DNA of 64,000 nucleotides from Bifidobacterium sp. (GTDB taxonomy: Bacteria; Actinomycetota; Actinomycetes; Actinomycetales; Bifidobacteriaceae), in the NCBI RefSeq assembly GCF_022640935.1, contig NZ_JALCCV010000001.1:1-64000 (forward strand), in the 5' to 3' direction. The notes beneath the pieces are model-generated. The model was not told the origin of the DNA. It made no database searches and was given only the letters and a program-made list of their open reading frames with translations. The position numbers and the translations under genes are program-made. Positions 1 through 64,000 of the stretch are shown here, in pieces (position 1 is the first letter of the stretch; every line of letters begins with the position of its first letter).

Positions 1-624
1 ACGGCATCGCAAGCCGTCTCGCATGATCCGAAGCAGCGTGGCGAAGTCCGCCATGACGCTCCCTGCCGGTCTGCCTGCAAGCACATCGCGCACGCAGCAA
101 TGGCTGGCCTGCGTGAGCATGCGGACTGCGACGACGTTCGCATCGCCGTCGTGCAGCGGCTGACCAGCAACGATAAGGGAATGGTCGTCGAAGAAACGTT
201 CCACTTCGCTCCTTCTCGTCCCCACCCCGCCCCTGAGATCGGCAGACTTCTCATGGCCTTGGAGCTGGTCTTCATTGATCTGCCAGTGCAGACGAAGCAG
301 ATCAGCATAAGGCGACGAAGCCATTTGGCGCACCACCGCGAAGGTGTATTGATAGAAGACATCAAGAGTGTCGCCGGGGCTGTTCTCCAAGGCGTCAATC
401 AGTCCGCCGTGGATATCCCGCAACGCGATGGCAAGCGCATGCCGATAGGCGTCGTCCAAATCATCGAAATAGACATAGAAGGCACCTCGCGCGATGCTGG
501 CGTCACGCACGATCCTCCCCACTTGCGCCTCACATAGCGGGTGGGATGAGAATTCATGCAGCAGCGCCTGCTCGATGCGGTTACGTTTAACCGCGCCGAG
601 ACCAAAAAACGTCTGTGTAGGCAT
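1..624 (-). CDS. TetR/AcrR-family transcriptional regulator (partial, continues past left edge)
   Basis: Minus-strand frame from ATG at 622-624 reads MPTQTFFGLGAVKRNRIEQALLHEFSSHPLCEAQVGRIVRDASIARGAFYVYFDDLDDAYRHALA..., a TetR-type N-terminal HTH. The frame stays open to base 1. The listed ORFs here are other frames. Confidence 0.8.
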   Translation of the reverse strand, partial: MPTQTFFGLGAVKRNRIEQALLHEFSSHPLCEAQVGRIVRDASIARGAFYVYFDDLDDAYRHALAIALRDIHGGLIDALENSPGDTLDVFYQYTFAVVRQMASSPYADLLRLHWQINEDQLQGHEKSADLRGGVGTRRSEVERFFDDHSLIVAGQPLHDGDANVVAVRMLTQASHCCVRDVLAGRPAGSVMADFATLLRIMRDGLRCR

Positions 625-664
625 GAAGTCCCCTATTTGTTAGCGCCACGACGACCAACAGCTA

Positions 665-679
665 TTGACACGATGTCAA
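665..679. promoter_or_regulatory. Candidate TetR operator 1 (TTGACA-CGA-TGTCAA)
   Basis: Perfect 6-bp inverted repeat with 3-bp spacer, 41 bp upstream of the TetR start; a near-identical second copy lies at 704-718. Confidence 0.55.
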
Positions 680-703
680 CTACGGAATGACCATACGCCA
701 CCA

Positions 704-718
704 TTGACGCTGTGTCAA
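704..718. promoter_or_regulatory. Candidate TetR operator 2 (TTGACG-CTG-TGTCAA)
   Basis: Same architecture as 665-679 with one arm mismatch; the two sites are 39 bp apart. Confidence 0.5.
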
Positions 719-914
719 TCTTTCGGCATACCTCGGCAGCATTGCGGTTCCGCACCCATGATGAAGTCGATTTCAATCGTGTATTGACGCTCGCCCCGAT
801 AAGGCCATGGGCCGCACGGTAAAATCCTCTGTCGATAGCAGAACCGCAACTACCATATTCAGTCCGGCCAACGATCCCCACTCGTCAGCGCGACAGGAGC
901 CGAGAACGATGAAG

Positions 915-991
915 TGGGGTGGACGACGGGTTTCGAACCCGCGACCTCCTGAACCACAATCAGGTGCTCTACCAACTGAGCTACGTCCACC
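915..991 (-). tRNA. tRNA-His (GTG anticodon)
   Basis: Reverse complement GGTGGACGTAGCTCAGTTGGTAGAGCACCTGATTGTGGTTCAGGAGGTCGCGGGTTCGAAACCCGTCGTCCACCCCA: full cloverleaf, GTG anticodon in a TTGTGGT loop, extra 5' G typical of tRNA-His, encoded CCA. Confidence 0.95.
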
Positions 992-1696
992 GTGTGTGAC
1001 GATTTCGCAAGCGAATTCGCACAACAGATGGATACTATACATGATTCCCGCGACCCCCGCTCGCGGCGAGTCGCCCAGGTCGCATCGCAGCCCGAACAGT
1101 TATCTCCTCCCCCAGCCTCGCTTCGTCTTGCGCCATCGACTATTGCGACACGCCGACGCACTTCGAGGCCATGTTCGTTTCTCCCCCGATCACACAATCA
1201 GACCGTTTCGATGTTGGATGCTGTGCGTTTATAAGGCCCATGCGTAAACACTACTGAACATTATGGCCCTGGCACTTCGCACACTGGATTTTCAGAGCCA
1301 TGCCCACTACAATTAATAACTGAGGGTCGGAGTTGCAGCCGGTCGATCAGCCGATGGGCCGCAATGAAGCGCACAACCTGAGGAATGTCCAAGGGCCTCT
1401 GCGCAACACCTTCCTTGATGATAATTGAAAATAGATAATTGAAGAACATGATGACGGTGACAACGGTGATGCAGGGTTCGTGAACCGGGCCACGGACGCC
1501 AGGGACGGCGTCGGAATGATGCGAAAGATGGCGAAAGATGACGCACCGCATTGAGGCGATGCCGGCGGTCGCTGCAGATGATTGAGTGAGGCAGTGAAAA
1601 TACAAGCCGCGCAATGTGGCGCTGCGGCAGGTACTGATGCACAGGTACGGAAGTGGCATGGAGGCAAGAGAACACAAGGGCGCGAGGGCTGCCACT

Positions 1697-1740
1697 AAGA
1701 CGGCCCCGGGGAGCAGACCGTCCCCGGGGCCGTCTTGTTT
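1697..1740. terminator. Strong intrinsic terminator-like hairpin (16-bp perfect stem)
   Basis: AAGACGGCCCCGGGGA gcagaccg TCCCCGGGGCCGTCTT followed by GTTT. Confidence 0.75.
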
Positions 1741-1889
1741 ATCTGCACGACTTGCAGACTTGTCTCACTATGGCCCTTCCTTATTGCGTGCATGCGGCCA
1801 GTATGGTGCTAAGTGCAAACCGTGGGGAGCCGCGCGCGATAGACTCGCAGCTGTTTACGATTCCGCGTTGCCCAGCCAAGGAGCCTGCC

Positions 1890-2915
1890 ATGCTTTCATT
1901 CACCAACGATTACAGCGAAGGCGCGCATCCGCGCATACTCGAACGCCTCGCCGAAACGAATCTGGAACAGCTCCCGGGATACGGTTGCGACCGCTATACC
2001 GAAGACGCTATGGCGAAAATCCGAGAGGCCTGCGGCGCTCCAGAAGCCGACGTGTGGTTCCTTACCGGCGGCACGCAGACGAACCAGACCGTCATCGACG
2101 CCGTCACACCCCCCTATGCAGGCGTCATAGCTGCGACCAGCGGACATGTCAACGTGCATGAGGCCGGTGCCATCGAATACACCGGGCACAAGGTCCTCGC
2201 GCTGCCGGAGCACAACGGCAAAGTTGATGCCGGCGAGCTCGACCGGTACTGCAAGGATTTCTACGCCGACGGCAACTACGAGCATATGGTCTTCCCCGGC
2301 ACGCTCTACATCTCCCATCCCACCGAATATGGCACGCTGTATTCCAAAGCGGAGCTTGAGGCACTCGCCGAGGTATGCCATCGCCATGAACTGACCTTCT
2401 TCCTCGACGGCGCACGGCTCGGTTATGGCCTGACGGCCGACGGCACTGATGTGGCGCTCGAGGATATCGCCAGACTCACCGACGTGTTCTATATCGGCGG
2501 CACCAAGGTCGGCGCGCTGTGCGGCGAAGCGGTGGTCTTCCCGAAAGACAATAGTCCGAAGCACTTCCTGACGCTGATCAAGCGGCACGGAGCCTTGCTC
2601 GCCAAGGGCTGGCTGACCGGATTGCAGTTCGACACGCTGTTCACCGGCGGGCTGTATCTCGACATCGCCCGGAACGCCAACGACAAGGCCACGCAGATTC
2701 GCAAGGCCTTGGTGGCCAAAGGCTACGAACTGGCCTATGAGAACCCTACGAATCAGATCATGGTGAATATGGACGGCGCCACCATCGAACGCCTGTCGAG
2801 GGACGTGGAGATGGGCTTCATGCGCAAGGTCGACGATGGGCATACGATCATGCGCCTGTGCACCAGCTGGGCCACCACGCAGGAGCACACGGACCAGCTC
2901 ATCGCGCTGCTGTGA
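1890..2915 (+). CDS. Low-specificity L-threonine aldolase / beta-eliminating lyase family
   Basis: MLSFTNDYSEGAHPRILERLAETNLEQLPGYGCDRYTEDA...FFLDGARLGYGL...IGGTKVGALCGEAVV matches the PLP-dependent threonine aldolase fold. Confidence 0.88.
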   Translation: MLSFTNDYSEGAHPRILERLAETNLEQLPGYGCDRYTEDAMAKIREACGAPEADVWFLTGGTQTNQTVIDAVTPPYAGVIAATSGHVNVHEAGAIEYTGHKVLALPEHNGKVDAGELDRYCKDFYADGNYEHMVFPGTLYISHPTEYGTLYSKAELEALAEVCHRHELTFFLDGARLGYGLTADGTDVALEDIARLTDVFYIGGTKVGALCGEAVVFPKDNSPKHFLTLIKRHGALLAKGWLTGLQFDTLFTGGLYLDIARNANDKATQIRKALVAKGYELAYENPTNQIMVNMDGATIERLSRDVEMGFMRKVDDGHTIMRLCTSWATTQEHTDQLIALL

Positions 2916-3421
2916 CGTTGCAATGCCATCGCAGGCAGCGGCGACCATTTCATGCACCGCGACAAGAATAGATTGGATGGATCCCAGTGCCGCCCAAGGC
3001 AGCATACCGCTGATTCCGGCGAACACTGCAGCGCATGCCCGGCGGCGATGCATAAGGCAAGCGGCGCATGATCTGCTGCACAATACCACCCTTCGCCATG
3101 ACACGTTTTCTCCCGGCTCATAGACAGATGAGGCGAAAACACCCAGTCGCGGCTAAAGGGCATGCCATCGAATCATCATCCAAATGCTGGCTTGCAGCCT
3201 ATTTCGGATCGTGCTGCATGGCAGGTTCACATTCGGATCATTCACGACAGCGCAAGCTTTTCGTCGAATGAGGTCAGTATGCCGTTGCATCTAACGGAAA
3301 TCACATTTCATCAGCATATCTTGCGTTGGCTGAACCATCACAGCGTATTCGAACCATTGCCACCGCGGTTTATGCGCATTCTTGGCTGCCGTCTATACAT
3401 GCGGAATGGCACAATGGTCGC

Positions 3422-4765
3422 ATGAACGAAAATACCCAGAATCGTCCTGACCCATCGTCTGCCACCCCCCAATCCACTTCTTCAGTTTCCGCTTCAGCGC
3501 TGCCCGATTCGCCCTTGTCGGTTGACCGCCCGCTCGGCACGCCCTTGGGTCCACAGCCGACCCGCGTGCTGCTGTTGGGCTCCGGCGAGCTGGGCAAAGA
3601 AGTCACCATTGAGCTGATGCGGCTGGGCGCTTGGGTATGCGCCGCGGACAGCTATGCTGGTGCCCCGGCGGCCCAAGTGGCACATGAGGCGCAGGTGCTT
3701 GATATGGCGGACGCGCAGAAGCTCAACGCGCTTATCGCACAGGTGAAGCCGGACATCATCATTCCCGAAGTGGAGGCCATCGCCACCTCGGAACTGGCCG
3801 AAGCCGCCCATCGCGGCATCCAAGTGGTGCCGAGCTCCGGCATAGCCGCAATCTGCATGGACCGCGAACGCCTTCGCACGCTTGCGCACGACGAGCTTGG
3901 CCTGCCCACGACGCCGTACCGTTTCGCCGGATCCTTCGAGGAGCTCGGCTCCGGCGCCGAGGCCGTGGGCTACCCCTGCGTCGTCAAGCCGATTATGAGC
4001 TCGTCCGGGCATGGGCAGTCGGTCGTCGAACGCTCGGAACAGCTCGAACAGGCTTGGCGGGAGGCGCAGACCGGCCGCCGAGCGGCAAACGACGGCACCG
4101 TTTCACGCGTCATTGTCGAGGCCTTGGTGCCACTCGCCTATGAGCTGACCGTGCTGACTGTCAGCTCACGTGCGGGCGTGGTCACCTGCGCGCCCATCGG
4201 GCAACGGCAGGATCATGGGGATTACCGCGAATCCTGGCAGCCGGCCAACGTCGATGACATGACGCTGGCGACGGCCCAGCGCATCGCCTGCACTGCGGTG
4301 CTGGGCATGGTCGATCAGGCACAGCGCGAGGGGGAACGCGGCTGGGGCGTGTTCGGCGTGGAACTGTTCGTGCTCGACAATGGCACCGTGCTTTTCAACG
4401 AGGTCTCCCCCAGACCTCATGACACCGGCATGGTGACCATGCTGTCACAGCGCCTGAGCGAGTTCGCGCTGCACGCCCGGGCCGTGCTGGGACTGCCGGT
4501 GACGCAGGAGCATCTGAATCTGACCTTGCGACAAGGCTCGGTCGCGGCGAGCCATGCGATTGTGGTCGAGGGCGAGGGCGAAGCCGTGTTCTCGAATCTG
4601 CCTGAAGCACTGTCCGGACCGGACGCCGATCTGCGCATTTTCGCCAAGCCGGCCGTGCATGGCCATCGGCGCATGGCGGTATCGCTGGCAATCGGGAGAG
4701 ACGTTGACGAGGCGCGAGCGCGAGCCGCGAACGTGGCAGACACCTTGCATGTTGTGGTTGCATAG
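3422..4765 (+). CDS. purT: Formate-dependent phosphoribosylglycinamide formyltransferase (PurT)
   Basis: [48 protein letters not shown]...[13 protein letters not shown]...[16 protein letters not shown], typical PurT ATP-grasp. Confidence 0.93.
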
Positions 4766-4887
4766 GACATAGATGCCCCCGATCGGCATCAGCAATGCCG
4801 CATACGTGTCGTTGTAACCTCTGCTTGCTACTCTATGAGCGTCAAATCACCTCCCATTCGAACATGGACACACGCGAAAGGCGGGTC

Positions 4888-5640
4888 ATGGAGAAACTGG
4901 AGAAGCTCTACGAGGGCAAGGCCAAAAAACTTTACGCAACCAACGATCAGGACATTCTCTGGGTCGAATACATGAATCAGGCGACCGCCGGTAACGGCGC
5001 AAAGAAAGCCCAGATCGAGGGCAAGGGAGAGCTGAACAATCACATCACCTCCGTTATCTTCGATCTGCTCAAAGCCCGGGGCGTGGAAAGCCACTTCGTG
5101 CGGCGCGTTTCCGACACCGAGCAGCTGGTGCGACGCATGACCATGTTCCCGTTGGAGATCATCATGCGCAACACCGCCGCGGGGTCGTTCGCAAAGCGCT
5201 ATGGCGTCGCCGAGGGCACGGAACTCAAAAAGCCGATCCTCGAGTTCTGCGTGAAGTCCGACGAGTTGGGCGACCCCTTCATCAACGATGACGGCATCCT
5301 TGCTCTGGGGCTGGCCAGCGACGAGGAGCTTGCCGAGATTTCGCGCCAGGCGCGCGCGGTCAACGAGGCGCTGCTCGATATCTTCACGAAGATCGGCGTG
5401 CAACTGGTCGATTTCAAGATCGAAGAGGGCAAAACCAGTGAAGGAACCATTCTTCTGGCCGACGAAATCACCCCTGACACCTGCCGCCTGTGGAACAAGG
5501 ACAGCAAGGATGGCGAGGTCGAGCATCTCGACAAGGACCTCTTCCGCAGGGATTTGGGCGATATCATCCCTGCCTACGAGGAAATCTACGACCGCCTGAC
5601 CACCTTGGCCAAGAGCGAGGGCATCACCCCCAGCGCATGA
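4888..5640 (+). CDS. purC: Phosphoribosylaminoimidazole-succinocarboxamide synthase
   Basis: [58 protein letters not shown]...[10 protein letters not shown]. Confidence 0.96.
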
Positions 5641-5646
5641 TCGCAA

Positions 5647-5679
5647 TCGCCTGCATCCGAAATTGACGGATGCAGGCGA
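5647..5679. terminator. Perfect 13-bp stem hairpin between purC and purL (terminator/attenuator candidate)
   Basis: TCGCCTGCATCCG aaattga CGGATGCAGGCGA starts 7 bp after the purC stop; only weakly T-rich downstream. Confidence 0.5.
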
Positions 5680-5793
5680 CATCTATTTCAGGGCTTCATG
5701 CGTGCTCATGCGGCGGGTACCGATAGCCGGCAAAAGACGATAATTAACAGGACTGTTAGTCAACAGACAATTTGATCGGAAGACAGGACGACA

Positions 5794-8700
5794 GTGGCTC
5801 AGGCAAATACAGCGACTCACAGTACAGCGACGCGGAACAACGCAGCATCCGGCGCAACGGCCCACGACGGCACGACCGTTTTCCGCACCTATGTGGAGAA
5901 GAAACCCGGATTCGACGTCGAGGCACAGCAGCTGCGCGGCGAACTCGTCACGATTCTCGGCATCACGGGCATCACCGGGCTGCGCATGATCAACCGCTAT
6001 GACGTCCAAGGCATCGATGCCGCATTGTTCAACCAATCCGTGGCGACCGTGTTCAGCGAGCCGCAGGTCGATACGGTTTCCGCAACGCTTCCCGAAGCCG
6101 CCGACGATACCGCGGCCAGCGCAATCTTCGGCGTGGAATACCTTCCCGGCCAGTTCGACCAGCGTGCTGACTCTGCGAGCGAATGCATCCAGCTGATCTC
6201 CCAAGGAGAGCGCCCCACCGTGCGTACGGCCAGAATCTACATCATCTCTGGCAGCCTCTCCCCCGCGGATCTGGCGGCCGTCAGGCGCTACGTGATCAAT
6301 CCGGTCGAATCGCGACCCGCCTCGCTCGAACCGGTGGCCAACCTCAACGATGAGGTCAAGCAGCCCGAATCGGTCGAAATCCTCAAAGGCTTCAACGAAC
6401 TGGACGAACAGGGACTGGGCGTCTTCCTTGCGGATCGCGGTCTGGCGATGGATCTGGCGGATGCGCAATGCTGCCAGCGTTACTTCGCCAGTGAGAGCCG
6501 CGAGCCGACCATCACCGAGATCAAGGTGATTGACACATACTGGTCCGATCATTGCCGCCATACGACCTTCGGCACGCGACTCGACGACATCGCCTTCGAC
6601 GACGACAAGGTGGGCGAGGCTTTCAACCGCTATCTTGGGCTGCGCAAGGAGCTGGGCCGCGACGAGAAGCCGATATGTCTTATGGACATGGCCACCATCG
6701 GCGCGAAATGGCTTGCAGCCAAGGGTCTGCTCACCGGGCTGGACGAGTCCGAGGAAATCAACGCGTGCACGGTCAAGACCAAGGTCGATGTGAACGGGCA
6801 CGACGAGGACTGGCTGTTCCTGTTCAAAAACGAAACGCATAACCATCCCACGGAAATCGAGCCCTTCGGCGGCGCGGCCACCTGCATCGGCGGCTGCATC
6901 CGCGACCCGCTTTCCGGCCGCTCCTATGTGTATCAGGCGATGCGGGTCACCGGTGCCGGCGATCCGACCGTGCCGGTGAGTGAAACATTGCAGGGCAAGC
7001 TCCCCCAGCGCAAGCTGGCGACCGGGGCCGCCGCCGGATACTCCTCGTACGGCAATCAGATCGGCTTGGCCACCGGGCAGGTCGACGAGATCTACCACCC
7101 CGGGTACGTGGCCAAGCGCATGGAGGTCGGCGCCGTGGTGGGAGCTACGCCGGCCGACCATGTGCGCCGCGAAACCCCAACTCCAGGCGACAAGATCATT
7201 CTGTTGGGCGGCCGTACCGGCCGCGACGGCATTGGCGGAGCCACAGGAGCTTCGCAGTCCTTGGATGTCACCTCGACCACCGAGCTCGGCGCCGAAGTGC
7301 AGAAGGGCAACGCGCCTGTCGAACGTAAGCTGCAGCGGCTCTTCCGCCGCAAGGATGCTTGCCGCCTCATCAAGCGCTGCAACGATTTCGGTGCGGGCGG
7401 CGTGTCGGTGGCGACCGGCGAGATCGCCGACGGGCTGATCATCGATCTGGACGCGGTGCCCAAGAAGTACGCGGGCCTCGACGGCACTGAGCTGGCCATA
7501 TCCGAGTCGCAGGAGCGCATGGCGGTGGATGTCGCCGCCGACGATGTGGACGAGTTTCTCGAGTACGCGCGCCAAGAGAATCTTGAAGCCACCGTCATCG
7601 CGACTGTCACGGCAGAAGCCCGGATGCGCATGAACTGGCGAGGCGACACCATCGTCGACTTGAGCCGCACCTTTCTCGCGTCGAACGGCGCCGAAAAGCA
7701 TCAGCAGGTGCAGGTGGGACCGAGCAGCAGCTACACCACGCCGACATCATGGAATACAGGGTCGTTTGGGACGCGCATGCGCGCGCTGGTGAGCGATCTG
7801 AACGTCGCCTCGAACAAAGGGCTTGGCGAGCGATTCGACTCGACCATCGGCGCGAGCACCGTGCTGATGCCCTATGGCGGCTCGCGTCAGCTCACGCCGA
7901 GCTTGGCGATGGTGGCAAAACTGCCGGTCTTCGGCGAAACAACTACCGCGTCGGCGATGGCATGGGGCTTCAATCCTTACATCATGGAGCGCGACCAGTT
8001 CACCGGCGCGTATCTTTCCGTGGTCGAGTCGCTTGCAAAGCTTGTGGCCAGCGGATTCAAGCGCGAGAACGCCTATCTGAGCCTGCAGGAATATTTCGGC
8101 AAGCCCGGTACTGAGCCGAGTCGCTGGGGCAAGCCGTTGGCCGCAGTGCTCGGCGCGCTGAATGCGCAAATCGACCTGGGTGTGGGCGCCATCGGCGGCA
8201 AGGATTCCATGAGCGGCAGCTTCGAGGCTCTCGACGTGCCACCGAGTCTGATTTCCTTCGCCGTGGCCATCGGATCGGTGGATCACGCCACTTCGCCCGA
8301 GTTCAAAGGCGCCGGCCACCGCGTCGTACGCATCGCGCCGCGCTACGCCGCCGATGGCCCGACCCCGGACGTCGAAGGTTTGCTCGGGGCGATGACCGCC
8401 GTCGAGGAGCTTATCGAGGACAGGTCAGCCCTGGCTGTTTCCACGCCTGGCTATGGTGCAAGCGCTGCCGCGCTCTTCGAGATGACCGTGGGCAATGGCA
8501 TCGGACTCGCGCTTGAGCCGGATATCGACGTTGATGATCTCTTCCAGCCAGCGTATGGCTCGTTCTTCGTGGAACTGGCCGATGATGCCCCGTTGCCGAA
8601 AGTGACAAACCAGGTATGCGTGGGCACAGTCGGCGAGACGATGACGGACTACGAGTTCCGCACGGGCGAGGAGACGTTGGATCTCGCGCAGCTGCAGGAG

Positions 8701-9615
8701 GTCTGGGAGAGCGGCATCGAATCGGTGTACCCCTACCGCGCGGACGGCCCTGAGGTCGAGACGATCAGCCACGTTGCCGGACAGACCGCGCATCGTTCCG
8801 GAAAGGGCATCGCCAAGCCCCGCATCGTGATACCCGTCTTCCCCGGCAACAACTGCGAATACGATTCCGCGGCGGCCTTCGAACAGGCGGGCGCCGAGGT
8901 GAGCACGCTGATCATCAACAACCTCACGCCCAATGCCGTCGCGGAATCGACCGCGCATCTGGCCCAAGAGATATCCCGCAGCCAGATCGTCATGATTCCG
9001 GGCGGTTTCTCCGGCGGCGACGAACCGGACGGCTCGGCCAAGTTCATCACTGCGTTCTTCCGTTCGCCGCAGGTCGCCGAGGCCGTGCGCGACCTGCTGA
9101 ACAATCGCGATGGGCTGATGCTGGGCGTGTGTAACGGCTTCCAGGCGCTCGTCAAGCTCGGCTTGGTGCCCTTCGGCGACATTGTGCCGATGACGGCCGA
9201 ATGCCCGACGCTGACCTTCAACACCATCGGCCGCCACCAGAGCCGCCTGGTGCATACGCGCGTGGCCTCCGACCTGTCGCCGTGGCTGTCCAAAACCGAG
9301 GTCGGCGACATCCATACCATTGCGATCTCCCATGGCGAGGGCCGTTTCGTCGCCCCGAAACCGGTGCTCGACCAGCTCAAGGACTCCGGACAGATAGCGA
9401 CGCAATATGTGGACGAAAACGGTGTGCCGCGCATGAGCTTGGACGTGAATCCGAACGGATCCCTGCTTGCCGTCGAAGGCATCACCAGCCCCGATGGCCG
9501 CGTTTTCGGCAAGATGGCCCACTCCGAGCGTTCGGGCGCGGGCCTGTACCGCAACGTCCCGGGCACCGAACGTCAGCCGATTTTCGAGGCTGGAGTCGAA
9601 TACTTCACCGCTTGA
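5794..9615 (+). CDS. purL: Phosphoribosylformylglycinamidine synthase, single-polypeptide type
   Basis: NETHNHPTEIEPFGGAATCIGGCIRDPLSGRSYVYQAMRVTGAGDP and C-terminal glutaminase VFPGNNCEYDSAAAFEQAG...MLGVCNGFQALVKLGLVP; GTG start. Confidence 0.95.
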   Translation: MAQANTATHSTATRNNAASGATAHDGTTVFRTYVEKKPGFDVEAQQLRGELVTILGITGITGLRMINRYDVQGIDAALFNQSVATVFSEPQVDTVSATLPEAADDTAASAIFGVEYLPGQFDQRADSASECIQLISQGERPTVRTARIYIISGSLSPADLAAVRRYVINPVESRPASLEPVANLNDEVKQPESVEILKGFNELDEQGLGVFLADRGLAMDLADAQCCQRYFASESREPTITEIKVIDTYWSDHCRHTTFGTRLDDIAFDDDKVGEAFNRYLGLRKELGRDEKPICLMDMATIGAKWLAAKGLLTGLDESEEINACTVKTKVDVNGHDEDWLFLFKNETHNHPTEIEPFGGAATCIGGCIRDPLSGRSYVYQAMRVTGAGDPTVPVSETLQGKLPQRKLATGAAAGYSSYGNQIGLATGQVDEIYHPGYVAKRMEVGAVVGATPADHVRRETPTPGDKIILLGGRTGRDGIGGATGASQSLDVTSTTELGAEVQKGNAPVERKLQRLFRRKDACRLIKRCNDFGAGGVSVATGEIADGLIIDLDAVPKKYAGLDGTELAISESQERMAVDVAADDVDEFLEYARQENLEATVIATVTAEARMRMNWRGDTIVDLSRTFLASNGAEKHQQVQVGPSSSYTTPTSWNTGSFGTRMRALVSDLNVASNKGLGERFDSTIGASTVLMPYGGSRQLTPSLAMVAKLPVFGETTTASAMAWGFNPYIMERDQFTGAYLSVVESLAKLVASGFKRENAYLSLQEYFGKPGTEPSRWGKPLAAVLGALNAQIDLGVGAIGGKDSMSGSFEALDVPPSLISFAVAIGSVDHATSPEFKGAGHRVVRIAPRYAADGPTPDVEGLLGAMTAVEELIEDRSALAVSTPGYGASAAALFEMTVGNGIGLALEPDIDVDDLFQPAYGSFFVELADDAPLPKVTNQVCVGTVGETMTDYEFRTGEETLDLAQLQEVWESGIESVYPYRADGPEVETISHVAGQTAHRSGKGIAKPRIVIPVFPGNNCEYDSAAAFEQAGAEVSTLIINNLTPNAVAESTAHLAQEISRSQIVMIPGGFSGGDEPDGSAKFITAFFRSPQVAEAVRDLLNNRDGLMLGVCNGFQALVKLGLVPFGDIVPMTAECPTLTFNTIGRHQSRLVHTRVASDLSPWLSKTEVGDIHTIAISHGEGRFVAPKPVLDQLKDSGQIATQYVDENGVPRMSLDVNPNGSLLAVEGITSPDGRVFGKMAHSERSGAGLYRNVPGTERQPIFEAGVEYFTA

Positions 9616-9959
9616 GAGGGGCGGATCGCTAGCGCAAATCGGCATACGCAAGACAGGGCCGACAGGGAATCGGACACCACATGAGTGCCGGATGATTCCA
9701 TGTCGGCTTTGTTCGTCATTCCGTCCGCATATCTGTCAATAAACAGGCATCACATCCTCGATTTCTGGCTGGAATCGCGTTCCACCGAGGAGATCGGCCT
9801 TATCTCTGGTAAATTTCATTCCTCACTGTGGCAATACGACTTATTCGCAGTTACGAATGATGAATGCAGCTGATGGGCATCAAACGCTTGGCGCAATCCA
9901 TCCGACTTCAGGCAGACGTTGCGCGCGAATCCGAATTTACCTCGGTCTCGGTTCACCGG

Positions 9960-10440
9960 CAGCTTCCTGGATATAAAGAATACGACTTGCCATAGCTCGG
10001 CGCTGTGCGATGGGCTTGCCATGCGCTTTGCTCCGGAGATGATGACAACCTAACGCAGGACCTTTGGCGGTATTCATCGGCCATGCCAAAGAGGCCTTGC
10101 AGACAGCGCGTTGTGCCCCTCAATTCGCCCGCTGGCATCACGTATAGCAGCCAATACGCGCCCGCGGCTTCCGCAGATCTTCGGATCATCGGACAGATCG
10201 ACAAAGGCAAAACGACCGTTTTCGGCGAGAACCCTGATGGCCTCGGCAACGCTCGTGGCCTTGTCTCCAACATCCCTGACTTCGTGGATGCGGGCACCTG
10301 ATCACCCGATCGAATTCACCATTCGAAAAGTCAACCGTGACGCGGAACCAAGCCTCCAGATGGCGCCAGTTACAACCGTCACAGGCGCAATCGCCACCGA
10401 AAGCGTCCAGAACAATCGGATTCTCGATGGTTTGATCCAA
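9960..10440 (-). pseudogene. Degraded class I SAM-dependent methyltransferase remnant
   Basis: Minus-strand frames joined by a frameshift read ...SNGEFDRVIS | ARIHEVRDVGDKATSVAEAIRVLAENGRFAFVDLSDDPKICGSRGRVLAAIRDASGRIEG, like the C-terminal half of small methyltransferases. No intact ORF. Confidence 0.45.
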
Positions 10441-10515
10441 GTCGGATAGCTGGCCATAGCGCCCATAGCGCCAACATAAGTCTGCGCGGTTCCCCGCTCG
10501 ATCGCGCCACATTGC

Positions 10516-10974
10516 TCATTCGCCGCCCTTACCCATACTTTCCCCATCGCCCGGCTTATCCAGATCATCTAAGGCGATGATTTCTTCAAGCGGAATTACG
10601 GTGTCATCCTCAAGTACGAGGGCTTTCCGCTCTTGGTCGAGGAGGTGGATGACGCCTTCGGCAGTGATGTAGCCACCGCCATCCTTGTGCTTGTCTTTGC
10701 GAAAATAGGTGATTGCGAACCGATGCCGGGAGCCGAGCCGATTCAGGGCGCGTTGCAGCTTCGCATCGAGTTCGCGTTGCGCGTCCTCGTCCAGCAGCAC
10801 ACGTTGCCGCGTTTCGCGCGCCGCTTCCATGATGATGGCGTCGTATCCGGTGAGCGCGGCGAACGGCATGAACTGCGCGGCGCGATTGCGCGGAGCCATG
10901 CGTGCGCGGCCGCGTGACTGGTGATGCGGCAGCGCGATGATGTCGTCGTAGCGGTGGGTTGCTTCAAATGTCAT
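10516..10974 (-). CDS. YolD-like family protein
   Basis: MTFEATHRYDDIIALPHHQSRGRARMAPRNRAAQFMPFAALTGYDAIIMEAARETRQRVLLDEDAQRELDAKLQ...; start overlaps the upstream polymerase stop (ATGA). Confidence 0.82.
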   Translation of the reverse strand: MTFEATHRYDDIIALPHHQSRGRARMAPRNRAAQFMPFAALTGYDAIIMEAARETRQRVLLDEDAQRELDAKLQRALNRLGSRHRFAITYFRKDKHKDGGGYITAEGVIHLLDQERKALVLEDDTVIPLEEIIALDDLDKPGDGESMGKGGE

Positions 10975-12650
10975 GCGGCGTGACCTCCTATCTGCGCATT
11001 GCGTTTGATGCCGGTGGCTCCCTTTTCCAAGTCCATGCCTTTGACAATTGCGTTGCGGCCGAATCGGCGTTTGACGCCAAGCATCGCGCGCTGCACTTCG
11101 AGTTCGTTGCGCCGCTCCTGCCCGGCTGCCCGACACGCGGCGGCTTCCGCGTCACTGCATGAGAACAGATCAGGCTGCTCATAGCGCCGTTCCCCTATGA
11201 CAGCCTGCTCTGGACGCAGCCGACCCACGACGACGTTCATCCGACGCACCAGAAGATCCGGGTCGGTCACGCGGTCGTATAACGCCATCATGGCGTCAAG
11301 GATGACTTTGGACGACGACGTGTATGAGCCAAGCCTTGTGCTGCCTCTCGACGGTTTAGGCACCGTGCGGCCGAAATGATCGTGCACCACGGCCCGCAGT
11401 GATGGCTTGCGCACGACGGCTCCGACATCGATGCTTTCAAAGCCTGCGATGTCAGTATCGGAACCAGTGCCGCCGGAACCAGCAGTATCAGAACCGACAG
11501 CGGCAGTGCCGGCAGCTCTGCCTTCCCTGGCGGCCTGCCCGGCACTGGTCTGTCGAGCACTCGGAGCAGTGTCGTCCAGCCGCTCGTAGCCGATATACAG
11601 CCCGATCTGATCGGTCTGCATCTGCTTGTCCACCATTTCCAGGACGAGCATATCGATCATTTCCTTGATCACGAGCCGGGCATGCTTCCAGTCGTAGGGC
11701 GTTTGCAGCACTTGGCCGGAGCTCATGCTGGTGGCTGCCGGCCTGTATGCCTTGATCTCGGCGATGGAGCACGGCTCATAGCCCCACGCGTGATCGATGA
11801 GCAGCTCGGCGTTGATGCCAAACATGCGGTAGAGCAGATCCTCGTTGTAGTAGTCGCAGGGTCTTCCGGCTGAGCATCGGGCGACATCCCCCATGGTAAG
11901 CAGCCCGTGCGATTCGAGCTTCTTCGCATAGCCGCGCCCGACCCGCCAGAAATCGGTCAGCGGCCTGTGCGCCCACAGCAGCCGCCGATATGACATCTCG
12001 TCAAGCTCGGCTACGCGCACACCATCCTTGTCGCCCGGAATATGCTTGGCCACGATATCCATCGCGACCTTGCTCAGGTACATATTCGTGCCGATCCCGG
12101 CCGTGGCAGTAAGCCCTGTGTTCTTTTGAACATCATGCACCATGGCGACCGCCATCTCATGCGCGCTCATGCCCGATGATTTGAGATAGTGCGTTACATC
12201 CATGAACACCTCATCAACCGAATACACATGGATATCCTGCGCTCCTACATACCGCAGGTAAATGGCATATACTTCCGCGCTGCGCTGCAGATACCGCGCC
12301 ATCTTGGGCTTAGCTGCTATATACGTCGCCCTCAGATTCGGCGATGCGTTCAGCTCACCGGCGTCGAATGACTCCCCTTCGAGGCGCCGGTCCGGAGCGT
12401 CCAGACGCCGGCGCTCATTGATCTCGGCCATCTTGCGCACCACTTCGAACAGCCGCGCACGGCCGGGAAGGCCATAGACCTTGAGCGACGGCGAGATTGC
12501 CAGACAGATTGTCTTCTCGGTGCGGCTGACGTCAGCCACCACCAGATTGGTCGTCAGCGGGTCAAGATTGCGTTCCACGCATTCGACGGAAGCATAGAAC
12601 GATTTGAGATCGATCGCGATGTAGGTTCGCGCTTCTGCATGATGCTCCAT
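10971..12650 (-). CDS. Y-family DNA polymerase (UmuC/DinB-like)
   Basis: TYIAIDLKSFYASVECVERNLDPLTTNLVVADVSRTEKTICLAISPSLKVYGLPGRARLFEV...YSVDEVFMDVTHYL, Y-polymerase catalytic motifs. Confidence 0.92.
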   Translation of the reverse strand: MEHHAEARTYIAIDLKSFYASVECVERNLDPLTTNLVVADVSRTEKTICLAISPSLKVYGLPGRARLFEVVRKMAEINERRRLDAPDRRLEGESFDAGELNASPNLRATYIAAKPKMARYLQRSAEVYAIYLRYVGAQDIHVYSVDEVFMDVTHYLKSSGMSAHEMAVAMVHDVQKNTGLTATAGIGTNMYLSKVAMDIVAKHIPGDKDGVRVAELDEMSYRRLLWAHRPLTDFWRVGRGYAKKLESHGLLTMGDVARCSAGRPCDYYNEDLLYRMFGINAELLIDHAWGYEPCSIAEIKAYRPAATSMSSGQVLQTPYDWKHARLVIKEMIDMLVLEMVDKQMQTDQIGLYIGYERLDDTAPSARQTSAGQAAREGRAAGTAAVGSDTAGSGGTGSDTDIAGFESIDVGAVVRKPSLRAVVHDHFGRTVPKPSRGSTRLGSYTSSSKVILDAMMALYDRVTDPDLLVRRMNVVVGRLRPEQAVIGERRYEQPDLFSCSDAEAAACRAAGQERRNELEVQRAMLGVKRRFGRNAIVKGMDLEKGATGIKRNAQIGGHAA

Positions 12651-12721
12651 AGTCCGCCTCCTTGTGCGCTCCTTCGTGGCCGGGTTCTTCGATTCGGTAC
12701 GTCATACAATACACAAATAAT

Positions 12722-12735
12722 CGAACATATGTTCG
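12722..12735. promoter_or_regulatory. LexA/SOS box (CGAACATATGTTCG)
   Basis: Perfect palindrome matching the Gram-positive/actinobacterial CGAAC-N4-GTTCG consensus, 71 bp upstream of the Y-family polymerase start. Confidence 0.88.
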
Positions 12736-13017
12736 AACGCGTGTCGTTCGCAAAACGATCCCCATGGTGTGTCGCCGCGGGTTTGCCCACTCTTCGATGT
12801 GGGTTATCTGCCGCCCACGGAGGTCTATCTGCCCTGTTTGCAACCTATTCCGCGGAAGGACGAATATAAGGTGGTCAGCAATCGCCATTTTCGGGCAGTG
12901 CTATTTGGGGCGCCGCGAGATTAGCGCTACACACAGCGTAGCTAGACCGCCGAGACATCCCGATAACGTCTCACGCAACGCAGATACGTGAGTTTTTCAG
13001 ATGGCGCACATAGGAAG

Positions 13018-13046
13018 ATCACAAGACATCACAAGACATCACAAGA
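13018..13046. repeat. Short tandem repeat, 10-bp unit atcacaagac, about 2.9 copies
   Basis: atcacaagac atcacaagac atcacaaga read directly in the intergenic region. Confidence 0.8.
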
Positions 13047-13152
13047 AACCGTACCAATCATTCCATGGATACTCGCGAGGAGGCCACGTCGGCCGTTACG
13101 TGCAAGCATCAGGTGGGGCTCCAGCACGCCAGCAGCGTCTCGAGAGCCGTAT

Positions 13153-14511
13153 TCACTGCTTCGTTTCCTTGGTGATCAGCCATTCTCGCACGATGGTGCG
13201 GTCTGCATTTTTCGAGTAGATCACGTCACTGATCCGCTGGCGGACCCGGGCGTCCTCCTGCGCGTCCCAACAGACGCCATCGGGATGATCGGACGCAATG
13301 GGGCACCATCGGTATTTGCCCTGCCGCACGTTCGCGGTCGGCACCCAATCGATGCGGCTGACCCGCCACGAACCTGCGACACCCTTTTTCCCGGCGAATT
13401 GGATGCGTGCCGTGACCCCCTGGTTGTTCACGCTATGCCCCGGGATATGCGTCGTCACCGTCACCGCGTTGCCCAGACCATAGATGATCCATGTACCGTG
13501 ATAGTGCTCGATCGGCTGGGCGCAGTGGCATCCGGCGCCGTAAATGAGATCGAACGCGCCCGTATCCGCCAATTCGTGGGCCTCGGACTGCTGCCATGAG
13601 TCGGCGTAATCAAGATATTCCTGGACCGAGTGCATTGCGATCGCCACGATGTCGGCGCCGGCCGCGCGCGCCGCCTTCGCCTTGGCGACCGCCCGGTCGA
13701 TGTCAGATTGGTGATGCGGATCCCCTGATTCGCGCAGCCGGTCGACCCGCCAATCGTGATCGGGAACCTCGCCGTTGAGTGAAAGCGTACCGGCCACGAT
13801 GCCAAGGCTGCCGCCGCCGGTCGGCGAAGCAACCACCAGCGGTTTCGTCGAATCTTGCTCGGTGAGATACGAGCCGGTCTGTGCGATGCCGTTCGCCTGC
13901 AGGGCTGCGGTCAGACGCGCAATGCCGGCCGCGCCCTGATCCCATGAGTGGTTGCTGGCATGCGTGCAGGCGCTATAGCCGACCGACGCCACAGCATCCA
14001 CGGCTTCGGGCGGAATATTGAATACCGGATAGGCGGCATATGGGCCGCCGCGCTGGGCTATCGGCGTCTCGAACTGGCACACCGCAATATCGGAAGCCTT
14101 GATATATCGGCTCATCGGGGCAAAGAGCGGCGTGAAGTCGAAGGCGCTGCCGTCGGTGGCCTGCGGATTGTTTGCGAAGTTCTTCCACAACCCCTCGTGA
14201 AACAGCAGATCGCCGTTGACCAGCATGGCGATGCAGTCGGTGTCCGGGCAATCAGGCGAGTTGCCGTGATGCACGGCCGGTGCGGCGCTCTGCGACACGG
14301 TTGCACCGCCGCTCGCAGAGGGCCGCTGCCCCTGCGAACTTGCTGTCTGCGAGGCGCCGGTCCGGGGGTTTGCGTCAAGCAGCTGCTGGACCACGAACCA
14401 GCCGCCGATGGCCAGCAACGCCACAGCCAGCACCACCAGCGGCGCCAGCCACGGCGAACTACGCATCTGCCGCACGCCCTTGGTATGCCTGGGATGTTGC
14501 GACGATCTCAT
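13153..14511 (-). CDS. CapA-family (poly-gamma-glutamate synthesis-like) membrane-anchored metallophosphatase
   Basis: N-terminal TM helix (WLAPLVVLAVALLAIGGWFVV), then MLVNGDLLFHEGLW...TPIAQRGGPYAAYPVFNIPPEAVDAVASVGYSACTHASNHSWDQGAAGI...IYGAGCHCAQPIEHYHGTWIIYGLGNAV. Confidence 0.85.
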   Translation of the reverse strand: MRSSQHPRHTKGVRQMRSSPWLAPLVVLAVALLAIGGWFVVQQLLDANPRTGASQTASSQGQRPSASGGATVSQSAAPAVHHGNSPDCPDTDCIAMLVNGDLLFHEGLWKNFANNPQATDGSAFDFTPLFAPMSRYIKASDIAVCQFETPIAQRGGPYAAYPVFNIPPEAVDAVASVGYSACTHASNHSWDQGAAGIARLTAALQANGIAQTGSYLTEQDSTKPLVVASPTGGGSLGIVAGTLSLNGEVPDHDWRVDRLRESGDPHHQSDIDRAVAKAKAARAAGADIVAIAMHSVQEYLDYADSWQQSEAHELADTGAFDLIYGAGCHCAQPIEHYHGTWIIYGLGNAVTVTTHIPGHSVNNQGVTARIQFAGKKGVAGSWRVSRIDWVPTANVRQGKYRWCPIASDHPDGVCWDAQEDARVRQRISDVIYSKNADRTIVREWLITKETKQ

Positions 14512-14616
14512 TGCGCCCCCTACGCGCCGACTGCTGCGGATTCACACCTGCACATTATGCACACTATACTTCAGTTGCCGCGATATGTCGCCTGTCGCCG
14601 TCCGCCAGATTGCCGT

Positions 14617-15942
14617 CTAGCGCAGCGTCGTCACATGGGGCCGGGTGGAGACGATGACCTTGCCGGCGCGGATGCTGTAGAGCACTTCGTCGTTCTCGTT
14701 GAGCGCCTCGTAGAAGTTCGACGCGTTCAGAATGATGCAATTCGCGGGTTTGCCGACCTCGATGCCGTAATGATCGTCGATATGCAGCGCTTTGGCCCCG
14801 TTGTATGTGACGTACTTGTACGAGTCCATGATCTGGCTATAGCCCATGAGCTGCGCCGCATAGACGCCCATGCGCACCACGTCGAGCATGTTCCCCGCGC
14901 CGAGCGGGCTCCACGGATCGCGGATGTCGTCTTCGCCGAAGGCCACATTGATGCCGTCCGCGTCCAGCTCCTTGACCCGCGTCAGTCCGCGGCGCTTGGG
15001 ATACGTGTCGAAGCGCCCGCCCAGATGCATGTTCACGAGCGGATTCGAGACGAAGCTGATGCCTGACATCTTCAGCAGACGGAACAGCTTGTACGTGTAC
15101 GCGTCGTTATACGAGCCCATCGCCGTGGTATGGCTGGCGGTGACACGATCCCCGATGCCGTTCTCCAGCGCCAGCGTGGCCAACACTTCCAGATTCCGCG
15201 ATGCCGGATCGTCGATCTCATCGCAGTGGACATCCACCAGTCGGTCGTTCTTCACCGCCAGATCGACTAGGAATTTCAAGGATTCGACACCATAATCACG
15301 GGTGAATTCGAAATGCGGGATGCCGCCGATCACGTCCGCGCCTTCACTGACGGCACGCTGCATCAGCGCTTTGCCATTGGGATACGAGAGAATCCCCTCC
15401 TGCGGAAATGCGACGAGCTGCAAGTCCGCGTACTGTTCGACCTCCGATTTCAGCTCCAGCAGCGCATGCAGTGCGACCAAGCCAGGATCGGTGACGTCCA
15501 CATGGCTGCGGATATGCTGGATGCCGTGCCGCACCATCATGTCGATGGTGCGCCGTGCGCGGTCCTTGACATCTGCGACGGACAGGCTTTTCTTGCGCTC
15601 GGACCAGATGCGGATGCCATCGAACAGTGTCCCGGTCTCGTTCCACTCCGGGTCCCCGGCCGTCAGCGCGGCGTCGAGATGCACATGCGGGTCCACGAAA
15701 GGCGGCAACAATACGCCGCCCTGCCCGTCGATCACGGTTTCGCCTGGCCGCGAAACCTGGGCCGAAGTGCCGTCTCTATGATCAGCTGCCGCACGTCCGC
15801 CGTTAACACCTGCCCGATCAGTACCTGCAGCGCGGATGCCTACGCTATCCGCGCTGCCGCCGATCTGGGCAAAAACCCCATCGTCGATGCGCACATCGCC
15901 TATCGCCTCATCATTCTCCACGTGCACATTGCGAATGATCAT
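14617..15942 (-). CDS. codA: Cytosine deaminase (CodA-type amidohydrolase)
   Basis: [34 protein letters not shown]...[18 protein letters not shown]...DVHCDEIDD...[61 protein letters not shown], closely like E. coli CodA. Confidence 0.88.
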
Positions 15943-16301
15943 GATCGAATCCCCGATTCCTGGCCTTGCCGCCGGCCTCGCGCCCACGGCTCCCGCATGT
16001 CCATGCCAGACTGCGCGCAGATCACAATTCGCTGTGGGCGTTCGCCGTGTTTGCGGCACCGCATGCTGGGCTGATTGTGTTTTTGACGCTCTTGACTATC
16101 TGAGAGCATAGCAAGCAGGCAGACACATAGCTTGTAACGCAGCAGTTATGACAGGTACAGCCAGGCATCGCCGACTTCACCCGGCCCGTGGCCGGATCCC
16201 GCCGCAGCGCCACCGGGAGTCACACCGATGTAGCCTGCGATTGGTAGGGTGAACCCGTAACACGTCTTATCTTTCCCTGCCTTCTCGAAAGGGGATTTGG
16301 C

Positions 16302-17819
16302 TTGTCAGCTGAACTCGAGGACATCCATGAGGAATGCGGCCTCTTCGGCGTCTGGGGTCACCCTGATGCCGCCCGATTGACTTATTTCGGACTGCACGCC
16401 CTGCAGCACCGCGGCCAGGAAGGGGCCGGCATCGTCACCAATGACCACGGTCAGCTCTTGGGACATCGCGGCCTCGGTCTGCTCACCCAGGTCTTCTCCG
16501 ACGAGCAGGAGTTCTCCCGGCTTTCGGGCGAGCATGCGATCGGCCATGTGCGATACGCCACATCCGGCTCGAAAAGCGTGGACAACATCCAGCCGTTCCT
16601 CTTCCGTTTCCACGACGGCGATATGGCGCTGTGCCACAACGGCAATCTGACGAACTGCGTCTCGCTGCGCACCCGGCTGGAAGACGAGGGCGCGATCTTC
16701 CGCTCGGATTCCGACACCGAAGTGCTTATGCATTTGATCCGCAGATCGTCGAAACATGAGTTCATGGATCAGCTCAAAGATGCGCTGAACGCCGTGCACG
16801 GCGGCTTCGCCTATCTGCTCATGACCGAGCATGCGCTGATCGGCGCACTGGATCCTAACGGCTTCCGGCCGCTGTCCCTGGGCCGCATGACCAACGGCGC
16901 CTATGTGCTCGCCTCGGAGACCTGCGCGTTGGACGTCGTGGGCGCCGAGCTCGTGCGCAATATCAAACCCGGCGAGATCATCGTCGTGGATGACAACGGC
17001 TATCGGATCGAGCGGTATACGGATAAGACGCAGCTGTCGATCTGCTCCATGGAATTCATTTATTTCGCGAGGCCGGATTCCAATATCTACGGCATCAACG
17101 TCCATTCGGCCCGCAAACGCATGGGCAGGCGCCTCGCGCAAGAGGATCCGGTAGATGCCGATATGGTGATCGGCGTGCCGAATTCCTCATTGTCCGCTGC
17201 CTCCGGCTACGCCGAGGAAAGCGGGCTGCCCAACGAAATGGGCCTGATCAAGAACCAGTATGTGGCCCGCACCTTCATCCAGCCGACCCAAGAACTGCGC
17301 GAACAAGGCGTACGCATGAAGCTTTCGGCCGTCCGAGGCGTGGTCGAAGGCAGACGGGTCGTGGTCATCGACGACTCGATCGTGCGCGGCACCACCTCGC
17401 GGCGCATCGTACGCCTGCTGCGCGAAGCCGGGGCGAGCGAAGTGCATATGCGCATCAGCTCCCCGCCGCTCAAGTACCCCTGCTTCTACGGCATCGACAT
17501 CTCCACCACCAAGGAGCTCATCGCCGCCAAGAAATCCGTGGCTGAAATACGCGACTACATCGGCGCCGATTCCCTGCAATTCCTCAGCCTCGACGGCCTT
17601 GTCGAATCAATCGGCATGCATGAAGACGCGCCTTACGGCGGGCTGTGCGTAGCCTACTTCAACGGCGACTACCCCACTTCGCTGGGCGATTACGAACGCG
17701 ATTTCCTGCGCTCGCTCTCCCCCGAGGACCGCCTGCGGCTGACCGAATACGCACGCGAGACCAGCCATTATGCCAACAACGAATATCGCACCCAGCCTTC
17801 TTACGGGCCGACGGCGTAG
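16302..17819 (+). CDS. purF: Amidophosphoribosyltransferase
   Basis: [36 protein letters not shown]...[40 protein letters not shown] start. Confidence 0.96.
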
Positions 17820-17847
17820 TCCACTGCGGCAGCGTAATCCAATGTGA

Positions 17848-17878
17848 CGTGGCAGCGGCTGTTGTGTCTGCTGCCACG
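17848..17878. terminator. 9-bp perfect stem hairpin in the purF-purM intergenic region
   Basis: CGTGGCAGC ggctgttgtgtct GCTGCCACG. Confidence 0.35.
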
Positions 17879-17960
17879 GAAAACAATTCCTTAACCGTTC
17901 AATTCCCCCGCTTCTCATCCCCACACCACCCGACCACCAAACTACGAGGAAAGAGCCGTC

Positions 17961-19007
17961 ATGCCACAAGCCTATGAACACGCCGGAGTCAGCGTCGAAG
18001 CCGGCTACGAAGTCGTCCGCCGCATAGCTTCGCACGTCAAGCGCACGAAGCGTCCGGGAGTCGTGGGCGGCATCGGCGGCTTCGGCGGACTCTTCGATCT
18101 CGCCTCGCTGGGATATCGGGAGCCGATGCTCGTTTCGGGCACCGACGGCGTCGGTACCAAGCTCATGGTGGCGAAGATGGCTGGGAGGCACGACACCATA
18201 GGCATCGACTGCGTTGCGATGTGCGTCAACGACATCGCGGCGCAAGGCGCCGAGCCTTTGTTCTTCCTCGACTACATCGCCTGCGGCGCCAACGACCCGG
18301 CGTTGCTCGAGCAGGTCGTCGCCGGCGTAGCCGACGGCTGCGTGCAGGCCGGCTGCGCGCTGATCGGCGGCGAGACCGCCGAAATGCCCGGCATGTATGA
18401 CCCGGATGAATACGATCTGGCTGGGTTCACCGTGGGCGTGGCGGAGAGGCCGGCCATCGTCGACGGCTCCGCCATCGCGCAGGGCGATACACTCATCGGG
18501 CTGGCTTCAAGCGGCGTGCATTCCAACGGCTTCTCGCTGGTGCGCAAGGCGCTGTTCGAGCAGGCAGGATACAGCGTCAATACCAAGCTCGATGAATTGG
18601 GGGGCAAGGCCCTGGGCGACGTGCTGCTCACCCCGACGAAGATCTATGTCAAGGCGCTGAAGCCGCTGTTCAAGGCGGACTTTATCAAAGGCGTGGCGCA
18701 TATCACCGGCGGCGGCTTCATCGAGAACATCCCTCGCATGATCCCCGACGGCTTGGCCGCCCGCATCATGCTCGGCAGCTGGGACATCCCGCCGATCTTC
18801 GACGTGATCGAACAGGCGGGCGGCATCGACCATATGGAGATGTTCAACGTGTTCAACATGGGCATCGGCATGGTGCTTGCTGTCGCCTCGAACCATGCGG
18901 AAGAGACGATGGCGCTGCTCGATGATGCAGGAGAGGACGCCCGCATCATCGGCGAAATCGTCCCGCGCGGCGACGCCGACGTCGAGCTGCGGCGAGATAT
19001 ACAGTAG
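17961..19007 (+). CDS. purM: Phosphoribosylformylglycinamidine cyclo-ligase
   Basis: [18 protein letters not shown]...[50 protein letters not shown]. Confidence 0.96.
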
Positions 19008-19187
19008 AGGCGCAGCAGCAGTGACAGGCGCAACAGAAATAAAAGAACCGGATAAGGCAGGCACCCGCCCGCCGAGTACGATATCGCATGCCGGCGGCGC
19101 ATGCGGGCAGCATGGCGCTGGCACACGCGTCCATCATACGAAAAGCATGACAAACGAATACGACGAATACGCAGGCAAGGAGTTGCT

Positions 19188-20600
19188 ATGGGCATGAAGG
19201 TTCTGGTGATTGGTTCAGGCGCGCGCGAGCACGCGATCGCGCATACCCTCTTGCGCGGCGGCAGCGTGCAGGAGGTGACCGTGGCCCCAGGCAACCCCGG
19301 CATGCTGGCCGACGGCATCCGCACCACCAGCCTGAGCACCGCCAACCATGCGGCGCTCATCGGTTTCGTGCAGCACAACGGCTACGACTGGGTGCTCGTC
19401 GGCCCCGAGGTGCCGTTGATCGAGGGCCTCGTCGACGATTTCGCCGCCGCCGGCATCAAGGCGTTCGGCCCGACCAAGGCCGCCGCGCAGATCGAAGGCT
19501 CCAAAGACTTCGCCAAGCAACTCATGGACCGCCATGGCATACCGACCGCCCGGTACCAGACCTTCGATTCGCTCGCCGAGGCGCAGCGCTATGTGCGCGA
19601 GCAGGGCGCGCCCATCGTCATCAAGGCGGACGGGCTGGCCGGCGGCAAAGGCGTGACCGTGGCCATGGACGAGCGCACCGCGATGCACGCCCTCGAAGAC
19701 ATCTTCCTCGACCATCGTTTCGGCCAGGCCGGGGCCAAAGTGGTCGTCGAAGAGTTTCTGGAGGGCCAGGAATTCTCACTGATGAGCTTCGTCAATGGCA
19801 CCGACTTCTGGCCGATGCCCATCTCTCAGGATCACAAACGCGCCTACGACGGCGACAAGGGGCCAAATACTGGCGGTATGGGCGCGTACAGCCCAGTTCC
19901 GCAGATCGGTGCAGATGTTGTCGACAAGGCCATAGAGAGCATCGTACGCCCCACCGTCAAGGCGATGAACGAGGAGGGCACGCCGTTCACCGGGATCCTC
20001 TATGCCGGGCTGATCGCGACAGCGGAAGGGCCCAAAGTCATCGAATTCAATGCGCGTTTCGGCGACCCGGAAACCGAAGTCGTGCTGCCGCAGCTCGCCT
20101 CGGACCTCGGCGCCGGCATCAGCGCGATACTCGACGGCGGCGAACCGCAATTCACATGGAATGACGACGTCGCCACCGTAGGCGTCATCCTCGCCTCGGA
20201 CGGCTACCCCGACCACGTCGTCACAGGCGCCGCAGTGCCCGTCATCCACACAGCCGAGCGTGAGCATGTCTATTACGCCGGAGTGGGCAACGCCAGCGCG
20301 CTCACCGGCGACATCGCCCTGGCGCAGACCGACAGCACCGTGGTGGACGGCATCACAGTCACCATCCCCGATGCCAACATCGAACAGGACGAGGCTGTGC
20401 AGCAGGCAGTGCGGGCGCAGGCCGGTTCAGGGCTGGTCGCCGACTCGGGGCGCGTCCTGCTCGTTGAATGCACCGCCCGCGATATCGCCACTGCGCAGCA
20501 GCGTGCCTACGCGCTGCTTGACTCAGCGGACACCACCGGCATGTTCTATCGCCACGACATCGGCGCCAAGGCTTTGGACTACAAGGCGCTGGGCCAGTAG
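19188..20600 (+). CDS. purD: Phosphoribosylamine-glycine ligase
   Basis: MGMKVLVIGSGAREHAIAHTLLRGG...GPTKAAAQIEGSKDFAKQLMDRHGIPTARY...GDKGPNTGGMGAYSP. Confidence 0.96.
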   Translation: MGMKVLVIGSGAREHAIAHTLLRGGSVQEVTVAPGNPGMLADGIRTTSLSTANHAALIGFVQHNGYDWVLVGPEVPLIEGLVDDFAAAGIKAFGPTKAAAQIEGSKDFAKQLMDRHGIPTARYQTFDSLAEAQRYVREQGAPIVIKADGLAGGKGVTVAMDERTAMHALEDIFLDHRFGQAGAKVVVEEFLEGQEFSLMSFVNGTDFWPMPISQDHKRAYDGDKGPNTGGMGAYSPVPQIGADVVDKAIESIVRPTVKAMNEEGTPFTGILYAGLIATAEGPKVIEFNARFGDPETEVVLPQLASDLGAGISAILDGGEPQFTWNDDVATVGVILASDGYPDHVVTGAAVPVIHTAEREHVYYAGVGNASALTGDIALAQTDSTVVDGITVTIPDANIEQDEAVQQAVRAQAGSGLVADSGRVLLVECTARDIATAQQRAYALLDSADTTGMFYRHDIGAKALDYKALGQ

Positions 20601-20748
20601 CACCACGCACTATACTCACCTCCCTCTATTGGCTTGCGCCCCTCATCCCGACGGATGAGGGAACAGCCGCGCGAAAACGGCTATCATCGGCAATCGGTTA
20701 TATCGACGCGTCATATCAATGACGTGGGTGCCGGCAGAGGGGGTTGAT

Positions 20749-22374
20749 ATGAACGCTGTCATGCACACGCATCTGCTGATCGGCTGGCTGCCGACCAGCC
20801 TTTTCTCGATTACCATCATCGGCCTTGTTCTTGTGCTGGCGATGAAGCCAGACAAAAGCCGGCACGCGAGATTGTCCGCAAGGCACAATGGCAATTGGCA
20901 CAGCGGCAATCGATACGGCGATCCCAGGCATCTGAGTCAGCCCGGCAAAGGGAGCGGGCAGCAGGGTGCCCGAGGCAATCAGCCTATGAGCATGCGCAGC
21001 AGGCTCGGCCGCATGCAGGAATTCCTGGCGGCCTTGGTCGGCGGCGTGCTCGGCTACGTTTTGGTCTGGCTGATATCCGATGTGTGGATGGTCTTCGGCG
21101 TCAATCTGGAGTTGCTGGCCATGGCGGCGGTCGCCCTGGCTTTCGCGCTGTTGGCGCTGCTCATTGTCGTCATTGTCGATTCGAACAATGTTCGCCGCGT
21201 AATCGCCGCTGTGACGGTTCCCTTGGTCATCGCCAGCAGCGCCCTGCTGATCGATATGTCGTATGGCGAGTACACGACCATCGGATCGCTGTTCAATGCG
21301 CCCAACTACCGGCCGCTGGGCCGGCATACCGTGCGACGGGCATCAGGGACGACAAGCGTCGCGCAATGGCGGCTCATGGCAGGCGAAGGGCGCACGCCCA
21401 TCATGCCCGGGCAGGGCGAGGTGCGCAGGGTTCCGATCCCGCCGACGGCATCCGGTTTCGTTGCCCGCGAGGCCGACGTCTATCTGCCGCCGGCCGCGCT
21501 GAGCAAACGGCCTCCCCGGCTGCCGGTGATGATCATGCTCGCCGGGCAGCCCGGCAGCCCCGACCGCTTCTTCGAAGCCAGCGGTATCGTCGACATGCTC
21601 AACGAATATGCCGCCGCCCACGACGGGCTGGCTCCCATCGTCGTCTCACCCGACCAGAACGGCTCGGCGGCCCATAACTCGCTATGCGCCGACACGCCGG
21701 TGTATGGCAAGGCGGAAACCTATCTGACGATCGACGTCACCGATTGGATCAAAGGGCATCTTCCCGTCTCGCACTCCCCCAGCCAATGGCTGATCGGGGG
21801 ATTCTCGCAGGGCGGCACTTGCAGCACGCAGCTCGGCCCCGCACATCCGGAGCTCTATGGTCACATTTTTGCGGCGGATGGCGAGCTCGAACCCACCGAC
21901 CGGACGCGGGAGAACACCATCGACCGATATTTCGCAGGCAACGTGAAGGACTATGAGCGCCATGTTCCCACCCATATCATCGCCGAACACACGCCCAGCA
22001 GCCAAACCATGTTCAGCGCAGCCGGGTCCTGGGATCGCAATTCTCAGCGCAATCAGGAAGCCATCGGCCAGGCGGCCTTGCGTTCGGGCATGCAGGTCAT
22101 CGCAGTGGTCGTGCACAATGCAGGCCATGATTGGCATACCGTGCAGGCGTCACTGAAACCGGCGCTCGAGCGCTTCTGCAGGCAGACCGGATTGGGCGAC
22201 GACGTCGCGCCGCTTTCTTCGTATACAGATTTGAGAACAGTCGACCTGCGCGGTGCTGATTCACGCCAAACGCATGCATCCAGCGCCCGCAAACCTCACG
22301 GACTCAACAACCCCGGCAACTCGAGCAGGTCCGGCGACTCCAATACGCACAGCAGCGAAAGGACATCCGCATGA
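20749..22374 (+). CDS. Membrane-anchored alpha/beta-hydrolase esterase (PF00756-like)
   Basis: Several N-terminal TM helices, then an esterase domain with nucleophile motif LIGGFSQGGTCS. Stop overlaps the start of the next gene (ATGA). Confidence 0.72.
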   Translation: MNAVMHTHLLIGWLPTSLFSITIIGLVLVLAMKPDKSRHARLSARHNGNWHSGNRYGDPRHLSQPGKGSGQQGARGNQPMSMRSRLGRMQEFLAALVGGVLGYVLVWLISDVWMVFGVNLELLAMAAVALAFALLALLIVVIVDSNNVRRVIAAVTVPLVIASSALLIDMSYGEYTTIGSLFNAPNYRPLGRHTVRRASGTTSVAQWRLMAGEGRTPIMPGQGEVRRVPIPPTASGFVAREADVYLPPAALSKRPPRLPVMIMLAGQPGSPDRFFEASGIVDMLNEYAAAHDGLAPIVVSPDQNGSAAHNSLCADTPVYGKAETYLTIDVTDWIKGHLPVSHSPSQWLIGGFSQGGTCSTQLGPAHPELYGHIFAADGELEPTDRTRENTIDRYFAGNVKDYERHVPTHIIAEHTPSSQTMFSAAGSWDRNSQRNQEAIGQAALRSGMQVIAVVVHNAGHDWHTVQASLKPALERFCRQTGLGDDVAPLSSYTDLRTVDLRGADSRQTHASSARKPHGLNNPGNSSRSGDSNTHSSERTSA

Positions 22375-25130
22375 GCAACGTCGCAGCCAAAAAACCGAGG
22401 CGTTCCAGCTGGACGCTGCTTGTGAACGATCTGCGTGTCTGGATTTCAACCCATAAGTTCGCCATCGTCGCCAGCGGCCTGTTCGTGATCGCCAACATCG
22501 TGCGCTGGATCTGGCGTGCGGTGCGGCATATCACCAACGCCGCATCGGGCCCATCATTCAGCTTGGTGCAATGGATGGCCGCTCCGCATCCGCATGGGCC
22601 AGGCCACACCGCTCTGTCCGCGCGAGACGCGCCTCTTCTCCAATTCCTTCATCTGCTTGAGTCCGTGTTCTTCGTACGCGGGCCGATATCGCTGCTGATA
22701 TTCGCGGCGCTGCTGCTCGGCGGCGCTGGTTTCGCCCAGACCAGGTTCGGCTGGCCTAAAACCTTGGCGATGCTCGTGGTCAACACTGCAGCGGGAACCG
22801 CGCTGGGACTGCTGGCGTGCATCATCATCAACCGTCCTTTCGCCGATTGGCCGCGGCTGCAGCAGATCGCCGTATCGCTCTCGCCATTCACGATGGTGGC
22901 CGGCACGCTCATGGCGGCGAGCGCGTTCGTCTCGGTGCTCTGGCGCCGCAGAATCGTATTGCTGTGCTATGCGATCGTCGGCTCCGGACTGCTGTTCACC
23001 GGCAACCCCGGCGACTACTGCACGCTGGCAGTGGTGGCGCTTGGGCACGTCACGGGAATCGTGCTGAACCGTCTTGACTATCGTCGGCGGCGCAAAGGGC
23101 TGGCGCAGCCTGCCGCGCAGCCCATTCAGCCGCTGTCTGCGCAAGTTTCGTCTCCAATCTCTCAAGCTTCCCCGCGCTCGTCGTTGCCGTTGCAACTTTC
23201 AACGCGCATGGATGAAATCCACGCCCAATGGTGGCGCGGCACGGATTATGAAATGCGCCGGCTGCTGGCAGCGATACAGCTCGTGCTGGCCATCGGCCCG
23301 ATCCTGGCGATCACTTCGCGCACTCACGCCGGCATCCTGACCAGCTTAGGGCTGCTCATAACGAACGATTTCGACAATGCCGTGCTGGTGCAGGCTTGTG
23401 AGCGAAACAACTCGATCGGCAGCTGCCTTGTGCTGGCCGGCGTCCATCACGCCGCCCTGGCCGCCCTGTGGATCAGGGTCCTGTTGCCGGTCGCCGCGCT
23501 GGCCGCTGTGGCCTGGGGGCTCTATCGCGGACGTAGACTCGCCGCCTGGGCCAGTATGCTGTTCAACACGTCGACGGCGGTGATCGCCATCACCGACTAC
23601 CTGCTCTATCCGCTGGCGGCTGATCTCGCCGACAAACCGCTGGAACACCATTATGCGCTGGCTCCAGTCTTCGTCATCACCGCGCTGCCACCATTGCTGC
23701 TGACCGCCGCGATAGCCTGCAATCTGCAGCATTTCCCGATTCGAACAGGAACCCGACGCATCGTTCGCGGCTGCGCGGCCATAGCATTGAGTGGCTTCGC
23801 CGCAGGGTCGCTCTACCTTCTGGTTGGCATCGCACGTCCGCAGGATTTCGTTCCCCGGGCCCGCTTCTCCACGCTCTTGCTCGACATTGTGCACCGTCTC
23901 CTGCCGGTGGGCTTCGCTGGGCGCATCGCCTCCGGGCTGCAGCCACGCACGCTGCCGTTGCTGGTGCTCGCTCAGATGCTCGTCGCAGGGTTCTGGCTGG
24001 TGGTGCTGGCGGTGTTCCTCCTCTGGTTCCGCGATGCTCCCGGTTCTGCTGGCCACGGCAGGCAGGCCGCCGGCCAACTGGTCGAGCGCAATGGCGAATC
24101 GATGAGCTTCATGACCACGTGGGAAGACAATCGCTATTGGTTCTCCGCCAGCACACGCAGCGCGGTCGCTTATCGCGTGCTGCACGGCGTGGCACTGACC
24201 GTGACCGGCCCCTTCGGCGATCCGAGGGAGTATGGTTCCTCGTTGCGTGAATTCATCCGATTCTGCAACCACAATTCCTGGACGCCCGCGTTCTACGCCG
24301 TGCATGAACCGATGCGTGAGCAACTCGAGCGTCTCGGCTGCCTGTGCATCAATGTGGGCACCGAAATGGTCGTGATTCCCAGCCGGTGGCAGACCCGCGG
24401 CAAGAAGTGGCAGGACATCCGCACCGCTATCAACAAGGCGAAACGCGATGGCGTTGCCGATGTGCTCACGACGTTCGAGGACGCCGGTTGGGAGATTCAG
24501 CAGCAGATCGTCGACATCTCCGAACAGTGGGCGCAGCTCAAAGCGCTGCCCGAAATGAAATTCACGCTCGGTGGCGTAGAGGAATTGCGCGACAGCCGTG
24601 TCGCGTTGCTTTATGCGCTCGATGCTCAAGGCGTGGTGCTGGGCGTCACGAGCTGGATGCCGACGTATCGCGATGGCCGCGTCATCGGCTGGACGCTTGA
24701 TTTCATGCGACACCGCACCGACTCGCCTAATGGCATCATGGAGTTCCTTATCGCGCGTATGGCCGAACGCCTGCGTGACGAGGGCATGGCCGATCCGGAG
24801 CATGCCGTGGAATTCATGAGCCTGTCCGCGGCTCCGCTTGCCGGCATGGGCGAAGGTGGTTCGCCGCAGGGCACGGCTGACGCCGAAGTCATCGAGCATG
24901 CGCTGCAGATCGTCGCCGACATGCTCGAGCCCGCCTATGGGTTCCGGTCATTGTTTTTCTTTAAACGTAAGTTTCAGCCGGTCGAGGCGCCAATCTACTT
25001 GTGCTATCCGGATCCGGTCAAGCTCCCGCAGATCGGGCTGGCCGTCGTCAGCGCCTACGTGCCAGGCCTGAAGCCCTCACAGATCGCCGGCATGCTCAAA
25101 GCGATGCGCGGACAGAATTCGAAGTCCTAA
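22371..25130 (+). CDS. MprF-like protein: multi-TM region plus C-terminal DUF2156/aminoacyl-lipid synthase domain
   Basis: TM-rich N-terminus, then GESMSFMTTWEDNRYWFSASTRSAVAYRVLHGVALTVTGPFGDP...FYAVHEPMREQLERLGCLCINVGTEMVV...RTAINKAKRDGV...LGVTSWMPTYRDGRVIGWTLDFMRHRTDSPNGIMEFLIARMAERLRDEG...YGFRSLFFFKRKFQP. Confidence 0.85.
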   Translation: MSNVAAKKPRRSSWTLLVNDLRVWISTHKFAIVASGLFVIANIVRWIWRAVRHITNAASGPSFSLVQWMAAPHPHGPGHTALSARDAPLLQFLHLLESVFFVRGPISLLIFAALLLGGAGFAQTRFGWPKTLAMLVVNTAAGTALGLLACIIINRPFADWPRLQQIAVSLSPFTMVAGTLMAASAFVSVLWRRRIVLLCYAIVGSGLLFTGNPGDYCTLAVVALGHVTGIVLNRLDYRRRRKGLAQPAAQPIQPLSAQVSSPISQASPRSSLPLQLSTRMDEIHAQWWRGTDYEMRRLLAAIQLVLAIGPILAITSRTHAGILTSLGLLITNDFDNAVLVQACERNNSIGSCLVLAGVHHAALAALWIRVLLPVAALAAVAWGLYRGRRLAAWASMLFNTSTAVIAITDYLLYPLAADLADKPLEHHYALAPVFVITALPPLLLTAAIACNLQHFPIRTGTRRIVRGCAAIALSGFAAGSLYLLVGIARPQDFVPRARFSTLLLDIVHRLLPVGFAGRIASGLQPRTLPLLVLAQMLVAGFWLVVLAVFLLWFRDAPGSAGHGRQAAGQLVERNGESMSFMTTWEDNRYWFSASTRSAVAYRVLHGVALTVTGPFGDPREYGSSLREFIRFCNHNSWTPAFYAVHEPMREQLERLGCLCINVGTEMVVIPSRWQTRGKKWQDIRTAINKAKRDGVADVLTTFEDAGWEIQQQIVDISEQWAQLKALPEMKFTLGGVEELRDSRVALLYALDAQGVVLGVTSWMPTYRDGRVIGWTLDFMRHRTDSPNGIMEFLIARMAERLRDEGMADPEHAVEFMSLSAAPLAGMGEGGSPQGTADAEVIEHALQIVADMLEPAYGFRSLFFFKRKFQPVEAPIYLCYPDPVKLPQIGLAVVSAYVPGLKPSQIAGMLKAMRGQNSKS

Positions 25131-25142
25131 TCCGTTTTTACT

Positions 25143-25275
25143 TCGTCGTGTGACGCATCCTCCGTTATGCGACGTATTTTTCGCTGTGCGACGTTTTCAC
25201 CAGAACAGGAATAACGAATTTCCAACGTTTTGCGTTTCTTGGAAACCGCGCACGACGAAAGATACGTCATGCAAC
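25143..25275 (-). repeat. Intergenic imperfect-palindrome element, copy A
   Basis: Reverse complement aligns over about 110 bp with 44079-44192 and, more partially, 57990-58087; ends form imperfect inverted repeats. Confidence 0.72.
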
Positions 25276-25367
25276 GGGAGCGGCGAATATGCCACACGGG
25301 CGGCACAAGGTGCCGATGACCAGGCTGCCGCGTCTCCATCGGCACCTACGCCACCGCATCATCGCCG

Positions 25368-25796
25368 CTATTGCGCCGGTGATGCCGATTCGCGCTGATT
25401 CTGCTGGCAGTCGGGGCACAGTCCGAACACTTCGAGCGTGTGCGAGCTGACCGTGTAGCCATGCTCCTGCGCCACGCTGCGCAGCCACAGCTCATCCGGC
25501 GGCTCGATTTCCACGGTTTTGCCGCACAGTTCGCATACCAGATGATGGTGGTGCCCGTTGTCGTCGCAGATGCGGAACATCTGCTGCTCGTTGAGCCGTA
25601 TCGTGTCGGCATTGCCGTTGGTCGCTAGCGTATTGAGCTGGCGGTAGATGGTCGCCAAGCCGATGCGCTCACCCTGTTCGGTGAGCCGACGATGCAGCTC
25701 CTGTGCGGAAACGAAGTCATCGCATCCGCGCAGCGCCTGAAGCACCGTGTCCTTCTGCTTGGTGTGCCGCACCATTGATTTCCTCACAGCCATCAC
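25368..25796 (-). CDS. Fur-family metalloregulator (Zur/Fur-like)
   Basis: MVRHTKQKDTVLQALRGCDDFVSAQELHRRLTEQGERIGLATIYRQLNTLATNGNADTIRL...CDDNGHHHHLVCELCGKTVEIEPP...GLCPDCQ. Confidence 0.88.
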   Translation of the reverse strand: MMAVRKSMVRHTKQKDTVLQALRGCDDFVSAQELHRRLTEQGERIGLATIYRQLNTLATNGNADTIRLNEQQMFRICDDNGHHHHLVCELCGKTVEIEPPDELWLRSVAQEHGYTVSSHTLEVFGLCPDCQQNQRESASPAQ

Positions 25797-25953
25797 AATG
25801 CCGCCATCCCCTCATACATCGTCCATCGCACGCCAATGCCCTGCCCTGCAGGCGTAACCGTCACATGGCATCCGTCGCATCACAACCATCACACCTCATC
25901 TGCCGCAATGCCGTATTACCATATATTGCCGCACGCGGTAGCCGCCTCGTAGC

Positions 25954-27132
25954 CTATTCTCCGGCTTTCAGATCATTCCAGCAACCGGTTTCTTCCAGCG
26001 CGTCAACCGTAGCCGCCGTATCGTTGGTGAGCACGGTGATGTGACCCATTTTGCGGTTATGCTTGATCTCAGCCTTGCCGTAGTCGTGGACGTTCCATTC
26101 GGGGTGCTCGGCGATCAGCGCCCGCGTGGGCGCGACATGCTGGCCGAGCACATTGACCATGACCGCCGAGCTGAGCAGACACGGCTGTTCGAGCGGCCAG
26201 CCGACGATGCCGCGGATATGCGCATCGAACTGGTCGAGCGAGCAGGCTTCGATGGTGTAATGGCCGGAATTGTGCGGCCTTGGCGCGAGTTCGTTGACCA
26301 CCACGCGACCGTCCTTGGTGATGAACAGCTCGATGGCCAGCGTACCCGCCAGTTCGAAGCCCTTCGCCAACCGCACGGCGAGCTCATGCGCCTCGCGCTC
26401 GATGCTAGGCTCCACTCGAGCCGGAGCGATTGTCAGATGCAGGATATTGTTCCGATGCTCGTTGCGCACGATCGGGAAAGTGACCAAATCCGTGCCGTTG
26501 CCCGACACCAGAATCGAAGCCTCGAAGGCGAAATCGACGAAACCTTCGAGGATCGAGGCGGCGAAACTCCCCTCCTCCTGCGCGCGGGCAAGCACACGTT
26601 CCAGGTCATCGTCACCGCGCAGCACGTCTTGGCCGTGGCCGTCATAGCCGCCGCAGCGGGTTTTGAGCACCGCCGGATAGCCAATCTCCCGGATCGCCGC
26701 GCGCAAGCCAACGGCATCATCCACAGCCCTCCACGGGGCCGTCGCAGTGCCATGATCGTTGATGAACTGCTTCTCGTGCACGCGGTCCTGGGTCACGCGC
26801 AGCAGATCGGTTCCCTGCGGCACCGCAGCCAGATCGCGCACCTCGTCAATGGCATCGGCGTCCACATTCTCGAATTCATAGGTGAGCACGTCGCTGCGCT
26901 CGGCGAGCTCATGAATCGCGGTCTTGTCGTCGTATTCGGCGACAATCTGGAAATCTGCCACTTGCGCGGTCGGGCAGTCGGGCGTCGGATCGAGCGTGCC
27001 GACGCGGAACCCGTGGTATTTCGCGGATATGGCCATCATCTGGCCGAGTTGGCCGCCGCCGATGATGCCGATGGTCGCGCCCGGCATCAGCTGGGAGATT
27101 TTCCCGTTCGTTTCCTCAGATAAGCTTGGCAT
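25954..27132 (-). CDS. purK: 5-(carboxyamino)imidazole ribonucleotide synthase
   Basis: [52 protein letters not shown]...[28 protein letters not shown]. Confidence 0.95.
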
Positions 27133-27613
27133 TCGAGGCCTCCACTGATTCTTTGAGTTCTTCGCGATAGTCGTGCAAGGCAGCCGCCAACCGCTCGTCA
27201 TTCGTGCTCAGGATGCCCACCGCGAGCAGGCCCGCATTGCTGGCTCCCGAGTCGCCGATCGCCGTCGTCGCCACGGGTATGCCTGCCGGCATCTGGACGA
27301 TGGAAAGCAGCGAATCCCACCCCGACAAGGCATGCGATTGCACAGGGACGCCGATGACCGGCAGCGTGGTCTGCGCGGCGACCATGCCCGGCAGATGGGC
27401 GGCTCCGCCAGCACCGGCGATGATGACTTTGAAACCTTGGGCGCGGGCGCCGCCAGCGAACTTGGCCATCAGCTCGGGCGTGCGATGCGCGGATATCACC
27501 TGCTTGGCGTAGGGAACGCCGAAACGATCGAGAATGTCGCAAGCATGCCTCATCGTCTTCCAATCGCTCGCCGATCCCATGATCACCGCCACTTGCGGGG
27601 TGCGCTCTGGCAT
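27116..27613 (-). CDS. purE: 5-(carboxyamino)imidazole ribonucleotide mutase
   Basis: [45 protein letters not shown]...[25 protein letters not shown]. Confidence 0.96.
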
Positions 27614-27884
27614 GAAGAACCTCCAAATCTACTGGTCGCAACACGCCCCACTGTACGCAACCCAACGGAAATAAGGCGTTTCCGGCTCACGCTTGTCGAT
27701 GCTGACGAAAAAACGAGTTAAACGAACAGCACGAATGACGGCTTTGGACCGTGCGAATGGCAGAGATTCAATGGTCCCACTCGTGGAAATCAAACATGAG
27801 ACGGCCGTTCTGGCCCGCGCCTTTTAGACCCGATCCAAAAAGCATGAGCCAGCCACGCATGGGAGACAACCGTCCCGCAGAGCG

Positions 27885-28187
27885 TTACCGCGCCAATTCG
27901 ATGTGCTTGATACCTTCCTTGTCGCTGCGGCGGAAGAGGACGAAACGATGCCCAATGACTTGGACAAGTTCGGCCGCAAGACGCCCGGCCAGATCCTGCC
28001 CCGCCTCGCGCGCATCGATGGGGCAGCCGTCCTGCACCACGCATTTGATGAGCTCATGCGAGTCGAGCGTCTCGGCTGCCTGCGCCGCCGTGGCCTCGTT
28101 CACGCCGCCTTTGCCGATCCACAATAGCGGCTGCAATGGGTTCGCCAGCGAACGTAGTTGCCTGATCTGCCTTTTGCCTAATGTCAT
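27885..28187 (-). CDS. YhbY/CRS1-CRM family RNA-binding protein
   Basis: MTLGKRQIRQLRSLANPLQPLLWIGKGGVNEATAAQAAETLDSHELIKCVVQDG, typical YhbY fold. Confidence 0.85.
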   Translation of the reverse strand: MTLGKRQIRQLRSLANPLQPLLWIGKGGVNEATAAQAAETLDSHELIKCVVQDGCPIDAREAGQDLAGRLAAELVQVIGHRFVLFRRSDKEGIKHIELAR

Positions 28188-28401
28188 TTATCTCTCGTCT
28201 CTCCTGCGCCGTTGTTCCTGCAACGCCTTTTATCCCGGCGCGACTGCACGTTCGTGCATATGCGAGCGGCAATCAGCCGCCTATTCATGAAATACCGATT
28301 GTAGCGCATTTCTTTTCTGCGGCCAGCTGCGACAGGTTTCGCGCTGAATGTCCCACACGTCCCCTTCATCGTCGAAAAAGTACGAGTCAAAGCTCCATGC
28401 A

Positions 28402-28779
28402 CTACTTCTCATCGTCGCGCACCTCGGGCAGGTTCACCTCGCAATAGCGATCCAACGCCTGGTTGAGCCGAGTAATAAGGCAATCTGGGGCTATCTGCGG
28501 GCGAAGGTAGGCGCGCAACGATCGAATCAGCGCCTTCTCGCGCGCGTCGCAACACGAGGGATCGAAACACTCTCCGGTGTCATGGGCACGGCCGTCGTGG
28601 GCATGCTGATTGCCAGGCTCGTGCGGGTGCGTGTTCATCGACAGCAGCTGCGTCTCGGTGACCGCCGCAGTGGTGACCGCCCCGGCAGCGTCAGTGGTGA
28701 TCTCCACCTCGGTGCGCGTCACGCTCATGCTGGCGTCCCGTGTGATACGGATATGGCGCTGGCCCATCGACTCGCTCAT
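28402..28779 (-). CDS. Small Cys-containing protein translationally coupled to an ECF sigma factor (putative divergent anti-sigma factor)
   Basis: Starts inside the sigma-factor stop (ATGA). C-terminus CFDPSCCDAREKALIRSLRAYLRPQIAPDCLITRLNQALDRYC is loosely like RsrA/ZAS proteins. Confidence 0.55.
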   Translation of the reverse strand: MSESMGQRHIRITRDASMSVTRTEVEITTDAAGAVTTAAVTETQLLSMNTHPHEPGNQHAHDGRAHDTGECFDPSCCDAREKALIRSLRAYLRPQIAPDCLITRLNQALDRYCEVNLPEVRDDEK

Positions 28780-29582
28780 GCCCGCTCCTTTCCCGCAGTG
28801 TCTTCTGCCACAGTGCTCCCTATACCAACATTTCCGATAGTGGCATCTTCCATGACGTCGTCCGCCGCAATACTGCTCTTTGCAACGTCCACGGCCGGCG
28901 AGACGCCGTTCTTCACCCCATTATGGCGGTTTGATGCCGCCACCGGGTTCGCGGATGGTGAACTCTTCAACTGCCCGCGCACGCCCTGGCCGCCACCATC
29001 GCCATATCCGCGCTCACGCGCGTATGACGCCAATTCGCGTTTGAGCTGATTGCGGGCGCGATTGAGGCGGCTCATCACCGTGCCGATCTTGATGCCCTGC
29101 TCATCGGCCACCTGCTGGTAGGACTTGCCATCGATCGCCGTATCGATGAACACTTGGCGGCGTTCGGGGCTGAGTTTGCCGAAAGCCTTGAGAATCTCCT
29201 CGGGGGCGAAATTGTCGAGGTATTCCTGCTCCGCGGAGCGCAATCCCTCCGAAGCGTGCTCGGACGCCGAATAAATATCCCAGTCGTCATATTCGCCGGT
29301 CGAATCATTGGCCCGTCGGGGACGACGTTTCGCCTTCGCATACTGGTTGAAAAAGGCATTGCGTTCGATCGTGCTCATCCACGCCTCGAAATTGCTGCCC
29401 GGTTGGAAGCTGTCGAAAGCCTTGAACCCGCGCTCGTATGCGTCCTGCACCAAGTCCTGCGCGTCCTCGGTGTTGTTGGTCAGCTTCATCGCCTGGCGGT
29501 AGAGCGCATTGACGGCGGGCATGGCAAGCTGCTCAAAGCGCGCGCGCCTGCTCGCGATGGTCTCAGTCTGCTCGTTCGTCAC
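28776..29582 (-). CDS. ECF RNA polymerase sigma factor (SigR/SigH-like)
   Basis: RRARFEQLAMPAVNALYRQAMKLTNNTEDAQDLVQDAYERGFKAFDSFQPGSNFEAWMSTIERNAFFNQYAKAKRRPRR...LSPERRQVFIDTAIDGKSYQQVADEQGIKIGTVMSRLNRARNQL; GTG start assumed. Confidence 0.9.
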   Translation of the reverse strand: MTNEQTETIASRRARFEQLAMPAVNALYRQAMKLTNNTEDAQDLVQDAYERGFKAFDSFQPGSNFEAWMSTIERNAFFNQYAKAKRRPRRANDSTGEYDDWDIYSASEHASEGLRSAEQEYLDNFAPEEILKAFGKLSPERRQVFIDTAIDGKSYQQVADEQGIKIGTVMSRLNRARNQLKRELASYARERGYGDGGGQGVRGQLKSSPSANPVAASNRHNGVKNGVSPAVDVAKSSIAADDVMEDATIGNVGIGSTVAEDTAGKERA

Positions 29583-29707
29583 GCACACTATTCTAGGCAC
29601 CCGTTGCGCGACGCCCGTCGACAGGTATGTCGAACCGTTAAGCTGACAGGGCATCGTTGATTTGCAGTCGCACAGCTTTGTCTGTTTGCTGGCGCACAAT
29701 GTCCTGT

Positions 29708-30472
29708 ATGACGTCCCTTACGACCGCTACGACCGCTTCCCACGACGCACTTGCAGCCGCCCTGTCGGCAGCGCCCGAACAAGGCGAAGACACGCTGCTC
29801 CCCGATTCCCTGCTGCTCGGCTTCGACACCGAGACCACTGGAACATATGCCGGCCGCGACGCCATCGTCTCGGCCACGCTGGTGCTGCGCGACCCTAAGG
29901 CCGGCTATGCGGGCGACACGGTGGGCGAATGGATCATCAGCCCGCACCGGCCGATGAACCCGCATGCGAGCGCGGTGAACGGCTTCACCGACGAATTCCT
30001 GTCCGAACATGGCGAGGAGCCGCAGGCGGCTATCGCGCGCATCGTGCAGCTCATCGAGACCGCCCAGTCCAAACGCATCCCGCTGCTGGCCTATAACGCG
30101 CCGTTCGACGTGCGCATGCTCGCCGGCGATCTGCGCCGCTGGAAGCTCGGCACGCTGCCGGACGACCTGCTGGTCGCGGATCCGCTGGTCATCGACCGCG
30201 CGATTTCGAAGCGCTCCGGCAAACGCAACCTCTCATATACGGCCGAATACTATGGCGTGGAACCGCACGGCGACTTCCACGACGCCACGGCCGACACCAC
30301 GGTCGCCGTCGACCTCATTGCGCCGATCAGCGCGCTGTACCCACAGGTCGGCCATTTGACGCTCGCCGAGCTGATGGGCTGGCAGCGCAAAGCCTTCGTC
30401 GCCTGGCGCGACAATTTCAACACTTGGCTGCAGCGCAAAGGCCGCCAGCCGATCCACGACACCTGGCTATGA
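29708..30472 (+). CDS. DnaQ-like 3'-5' exonuclease
   Basis: LLLGFDTETTGTYAGRDAIVSATLVLRD...LAYNAPFDVRML...YYGVEPHGDFHDATADTTVAVDLI; DEDD motifs. Confidence 0.88.
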   Translation: MTSLTTATTASHDALAAALSAAPEQGEDTLLPDSLLLGFDTETTGTYAGRDAIVSATLVLRDPKAGYAGDTVGEWIISPHRPMNPHASAVNGFTDEFLSEHGEEPQAAIARIVQLIETAQSKRIPLLAYNAPFDVRMLAGDLRRWKLGTLPDDLLVADPLVIDRAISKRSGKRNLSYTAEYYGVEPHGDFHDATADTTVAVDLIAPISALYPQVGHLTLAELMGWQRKAFVAWRDNFNTWLQRKGRQPIHDTWL

Positions 30473-30486
30473 AGGGAACTCCGAGA

Positions 30487-32064
30487 ATGCCTGCCTACCA
30501 GTCTTCCCTGACTCCCGCAGCGGCCGTCACGCTGTTGCGGCGTCGTCATCTGCTGCGTGAAATCATCAATGGCGAACGTTGGACTTTGGACGCCCGGTTG
30601 ATCGCGGGTTTTGACGCCCCCATCGCATCGCTCACCTACGACACGCGCAAGGCCGATGCGCACAGCCTGCTGTTCATCAAGGGCCAGTTCAAGCCGGAGT
30701 TTCTCGCACAGCTCGAAAACGGCGCCCCGGCCTGCTACGTGGCCGAGCGAGATTATTCGCGGCACACGGATGCGCCGGGCATCATCGTCGACGATGTGCA
30801 GCAGGCCATGAGTCTGCTCGCCGCGCAGTTCTACGGCAATCCACAGCGCTCCATGACGTTGATCGGCATCACCGGGACCAAAGGCAAAACGACCACGGCG
30901 TATTTCACGCATGCCATCCTTCAGGCTGTGTCGCATGGCAGGGCGGCGCTCTCGTCCTCGCTCGTCCATTGCATGGACGGCGAGCATTTCGAGCCCTCGC
31001 ATCTGACGACGCCGGAATCATTGGATGTGTTCCGCATGATGCGCGAGGCCGCTGGCAATGGCATGCGCTACTTCGTGATGGAGGTCTCCTCGCAGGCTTA
31101 TAAGCGCGAGCGTGTGTTCGGGCTGACCTTCGATGTCGGCGCGTTCCTGAATATCAGTCCTGATCATATCAGCCCGATCGAGCACCCGACGTTCGAAGAC
31201 TATTTCTATTGCAAACGCCAGATCATCGCCAACAGCCGCGCGCTGGTGCTCGGCGCCGATTGCGCCCACGCCGACCTGCTGCGCGAAGACGCCGCGGCAA
31301 GCGGCATCGCCGTCACATCGTTTGCGCTGCACGACCAGGCCGCCGGGCTCTCGACACCCGCCGACGTCATCGCCACGGATGACGTCGAGGATCCAGGTGC
31401 GTTCAGCGTGGACGTCCACGGCACGAAAATACAGGATTTCCGGCTGTCCATGCATGGCGAATTCAACATCGCGAATGCCGCGGCAGCCATCGCCATCGCG
31501 CTCGAGGCTGATGTGGCTCCCGACGATGCGGCGCTGCAGGCCGTCAACGATGTCCATGTGCCCGGACGCATGGAGCGCTTCGTCAGCCGCGACGGCATCA
31601 TCGCCTATGTTGACTACGCCCATAATTATCTGAGTACCAAGACACTGCTCGACGAGATCGAGCGGCGGTACGCAGGCCGCAATCCACGCATCGTCTTGGT
31701 TGCCGGATCCACCGGCGGCAAAGCGCTGGATCGGCGCGAAGGCATTGTCAAAGGCGCGCTGGGCCGGGCCGAGTCCTTCGTCTTCACCACCGACGACCCG
31801 AATCATGAGGACCCCGCGCAGATCGCCCGGCAGATGCGCTCCTATGTGACTGATTCGCATGCCGCGACGCATATCGTCATCGACCGCGCGCAGGCGATCG
31901 GCGTCGCGCTGCAGGATGCCCGCGCGCATCCGGACCGACTCAACATACTTGTGCTGATCGGCAAGGGCAACGAGACCGCCAATATCATCGACGGCAGGCC
32001 GGAGCCTTATCTCGGGGACGCAACCGTGATCGCCGGACTGTTCGCTCAACCGGCCGACATGTAG
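30487..32064 (+). CDS. MurE-like UDP-N-acetylmuramyl peptide ligase
   Basis: SMTLIGITGTKGKTTTAYFTHAILQAV...ESLDVFRMMREAAGNGMRYFVMEVSSQAYKRERVFGLTFDVGAFLNISPDHISPIEHPTFEDYFYCKRQ...VFTTDDPNHEDP. Confidence 0.88.
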   Translation: MPAYQSSLTPAAAVTLLRRRHLLREIINGERWTLDARLIAGFDAPIASLTYDTRKADAHSLLFIKGQFKPEFLAQLENGAPACYVAERDYSRHTDAPGIIVDDVQQAMSLLAAQFYGNPQRSMTLIGITGTKGKTTTAYFTHAILQAVSHGRAALSSSLVHCMDGEHFEPSHLTTPESLDVFRMMREAAGNGMRYFVMEVSSQAYKRERVFGLTFDVGAFLNISPDHISPIEHPTFEDYFYCKRQIIANSRALVLGADCAHADLLREDAAASGIAVTSFALHDQAAGLSTPADVIATDDVEDPGAFSVDVHGTKIQDFRLSMHGEFNIANAAAAIAIALEADVAPDDAALQAVNDVHVPGRMERFVSRDGIIAYVDYAHNYLSTKTLLDEIERRYAGRNPRIVLVAGSTGGKALDRREGIVKGALGRAESFVFTTDDPNHEDPAQIARQMRSYVTDSHAATHIVIDRAQAIGVALQDARAHPDRLNILVLIGKGNETANIIDGRPEPYLGDATVIAGLFAQPADM

Positions 32065-32101
32065 CATTCATCTACGCGGCACCCCGAGGTAAGGTAGCGG
32101 C

Positions 32102-33343
32102 ATGAAGCAATTCCAACCCATCCTGCTGGGCAGCGACATCAACGCTTACGGCATGGCCCGCGCATTCCACGAGGAATACGGGCTCACATCCGTCGCGTTC
32201 GCGCACTTCCCGCTCTCCCCCACCAAGTTCAGCCGTATCCTTGATCTGCGCATCATTCCTGGATTCGGCGAGCCAAGCATCTTCCGCTCCGCCTTGTTGG
32301 ACTATGGCAGACGCATGAAACAGGAGCATCCGGACACGACGCTGCTGGTGATACCGTGCGGCGATCTGTATGCGAATCTGCTGAGCGAATGCGCCGGCAA
32401 ACTGCAGGACTACTTCGTTTTCAATACGCTCGAACCGGCGCTCAACCGGCGGCTGAGCCTCAAATCAAGTTTCTATGCGACATGCGAGCAGTATGATCTG
32501 CCGCATCCGGCCACGAAGGTCGTGTCTGCTGAAGGCGTGTCGCGCGGCGAGCATCACACACTGCCGTTCGGCTACCCGGTCGCCATGAAGCCCGCGGACA
32601 GCGCGTTATGGCTCGACATCGACTTCCCCGGCCGCAAGAAGGCCTTCGTCATCGATGATCCGGCCGAACTCGACACGCTGATCCGGCGGGCGTATGAGGC
32701 CGGATACACCGGCGACATGATCATTCAGGATTTCATTCCCGGCGACGACAGCCGCATGCGTGTGCTCAACGCATATGTCGATCAGCATCATCATGTGCGC
32801 ATGATGTTCCTCGGCCATCCGCTGCTCGAGGACCCCACCCCCGAAGCCGTGGGCAACTACGCGGCCATCATCCCCGACTACAACGAGCCGATCATGCTGC
32901 GCATCAAAAATTTCCTCGAGGACATCGGCTATCAGGGAGTCGCGAACTTCGATATGAAATACGACGAGCGCGACGACGAATACAAGCTCTTCGAAATCAA
33001 CCTGAGACAAGGCCGCAGCAGCTACTTCGTCACGCTTAACGGCTGCAATCTGGCGCGCTACTTCGTCGAGGACCTGGTCGAGGACACCGCCTTCGACGGG
33101 CGGACGCTGTTCGCGCGCGGCTCCAAGCTGTGGATGGAGATCCCGCGCTCGATCTTCCGCGAATACGTGCGCGACGGCGGCGACAAACAGCGTGGGCTCG
33201 CGATGATCAGGCGCGGCGACTGGGGCACCACTTTGGAATATCGCAAGGACATGAACCCGACACGCTGGCTGATGATCCGTCATATGTTCTCGATCTACAA
33301 GAGGCGCTACGCACGATATTTCAGCCACAAGGAGGATCTATGA
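32102..33343 (+). CDS. ATP-grasp carboxylate-amine ligase (possible D-aspartate ligase, Asl-fm-like)
   Basis: MKQFQPILLGSDINAYGMARAFHEEYGLTSVAF...FGYPVAMKPADSALWLDIDFPGRKKAFVI...YQGVANFDMKYDERDDEYKLFEINLRQGRSSYFVTLNGCNLARYFVEDLV. Confidence 0.75.
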   Translation: MKQFQPILLGSDINAYGMARAFHEEYGLTSVAFAHFPLSPTKFSRILDLRIIPGFGEPSIFRSALLDYGRRMKQEHPDTTLLVIPCGDLYANLLSECAGKLQDYFVFNTLEPALNRRLSLKSSFYATCEQYDLPHPATKVVSAEGVSRGEHHTLPFGYPVAMKPADSALWLDIDFPGRKKAFVIDDPAELDTLIRRAYEAGYTGDMIIQDFIPGDDSRMRVLNAYVDQHHHVRMMFLGHPLLEDPTPEAVGNYAAIIPDYNEPIMLRIKNFLEDIGYQGVANFDMKYDERDDEYKLFEINLRQGRSSYFVTLNGCNLARYFVEDLVEDTAFDGRTLFARGSKLWMEIPRSIFREYVRDGGDKQRGLAMIRRGDWGTTLEYRKDMNPTRWLMIRHMFSIYKRRYARYFSHKEDL

Positions 33344-34074
33344 GACGTCCGTTCTTCGCCGTGATCGGCGGCATGGGAACCTTGGCCACCGAAAGCTACG
33401 TGCGGCAGGTCGACAAGGCCACGCATGCGCACAGCGACCAGGAATACCTCGACTACGTGGTCCTCAACGACGCCGGAGTGCCCGACCGCACCGCGTTCAT
33501 CCTCGGGAAAAGCGCGGAAAGCCCCATGCCTACGCTGCTCGACGACGTCGCCAAGGCCACTGCGCTCGGCGCGAGTTTCATCGTCATCCCGTGCAACACC
33601 GAGCATTATTTCTATGATGCGCTGCAGGCGACAACCGACGTGCCTATCGTGCACATGCCGCGCTGCGCAGTCGCGCAGATGGCCCAGCGCTACCCGGCGC
33701 GCAGCCATCCGCGCGTCGGGTTCATGGGCACCCGCGGATCGCGCGCAATCGGCATCTACCGCGATGCGGTGAAGGCGGCGGGATACGACTATATCGAGCC
33801 GGACGAGGCGCTGCAACGGCGCATTGACACGCTGATCTACGACGAGGTCAAAGGCGGGCTGCCGCTCAACGAAGGGCATTATCGCAGCATCGTCGATGCG
33901 CTGCTCGACCCGCGTGGCCTCTGGCATTGCGACGTGGTCATTCTCGGCTGCACCGAGCTCTCGGTGCTGGCGGAAGCCTTCCCGCTGCCCGAGCTGCCCA
34001 TCGTCGACGCCCAACAGGTCCTGGTCGAGGAGACGGTCGCCCGCGCCAAGACGTTGCTGGCCGAATCCGTCTAG
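33340..34074 (+). CDS. Aspartate/glutamate racemase family protein
   Basis: FFAVIGGMGTLATESYVRQVDK...ASFIVIPCNTEHYFYDALQATTDVPIVHM...DVVILGCTELSVL: both catalytic-Cys motifs (CNT and GCTE). Overlaps the previous gene by ATGA. Confidence 0.88.
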   Translation: MRRPFFAVIGGMGTLATESYVRQVDKATHAHSDQEYLDYVVLNDAGVPDRTAFILGKSAESPMPTLLDDVAKATALGASFIVIPCNTEHYFYDALQATTDVPIVHMPRCAVAQMAQRYPARSHPRVGFMGTRGSRAIGIYRDAVKAAGYDYIEPDEALQRRIDTLIYDEVKGGLPLNEGHYRSIVDALLDPRGLWHCDVVILGCTELSVLAEAFPLPELPIVDAQQVLVEETVARAKTLLAESV

Positions 34075-34092
34075 GCCGATATAGGGCGTAAA

Positions 34093-34141
34093 CGTTCTGT
34101 CTTTTATCATCGGCCGCCCACCGATGATAAAAGACAGAACG
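34093..34141. repeat. 21-bp perfect inverted repeat (7-nt loop) between convergent genes
   Basis: CGTTCTGTCTTTTATCATCGG ccgccca CCGATGATAAAAGACAGAACG. Confidence 0.95.
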
Positions 34142-34146
34142 CAATG

Positions 34147-35283
34147 CTACTCAAACAGCCGGGCGACGTTTTCGGCGGTTCTTGCCAAATTGGCCTGCGC
34201 CTGTTCGAGGGCGACTGCTTCTTCGAGCGTGCATGCGCCGGGCAGAATGCCGAAGATGGCGTCGATGCCCGCATCGTACAGCTGTTCGATGCCGCCGCCT
34301 ACATTGCCGGCCAAGGCGATCACCGTGCAGTCGGGCACGGCTTCTTTTACCGCTTGGGCCACGCCTACCGGCGTTTTGCCATAACGGGTCTGGAGATCGA
34401 TGCCGCCTTCGCCGGTGATGCAGTACTGCGCCCCGGCGGCCTTGGCCTTCAATCCGGTGGCGTCCACGACGAGATCGACGCCGGAACGCATGGTGGCGTT
34501 TGTGAAAGCCAGGAATCCGGCTCCCAGTCCTCCGGCGGCTCCTGCGCCCGGCACCTGCGCGACATCGCGGCCGGTCTGCTCGAGAATCGTATGGGCATAA
34601 TGAGCCAGACACGCGTCGAGCCGCTCGATCATCTCGGGCGTGGCGCCTTTCTGCAGGCCAAAGACGTGCGAAGCTCCATGTTCGCCGGTCAATGGATTGG
34701 TCACGTCGGAAGCCAGCTTGATGATGACCGCGCCGAGCCGCGGGTCGAGTTGAGAGCAGTCGACCGTCGCCAAATCGGCCAATGCAGCGCCGCCAAAGGG
34801 CAGCGGATTGCCCTCCTTATCCAGCAGCCTGGCGCCCAGCGCCTGGGCCATGCCGGCGCCGCCATCATTCGTGGCGCTGCCGCCCATCCCGATGATGAGC
34901 GAGTCGACGCCTTGGTCCAGCGCGTCAAGCATCAGCTCGCCGGTGCCGTAAGTCGTGGTGATCAACGGGTTCCCGGTATGCGCATCGACGAATCGGATGC
35001 CGCTGGCCGCCGCCATCTCGATTACGCCGGTGCGCCCATCGCCGAGCAATCCGTATGATGCTTCGACGCCTCCGCCAAGCGGGCCGGTGACGCGAGCCGT
35101 GACTATCCGCCCGCCGGTCGCGTCGACGAGCGAGCGCACGGTACCTTCGCCGCCGTCCGCCATGGGGACCATAACGCATTCGGCGCCTGGCTGCGCGCGA
35201 AGCACGCCCCGCCTGATCGCCTCGGCCGCCTGCTGCGCGGTAAGTGAGCCTTTAAAGGAGTCTGGGGCGATAACAATTTTCAT
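34147..35283 (-). CDS. Glycerate kinase
   Basis: MKIVIAPDSFKGSLTAQQAAEAIRRGVLRAQPGAECVMVPMADGGEGTVRSLVDATGG...GSATNDGGAGMAQALGARLLD...GAGAAGGLGAGFLAF. Confidence 0.95.
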   Translation of the reverse strand: MKIVIAPDSFKGSLTAQQAAEAIRRGVLRAQPGAECVMVPMADGGEGTVRSLVDATGGRIVTARVTGPLGGGVEASYGLLGDGRTGVIEMAAASGIRFVDAHTGNPLITTTYGTGELMLDALDQGVDSLIIGMGGSATNDGGAGMAQALGARLLDKEGNPLPFGGAALADLATVDCSQLDPRLGAVIIKLASDVTNPLTGEHGASHVFGLQKGATPEMIERLDACLAHYAHTILEQTGRDVAQVPGAGAAGGLGAGFLAFTNATMRSGVDLVVDATGLKAKAAGAQYCITGEGGIDLQTRYGKTPVGVAQAVKEAVPDCTVIALAGNVGGGIEQLYDAGIDAIFGILPGACTLEEAVALEQAQANLARTAENVARLFE

Positions 35284-35300
35284 ATCAAGCTCTTTCTCTG

Positions 35301-35468
35301 TCATATCTGTTGTTGTGTATGACTGCAAATGCGAATACTTACCTGTTCTGGGCAGCTGGGCATCGTCATCCGCCAGAAGACGATGTACATCAGCGAGGCC
35401 ACGATCGACATCGTCAAGCCGACGAGCGCCTCAAATCCGGCCATCTGCATGCGCTCGCCAAGCGACAT
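35301..35468 (-). CDS. Small single-TM protein, OadG-like fragment or small transporter subunit
   Basis: MSLGERMQMAGFEALVGLTMSIVASLMYIVFWRMTMPSCPEQVSIRICSHTQQQI, 17 bp upstream of the glycerate kinase start; N-terminus resembles oxaloacetate decarboxylase gamma-chain-type small membrane proteins. Confidence 0.4.
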   Translation of the reverse strand: MSLGERMQMAGFEALVGLTMSIVASLMYIVFWRMTMPSCPEQVSIRICSHTQQQI

Positions 35469-35676
35469 ATTCACCGAGTTGATTATGACATGGACGCAGT
35501 TGCCATGGGGCAGGGCGTCGATCACAGTGCCGCCGGCCTGCATGGACCGCTGCAGCGATCGGAGAGATCCTGGCGGCAGCAGCGCCAGCTTAGCTGCGTT
35601 TACACTTCGCGACCAGCTCGCATTCAAAAACAGAGGTGAGGCCTCGCCAAGTGGTCGAGGCCCATCTGCAGCGTCA

Positions 35677-36300
35677 CTAGCACGCATCGCCATCACCCCG
35701 ACGAGCACCTTCCCCTGTCGCAAAGCGGGGCATTACGGCCTCGCCAGTGGCCGATGTACTGTATCGGCTGCACGAGTCGATGATTCCATCGTGCATCATG
35801 ACACGCAGTACATCGCCATAACGCAGTTCACTGAAAAACTGGTATCCTCCTCCAGGATTCGCGCATTCGACCAAGCCGCTCATAGCCGTGCCATGCGATC
35901 CCACTGCGATATATGTCTGTGCCTGCGGCAGTTGCGCTATAAACCCCATATACCGCTGCTGCACCTGCCGGATGCTTTCCCCGCCCGCCAACGAAAACGC
36001 AAGGTCATGCCACTGGCGTTCAACGTAATGTTCGTAGTCATCGATCCACCCCGGCATTATCCGTTCGACCAATGCGTCGCTCTCCTGCACGGCCATGCCC
36101 CGGACAGCGGCCAGCGGCATGACCGTTTCCACCGCTCTGCGCAGTGGGCTGGCATACACCGCGTCATACCGATTGCCGCGCAAGCATTGCGCAAGCCGAG
36201 CCGCCTGCCGTTCCCCGACCTGTGTCAAGGGACGTTCAGCATCATCATGAATGCTCGTATCCGACTCGCAATGCCGTATAAAGTCGATAGTGATCATCAT
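35677..36300 (-). CDS. Histidine phosphatase (phosphoglycerate mutase-like) family protein
   Basis: MMITIDFIRHCESDTSIHDDAERPLTQVGERQAARLAQCLRGNRYDAVYASPLRRAVETVMPLA; RHxE-type motif. Confidence 0.85.
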   Translation of the reverse strand: MMITIDFIRHCESDTSIHDDAERPLTQVGERQAARLAQCLRGNRYDAVYASPLRRAVETVMPLAAVRGMAVQESDALVERIMPGWIDDYEHYVERQWHDLAFSLAGGESIRQVQQRYMGFIAQLPQAQTYIAVGSHGTAMSGLVECANPGGGYQFFSELRYGDVLRVMMHDGIIDSCSRYSTSATGEAVMPRFATGEGARRGDGDAC

Positions 36301-36392
36301 TCAATTCCCCCATGCTTCATTTATGCCTTTTGCAGCAAGCCGGCGTCACAAATGATGCGCTGCTCAAGACCGCGAAGCATCCACCGCGCCAA

Positions 36393-39300
36393 TTACCGCG
36401 CACCGCCATCACCCATATGCTCGAGACGCTGACTCATCACGGCCGTGACCCCGTCGGCACGCATCGTGATGCCGTAGAGCGCGTCAGCGATTGACATGGT
36501 GCGCTGTTGATGGGTGATCACGATTAGCTGGGCGTGCTCGCGCAGATCCTGGAGCGCGCCAAGCAGACGCGTGAGGTTGATGTCGTCGAGCGCGGCCTCG
36601 ACCTCGTCCATGACATAGAACGGGCTGGGCCGGGCGGTGAAGATGGCGAAGAGCAGCGCCAGCGCGGTGAGGGAGCGCTCGCCGCCCGATAGCAGGCTGA
36701 GCTGCCTGACCCGTTTGCCTGCCGGGCTGGCTTCCACGATCACGCCGGTGGCGAGCATATCGTCGGGGTTCTCCAAGCGCAGGCGCCCGGTGCCGCCGGG
36801 GAAGAGCGTGGCGAAGACCTTGCTGAAGGCTTGGGCCGTATCGTTGAAGGCATTGGCAAAGACCTGCGTCATGGTGGCGTCGAGATCCTTGATGAGCTGC
36901 ATGAGGTCGTCGCGGCTCTTGGCCACGTCGTTACGCTGGCCGTTGAGGTACTGGTTGCGCTCCTGCAGCGAGTCGTACTCCTCAGTGGCCAGCGGGTTCA
37001 CCTTGCCGAGCGCCCGCAGATCGCGCCTCGCCGTCTCCAGCCGCTTGATTTGCTCCTCGCGGATATAGGGCACGGTTTTGTATCGCGGCGCCATGCCCTG
37101 CGCAGAACCTTGGGATTTGGCCTTCTTAGAGCCGTCTCCAAGTGCCCCATCAGCAGGCGCCTCATGTTCAGGTGCCGCATCCTCAAGCGCAATAGGCCGG
37201 CCATTCTCGTCGAGCAGGGGCACCGGTTGGTCGGGGCCGTATCCGGATACCAGCTCGTCCATGCCCATACCCAGATCATCGGAGATCTTCTGCGTAAGCT
37301 GCCCGTGGCTGGCCGCCAGTCGTTCGCGTTCGACGTCGAGCGCGTGCTCGCGTTGCTGCAGACCTGCAACCTGCGGCTCGATCGCATTGCGTTGCATACG
37401 CAGTTCCTTGACCTCCTCGTCATGGCTGGACGCAGCCTGCTGCAGCTGTTCGCGTTCAGCGGCGACACCTTCCAGATCGCGATGCACGATACCGGCCACA
37501 TCAAGCGCGTCAGCCGCCACCTGCTGGACCTTCGCCGCCTGCCGGCGCCGCGTCTCGTTGAGGGACTCCAGCCGGGCGCGCCGCGCAATGGCCTCTTTGG
37601 CGTTGTCGTGCAGCATTCCCGCCTGCCGCTGCAGTGATTCGCCCTTGCGCATAGCCTCGTTCCATGCGAGTTTTGCCGTGATTTCATGCTCATGCGAGCC
37701 GGTCAGCCGCGTTTCGAGGTCGCGCTCGCGTTCGGCGAGTTCATCGAAGTCATCCTGCTCACCCGATGATGTCTGCGCCTGCTCCAGCGCGCGGCCCAAA
37801 TCAGCGACTTTCAGCCCATGCGCCTCCTCGTCTTCCCTGGCTGAAGCCAGTTTGGCGTCGAGGGCACTGAGCTGACGCGCGAGCGACTCCACACGCTGTT
37901 GCGCGGAATGCAACGATTCCTGTGCCTGCCGGACCTTGAGTCTGGCCTCGGTGCGCTGCTGCGCAGCCGCATCGACAGCAAGCCGGGCGTGATCCCGGGC
38001 CTGACGCGCCCGCTCGACCTGATTCTGCGACTGCGCAAGCTTTTTCTGCAAGGTCGTTGCGCGCTCCAACGCCTTGTCGCGGCGCGCCGCCAGCGACAGA
38101 TCGCTTTGCGACAGCGACGATCCGCCGATCGCACCGACACAGTTGACGACTTCGCCATCCCTCGTCACCGCTTGGCGCCATGAACCGCCTTGCACCGCAC
38201 GAACTGCGTCCTCGCGGCTCTCCACTGCGCATACATCAGCCAGCAACGTGCGCACCGCGTCAACTATGGCACGCGAACGCTGGCTATCGTCAGCAGAAGG
38301 GTTAAGCGTGACTAATGAAGCTGCAGCAGAAAACCGGGATTCATGCGATTGCACGTCATCCTGCGCAACGCCCGGTTCGTCGATCGGACGCAGCAGCACC
38401 GCCCTGCCAAGTTGCCGATTTTTCGCGCCTTCCAAAGCCTGCAGCATCGTGTCAGCATCGGGGACGATGATGGCGCTGGCGAATTCGCCCAAGGCATGCG
38501 CGACGGCTTCCTCCCAACCGTCGGCAACATGGATGAAGTCGGTGAGCCGCCCCAAGGCCGTGATATCGCCGTCATGCTCCAATGCGCCGGAAGCATTACG
38601 GCTGTCCAACGTGTCATTCAAAGCATCTGCCTTGGCCTGCTGCGATATGATTTCGCCATTGACTTTGCGCAGCGCATCCTCCTGCGCAGCCAATGACTCC
38701 TGGCATTGCCGCAATCGTTCACGCGCATCGTCCAATGCCTTGCCGTTGTCGCCGCCGAGCTCGGCAGCCGCCCGGATCAGATCGTCATACTGCGCCTGCG
38801 CTGCATCGCGCTGCCCTGCGATATCCGCATGTTGCGCCGTGAAATCAGTGGAGCGGGTGCGCGCCAGTTGCACCGCCGATTCCTCTCGCGCCACCATCTC
38901 GCGCAAGTTTGCCACGCGTGTTTCGCGCTGCCGGGCGTTGACGCGCAGCTCGGCCAACGTCTGACGCAGCGAGGCGAGCTGTTTTTCATCACCGGCACGC
39001 TCCTCGACCGCTTTGTCATAGGCGAGCCGAGCCTCCTCGACGACATGCTGCGAAGCTTGGGTCTGCCCGTCAAGCTCGGCGGCACGACGCTCAAGCAGTT
39101 CTGGATCCTCGCCGAAATTCGTCACGATCTGCGTCGTCAATGCCCGCGCGCGTTCCTGTGCGAGCTGTGCCAGCGACCGCAGCCGTTCCTCGATGCCCGC
39201 GAGCTCATGCCAGGTCTGATTAGCCTTCGCGATGGCCGGGCTCGCCGCGGATCCCAGCGCCTCGACCTGTTCGATGCGCAGCCGAACCTGCGCAAGATCC

Positions 39301-40079
39301 CGCTGCCGCTGCGTCAATTCGCCCCGGACACCGGTCAATTCCGTACGCAGCGATTCACGCCGTTTCAACGATTCGATCGCGTCTTGGGCATAAATGCGCG
39401 ATTGGGCGTCGCGCAGCGCCACTTGGATGTTTTCGGCGCGGCGCGAGATGCGAGCCTGCCGGCCGAGCGGCCCGAGCTGCCGGTGGATCTCATGCAGCAG
39501 ATCATCGAGCCGCGCCAAATTGGCCTCGGTATTCGTCAATTTGCGCAAGGACCGCTCCTTGCGCTTGCGATGCTTGAGAATGCCGGCGGCCTCTTCTATG
39601 AAGGCTCGGTGCCCGCTCGGGTCCGCACGCAGGATGGCGTCGAGGCGACCCTGCCCTACGATCACATGCATCTGCTGGCCGAGCCCGGTATCCGAAAGCA
39701 GCTCCTGGATGTCGAGCAGGCGGCAAGCCGTGCCGTTGATCGCGTATTCCGAGCCGCCGTTGCGGAAGATCGTGCGGCTGATCGTCACTTCGGTGTAATC
39801 GATGTCAAGCACATGGTCCGTGTTGTCGATCGTCAGCGTCACCTGCGCACGGCCCAGCGGCGGCCTGCTCGACGTGCCGGCGAAGATCACGTCCTCCATC
39901 GAAGTGCCGCGCAGATTCTTCGCGCCCTGCTCCCCCATCACCCAAGTCAGCGCGTCGACGATATTCGATTTGCCGGAGCCGTTCGGACCTACGACCGCCG
40001 TGATCCCCGGCTCGAAACGCAGAGTGGTGGCGGAGGCGAAGGATTTGAATCCGCGCAGAGTCAGTTCTTTGAGGTACAT
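36393..40079 (-). CDS. smc: Chromosome segregation protein SMC
   Basis: MYLKELTLRGFKSFASATTLRFEPGITAVVGPNGSGKSNIVDALTWVMGEQGAKNLRG, coiled coil, hinge, C-terminal LSGGERSLTALALLFAIFTARPSPFYVMDEVEAALDD. Confidence 0.96.
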   Translation of the reverse strand: MYLKELTLRGFKSFASATTLRFEPGITAVVGPNGSGKSNIVDALTWVMGEQGAKNLRGTSMEDVIFAGTSSRPPLGRAQVTLTIDNTDHVLDIDYTEVTISRTIFRNGGSEYAINGTACRLLDIQELLSDTGLGQQMHVIVGQGRLDAILRADPSGHRAFIEEAAGILKHRKRKERSLRKLTNTEANLARLDDLLHEIHRQLGPLGRQARISRRAENIQVALRDAQSRIYAQDAIESLKRRESLRTELTGVRGELTQRQRDLAQVRLRIEQVEALGSAASPAIAKANQTWHELAGIEERLRSLAQLAQERARALTTQIVTNFGEDPELLERRAAELDGQTQASQHVVEEARLAYDKAVEERAGDEKQLASLRQTLAELRVNARQRETRVANLREMVAREESAVQLARTRSTDFTAQHADIAGQRDAAQAQYDDLIRAAAELGGDNGKALDDARERLRQCQESLAAQEDALRKVNGEIISQQAKADALNDTLDSRNASGALEHDGDITALGRLTDFIHVADGWEEAVAHALGEFASAIIVPDADTMLQALEGAKNRQLGRAVLLRPIDEPGVAQDDVQSHESRFSAAASLVTLNPSADDSQRSRAIVDAVRTLLADVCAVESREDAVRAVQGGSWRQAVTRDGEVVNCVGAIGGSSLSQSDLSLAARRDKALERATTLQKKLAQSQNQVERARQARDHARLAVDAAAQQRTEARLKVRQAQESLHSAQQRVESLARQLSALDAKLASAREDEEAHGLKVADLGRALEQAQTSSGEQDDFDELAERERDLETRLTGSHEHEITAKLAWNEAMRKGESLQRQAGMLHDNAKEAIARRARLESLNETRRRQAAKVQQVAADALDVAGIVHRDLEGVAAEREQLQQAASSHDEEVKELRMQRNAIEPQVAGLQQREHALDVERERLAASHGQLTQKISDDLGMGMDELVSGYGPDQPVPLLDENGRPIALEDAAPEHEAPADGALGDGSKKAKSQGSAQGMAPRYKTVPYIREEQIKRLETARRDLRALGKVNPLATEEYDSLQERNQYLNGQRNDVAKSRDDLMQLIKDLDATMTQVFANAFNDTAQAFSKVFATLFPGGTGRLRLENPDDMLATGVIVEASPAGKRVRQLSLLSGGERSLTALALLFAIFTARPSPFYVMDEVEAALDDINLTRLLGALQDLREHAQLIVITHQQRTMSIADALYGITMRADGVTAVMSQRLEHMGDGGAR

Positions 40080-40094
40080 GACGTGGCCTGCGGC

Positions 40095-41600
40095 TCAGTT
40101 CCGGGGCGAAGACGGGGACGGTGAGGGCGATTGCTGTTCGGGCTCGCCCTCCGGCGCGCGCTGCGGTTCCACGGCCTGCTGATGCACCCGTTCGGCCTTC
40201 GTGCGCTGCAAATCAGGATCGACGTGCTCTTTGAGCAGGATGCGGGCGTCGCCTGCGGTGACGAAACTGCCGCACACCAGCACGCCGCGGCCGTATCCCA
40301 CGCCCAGCTCGTCTTCGGCGTCCACCATGTCGACTGCGGTCTGGATGGCGTCCGGCAGCGCATCCGCGCGGATGACGCGGTCGCTCCCGAAAACGTCCAC
40401 CGCGATCTTTTCGAGCTCATCGGCAGGCATCACGCGGTCGCGCCAGGAATTCTCGGTGACGACCACTTGGCTGAGCAGCGGTTCGAGCACGCCGAGGTAT
40501 TCCTCGACCTGCTTGTCCTTCATCATCGCGATGACGCCGACGAGCTGGCTGAAGTCGTAGTTCTCTTCGATGGCGCGGCGCAAGGCTTCGGCCGCATTCA
40601 AGTTATGGCCGCCATCGAGGATGATTGTAGGCGACGTGCGGATCTGCTCGATGCGCCCGGGAATCTTCACCCCGCTTAGGCCCTCGGCGACCAGATCGCC
40701 GTCGAGCACTCCGTTGACGGGGATGACCGTTTCGGCAGCGGCCAGCGCAGCCAGCGCATTATGGGCCTGGTGCTCGCCGAATTTAGCGATTGGCACGTCC
40801 TCGTAGGTGCCGTTGGGGGTGTGCATGGTCACGACCTGGCCTCCTACGGCAGGCGTGCGCGTGACGACCTCCATCTCGCTGCCGTCGCGGATCAACGCCG
40901 CGTGGTTCTTCGCCGCCGCGGCCTCGAGGATCGGCATAACCTTCTCGGCATGGGGCTGCGCGCCGATGATTGCCGTGCATTCGGGCTTGATGATGCCTGA
41001 TTTCTCGGTCGCGATCTTCTCTACGGTGTCGCCGAGCCATTCCATGTGATCCATGTCGACCGGCCCGATGATCGCCGCGTCGCCGTTGAGCACGTTCGTC
41101 GCGTCCCATTTGCCGCCCATACCCACTTCGACCACGGCGGCATCGACCGGCGCGTCGGCGAACTTCCATACGGCCATGGCGGTGAGCACTTCGAAGAAGC
41201 TCATCTTCGGCTTCTGCCGCTTCGCCATCGCTGCGTCGACAAGCGCGACGAAATCCCTGATCTGCTCCCAGGCGTCGATGAAATCGTCGTCGCTCAGCTG
41301 CTGGCCGTCGATCGCGATGCGCTCGTTGATGCGCTCAAGATGCGGCGAAGTGTATAGCCCGGTGCGCATGCCGTACGCGCGGCAGATCGCCTCGGCCATA
41401 CGGGCCGTCGAACCTTTGCCGTTCGTGCCGGTGATGTGGATGATGCGGAAGGAATCCTCCGGATGGCCCAACAGGTCGAGCATCATCGCCATCCGATCGA
41501 GATCGAGATTCGTAGTGCTGTGCTCCGTCGGCCGGCTCATGATCTCGCGTTCCACCTCGCGGATCGTGGACTTGCGCTCATTCGGATGCTCATATGACAT
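40095..41600 (-). CDS. folC: Folylpolyglutamate synthase/dihydrofolate synthase family
   Basis: FRIIHITGTNGKGSTARMAEAICRAYGMRTGLYTSPHLERINERIAIDGQQLSDDDF...ILDGGHNLNAAEALRRAI. Confidence 0.93.
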   Translation of the reverse strand: MSYEHPNERKSTIREVEREIMSRPTEHSTTNLDLDRMAMMLDLLGHPEDSFRIIHITGTNGKGSTARMAEAICRAYGMRTGLYTSPHLERINERIAIDGQQLSDDDFIDAWEQIRDFVALVDAAMAKRQKPKMSFFEVLTAMAVWKFADAPVDAAVVEVGMGGKWDATNVLNGDAAIIGPVDMDHMEWLGDTVEKIATEKSGIIKPECTAIIGAQPHAEKVMPILEAAAAKNHAALIRDGSEMEVVTRTPAVGGQVVTMHTPNGTYEDVPIAKFGEHQAHNALAALAAAETVIPVNGVLDGDLVAEGLSGVKIPGRIEQIRTSPTIILDGGHNLNAAEALRRAIEENYDFSQLVGVIAMMKDKQVEEYLGVLEPLLSQVVVTENSWRDRVMPADELEKIAVDVFGSDRVIRADALPDAIQTAVDMVDAEDELGVGYGRGVLVCGSFVTAGDARILLKEHVDPDLQRTKAERVHQQAVEPQRAPEGEPEQQSPSPSPSSPRN

Positions 41601-41743
41601 GCTTGGCGACACCTCGTCTGTTCCCTTGTTCCTTAACCCTGCACAACCCGCCCTATTCTAGGCGAGCGGGTGAACCGACAACCCGTTTCGCCCGGGGACG
41701 AGCCGAGAGTGTTTCACCCAGTGGCATTTCATAGGGTGACGTT

Positions 41744-42053
41744 TCACCCGGTGGCCAAAGGCTTGATGGCATCGATGCCGCCGGCGTCGAGGGTGAGCGC
41801 ATCATAATCGCGTTGCAGGTTCATCCAGAACTCCGGCGTCATATCGAATGACTTGGCGGGTCCGAACGCCATCGCCGTCGATATGCCGCGCCTGCCGCGC
41901 ACACACTCACCGATGGCTCCCTCGCCCGTCCCGATGACTTCGGCAAGCCGGTAATCGCTCACGACCAACGGCCCAAGGAACTCCTTCCTCGAGGATTTCG
42001 CCCGGCGTGCTGAGATACGCCCTAGCGGTGGTAGTCACAGAAAGAGACACCAT
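41744..42053 (-). pseudogene. HigA-family antitoxin with an internal one-base frameshift
   Basis: Frame 1: MVSLSVTTTARAYLSTPGEILEE; one base removed gives EFLGPLVVSDYRLAEVIGTGEGAIGECVRGRRGISTAMAFGPAKSFDMTPEFWMNLQRDYDALTLDAGG. Break near 41983-41987. Confidence 0.72.
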
Positions 42054-42220
42054 ACATATTCCTTCGTCGGCGAGTGCGGCTGTCAATCCAAGATAATAGA
42101 CACGACAACAGCCCACATCTTTTCAGGCATTCGACTTTAGTCTGTCTTACACTGTCAGGCCGGTCGAACTACGATGGGCTGCATACGCAACCGTATACGC
42201 AAATGCAAGGAGAGTCTTCG

Positions 42221-43837
42221 ATGGGAGATGTCGTGACTGACAAAGACAAGGAATACGAGGCGCAGGAGTCGGCGAAGGCGCCGGGAGCCGACCAGCCGAT
42301 GCATGACCGGACAAACAACCGCACATTGAGACCGCGCAGCAAAGCGTTCCGCGAGTTCATGACGACCGGCTGGGACAATCAGGAGCCCGATATCAAGCCG
42401 CTGGAATCCAGCGCCTACATTCCCGCTCGGCTTGAGGCGCTCGGCAGGGAGTTTCCCGGTGAGCGGCTGGTCATCCCGGCCGGTCAGCCCAAGGTGCGCA
42501 ACAACGACGATGATTACGCCTTCCGCCCCGACACCGTGTTCTCGTATTACACGGGTCTGGGCCAGGATTACGAGGCTGGCGCGGTTCTTGTGCTCAACCC
42601 GATCGATCCCGATGATCCGTCAGCCAAGTCCGGCGAGACCCATACCGCTGAGCTGTTCGTGGCCCCCCGCGCTGACAACAGCACCGAAGATTACTACGCC
42701 AATGCGCATTACGGCGAATATTGGGTCGGACCGCGCGCCGGGCTCAAAGAGCTGCGCGCGATGACCGGTTTGGAGACGCATGACATTGCGCAGCTGCCTG
42801 ACGCGATCGGCAAAGACGTCGGCGCGGATGCGGGGGCCGTGCGCGTGCGCGTGATCCGTCAAAGCGACCCGGAAGTCACCGGCCTGGTCGAGCAGGCGCG
42901 CGAGGCCAACGGTTTCGCTGATCCGGGCGCCAACGCCGACGACGACAAATTCCTCGAATATGCCTCCGAAGCCCGGCTGGTCAAGGATTCCTTCGAGATC
43001 AACGAGATGCGCAAAGCCATCGCCGCCACCAAGAAAGGCTTCGACCGACTGCTGACCCGTCTGCCCGATGCGATCGGCAAGCCACGCTCGGAGCGCATGC
43101 TCGAGGGCGCGTTCAACGCCGTGGCACGCGAAGAGGGAAATACGGTCGGTTATGACACGATCATCGCATCGGGCAAGGATGCGCCGATCCTGCATTGGAT
43201 GCGCAATACCGGCGTGGTCGGCGACGGCGAGCTGCTGCTCATCGACGCCGGCGTAGAGGTCGAGAGCCTGTACACGGCGGATATCAGCCGCACATTCCCG
43301 GCGAACGGCAAGTTCACGTCATTGCAACGCAAGCTCTATCAGACGGTGCTGGATTCCCAGCAGGCCGGATTCGAGGCTGCACAGCCCGGTGCCACGTATT
43401 CGGACATCCATCACGCATGTATGCGGGTGATCGCCGAGCGGCTGCACGATTGGGGCATTCTGCAGGTCGACGTGGAGGAGTCGCTTTCTCCCGAAGGGCA
43501 ACAGCACCGCCGTTGGATCGCCTGCGGCGTGGCCCATCATCTCGGCCTCGACGTGCACGACTGCGCGCAGGCCCGCTACGAGTCATACCAAGGCGCGAAG
43601 ATCACGCCAGGCATGATCTTCACCATCGAGCCCGGTCTGTACTTCGCACAGAACGATCTGCTGCTGCCGCCCCAGCTGCGTGGCATCGGCATCCGTATCG
43701 AGGACGACGTCCTGATGACCGAGCACGGCCCCGAATGGCTCTCCGCCGGTATTCCCAAGCAGATTGAGGACGTGGAGGCTTGGATGCGGAGCCGTAAAGC
43801 AGAGAGCGCGGCGCGCTCTCTGTGGGCCGAACCGTGA
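42221..43837 (+). CDS. Xaa-Pro aminopeptidase (aminopeptidase P, M24B)
   Basis: FRPDTVFSYYTGLGQDYEAGAVLVL...DAGVEVESLYTADISRTFPANGKFT...HHLGLDVHDC...PGMIFTIEPGLYF...IGIRIEDDVLMTEHGPEWLS. Confidence 0.92.
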   Translation: MGDVVTDKDKEYEAQESAKAPGADQPMHDRTNNRTLRPRSKAFREFMTTGWDNQEPDIKPLESSAYIPARLEALGREFPGERLVIPAGQPKVRNNDDDYAFRPDTVFSYYTGLGQDYEAGAVLVLNPIDPDDPSAKSGETHTAELFVAPRADNSTEDYYANAHYGEYWVGPRAGLKELRAMTGLETHDIAQLPDAIGKDVGADAGAVRVRVIRQSDPEVTGLVEQAREANGFADPGANADDDKFLEYASEARLVKDSFEINEMRKAIAATKKGFDRLLTRLPDAIGKPRSERMLEGAFNAVAREEGNTVGYDTIIASGKDAPILHWMRNTGVVGDGELLLIDAGVEVESLYTADISRTFPANGKFTSLQRKLYQTVLDSQQAGFEAAQPGATYSDIHHACMRVIAERLHDWGILQVDVEESLSPEGQQHRRWIACGVAHHLGLDVHDCAQARYESYQGAKITPGMIFTIEPGLYFAQNDLLLPPQLRGIGIRIEDDVLMTEHGPEWLSAGIPKQIEDVEAWMRSRKAESAARSLWAEP

Positions 43838-43862
43838 AACGGGCAGCACAGTATGCTGCCCG
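43800..43862. terminator. Two consecutive hairpins at the end of the aminopeptidase gene
   Basis: CAGAGAGCGC ggc GCGCTCTCTG at 43800-43822, within the last codons; CGGGCAGCA cagta TGCTGCCCG at 43840-43862. Confidence 0.6.
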
Positions 43863-43895
43863 TAGGTGAGACGAGCGAGCGCCGAGGTCGCGAAG
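43861..43895 (+). repeat. 35-bp intergenic motif, copy 1
   Basis: cgtaggtgagacgagcgagcgccgaggtcgcgaag; 30/35 identical to the reverse complement of 58115-58149. Confidence 0.65.
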
Positions 43896-44078
43896 GCCGT
43901 GCTGAAAGCTCCGTCAAGAACGCTTTTGCAACGGGTCCTATCCCAACTGAACAGATATCTCTTTGCGGTGTCGTTCCCTCAAACCCAGCACCACACCAAC
44001 CCATTCACACCCAGCACCAGCACAGGCGAACCCTCCCCCCTGCACACCAGTAACCCCGTCATGTGCGGTTCTTCCTCA

Positions 44079-44192
44079 TCGTATGACGTATTTGTCGTTG
44101 TGCGCGGTTTTCGGAAAACGCAAAACTGTAGAATTCCACCATTTCTGTTCCGAGGAAAATGTCACCCACCGATATTTACGTCACACGACGAA
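44079..44192 (+). repeat. Intergenic imperfect-palindrome element, copy B
   Basis: gtatgacgtatttgtcgttgtgcgcggttttcggaaaacgcaaaactgtagaattccaccatttctgttccgaggaaaatgtcacccaccgatatttacgtcacacgacg aligns with copies A and C. Confidence 0.72.
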
Positions 44193-44279
44193 CCACCGCA
44201 TGATCCAAAACGTCCGGACACGACGCGCCCCACCCCACACCGCCCGAACCATCCACATCTGAAAGGCCTACTTATTCCC

Positions 44280-44801
44280 ATGCCAACATCACCATTCATC
44301 CTCGACCTTCGCAAGAAAATAGGCCATGCTCCCCTCTGGCTTTCCGGCGTGACCGGATATATCGAGGACGCTCAGGGACGCGTGTTGCTTGGCCAGCGCT
44401 CGGACACCCGCGAATGGGCCATGATTTACGGCGTCAACGAACCCGGTGAGGAGCCTGCTGTTACGGTGGCGCGCGAAGCCAAGGAGGAGGCCGGCATCGA
44501 CGTGATCGTCACCGATCTCGTGGCCGTGAAATCCTCGACGCGAATGGTACGCTATGACAATGGCGATCAAGCGATGTACATGGATCACCTCTTCCTGTGC
44601 ACGCTCGATCCGCAAGGCAACGGTGTCCCCTTCGTCGGCGACGAGGAAAGTCTTGCTGTCGGCTGGTTCGCCCTCGATTCGTTGCCTAAACCGCTCGCTG
44701 CCACCACGGTGGAGCGCATGACGTACGTCGCCGAATATCGACGCCGGGCCAAGGGAGGCAATCGCCGAGCCCTATTCAGTTTCGATGCGCATATGGTTTG
44801 A
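44280..44801 (+). CDS. NUDIX hydrolase
   Basis: GVTGYIEDAQGRVLLGQRSDTREWAMIYGVNEPGEEPAVTVAREAKEEAGIDVIVTDLV; variant NUDIX box GE-x5-REAKEEAGID. Confidence 0.9.
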   Translation: MPTSPFILDLRKKIGHAPLWLSGVTGYIEDAQGRVLLGQRSDTREWAMIYGVNEPGEEPAVTVAREAKEEAGIDVIVTDLVAVKSSTRMVRYDNGDQAMYMDHLFLCTLDPQGNGVPFVGDEESLAVGWFALDSLPKPLAATTVERMTYVAEYRRRAKGGNRRALFSFDAHMV

Positions 44802-44905
44802 TTGGCGAAGTCCGTCACGGCTGTTATCAGATAATTCAACGACCTCATCGTGGGTGCAGTGCGAAGCATCATCAACGTCAGAGCTCGCCTGCCAACTTCT
44901 CCTTC

Positions 44906-45796
44906 TTAGCTCTTCAGCACCCCCACGCCGATGCCGATTGTGCCGCCGGCGAGCAGGTACCGCTTCATCGCGCGCTGCAGAGATGTGTTTTCGGGCAGTT
45001 CGGACAGCGGCGCTGGTGAGCGGCGAAAAACCCATTCGCGCCAGTCCTCGGCGGCATCGTCCGTTGCAACGATATGGAAGCGGCGCTGAAACGCGAGAAT
45101 ATTGGAGCTCTCAGACAGCAGACGGGGCAGCGCCGGGCTGAGCAGCCAGGATTCGCAGACGTATGGAGCGCCCGCCCATTGCGGAAAGAAACGCCTGACG
45201 AACCTTCGTGCGCGAACGATCGAATCGGAGCACTGCACGGGGCCGAGCACCGCGTCGGATGGGATGTGCATGGCGACGGCACGCGGAACATCAACGCCTG
45301 CCGGCACATTCTCCGCGTCGCGGATGATCTCGTATTCCAGCTGCCCCAGCCGGAACAGGCTCGCGCCGAGCTGGCGATAAGTCCAGAAGTCCCGGTCGAA
45401 CCCGTAATCGCCGTAGCTGACCTTATGCTCGTTGACGAACCGTGGGAAACAACCCATGGTATCGAGGAATACCCTGTCGTCGTCAGCGCCGTCAACCGTA
45501 TCATCCGCAGCGCCGCCGATGCCCAGCGCATGATACCTGTCAAGCGTATAGGCTCCCGCGCACGCGAGCATGCAATACAGCATGCGCGAACCCTCATCGT
45601 CCGGCCCGAGTGCCCTCTTGAGCTCATCGCGCGCCGCACTCCCCTGCGCCGGGTCAGAAAGCGCCTTGATCAGCGGCCCTATTCGCCGCCAGTCAAGCAC
45701 GCCGTCATGATTGGCATGCTGCCGAGCACACGCGCGCAACCGCCGCATCATGCCCTCCGGCATATCGATTCGCGACGCCAATTCGAGTGCGTTCAT
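44906..45796 (-). CDS. Acyltransferase domain-containing protein (GNAT_C/DUF5596-like)
   Basis: ...LYCMLACAGAYTLDRYHALGI...DTMGCFPRFVNEHKVSYGDYGFDRDFWTYRQLGASLFRLGQLEYEI...VAMHIPSDAVLGPVQCSDSIVRARRFVRRFFPQWAGAPYVCESWLLSPAL. Confidence 0.7.
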   Translation of the reverse strand: MNALELASRIDMPEGMMRRLRACARQHANHDGVLDWRRIGPLIKALSDPAQGSAARDELKRALGPDDEGSRMLYCMLACAGAYTLDRYHALGIGGAADDTVDGADDDRVFLDTMGCFPRFVNEHKVSYGDYGFDRDFWTYRQLGASLFRLGQLEYEIIRDAENVPAGVDVPRAVAMHIPSDAVLGPVQCSDSIVRARRFVRRFFPQWAGAPYVCESWLLSPALPRLLSESSNILAFQRRFHIVATDDAAEDWREWVFRRSPAPLSELPENTSLQRAMKRYLLAGGTIGIGVGVLKS

Positions 45797-45849
45797 GTCA
45801 TTCCCTTCATATCACGTCGTACAGCGCCTGCAACTTTACATAAGCCGGT

Positions 45850-47900
45850 CTAGTGCACTTGGGAGACTGCAGCATCAGGAGCCTCTGGCTCCCCGTCGCG
45901 CAAGGCATCAGCACACCGCCAGATGATATCCCTGACATGCCTGAGCTCGGATTCCTCGCTGACGCTGCGCCACACATCGCAGTACTGTTCGCCCCATTCC
46001 TCAAGTCCTCTGGCGGTAGCTCGTGCAACGTCAGCGGAATATGCTCCGTCAACAACTCCAACCTGCTGCGCAATAAGACGCCCGAAATCGTTGAACAGTC
46101 GCTGCCCTTCGATCGCGACGACGGCTGCCTGCGCGATGTCTGCATGGCCCGCAGCCGAATGGCTGATCGCGACCGACAAACGCAGCGCAGCGGTCTTCAG
46201 ATCCCGATTCATATCTTGAGCATGCTCAAGCTTCGGCGCAAGCCATTGCAACAGGCCTCGTCGTGCCTCGTCGAGGCTGTCGCTGCTGCGAATCGACGCG
46301 GTAACAGCCTCATCGTCTGTCCACATAGATGCGAGGACGTCACGGTTGAGCGCGTGTCCGCCCTCGTCCAGTTCCAGATAGTGCACGGCGTCATCCCAGC
46401 CGAAGGCCACGCATTGCGTCGCCTGCCGCAGCTGCGAAACGTATTCGCCGCTCTGGTCGCCATACTCCGCGATGGAGATGCTGCGGTTCAATGATTCCAC
46501 ATCCGTATCGGCCAGCGGGTTCCAAGCACACTGCGCGCCGTAAATCATGCCGGTTATGTCCATGCGCGGGTCGTTGACATGCCCGTAGTCCCCCCAATCG
46601 GTTACCAAGACTCCCGCCGCCTTGTATTTCACACCGTAGCGCGCCAGCCGTGAAATGTTGTTCCAGGCATCATCGAGATGCGGCAGCAACGCATTCCAGC
46701 AGTGCACTGCGGAGCACACATACTGCTGCGCACCCGATTCAGCAACGAGCCTGACCTTCTCCTCGGTGATTTCAGGCGAATAGAGCCAATTGAGCAGCAT
46801 CGCGTCATGCGGCAGCTTGCCCAAGATCTCCGGCATCTCCACCGCGATGTCGCCCCACAAGAGCGCCTCGTGGCCGCGTTCGGCAAGATGCTGGCACAGC
46901 GCGGACACGTAATCGGCGTACATCGTCGGCACGCCCACCTCATCGGCCCGAGCCTTCGACTCGCCTTTGCCAAATCAAAGGTCTCATCCGCACAGATGTT
47001 GAATTTCTTGGTGCGGAACAATTCCAGGTAGGCATCGATCAGTGTGGTGGAGAATGCGAAGGCCTCGGGCTTCGTGATGTTGAGCGTATGATGCTCCTGC
47101 CGCTCGACCAAGCTGTAAGGCCGATCGGCGTCCTGAGGAAACTCTCCCAGCCCGCGCAATTCTTTGGTGCGCAGCGCCATGTAGTGATGCCCGAATGTGG
47201 AAACGGACGGAATCAGCTCGATGCCCAGTCGTGCGCAGTATTCGTCGAAGGCGATGATATCGGCCGGTTTGAGCGGGCTGACGCCACGCCACGCCTCGCT
47301 TAATCCGTCGAACATGAAGCTGTGTTCAATGTAAAGCTGCAGCTGATTGTATTTGTATAGGCACAGTTTGTCGGCCCATGTTTTAAGCCAATCGAGCGTA
47401 GGCACCCGCCCGCGCGTCGCATCAAGGTAATAACCGCGCACCGCATAGCCCGGCGCATCTTCGATCTCGAGAGCGGGCAACGCCATGCCGCATTGGCGAA
47501 TGATCTGGCGAAGCGTCTGCACGCCGTCACGTACAGTCTCGAAATCGCCGCCTGATACCACGATGCCATCAGCCTGTATGGACACCTGATATGACCCAGC
47601 GCCAAGATTATGGTCAAGCTCGAGCCGTATGAAGGCACGCCAATGCGAGCCGTGCGCCACGTCCCAGCGCAGACCGCTGGCCGCCTCGATATCGTCCGCA
47701 AGCTGCGAGCTGAGAACGCAAGGTAAGTCTAGGCCATCAAGATCTTCAACGATTCTGTCTGAATACGGCAGCAGCACCGTCTCAGGTGCATTTTTTTCTG
47801 TATCCTCTTGTGCTTGTGCGCCGTCTCCTATCCCCGAGATCCGGCGAGGCTCAGGTATCAGCTCCAGTTCGCGTTCCACTCCCGCGGTGCGATATCGCAT
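45850..47900 (-). pseudogene. GH20 beta-N-acetylhexosaminidase split by a one-base frameshift
   Basis: N-terminal ORF reads ...GYAVRGYYLDATRGRVPTLDWLKTWADKLCLYKYNQLQLYIEHSF...FNICADETFDLAK then goes out of frame; adding one G near 46971 continues FDLGKGESKARADEVGVPTMYADYVSAL... into the 45850-46938 ORF. Confidence 0.82.
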
Positions 47901-48040
47901 GTCGTGCCTTTCTGTGATGCATTTCGTAAAGAATATTGGATTACCCAGTAGCGGGCAATGAGCTGGCCTGTTGCATGCGATAGACGAATGCAACAGGCCG
48001 GCTGCCGAGACTGTCCCAGACAACCGCCTCTGAGGTGATG

Positions 48041-48940
48041 TCACTTCATCGCGCCGGCCGTAATGCCTTTGACCATATTGCGCTGAACGATCATGAAGAA
48101 TATGACGACTGGCAGCGAGAAGATGACCGAAGCAGCCATCTGCCCGCCATAATCGGTCCCGGTCGGCGGCGTCGAAAACGATGCCAACCACAACGGCAAC
48201 GTGTAGCGGCTCTGGTCTTTCATGAATGTGTAGGCAGTAAGATAATCATTCCAGGCGCTGATGAACGCGAACACTGATGTGGACACGACTCCTGGGGCGA
48301 CGAGCGGGAAAGTGATCCTCCACAAGATCTTCCAGTCGTTCGCTCCGTCGACCTTCGCCGCCTCAAAGATTTCGGTCGGTATCGCTAGGAAGAATCCGCG
48401 CAACGTCCATATTGAAAAAGGCAGCGTTGCGCCAATATATGCAAGTATCAAGCCGAAATAGTTGTCGAGGAGGCCGAGCCTGTTGAACACGATGAACTGG
48501 GGTATGAGCAACGCGGTTCCCGGGATCATCTGTACGGCGAGGATGCCGATCATGATCGCCTTGCGCGAGCCAAAACGGTATTGCGTCAACGCCGAGCACG
48601 CGAGGAACGAAACGATGATGGAGAAAATCACCGCAAATGCCGTCACGATGACGCTGTTGCGCAAGTTGGTGAAGAAGGTCGTGGCGAACATCGCCTGCTT
48701 GTAATTGAACAATGTCGGGTGAGTCGGCCAGAAGGTCGGGTTCGCCGTCATGACTTCGCTGCGTGACTTGAATGATGTGATGGCCATCCAATACACCGGG
48801 AAGAACCACACAACGCAAAACGCTATTGCCGCCACAGATGTGCCGAGCCTGCGGACCGTCCTGCCCATCGAACGGCGTGGTCTCATAGCTGCAGTTTGTG
48901 CATCGGCCGCGGCGCCAACGCTCGGCGGCGATGCCGACAT
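48041..48940 (-). CDS. Carbohydrate ABC transporter permease (MalG-type)
   Basis: VYWMAITSFKSRSEVMTANPTFWPTHPTLFNYKQAMF...LGLILAYIGATLPFSIWTLRGFFLAIPTEIFEAAKVDGANDWKILWRITFPLVAPGVVSTSVFAFISAWNDYLTAYTF; EAA loop. Confidence 0.92.
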   Translation of the reverse strand: MSASPPSVGAAADAQTAAMRPRRSMGRTVRRLGTSVAAIAFCVVWFFPVYWMAITSFKSRSEVMTANPTFWPTHPTLFNYKQAMFATTFFTNLRNSVIVTAFAVIFSIIVSFLACSALTQYRFGSRKAIMIGILAVQMIPGTALLIPQFIVFNRLGLLDNYFGLILAYIGATLPFSIWTLRGFFLAIPTEIFEAAKVDGANDWKILWRITFPLVAPGVVSTSVFAFISAWNDYLTAYTFMKDQSRYTLPLWLASFSTPPTGTDYGGQMAASVIFSLPVVIFFMIVQRNMVKGITAGAMK

Positions 48941-49019
48941 GGTAAAGGGCGGGTGGCATCATCAACGGCCGGCTCAGCCCATTTTCGATCCCTACGTCGC
49001 CGCCAGCATGATCTAGAAC

Positions 49020-49272
49020 ATGAAGGAGCCTGGAGCGATCGGGACCCTATGCGGGCATCTATCTCATCGGCGCCGAAGACTGCCACGCGCACACGGAATT
49101 GTGCGGCAGGACGGTCTCTGTGGAATTCGAACGGCTCAAACGTATACCGCTGGCCATCGGCGCGGCCTGGGCAGAGAAAAGGTCCCGGCCATCCATGTCT
49201 GCCCGGTCGGCAGGTACCTGTCCGGCCCTGGTCGCCGATCGGGGCGCGGCCGGGGCGCTGCTGGCGCTCTAA
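49020..49272 (+). pseudogene. C-terminal relic of a SorC/DeoR-type sugar-binding transcriptional regulator
   Basis: Three frames joined: GPYAGIYLIGAEDCHAHTELCGRTVSVEFERLKRIPLAIGAAW | GREKVPAIHVCPVGRYLSG | LVADRGAAGALLAL-stop, like ...IGVAGG-EKVPAI-AL-GGY---LVTDE-TA-ALL. Confidence 0.5.
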
Positions 49273-49302
49273 ATCGATGACTAGGCTACCGAGAATGCTT
49301 TT

Positions 49303-50556
49303 TCACCGCAGCGAGCGGCCACCGCACCACACGCGTTGCACGCTCCACTGCGTGTCGTCGAGCAGCAGCAGATCGGCGGCGTACCCGGGGGCCACAAGGC
49401 CCAACGGGGCACCGGTGATCGCGTTCGGCCGGTCGAAACCATAGGTTTTCGCTGGGCTAAGCGTGGCGGCCTCGACGGCTTGGATGGGATCCACGCCAAG
49501 TTCGAGGACAGCCCTGCTTACAGCTTTTTCGAGCAGCAGCGTCGAACCGGCGATGGCCCCGCCTTCGACAAGCCGCGCATGGCCGCCGACGACGTTGACC
49601 GACAGCGCGCCAAGCAGATAATGGCCGTCCGGGCAACCGGTTGCGGACATGGCATCGGTGATCAGCTCGATGCGGTGTGGGGCCAGCTGGAAGGCTATTT
49701 TGACCATGGGATCCTGCACATGGAAGCCGTCATTAATCAGCTCGATGGAGATCCGCGTATCCTCGATCGCGGCTGCGACCGGACCCGGGGCGCGGTGCTT
49801 CAAGCCGTTCATCGCATTGAAGATGTGGGTCAGGATCCCGGCACCGGCGTCGAAGGCCTTGCGCGCAGTTTCGTAATCGGCCTCGCAATGGCCTACGGCG
49901 GGAATGACGTCAGCCTTGGCGAAACGCCCGATCGCGTCGAGCCCATGCGGCAGTTCCGGAGCGATCGTGATCTGACGGATCGCCCCTTGGCCGGCCTCAA
50001 GCAATTGCTCGACCAGCTCGGGCTGTGGGTCGCGCAGGCATTCGGGGTCATGCGCGCCACGGCGGGTGGGCGCCAGGAACGGGCCTTCCAGATGCACGCC
50101 GAGGATGTCCGGGCGGCCTGCCATCGCCGCATGCAACGCTGTCAGGTTGCGGCATATGGTGTCGATCGGGTTCGTGATCAGCGAGACCACGGCGCGCGTC
50201 GTGCCATGGAAGGCGTGCGCGGCGCGAGCGGTCTCGATGCCCTGAGGCCCATCGTCGAATGACATGCCCCAGCCGCCATGGGCATGGGTGTCGATATAGC
50301 CAGGAGCCAGAATCCGGCCTCGCGCATCGACGACCTCCGTGCCTTCGGGGGCGATGCCGGCCTGCTCACAGGCGCGGGCAAAGTCGGGGTCATTGCTTCC
50401 CACTGCCGAGATCACGCCGTGATCGGCCACTGCCCAAGCATGCTCGCGCACACCATTGGCGTCAATCAGCTTGGCGTTGCGGATCGCGAGGCCCGCTGGC
50501 GATGCCTTCAGAGCTGCCGTGATTTCGTCGACATGCTCGTGCCGCACGATTTCCAT
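49303..50556 (-). CDS. nagA: N-acetylglucosamine-6-phosphate deacetylase
   Basis: ILAPGYIDTHAHGGWGMSFDDG...GVHLEGPFLAPTRRGAHDPECLR...AVGHCEADYETARKAFDAGAGILTHIFNAMNGLKHRAPGPVAA...LITDAMSATGCPDGHYLLG. Confidence 0.95.
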   Translation of the reverse strand: MEIVRHEHVDEITAALKASPAGLAIRNAKLIDANGVREHAWAVADHGVISAVGSNDPDFARACEQAGIAPEGTEVVDARGRILAPGYIDTHAHGGWGMSFDDGPQGIETARAAHAFHGTTRAVVSLITNPIDTICRNLTALHAAMAGRPDILGVHLEGPFLAPTRRGAHDPECLRDPQPELVEQLLEAGQGAIRQITIAPELPHGLDAIGRFAKADVIPAVGHCEADYETARKAFDAGAGILTHIFNAMNGLKHRAPGPVAAAIEDTRISIELINDGFHVQDPMVKIAFQLAPHRIELITDAMSATGCPDGHYLLGALSVNVVGGHARLVEGGAIAGSTLLLEKAVSRAVLELGVDPIQAVEAATLSPAKTYGFDRPNAITGAPLGLVAPGYAADLLLLDDTQWSVQRVWCGGRSLR

Positions 50557-50652
50557 ATGAACTCCCTTCGCACGGCTCGCCAATGCGGGCCGCTGATGCT
50601 ACTGCCACGGCGCGCTATGCCCGGCCGGTGGCCTGTGTGGGCATGTGGCAGA

Positions 50653-51441
50653 TCAGATGCCCTGCCAAGCCGGCTTATGCGCGAATGCATACTTGTAATA
50701 ATCCTTGTGGCGCAGCCGGGATGCAGCGGCTTCATCGACGATGACCGTGGCGTGCGGATGCAGCTGCAGCGCCGAAGCCGGGCAGAACGCCGAAATGCCG
50801 CCCTCGCATGTCTCTTCGATAGCCTCGGCCTTGCCTGCGCCGAATGCCAGCAACACCAGATGGCGCGCCTTGAGTATCGTGCCGATGCCCTGCGTGATGC
50901 AATGCGTGGGAACCCGTTCGATATCGCCATCGAAGAAACGGGCGTTGTCGATGCGCGTCTGTTCGGCCAAGGTCTTGATCCTGGTGCCGGAAGCCAACGA
51001 GGAACCAGGCTCGTTGAAACCGATATGGCCGTCGGTGCCGATGCCGAGGATCTGCAAATCGACGCCGCCCGCGGCCTCGATCGTCGCATCATAGGCGCGT
51101 CCGGCGCCTGCGATCGTTTTCAAATTGCCATCGGGCACATGCACGAGATCGGGATTGAGGCCCACTGGCTCGACGACGGTGCGGGTGATTGTGCTGCGGT
51201 AGGACTGCGGATGCCTGGGATCGAGTCCGGCGTATTCATCCAAGGCGAACCCTCGCACCTTGCTGACATCGATGCCATCTTGCGCGACACGCCGCGCGAG
51301 ATGGCGGTATGCGGCCAGCGGGCTGGAGCCCGTGGCCAGCCCCAGCACCGCGTCAGGCTTTGAGCGGATGAGATCGGCCACGCACGACGCGTACAGTTCG
51401 CCAGCCTCGTCTTCGTCTTTGACAATGATCACTTCGGCCAT
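50653..51441 (-). CDS. nagB: Glucosamine-6-phosphate deaminase
   Basis: MAEVIIVKDEDEAGELYASCVADLIRSKPDAVLGLATGSSPLAAYRHLARR...FALDEYAGLDPRHPQSYRSTI...LQILGIGTDGHIGFNEPGSSLASGTRIKTL. Confidence 0.96.
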   Translation of the reverse strand: MAEVIIVKDEDEAGELYASCVADLIRSKPDAVLGLATGSSPLAAYRHLARRVAQDGIDVSKVRGFALDEYAGLDPRHPQSYRSTITRTVVEPVGLNPDLVHVPDGNLKTIAGAGRAYDATIEAAGGVDLQILGIGTDGHIGFNEPGSSLASGTRIKTLAEQTRIDNARFFDGDIERVPTHCITQGIGTILKARHLVLLAFGAGKAEAIEETCEGGISAFCPASALQLHPHATVIVDEAAASRLRHKDYYKYAFAHKPAWQGI

Positions 51442-51520
51442 TTTCCGACCTTTCTCGTCAAGACCGCGTCACAATAACACGGCGACGATTCTTTGCGCGT
51501 ACGAATTGAGTCGCTGCAAT

Positions 51521-51545
51521 TTGTTAACTTACCTTACATAAACAA
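51521..51545. promoter_or_regulatory. Candidate ROK (NagR-like) operator between nagB and the ROK gene
   Basis: TTGTTAACTTACCTTACATAAACAA: imperfect inverted repeat (half-sites TTGTTAAC and TTGTTTAT) in the divergent intergenic region. Confidence 0.45.
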
Positions 51546-51598
51546 TTGTACGAGAACGCAGGACCGATTCGTTCCTGCGCCACTGTCGAAGAGGGCCC

Positions 51599-52750
51599 AT
51601 GCAAATACAGCAGGCAGAGCATACGGTGCACTCCCCCGTTCCGCGCCGATTGGGAAAATCCGGCCCCGGGGACATCCGACGCAGCAACCGCGCGCTGATC
51701 TTTGATCTGCTGCTGCCTGACCATCAGTATTCGCGGGCCGATCTGGGCCGGCTGACCGGGCTGTCGCGCGTGGCGGTATCCGACGTGGTCGCCTCGATGC
51801 TGGACGACGGACTGCTGCGCGAGTGCGGGCGCGAAAATTCCCGCGGTAAAGGCAAGCGCGGCACGCTGCTGGGCATAGACCCCGATAGGCTCGACATCAT
51901 CAGCATCGACGCATCCCGACCCCAACTTCTCGAGGGCGCAGTGACCGATCTGCTGGGTGCGCAGCGATACTGCGAGCAGCTGGCGATCACGGCCGGCACC
52001 ATGCTTGGCATGACAACGATCAGCACACTGGTCGAGCGGCTGCTTGCGCACGCCGAACACCCGGTCGGCATCGGCATCGCGGTGCCCGGCGTGGTCGACA
52101 ACAATATGATCGTGCGCACGTCGACGGCGCTGGGCTGGTCGAACCTCGATCTGCGCACGCCCTTGGAACAGCGCTTCAGACTGCCCGTCATCGTCGACAA
52201 CGATTCTACGAGCGCCATGCTGGCCGAACGATTCTTCGGCCAAGGCGGACCGAACCTCTTCTTCGTGCGCATCAGGCGCGGCATCGGCGCCGCCGTGCTC
52301 ATCGACGACGTCCCTGTGCTCGGCGAAACGAGCGCAGGCGGAGAGATCGGCCATATCTCCATCGATCCGAATGGTCCGTTGTGCGCCTGCGGCAAGCGCG
52401 GCTGCCTGGAGACGCTCATCTCGGCAACCGTGCTGCGGCAGCACATGCGAGGCTCCAGACAGGCGGAACGCGAGGCGATTCTGACGCAGGCCGGCGATTA
52501 CCTCGCCACGGCCTTGGCCATGCCGGTCGGCCTGCTGGATGTCAGCGATGTCTGCCTGCACGGCCCCGACGATATCCTGACGGCAGGATTCATGCAGGCT
52601 GTGCAGGCGCGTCTCGATGCCACCACTGCTTCTTCCTTCCGCACCCGCACGGTCGTAAGGCGCTGCGCCTTCGGTGAGGATGTTACGATGCAGGGCGAAA
52701 GCGTATCCGTCGCGCGGTATACGGCGGCCCGAGTCTTCTCGCCCATGTAG
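51599..52750 (+). CDS. ROK-family transcriptional regulator
   Basis: N-terminal HTH (YSRADLGRLTGLSRVAVSDVVASMLDDGLL), then IGIAVPGVVDNNMIV...GEIGHISIDPNGPLCACGKRGCLETLIS zinc motif. Confidence 0.93.
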   Translation: MQIQQAEHTVHSPVPRRLGKSGPGDIRRSNRALIFDLLLPDHQYSRADLGRLTGLSRVAVSDVVASMLDDGLLRECGRENSRGKGKRGTLLGIDPDRLDIISIDASRPQLLEGAVTDLLGAQRYCEQLAITAGTMLGMTTISTLVERLLAHAEHPVGIGIAVPGVVDNNMIVRTSTALGWSNLDLRTPLEQRFRLPVIVDNDSTSAMLAERFFGQGGPNLFFVRIRRGIGAAVLIDDVPVLGETSAGGEIGHISIDPNGPLCACGKRGCLETLISATVLRQHMRGSRQAEREAILTQAGDYLATALAMPVGLLDVSDVCLHGPDDILTAGFMQAVQARLDATTASSFRTRTVVRRCAFGEDVTMQGESVSVARYTAARVFSPM

Positions 52751-52895
52751 GGCCGACGCGCAAATCCGCTGCATTCGCCTCAGATTTGCGCTCTCCCGCA
52801 TCAGATCATCGCCCGCTCGCACGAACATGCCGCGCAAACGCGCTGCAAACCGTCAATTTCCCGGGAAACTGATAAAAAACCAGGTCGCTAAGGGG

Positions 52896-52915
52896 CGCGA
52901 AACGTAAATTTCGCG
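52896..52915. promoter_or_regulatory. Inverted repeat CGCGAAA-cgtaaa-TTTCGCG upstream of the second ROK gene
   Basis: Perfect 7-bp arms with 6-bp spacer. Confidence 0.35.
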
Positions 52916-52975
52916 AGACGTTCCGCGATATCGGCCATCCGACACGCATGTTCTCCAGTCATTTGCATAGGAGAA

Positions 52976-52988
52976 TTAACTGCGTTAA
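52976..52988. promoter_or_regulatory. Inverted repeat TTAAC-tgc-GTTAA upstream of the second ROK gene
   Basis: Perfect 5-bp arms; shares the GTTAA element with the 51521 candidate site. Confidence 0.35.
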
Positions 52989-53061
52989 CCTATTCCGTAG
53001 GTTCCGCCTCAATGAGGAACGGCGGCCGGCAACAGCTCCAAATCCAGTGTGGGAGGTCACG

Positions 53062-54267
53062 ATGCGCAACGCACAGGGCATCACGTCCCAGGCGAGCGTC
53101 TCCGAATCCAATCGCTCGCGCATCCTGCACTATCTCTACCACAACGGCGTCTGCTCTCGAGCCCAAATCGCCAAAGCCCTGCGGCTCACCCCAGCAGCCA
53201 TCACGAAAATCACGGCGCGCCTCATTGACGCAGGCATCATCGCGGAAACCGGCGATATCGAAGGCGCGAAAAACCGCCGTTCGATCGGACTGAAACTTGA
53301 CGACGCCCGATTCCACCTTCTCGGCGTCAAATTCGCCCGCAGCCTCGTGCAGATCGGCGTTTTCGACCTCGCCGGCTCGCCGATCGGACTGCACGAGCTG
53401 CCGACGGTCAGCGAGAGCACGATTCCCGACACCATCCGGCTCATCCATACGATGCTCGCCTCACTGCTCGCCAGCGACCCTGGCATCGTCGCCATCGGCA
53501 TGGCGGTGCCTGGACCATATCTGCGCGTGGCGGGACGCACCGCAGTCGTCTCCTCGATGCGCGGCTGGCGCTACGTCAACTTCCCTAGGGAGTTCGTCCA
53601 CGCCTTTGACGTCCCGGTCTTCATCGAGCAGGACGCTCGTGCCGGAGCCCTCGCCCAATACTTGTTCGACAAGCGCAACACTTGCGAGAATCTCGCGTAC
53701 TACCTGCTCGGAGAAGGCGTAGGCCTCGGCGTCATCGACAACGGCCGGCTCATCAACGGAGCATTGGGAACCGCCACTGAAATCGGGCATGTGAGCATCG
53801 ACATCAATGGCCGGCCGTGCGAGTGCGGCAATGTCGGCTGCCTGGAACGTTATTGCTCGGCCGTGGTCATTCACGAGGCCATCGTGAGCCGCGGTCTCGT
53901 GCCGAATGCGAAAGAGCTGACTCACAGCGAGGCGTGCCGGGCCCTGTTCGCTTTGGCTGATTCCGGCGACGGACGCGCCAAGCTGCTCGTCGAAGAGATC
54001 GGCCATTACGCCGGCTTCGGCTGCGTGACGATTTTCAACGCCTACAATCCCGAACGCATCGTCATCGGCGATATCGTGGCCCAAGGCGGGCAGCCGCTGC
54101 TGCAGGCCATTCGCGAAGTCGTCGACAGCCATGTGTTGCCCGAGCTCAGGGAGGCTACGACGATTTCAATATCTAATCTGCGCAGCGATTCCGCCGTTTG
54201 CGGCGCGGCGGCGGTGGCAGCCACGCAATTCCTCGACCATCCTTCGATGTTTTTCGATGTCGCATAA
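53062..54267 (+). CDS. ROK-family transcriptional regulator
   Basis: HTH (CSRAQIAKALRLTPAAITKITARLIDAGII), AIGMAVPGPYL...FIEQDARAGALAQYLF...TEIGHVSIDINGRPCECGNVGCLERYCS. Confidence 0.93.
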   Translation: MRNAQGITSQASVSESNRSRILHYLYHNGVCSRAQIAKALRLTPAAITKITARLIDAGIIAETGDIEGAKNRRSIGLKLDDARFHLLGVKFARSLVQIGVFDLAGSPIGLHELPTVSESTIPDTIRLIHTMLASLLASDPGIVAIGMAVPGPYLRVAGRTAVVSSMRGWRYVNFPREFVHAFDVPVFIEQDARAGALAQYLFDKRNTCENLAYYLLGEGVGLGVIDNGRLINGALGTATEIGHVSIDINGRPCECGNVGCLERYCSAVVIHEAIVSRGLVPNAKELTHSEACRALFALADSGDGRAKLLVEEIGHYAGFGCVTIFNAYNPERIVIGDIVAQGGQPLLQAIREVVDSHVLPELREATTISISNLRSDSAVCGAAAVAATQFLDHPSMFFDVA

Positions 54268-54295
54268 AAAGTCACATAAGGAAAGGAAACACACC

Positions 54296-55192
54296 ATGAC
54301 CAAACCAATAGTGCTCTCCCTGGGAGAGCTGCTGTGGGATATGCTTCCCAGCGGCAAGCGAGCCGGCGGCGCACCCGTCAACTTCGCCTATCACGCCGCG
54401 ATGAACGGAACCGAGGGCTGCGCGATCAGCGCCGTGGGAGAAGACGAACTCGGCGATGAGCTGCTCGCGGCCGCGAAGGAATCCGGGGTCCGTTCGGTCA
54501 TCCAGCGCAACGCCTGGCCTACCAGCACGGTCGAGATCTCGCTCAAAAACGGCATACCCGAGTACACGATCGTCAAGAACGTGGCGTGGGACCATCTGCT
54601 GCTCACCCGCGAACTCATCGGGCAAGTAGAGCGTGCCGACGCAGTGTGCTTCGGCACGCTGGCGCTGCGCTCCCCCGAAACGCACGATACGATCATCGAA
54701 CTGCTCAAGCACGCCAAGCACGATGCGCTCAGATTCTTCGACATCAATCTGCGCGGCGACCACTATTCTAAGGAGCTTATCGCCGAGCTGCTTGGTCTTG
54801 CCAGCGTGTTCAAGCTCAATGACGAGGAGCTGCTCCTGCTGCGCGACATGTTCGACATCCGAGGGGCTTCGGACGACGAGGCATGCCGCTGGTTCATCAG
54901 CGAATACGGCCTCGACTACGTGATCCTGACCGCAGGCTCGGCGTTCAGCACGATCGTGGCGAAGAACGGCGAGGTTTCAACGCTCTCGACCCCGCGCGTC
55001 GAGGTGACCGACACGGTGGGCGCGGGAGATTCCTTCTCCGGCACCTTCACCGCGAAGATCCTCACCGGCTCCTCATTAGTCGAGGCGCATCGCGCGGCCG
55101 TCAACACCGCGGCCTTCGTCTGCACGCAGAATGGCGCCTGGCCACGCTACCCCGAGCACATGCCGGATTACCTGGCCGCAGCCGGGCTGTAA
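54296..55192 (+). CDS. PfkB-family carbohydrate kinase (fructokinase-like)
   Basis: VLSLGELLWDMLPSGKRAGGAPVNFAYHAAMNGTEGCAISAVGEDELGDELL...VEVTDTVGAGDSFSGTFTAKIL. Confidence 0.93.
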   Translation: MTKPIVLSLGELLWDMLPSGKRAGGAPVNFAYHAAMNGTEGCAISAVGEDELGDELLAAAKESGVRSVIQRNAWPTSTVEISLKNGIPEYTIVKNVAWDHLLLTRELIGQVERADAVCFGTLALRSPETHDTIIELLKHAKHDALRFFDINLRGDHYSKELIAELLGLASVFKLNDEELLLLRDMFDIRGASDDEACRWFISEYGLDYVILTAGSAFSTIVAKNGEVSTLSTPRVEVTDTVGAGDSFSGTFTAKILTGSSLVEAHRAAVNTAAFVCTQNGAWPRYPEHMPDYLAAAGL

Positions 55193-55211
55193 GGATTAGG
55201 GATATCGACTT

Positions 55212-56507
55212 ATGCGCTATGACACAGTACCCGAATCCGCCAGGGCTCTGATGGCGCATGTCGCCAAGTTGTGCGGGCCGGAGCATGCGGCATGGTCTCG
55301 TGATTTCAATGCGGCCTTCGCCAATACGCTGCTCACCACGGTTCGCCGCCATGACGACGGGACGACCTTCCTGCTGACCGGCGACATCCCCGCCATGTGG
55401 CTGCGCGATTCCAGCGCGCAGGTGCGGCCCTACCTCATCCTGGCCGCGCAGGACGAGGATCTGGCGTCGATGATCGCCGGGCTGGTGCGCCAGCAGATGC
55501 GCTGTATTGCCATCGATCCATATGCCAACGCCTTCAACGAGTTCCCCAGCGGCGACTCATGGGATCATGGCGACCGGTCCGACCGCAGCAGCCCGTGGCT
55601 GTGGGAACGCAAGTACGAGACCGATTCCCTGTGCTATCCGCTTCAGCTCGCGTGGCTGCTCTATTGCAACACCGGGCGCACCGATCACTTCGACAACAGC
55701 TTCATGACCGCCGTGCGGCGCATCCTGGATGTCTTCGAGACCGAGCAGAACCACGCCGGTTCGCCGTACTATTTCATCCGCGATACCACGTTGCCCACAG
55801 AGACGCTGGGTGACGACGGCAAAGGCTCGCCCGTCGCCGTCACCGGCATGACCTGGTCCGGGTTCCGCCCTAGCGACGACGCCTGCACCTACCACTATCT
55901 GGTGCCTGCAAACATGTTCGCGGCTGTGGTGATGGGCTATGTCGAGCAGATCTTCGCCGGTCCGCTGAACGATCCGGACATCGCATCCCGGGCGAAACGG
56001 CTGCGTGAGGACATCAGCGCGGGCATCGCCGCGCATGGACTTGCGAGGAACCGAAATGGCGAGCGCATATACGTCTATGAGACGGATGGACTGGGCCACG
56101 CCTTGATCATGGACGACGCGAATGTACCCAGCCTTCTGGCGGCCCCGTATCTGGGTTACTGCGCCATCGACGACCCGGTGTACCAAGCCACCAGACGCAC
56201 GCTGCTGAGCAGCGAGAACCCGTATTATTACGCCGGTTCGCACGCCCGAGGCATAGGCTCGCCGCATACGCCGAAAGGCTACATCTGGCCGATCGCGCTG
56301 GCAGTGCAAGGCATGACCAGCGCAAGCGCTGACGAAAAAGGGCGCGTGCTCGATCTCCTTGTCGCCATTGATGCCGGAACCCATGTGATGCATGAAGGCA
56401 TCGATGTCAATGATCCGCATGCATACACACGCGAATGGTTCAGCTGGGCGAACATGATGTTCTGCGAGCTCGTCATGGACTATTTCGACATTCGAGTGAG
56501 GCGGTAG
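55212..56507 (+). CDS. GH125 exo-alpha-mannosidase
   Basis: [60 protein letters not shown]...[28 protein letters not shown]...[26 protein letters not shown]125 signatures. Confidence 0.92.
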
Positions 56508-56745
56508 CCATGCGGACCATCCCCTGCCGATCGCCGTGCGGCGGCTGCCGCTTGATACGCCGTCGTGTCGCCCGACGCGCCGCCAACCGGCGTATTGTCG
56601 GCCGGCCTGCTACCGCACGGCTCATCATGCCGGACAACGCATCATGTATTCCCATCATCGCAATTGCAAGCTTTCGTCTGCGCCGACCCACAAACCCGCT
56701 CGGACGAACCATAAGAACATCATTCCAAGGAAGGAATCACATATC

Positions 56746-57987
56746 ATGACCACTACGAATCCAAAATACCGTCTCGGCACTGTCGCCAACCGGACTTTCA
56801 TGGCCTCCGAGACATACGAGCTGCTCGATTTTGGCCGCCGTTTCCCTGGCGCTCAAGGCGGCTCCGGCTGGCTGGACGACAACGGGGACATCGATCCCTC
56901 GCATGGCATCCAAACGTGGATTACCGGGCGCATGACGCACGTGTACTCGATCGCGTCGTTGCTTGGCTATCCCAATGCCGGCGAACTCGCCGACGCGGGT
57001 TTGAAAGGCCTGACCGGCATTCTGCACGACGACGAGCACGGCGGCTGGTATCCCTCGATTCAATCCGATGGCACGCCAGAACCCGGCAAGGTCTGCTATG
57101 CGCACGCATTCGTCATCATCGCAGCCAGTTCGGCGCTGCTCGCCAAGCGGCCCGGCGCCAAGGAACTGCTGCGCGAGGCGCTCGACACTTACGACGAGCA
57201 TTTCTGGGACGAGAAGGAAGGCCTTGCAGTCGATACATGGGACACCGCGTTCGCGACTCTCGACACCTACCGTGGCCTCAACGCCAACATGCACACCACC
57301 GAGGCGTTCCTTGCGGTCGCCGACGCCACGGGCGACAACCGCTACCGGCAGCGCGCCGGGCGCATCATCGACCACGTCGTCTCTTGGGCGAGGGGCAACG
57401 AATGGCGCATTCCCGAGCATTTCAACGACCAATGGGAGCCGGATTTCGAGTTCAACGCGGACAAGAAGGACGACCAATTCAAGCCCTATGGCGCCACCCC
57501 GGGCCATGGCATCGAATGGGCGCGGCTCATCACGCAGTGGGCGCTGAGTTCCTTCGCCAACGCCGAAGACTCTCAGCCATACATCGAGGCCGCCGAGCAT
57601 CTCTTCGAGCGAGCGCTGGCCGATGGCTGGAACGCCGACGGTACGATCGGCCTGGCATATACGACCGACTGGAACGGCAAGCCCGTGGTCACCGATCGCA
57701 TGCACTGGACGCTGGCCGAGGCGATGAACACCTCCGCGACGCTGGCCAAGGCGAGCGGCAAGTCCGAGTACCGCGAGCGCTACGCCGAATTCGCCCGATA
57801 CACCGACGAATACCTCATCGATCACAACGGGGGCTCATGGTTCCATCAGCTCGACGTCGACAACCACGTGATCGGCACGGTATGGCCGGGCAAATCGGAT
57901 CTTTACCACGCCTTCCAATCCACCCTCATCCCCTTCCTCGACCCAGCCGTCTCGATCACCACCGCGATCAGCAACGCCGCGAAGTGA
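56746..57987 (+). CDS. AGE-family epimerase/isomerase (probable D-mannose isomerase)
   Basis: HGIQTWITGRMTHVYSIASLLGYPNAGELADAGLKGL...YAHAFVIIAASSALL...LNANMHTTEAFLAVADATGDNRYRQRAGRI...HGIEWARLITQW. Confidence 0.85.
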   Translation: MTTTNPKYRLGTVANRTFMASETYELLDFGRRFPGAQGGSGWLDDNGDIDPSHGIQTWITGRMTHVYSIASLLGYPNAGELADAGLKGLTGILHDDEHGGWYPSIQSDGTPEPGKVCYAHAFVIIAASSALLAKRPGAKELLREALDTYDEHFWDEKEGLAVDTWDTAFATLDTYRGLNANMHTTEAFLAVADATGDNRYRQRAGRIIDHVVSWARGNEWRIPEHFNDQWEPDFEFNADKKDDQFKPYGATPGHGIEWARLITQWALSSFANAEDSQPYIEAAEHLFERALADGWNADGTIGLAYTTDWNGKPVVTDRMHWTLAEAMNTSATLAKASGKSEYRERYAEFARYTDEYLIDHNGGSWFHQLDVDNHVIGTVWPGKSDLYHAFQSTLIPFLDPAVSITTAISNAAK

Positions 57988-57989
57988 GC

Positions 57990-58087
57990 GGGTCGCTGTG
58001 CGACGTTTTCGGAAATCGCAAAACCGCAGAAATCCGACATTCTTGGTTTCCCGAATACGTCGCACAGCACATCAATACGTCGTACGG
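57990..58087 (+). repeat. Intergenic imperfect-palindrome element, copy C
   Basis: ggtcgctgtgcgacgttttcggaaatcgcaaaaccgcagaaatccgacattcttggtttcccgaatacgtcgcacagcacatcaatacgtcgtacg aligns with copies A and B. Confidence 0.72.
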
Positions 58088-58114
58088 CGGAATGTGAGCG
58101 GCCATAGGACCGCG

Positions 58115-58149
58115 CTTCGCGACCTTGGCGGACGCTCGCCTCGCCTACG
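58115..58149 (-). repeat. 35-bp intergenic motif, copy 2
   Basis: Reverse complement cgtaggcgaggcgagcgtccgccaaggtcgcgaag matches 43861-43895 at 30/35 positions. Confidence 0.65.
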
Positions 58150-58188
58150 CGAACCGCTCTTCCGCGCCTAACGGCTCAGCACAGCGCA

Positions 58189-59340
58189 TCACCGCCCCGC
58201 GATGACACCATATTTTGGGTCGTTGCGGGCCGCGGTGCTTTCTCTCACTACCAGTTTTGGCGCGAGAATCCGGCGGTTGCCGGCCACTGGCTCGCCGGAG
58301 AGCGATTTGAGCAGCAGATTGGCCACTTTCTTGCCGTACTCCCCCGGGTCGCGGTGCGCTGCGGTGATCGAGGGGAACACCGCCGTGCATACGAAGCTGT
58401 CTTCAAAGCTCACGATCGCCGGGAGATTCGAGGGGAATGGACGGTCATGACGCGCCTCCAGCCCCTGTGGCGCCTGCGATGAGAATCCCAGCTCCTCCAA
58501 CGCGCGCAGGCTGGCGACCGCCATCGTCTCGTTTTCATAAATGAACGCAGTAGGAGGCGCGCTGCCCATCATCATCGCGCAGGTCTCGCGTGCCGCGACC
58601 GCCGAATCGAACTGTGTGTAGTTGATCGAGGAGAATTCCAGACGATAGCGCATTGAAAGCTCGTTGAATGCAGCCAGACGAGCCTTGCTGTAGTCCAAGT
58701 CACGGTCGCCCGCGAAGTAGGCGATACGTCGATGCCCCGCTCCGACCAAATGCCGCAGCACCTTCGCCATCGTCCCAGAGTCGTCAATGGACAACGACGG
58801 CACGATATTCTCCGGGTCGGGTCCTCCGGCGAGCACCGCCTGAATGCCGATGTCGCGCAACAGCGCAGGCCGTGGATCGTTGGTGCGCAGATCGACGAGC
58901 ACGACGCCGTCGACGCGCTTGCGCTTGGCCCAGTCCCGGTAGGTAGCCATCTCCTCGTGCAACGACGATGTCGGGCGGAAAAGCAGGCCGTATCCCTTGC
59001 TGCTGAGTGAATCGTGCAGGCCCGCCATGAAATGCAGCATGAAGGATTCCGCCTGCAGATTGCTGCCGGAGCGTGAAGGCGCGAAACCGATGGTCATCGT
59101 CCTGGATGAGCTCAGCGCCTGCGCCGCATACACCGGGCTCCAACCGAGCCGAGCCACAGTCGCCTTGACCTTGCGCTTGGTCTCCTCGGAAACGCCAGGC
59201 TTGTCATTCACAGCGAACGATACCGCCGTCTGCGATATTCCCAGCTCGTCGGCGATGTCTTTGAGACTGACGCGATGGCCAGCGCCCAATGGAACCAAGC
59301 CGTCACTTCCTCGTCCGCGCCCGAGGTTTGCCATATTCAC
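58189..59340 (-). CDS. LacI-family transcriptional regulator
   Basis: VSLKDIADELGISQTAVSFAVNDKPGVSEETKRKVKATVARLGWSPVYAAQALSSSRTMTIGFA. Confidence 0.94.
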   Translation of the reverse strand: MNMANLGRGRGSDGLVPLGAGHRVSLKDIADELGISQTAVSFAVNDKPGVSEETKRKVKATVARLGWSPVYAAQALSSSRTMTIGFAPSRSGSNLQAESFMLHFMAGLHDSLSSKGYGLLFRPTSSLHEEMATYRDWAKRKRVDGVVLVDLRTNDPRPALLRDIGIQAVLAGGPDPENIVPSLSIDDSGTMAKVLRHLVGAGHRRIAYFAGDRDLDYSKARLAAFNELSMRYRLEFSSINYTQFDSAVAARETCAMMMGSAPPTAFIYENETMAVASLRALEELGFSSQAPQGLEARHDRPFPSNLPAIVSFEDSFVCTAVFPSITAAHRDPGEYGKKVANLLLKSLSGEPVAGNRRILAPKLVVRESTAARNDPKYGVIAGR

Positions 59341-59417
59341 CGCCCCTATTTATTCCAAGCGGGCCTTTGCGGCCAGCCGTTATGACGAACGCTCCCAACC
59401 CTACCATTGACAACAAC

Positions 59418-59429
59418 TAAAACGATTTA
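59418..59429. promoter_or_regulatory. Candidate LacI-family operator TAAAACGATTTA
   Basis: Near-palindrome with central CG, 77 bp upstream of the LacI-family gene. Confidence 0.35.
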
Positions 59430-59441
59430 TACTTTTCATTA

Positions 59442-61784
59442 TCATGGCCGAAACGGATCCGGCTGCATTCGGTCTCCACGGCGCGTTCTCTGCAGGTCCT
59501 GGCGCGTGCGACGTTGGCCACGGGCGAGTTCCATCGTAGCGGATGACAATTCACCATCAAGCCACAGATGGAGTCGCACGCTCGCACCTGCGTCTCGCAA
59601 CAACCAGTCGATCGGCGCCCGCCACTCCACATGCCGTTGAGATCGCGCCGGCATATCGAGATATACGGTGCCGACCAGCTCAGCCAGCCTTGGCACCGTC
59701 AGCAGCCCCATACGCCGCACGAAGAGATTCAATGCGCCTCGCGCAGGGATCGCAGCTGTCGCCACGATGGCTGAGACAACCAACGTGTCGGCGGTCGTTT
59801 TCGTGTGGAGCCCTGTCACCTTGGCACCGCGCAAAGCACCAATACCGTATCCGAAACACCGCAATACGGGTCGGGGCGCATCCTTGTACGCACCGTCCGC
59901 CGGCTGCCGATCATTGTAACGAACCGGGATCGCGCCGACGGCGCTCGGCAGCGTCACAGGCATGCGCCCCGAGGGGACGTTCTTCCCCTTCAAGGTTTTC
60001 ATCACGGCCTGCGGGCCAAAGGGCCCCGCATATCCTGCCCAGATCACGGCCGCAGAACACTCCAGCACTTTGGTCAGTACATGCGCCCGCCCGGCAACGA
60101 TGACTGAGACAATCGGCGCAGAAGTTTGGGAGTGCAGTCGATATATGAGCCCGTCCTGATCCCATGGCAACGAGACATCTGCGGCATCGACTCCTTCGCC
60201 GCCGCTCGCCCCATGTTCAGTTACCGCGAGCGCGGCACCGTTTTCCGCGAAGTCGCTGTCATAGGCGCGTTCGCTGGTGCCGCCGAGCACCGCGACTACC
60301 AATGACGCCGCAGCGAGCACCTGCCGTTCGCGTTCTGCGCAATCCGAAAGCAGCACTACTTCCCGATTGGTGGCAGCGAATGTCTCGGCCAATTCGCTGT
60401 ACACGCTGGCGCGCCGCCCGGTTGGCTGCGGCGCAGTGTAATCACCCAGGAAACAGGCGAAGTCATCGGCGAATGGGCCTGCCACCACCACCGGCCCATC
60501 TGCCAAATGGTTCACGATGCCGCAGACCGACAAGTCTGGCGCGCCGCAATCCTTGAGCAGCACCAGTGATTCCTGTGATAGTCGTTGAGAATACCGGCTT
60601 GTCACTTTGCACAGCTCGCCGAGATCTCCGCCATCGCGCTGTCCGCTGCCGGAAATGGACAGCCGGACGCGATCGGAATCATGCGCGGCGTGATCGAATC
60701 CAGTATCGCCGCCTGTCGCGAGCAGACCAAAATCACGCTTGAGATTGAGCACTCGCTGCACAGCGGATTCAATGGACGCCATAACATCCGGAGCATCGGC
60801 ATATTCGACGAGATGGGTGAAACCATCGTCCCACAATGACACGTCGACGCCGGAAAGCAGCGCCACTCTGCCAGAGTCCGGAATGGAACCCGACATATCC
60901 CTCAGACGGTCGACCGCCAACCCGTCGGCCATCACCAGCCCGTCAAAGCCGAGCTCACCTCGCAGATAGTCGCGCAACAGCCAAGGATTGGCACAGCACG
61001 GCACCCCATCGATATCGTTATACGCGGCCATGAAGCCCATCGCCCCCGCGCGCACGCCCGCCTCCACAGCAGGCAGATGGATCTCATGCAAATCACGGCT
61101 TCCGATGATCGCCGACTGCCCATTGCGGCCGCCAACGGCCTCGCCCTGCGCGGCCAGATGCTTCAGCACAACAGCGACCCCGCCACCGCCGATCCTAGAA
61201 CGATCGCGCCCCTGCATGCCGATGATAACCGCCTGGCACATACTGGCCGCCAGCGATGGATCTTCTCCAAAGCATTCCTCGCAGCGCCCCCAGCGCGGAT
61301 CCCGAGCGATATCCAAGCCCGAGACCAATGCGACATGCACGCCACTCGCAGCGAGTTCCGCAGCCACAGCGGCCTCGGCTTCCATGACTAATTCGGAATC
61401 GAATGTCGCCCCCAAGGCGAGGTTGGGCGGTAGCACCGCGCCGCCCAATGCCTGATGCCCATGCGGCGCCTCCTCACTCAAAAGCACACCAATACCATGC
61501 GCGCCACGGGCAACCACGGTCTGTTGAACGATCGCCGCCGCCTCAAGTCGTTCCTCGGGACGAATTCCGTTCGCCCACGATTGCCCGGACCATGGATCGG
61601 CGCGAAATAAACCGTAGAGCAGCCCCAACCCGCCCCACCGATCGATTTCGCGCTTGAGATAGTCGGTGGGGATCAGCCGTCCGTTGCGCCGCTGCAGGCA
61701 CTTCCAGCCCAGCAGCCGCTGATTAAGCTGGCCGACTTTTTCGGTCAGGCTCAACGAATCGGTGAGCGTCTCAATGGCAGGCAT
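59442..61784 (-). CDS. Glycoside hydrolase family 3 enzyme
   Basis: LSLTEKVGQLNQRLLGW...LLSEEAPHGHQALGGAVLPPNLALGATFDSELV...SGLDIARDPRWGRCEECFGEDPSLAASM...VLKHLAAQGEAVGGRN...GFDGLVMADGLAVDRL. Confidence 0.9.
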   Translation of the reverse strand: MPAIETLTDSLSLTEKVGQLNQRLLGWKCLQRRNGRLIPTDYLKREIDRWGGLGLLYGLFRADPWSGQSWANGIRPEERLEAAAIVQQTVVARGAHGIGVLLSEEAPHGHQALGGAVLPPNLALGATFDSELVMEAEAAVAAELAASGVHVALVSGLDIARDPRWGRCEECFGEDPSLAASMCQAVIIGMQGRDRSRIGGGGVAVVLKHLAAQGEAVGGRNGQSAIIGSRDLHEIHLPAVEAGVRAGAMGFMAAYNDIDGVPCCANPWLLRDYLRGELGFDGLVMADGLAVDRLRDMSGSIPDSGRVALLSGVDVSLWDDGFTHLVEYADAPDVMASIESAVQRVLNLKRDFGLLATGGDTGFDHAAHDSDRVRLSISGSGQRDGGDLGELCKVTSRYSQRLSQESLVLLKDCGAPDLSVCGIVNHLADGPVVVAGPFADDFACFLGDYTAPQPTGRRASVYSELAETFAATNREVVLLSDCAERERQVLAAASLVVAVLGGTSERAYDSDFAENGAALAVTEHGASGGEGVDAADVSLPWDQDGLIYRLHSQTSAPIVSVIVAGRAHVLTKVLECSAAVIWAGYAGPFGPQAVMKTLKGKNVPSGRMPVTLPSAVGAIPVRYNDRQPADGAYKDAPRPVLRCFGYGIGALRGAKVTGLHTKTTADTLVVSAIVATAAIPARGALNLFVRRMGLLTVPRLAELVGTVYLDMPARSQRHVEWRAPIDWLLRDAGASVRLHLWLDGELSSATMELARGQRRTRQDLQRTRRGDRMQPDPFRP

Positions 61785-61816
61785 ACGGTGCTCTTCCTTC
61801 CAAGCTATGGCGGGCG

Positions 61817-63118
61817 TTAGCTCGCGCTGGCCATGGCAGCCTCCAACGAGGGGTCCGAAACCGCGCTATATGCGTTGCCGGCAACCATTTCAACCTGCTC
61901 GTAATTGCTGATGCCCCGTAAAGCCAGCGCCTGCGGATTACCTGCCGTAATGGATGAAATGATGGCAGGGCGCTCCCCTTTCGCGCTCAATGCCATCCAG
62001 CGTTCGAAGACCGAACCGCCCGGTGAGCAAGCGGCTTTCAGCGTGGGATTGCCGTCGACGCCGACCTGCACCACCACAGCCGTCGAACGCGGCGATGGTT
62101 CCGGGCGCCGGCGATACTCGTCGGCCAATTTCGCATATTGCCTGCCGATTGGCTTGAGCGCACCATTCTCATCGAATAGTCCAAGATCGTGCTCAAACGG
62201 GGGGAAATCAGACAACGCATGATTCACATCGTGGGAACACCACCAGGTGATGCCGTACAAGTTCGTGCAGTCGGCGGCATGCTCGATGCTGCCGCTGCAG
62301 AAGCGTGGCATATCGGCGGCTGCAATCACATTGCCTGGCGCACCGATCTCCTGCAGCCAGACCGGATGATCAGCAGAGTCGGCAAACGCCTTGGACAGCT
62401 CGATAAGGTACTCGCCATGACGTGTGCTTTCCTGCGACAGGCCACCGTAACGCTGTGCCGTGCCGTTGAAAACCCACGAATGAATAGCGGTGATATCGCC
62501 AATTCCAGCAGCGTGACAGGGCATGAACGCATGATGATCCGCGTACCAGACAGCATCGTTCTCGCTATGCAGAAGCACCCGGCCTTGCCTGTTCGCTTTG
62601 TCCCGAATCGGAGCCAATAGCGCATTGAGCCATCCATCGATGTCCGCAGAACTTGCATCCATGCGCCGCGGATGCACACGGTCGGCGAACTGGTTGCATT
62701 CATTGCCCAGCGTCAGGCCTTGAAAATGACCAATGTCCTCCAACGCCGCATACACTGCGGATACGAGCCTCGCCTCGGCAGCTATGGCGTTCGGATCAGT
62801 GAACATGCTGGTCTCGTGCCACGACACCAGCCAGCTCGGCACGAAGTCAAAACTGGAGAGATGCCCCTGCAACACGTCGGAGAAAACATCGAGACCACGT
62901 TCATCCGCAAGCTGAGTCATATGACGCACATCGTCAAGAGCCGCCTCGTTGATCCACGTTCGATTAGGCTGCAAAATCGGCCAAAGCGGGAAGATGCGGA
63001 TATGATCCATCCCAAGGCCGGCGATGGCATCCAGATCTTGTGACACACTGTCCCAATCAGGGTGAAGCCACGAATGGAACCAGCCGTTGGAAGGCGTGTA
63101 ATTGACACCGAATCTCAT
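61817..63118 (-). CDS. Glycoside hydrolase GH5-type, GH5_18-like (putative N-glycan core beta-mannosidase)
   Basis: MRFGVNYTPSNGWFHSWLHPDWDSVSQDLDAIAGLGMDHIRIFPLWPILQPNRTWIN...LTLGNECNQFAD (acid/base NE) ...VWLQEIGAPG (nucleophile QE). Confidence 0.78.
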   Translation of the reverse strand: MRFGVNYTPSNGWFHSWLHPDWDSVSQDLDAIAGLGMDHIRIFPLWPILQPNRTWINEAALDDVRHMTQLADERGLDVFSDVLQGHLSSFDFVPSWLVSWHETSMFTDPNAIAAEARLVSAVYAALEDIGHFQGLTLGNECNQFADRVHPRRMDASSADIDGWLNALLAPIRDKANRQGRVLLHSENDAVWYADHHAFMPCHAAGIGDITAIHSWVFNGTAQRYGGLSQESTRHGEYLIELSKAFADSADHPVWLQEIGAPGNVIAAADMPRFCSGSIEHAADCTNLYGITWWCSHDVNHALSDFPPFEHDLGLFDENGALKPIGRQYAKLADEYRRRPEPSPRSTAVVVQVGVDGNPTLKAACSPGGSVFERWMALSAKGERPAIISSITAGNPQALALRGISNYEQVEMVAGNAYSAVSDPSLEAAMASAS

Positions 63119-63126
63119 ATGATTTC

Positions 63127-63972
63127 TCACCCCTTGAGTCCGCCCTCTTCCAAGCCCTGGAAGAAATAGCGTTGGAAGCATGCGAAGAATATGAGAATCG
63201 GGATCAGGGAAATCAGCGCTCCGGCCGCGATCAGACGGGGATCGGAGACAAACATCCCCTTGAGCCGGTTCATGCCCAGAGTCAGCGTGTACTGCCGTTC
63301 ATCGGAGATAACGATCAAAGGCCACAAGAAATCATTCCATGCGCCGACGAAGGCAAAGATGCCCACCACTGTCATCGTGCCCCGAACCTGCGGCATGCAG
63401 ATATAGAAGAACTGTTGCCAGACATTGGCGCCATCGACTTGCGCCGCCTCCTCGAGCTCCTTTGGTATCGCCCGGAAAGCATTGGTCATCAACAGGATAT
63501 TGATGGCTCCGACCATGCCCGGCAGCGCCACGGCCAACAGCGTATTCTGCAGATGCACGCTTCTGACGATCAGAAACTGCGAGATGACCACGCCTTCGAC
63601 CGGGATGACCATCGTGCCCATGAACATCGTGAACATCGCACTGCGCCCACGCCATTTGAGCCGCCCCAAAGCATAACCAGCCATCGTCGAAAAGATGACA
63701 TTGCCGGCAATCGCCATGAGGGCCACCAGAATGGTGTTGAACATGTAATGGAACACCGGCACCTGCCGGAACACGGATAGGAAATTGTCCAGCGTCGGCG
63801 TCCTCGGCACAATATACGGCGGCACGGCGTACACATTGTCGCCCTTGCCTTTGAGCGAAAGCGAAAGCTCCCACACGAAAGGCCCGACCAGCAGCAGGAA
63901 CATCAGCAGCAGTATGGCGTATTGCGCCGCCTTGCCAGGTGTGACCCTGCTATGATTCCGTTTCGTCTTCAT
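63127..63972 (-). CDS. Carbohydrate ABC transporter permease (MalG-type)
   Basis: FVWELSLSLKGKGDNVYAVPPYIVPRTPTLDNFLSVF...NAFRAIPKELEEAAQVDGANVWQQFFYICMPQVRGTMTVVGIFAFVGAWNDFLWPLIV. Confidence 0.92.
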   Translation of the reverse strand: MKTKRNHSRVTPGKAAQYAILLLMFLLLVGPFVWELSLSLKGKGDNVYAVPPYIVPRTPTLDNFLSVFRQVPVFHYMFNTILVALMAIAGNVIFSTMAGYALGRLKWRGRSAMFTMFMGTMVIPVEGVVISQFLIVRSVHLQNTLLAVALPGMVGAINILLMTNAFRAIPKELEEAAQVDGANVWQQFFYICMPQVRGTMTVVGIFAFVGAWNDFLWPLIVISDERQYTLTLGMNRLKGMFVSDPRLIAAGALISLIPILIFFACFQRYFFQGLEEGGLKG

Positions 63973-64000
63973 CAGTCCTCCCCTCGCTTCTGCACGAGCT

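What the first reader, a model, noticed from the sequence alone, without database searches (positions are those of the whole stretch)
25143..58087. Three-copy dispersed intergenic element of about 100-130 bp with imperfect terminal inverted repeats
Copies at 25143-25275 (minus), 44079-44192 (plus) and 57990-58087 (plus) align along most of their length. Example: ...TATGACGTATTTGTCGTTGTGCGCGGTTTTCGGAAAACGCAAAAC... in B, GTCGTGCGCGGTTTCCAAGAAACGCAAAAC in A (reverse complement), GTCGCTGTGCGACGTTTTCGGAAATCGCAAAAC in C. Within each copy the two ends are inverted versions of a TAYGACGTATTTTTCGYTGTGCGACGTTTTC-like arm around a core near GCAAAACNGNAGAAATNCNACATTC. Copy A begins about 12 bp after the MprF-like stop and C within a few bp of the AGE-isomerase stop; B lies downstream of aminopeptidase P. 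Spurious ORFs across the copies share peptides (LCAVFGKRKTVEFHH, SCAVSKKRKTLEIRY, LCDVFGNRKTAEIRH), which could lead to mis-annotation as small proteins. It could be a MITE-like element, a REP-like family or a 3'-UTR structured RNA.
Basis: seen in the sequence. Interest (0 to 1): 0.78.

Follow-up and report, generated by a model that had tools for sequence, protein, structure and literature searches.

The report
Bifidobacterial shared-core, swapped-arm repeat elements
The three repeats are copies of a roughly 17-copy family belonging to a larger, apparently undescribed class of short intergenic DNA elements in bifidobacteria, in which a conserved central motif is flanked by inverted arrays of about 20-bp units whose sequence differs between species; spacing and conservation suggest they are DNA platforms for an unknown protein complex.

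Summary
A, B and C are three of about 17 copies (family X) in this Bifidobacterium genome. Each has inverted arrays of ~20-bp units around a ~20-nt, originally palindromic core, AAYGGCGGAATTCCGCCRTT. That core (<=1 mismatch) occurs in 67 of 112 genus genomes (reversed-motif control: one match), and at background level in other genera. The arms differ completely between species and even within one genome: families X, Z and P here share only the core.

The RNA reading is not supported: X arms pair no better than column shuffles, and Z has no consensus fold. REP/RAYT is not supported: 29 aligned B. aesculapii copies have sharp ends, but that genome lacks a Y1 transposase. In family Z, orthologous copies in three species keep units and core (~90-92% identity) while spacers drift (~75%); unit-to-core spacing is 47-48 or 58-59 bp only, one helical turn apart. 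In B. aesculapii, units are 98% identical and length-fixed linkers 40%.

Best reading: helically phased, multi-site protein-binding DNA elements that have also spread like non-autonomous mobile elements. The protein is unknown. No earlier description was found in the open-access library.

The parts
25143..25275 (-). Copy A of family X, including a third outer unit (25143-25160) on the MprF side
25210..25229 (-). Core of copy A (AACGTTGGAAATTCGTTATT)
   Evidence: alignment
44079..44192 (+). Copy B of family X (two units, spacer, core, two inverted units)
44056..44075 (+).
   Evidence: by inspection
44124..44143 (+). Core of copy B (AACTGTAGAATTCCACCATT)
57990..58089 (+). Copy C of family X (outer left unit lost or absent)
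58022..58041 (+). Core of copy C (AACCGCAGAAATCCGACATT)
58097..58185 (+). Copy of a second repeat family (Y, ending TAACGGCTCAGCACA) directly after copy C; part of the neighbourhood, not of the X element

Best explanation
A, B and C are members of a genus-wide class of short intergenic DNA elements that work at the DNA level. Shown: each module consists of one to four ~19-20-bp units, a spacer, a ~20-nt near-palindromic core and inverted units; the core is shared across the genus and the unit sequence is specific to a family or species; in family Z spacings are fixed or jump by one helical turn, and units and core evolve more slowly than spacers at orthologous loci. Inferred: each unit is a binding site for a family-specific DNA-binding protein (recombinase- or transposase-like), the core is a symmetric site used by a shared factor or by the catalytic step, and the complex assembles on one face of the DNA, which is why length is kept while spacer sequence is free. 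Also inferred: the same machinery, supplied in trans, spreads copies (sharp-ended 88-bp copies in B. aesculapii, near-identical neighbouring copies), and some copies are retained for a host function such as gene-border insulation or nucleoid organisation.
For: About 17 copies in the genome. Core (<=1 mismatch) in 67 of 112 genus genomes with a reversed-motif control of one match, and background level in other genera of the order. 48 of 87 core loci are flanked by inverted arms above the 99th percentile of the control. One core, many arms inside one genome: X, Z and P in the window's genome. B. aesculapii: 29 aligned copies, boundary information dropping from 1.9 bits to about 0.7-1.2 at the first flanking base and mostly below 0.5 beyond; units 0.984 identical against linkers 0.397, length fixed at 88 in 26 of 29. 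Z: spacing 47-48 (51 copies) or 58-59 (5 copies), nothing in between. Orthologous pairs: outer L unit, never used to find copies, 0.903 against spacers 0.758, Fisher P = 1.6e-7; few gap columns inside the module against 134 and 107 outside. No RNA covariation. Sites A and B absent in syntenic relatives.
Against: No binding protein or mobilising enzyme was identified. Functional constraint was shown for Z (window genome and two relatives); B. aesculapii shows the unit/linker contrast within one genome only; in X the units are only modestly more conserved than the linkers (0.62-0.68 against 0.40-0.53). X copies are more diverged from one another (about 0.6) than the window genome is from its relatives (about 0.76-0.88 over aligned blocks), so absence of A and B in the relatives could be loss rather than insertion. 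Z and B. aesculapii copies were found by patterns, which inflates conservation of the pattern positions; this was controlled for Z but only partly for B. aesculapii. Weak covariation exists in the B. aesculapii core, mainly one GC/CG swap.
Confidence: 0.58

Rival explanations
1. Ordinary MITEs: internal-deletion derivatives of insertion sequences (tandem units being transposase-binding sites at the ends), now decaying.
For: Terminal inverted repeats, sharp boundaries and dispersed copies in B. aesculapii; unequal unit numbers at the two ends, as at known multi-site transposon ends; sites A and B absent in relatives.
Against: No target-site duplication for k = 2-9 in the frames tested; no unit pair with a long interior was noticed in three genomes; the same core sits between unrelated arms, which independent deletions would not give; units and core are conserved at orthologous loci while spacers drift; no match in plasmids or phages.
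Confidence: 0.2
2. Host chromosomal sites only (insulator, nucleoid-organising or transcription-border elements) that do not move by their own machinery; spread came by recombination and gene conversion.
For: Selection and fixed spacing at orthologous loci; intergenic, rarely between two gene starts; neighbouring B. aesculapii copies (within about 2.1 kb) are near-identical in variable columns (0.92-1.0 against a mean of 0.66), which local conversion would explain.
Against: About 40 copies inferred in B. aesculapii with clean ends in unrelated flanks; unit sequences differ between species, whereas a housekeeping site would usually be conserved with its protein.
Confidence: 0.3
3. Structured RNA or bidirectional intrinsic terminator at gene ends.
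For: Stable folds of A, B and C on both strands; the intact core AATGGCGGAATTCCGCCATTTTT looks like a hairpin with a U-run; copy A's outer units plus T-run match a terminator pattern 14 bp after the MprF-like stop.
Against: X arms pair no better than shuffled columns; no consensus fold for X or Z; no terminator match inside B or C; the core palindrome is broken in X; no Rfam match.
Confidence: 0.1

Closest known systems
REP / BIME / REPIN elements with RAYT (e.g. PMC3116915, PMC2817692)
   Same: Short, intergenic, palindromic or inverted, species-specific, copied in trans, no target-site duplication.
   Different: Here the conserved part is the centre and the ends diversify; arms are tandem ~20-bp units; the Y1 protein is absent from the window genome and B. 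aesculapii.
ERIC/IRU (RU-1, 127 bp) and other small mobile sequences of enterobacteria (PMC2759123, PMC2229807)
   Same: Size near 100-150 bp, imperfect palindrome, intergenic, no known autonomous partner.
   Different: From general knowledge, those are single families of one sequence; here one core is combined with unrelated arm families, with quantised spacing.
BOX elements of Streptococcus pneumoniae (PMC3049150)
   Same: Dispersed small interspersed repeat; from general knowledge modular, with variable numbers of an internal module.
   Different: Here the repeated module lies on both sides in inverted order, the centre is constant, and module sequence changes between species.
Multi-site transposon ends (Tn7, Mu, IS21 type)
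   Same: Tandem ~20-bp binding sites, unequal numbers at the two ends, spacing matters.
   Different: No coding interior seen, no target duplication seen, and fixed copies appear to be under selection. Resemblance is from general knowledge, not a test.

Membership tests
MITE | Short non-coding element with terminal inverted repeats, many copies | tested here: met
MITE | Target-site duplication | tested here: not met
   B. aesculapii, 29 copies, k = 2-9
MITE | Autonomous relative with the same ends | tested here: inconclusive
   None noticed in B. aesculapii, B. callitrichidarum and part of B. hapali; other genomes not surveyed
REP/REPIN | RAYT (Y1, PF01797) protein in the genome | tested here: not met
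   Absent from the window genome, B. aesculapii, B. hapali and two others; present only in B. callitrichidarum. The window genome is 92% complete
REP/REPIN | Conserved end motif (GTAG/CGTC tag) with variable centre | tested here: not met
   Centre conserved, ends variable between families
Rfam RNA family | Match at gathering score | tested here: not met
   only a tRNA in the window
cis-acting structured RNA | Covarying base pairs | tested here: not met
   X; Z. B. aesculapii core: weak
Plasmid iterons / phage att sites | Occurrence on plasmids or phages | tested here: not met
   No match in 72,556 plasmids (two queries) or 50,697 phages (one query) at the sensitivity used
Helically phased nucleoprotein site | Spacing fixed or changed by whole turns | tested here: met
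   Z: 47-48 or 58-59 bp in 56 copies
Helically phased nucleoprotein site | A protein that binds the units | not testable with these tools
   needs binding assays

The most novel reading that the evidence does not exclude
Bifidobacteria carry a two-part DNA system with no described counterpart: a genus-wide core site combined with rapidly diversifying, helically phased arrays of ~20-bp units, read by an unknown complex with a conserved core-binding part and exchangeable unit-binding parts. It both spreads copies and is kept by selection at gene borders.
Probability: 0.3. Interest if true: 0.87.

Novelty: new variant of a known kind. Interest (0 to 1): 0.7.

Why it matters
Short interspersed repeats are usually described one family and one species at a time and treated as inert or as parasites of a transposase. 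Here a whole genus shares a core while the flanking recognition units are exchanged, and the elements show selection and whole-turn spacing. That makes a concrete prediction, an unknown multi-component DNA-binding complex in bifidobacteria, which a pull-down can test directly. It also gives annotators a reason not to call ORFs across these elements, and gives species- or family-specific markers.

Tried and rejected
RNA element: Rfam, covariation in X arms, RNAalifold on X and Z: no support. REP/RAYT: PF01797 search. Plasmid, phage or viral origin; the IMG/VR hits whose sequence was read (L159, L160, L164, L166) have no matching arms, and the 15-16-mer unit hits were not inspected. Exact palindromic core outside bifidobacteria (Sphingomonadaceae and others): those inspected have no matching arms, so taken as unrelated. 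Target-site duplication and inverted flanks: none. Core as a terminator: no pattern match inside B or C. In B. aesculapii two elements 2.8 kb apart looked at first like the two ends of one transposon; the gene between them resembles a surface protein, not a transposase. Literature: searches found no description for Bifidobacterium; subscription journals were not searchable. Site C could not be placed in the relatives.
Full report
OBSERVATION. Copies A, B and C are present as described. BLAST of B alone against the window's own genome (2.15 Mb, 53 contigs, 92% complete) returns A, C and four more places below E = 1e-3. A covariance model from seven copies raises this to 17 clear copies plus two or three doubtful ones. 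One genus-level search with a single DNA copy found nothing in 24 other species of the genus, which at first suggested a species-specific repeat.

ANATOMY OF FAMILY X. The aligned copies read, in consensus: TCGTCGTGTGACGTATTTTTCGTTGTGTGNCGTTTTCGG, a spacer, AACCGTAGAAATCCGCCATTCCTG, then the inverse of the first stretch. Each arm is a tandem pair of a ~20-bp unit; some copies have three or four (A, B, L021). The consensus arms are near-perfect inverted repeats, but individual copies are not: pairing of arm columns is 73.2% against 72.9% in column shuffles, so the two arms change independently. That argues against selection for a hairpin, RNA or DNA, and fits arrays of protein sites.

THE CORE IS GENUS-WIDE, THE ARMS ARE NOT. 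The second model (R2) hits 50 of 112 genus genomes (a lower bound, since at most 32 candidates per genome were scored). Reading the hits showed the same centre, AAACGGCGGAATTCCGCCATTYTTG, but quite different arms: CCCATGGTGTAGGGAATTT, CCCATGGGGCGGTAATTTG, CGTCGTGTGCGGTTTTTAT, GCTTTGGTGTGACGCAAACC, palindromes such as CCGTACCGTGGTACGG, and others. The core GGCGGAATTCCGCCATT with at most one mismatch occurs in 67 of 112 genomes of the genus against a single match of the reversed motif. In the order-wide sample, eight of the 283 genomes outside the genus have a single match each, which is about background. Of 87 distinct core loci, 48 have inverted arms above the 99th percentile of a control; several of the rest belong to family Z, whose partner unit lies partly outside the 90-nt test window.

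ONE GENOME, SEVERAL ARM FAMILIES. The window's genome contains X, Z (unit CGTCTATTAAGCACTTTTTT; L316, L318, L319) and P (AAGTCGGCCGATAGCG; L317), all around the same core.

SPREAD. In B. aesculapii the unit pattern gives 85 matches against 0 for the control, implying roughly 40 copies. Twenty-nine align, 26 of them without any length change: 88 bp, one unit left and two right. Information content is about 1.9 bits in the outermost element bases, 0.71 and 1.21 bits at the first flanking bases (mostly T and A), up to 1.0 at a few nearby flank positions, and otherwise mostly below 0.5. There is no target-site duplication. In B. callitrichidarum nearly all copies measure 121-122 bp between outermost CATG motifs (2+3 or 3+2 units); one is 132 and one 102. 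Site A has 31 bp in G116 where the window has 290 bp, and site B has 43 bp in G116 and G120 where the window has 488 bp; copies A and B are therefore missing there, by lack of insertion or by loss. Site C could not be compared. One X locus (G000 C5:29899) is shared with G116, as shown by the near-identical flank.

CONSTRAINT. Family Z was found by its inner unit in the window's genome, G116 and G120 (9, 23 and 16 places; control 0). Of 56 module copies, the distance from inner unit to core is 47 or 48 in 51 and 58 or 59 in 5, nothing else; total length follows (117-120 or 129-131). The spacers between are not conserved in sequence. Thirteen pairs of orthologous copies, paired by flanking sequence, have identity 0.90-0.92 in units and core, 0.74-0.76 in spacers and 0.75-0.81 outside, with 1, 3, 2, 9 and 4 gap columns in the five module parts against 134 and 107 in the two flanks. 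Because copies were found by pattern, the test was repeated on parts not used for finding: outer L unit 0.903 against spacers 0.758 (P = 1.6e-7); L units in pairs found by core 0.900 against 0.779 (P = 4e-4); core in pairs found by L unit 0.885 against 0.774 (P = 0.016). In B. aesculapii, mean pairwise identity is 0.984 in units and 0.397 in linkers of fixed length. Neutral decay of recent copies cannot give randomised linkers beside invariant units, though the pattern-based search for these copies inflates the contrast to some degree.

MECHANISM. Fixed length with free sequence, whole-turn jumps, tandem ~20-bp units and a symmetric core point to a protein complex assembled on DNA. RNA structure is not supported. 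Which protein is unknown; RAYT is excluded for B. aesculapii and, as far as the assembly is complete, for the window genome. Whether the complex is a mobilising one, a host one or both is open; the report's best reading is both, at 0.58.

GENOMIC SETTING. My crude gene caller places copies almost entirely between genes (a few predicted edges overlap by up to about 100 bp) and seldom between two gene starts (B. aesculapii 3 of 24 classifiable, Z 3 of 37, X 3 of 17). It misjudged the neighbour of B (a NUDIX gene), so these counts are approximate.

NOVELTY. The nearest kinds (REPIN, ERIC, BOX, MITE) share size and setting but not the constant-core, exchangeable-arm design. No earlier description was found in the open-access library, which lacks most subscription journals. 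I file it as a new variant of short interspersed palindromic repeats and leave 0.3 for a new kind.

Noticed in passing
L290, L318, L319, L322, L324, L327, L328, L336, L342, L343, L346, L349, L350, L351, L354, L355, L365: Family Z modules often occur as inverted pairs: R-core-L, 39-142 bp of flexible middle, L-core-R (about 360-470 bp). All 17 detected pairs have the same relative orientation (L ends facing); paired modules mostly differ in the inner-unit variant (TTCGCAAAGTAG against TTGCGAAAGTA).
   Followed up: partly
G042 loci L169, L185, L197, L136: B. aesculapii copies within 0.5-2.8 kb of each other are near-identical even in the variable columns (0.92-1.0 for L169, L185, L197 against 0.66 for distant pairs; L136 pair 99% over 100 nt), suggesting local copying or gene conversion.
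   Followed up: partly
window 58097-58185; G000 C21:18637, C37:9234, C41:1038: A second dispersed repeat family (Y, ending TAACGGCTCAGCACA, with a hairpin such as GGCAGCCCACTGGGCTGCC). In L023, L031, L034 and C37 it appears to replace or interrupt an arm of X close to the core boundary.
   Followed up: partly
L283 about 1060-1240 (G120, orthologue of site A): Where the window has copy A, G120 holds other perfect or near-perfect 50-bp palindromes (CTAGTAGTTTCGTCACGCAAAT...), without the core.
   Followed up: no
window 34093-34141: Perfect 21-bp inverted repeat with a 7-nt loop (CGTTCTGTCTTTTATCATCGG), the only perfect one of that length reported in the window.
   Followed up: no
window 43866-44801 and 56916-58097: Open reading frames that run through copies B and C and could be mis-annotated as genes or as too-early starts.
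   Followed up: yes
L043 and L046: An X copy shared between the window's genome and G116 at the same locus, with the right-hand units about 11 instead of 19 bp apart in G116 and similarly shortened here.
   Followed up: no
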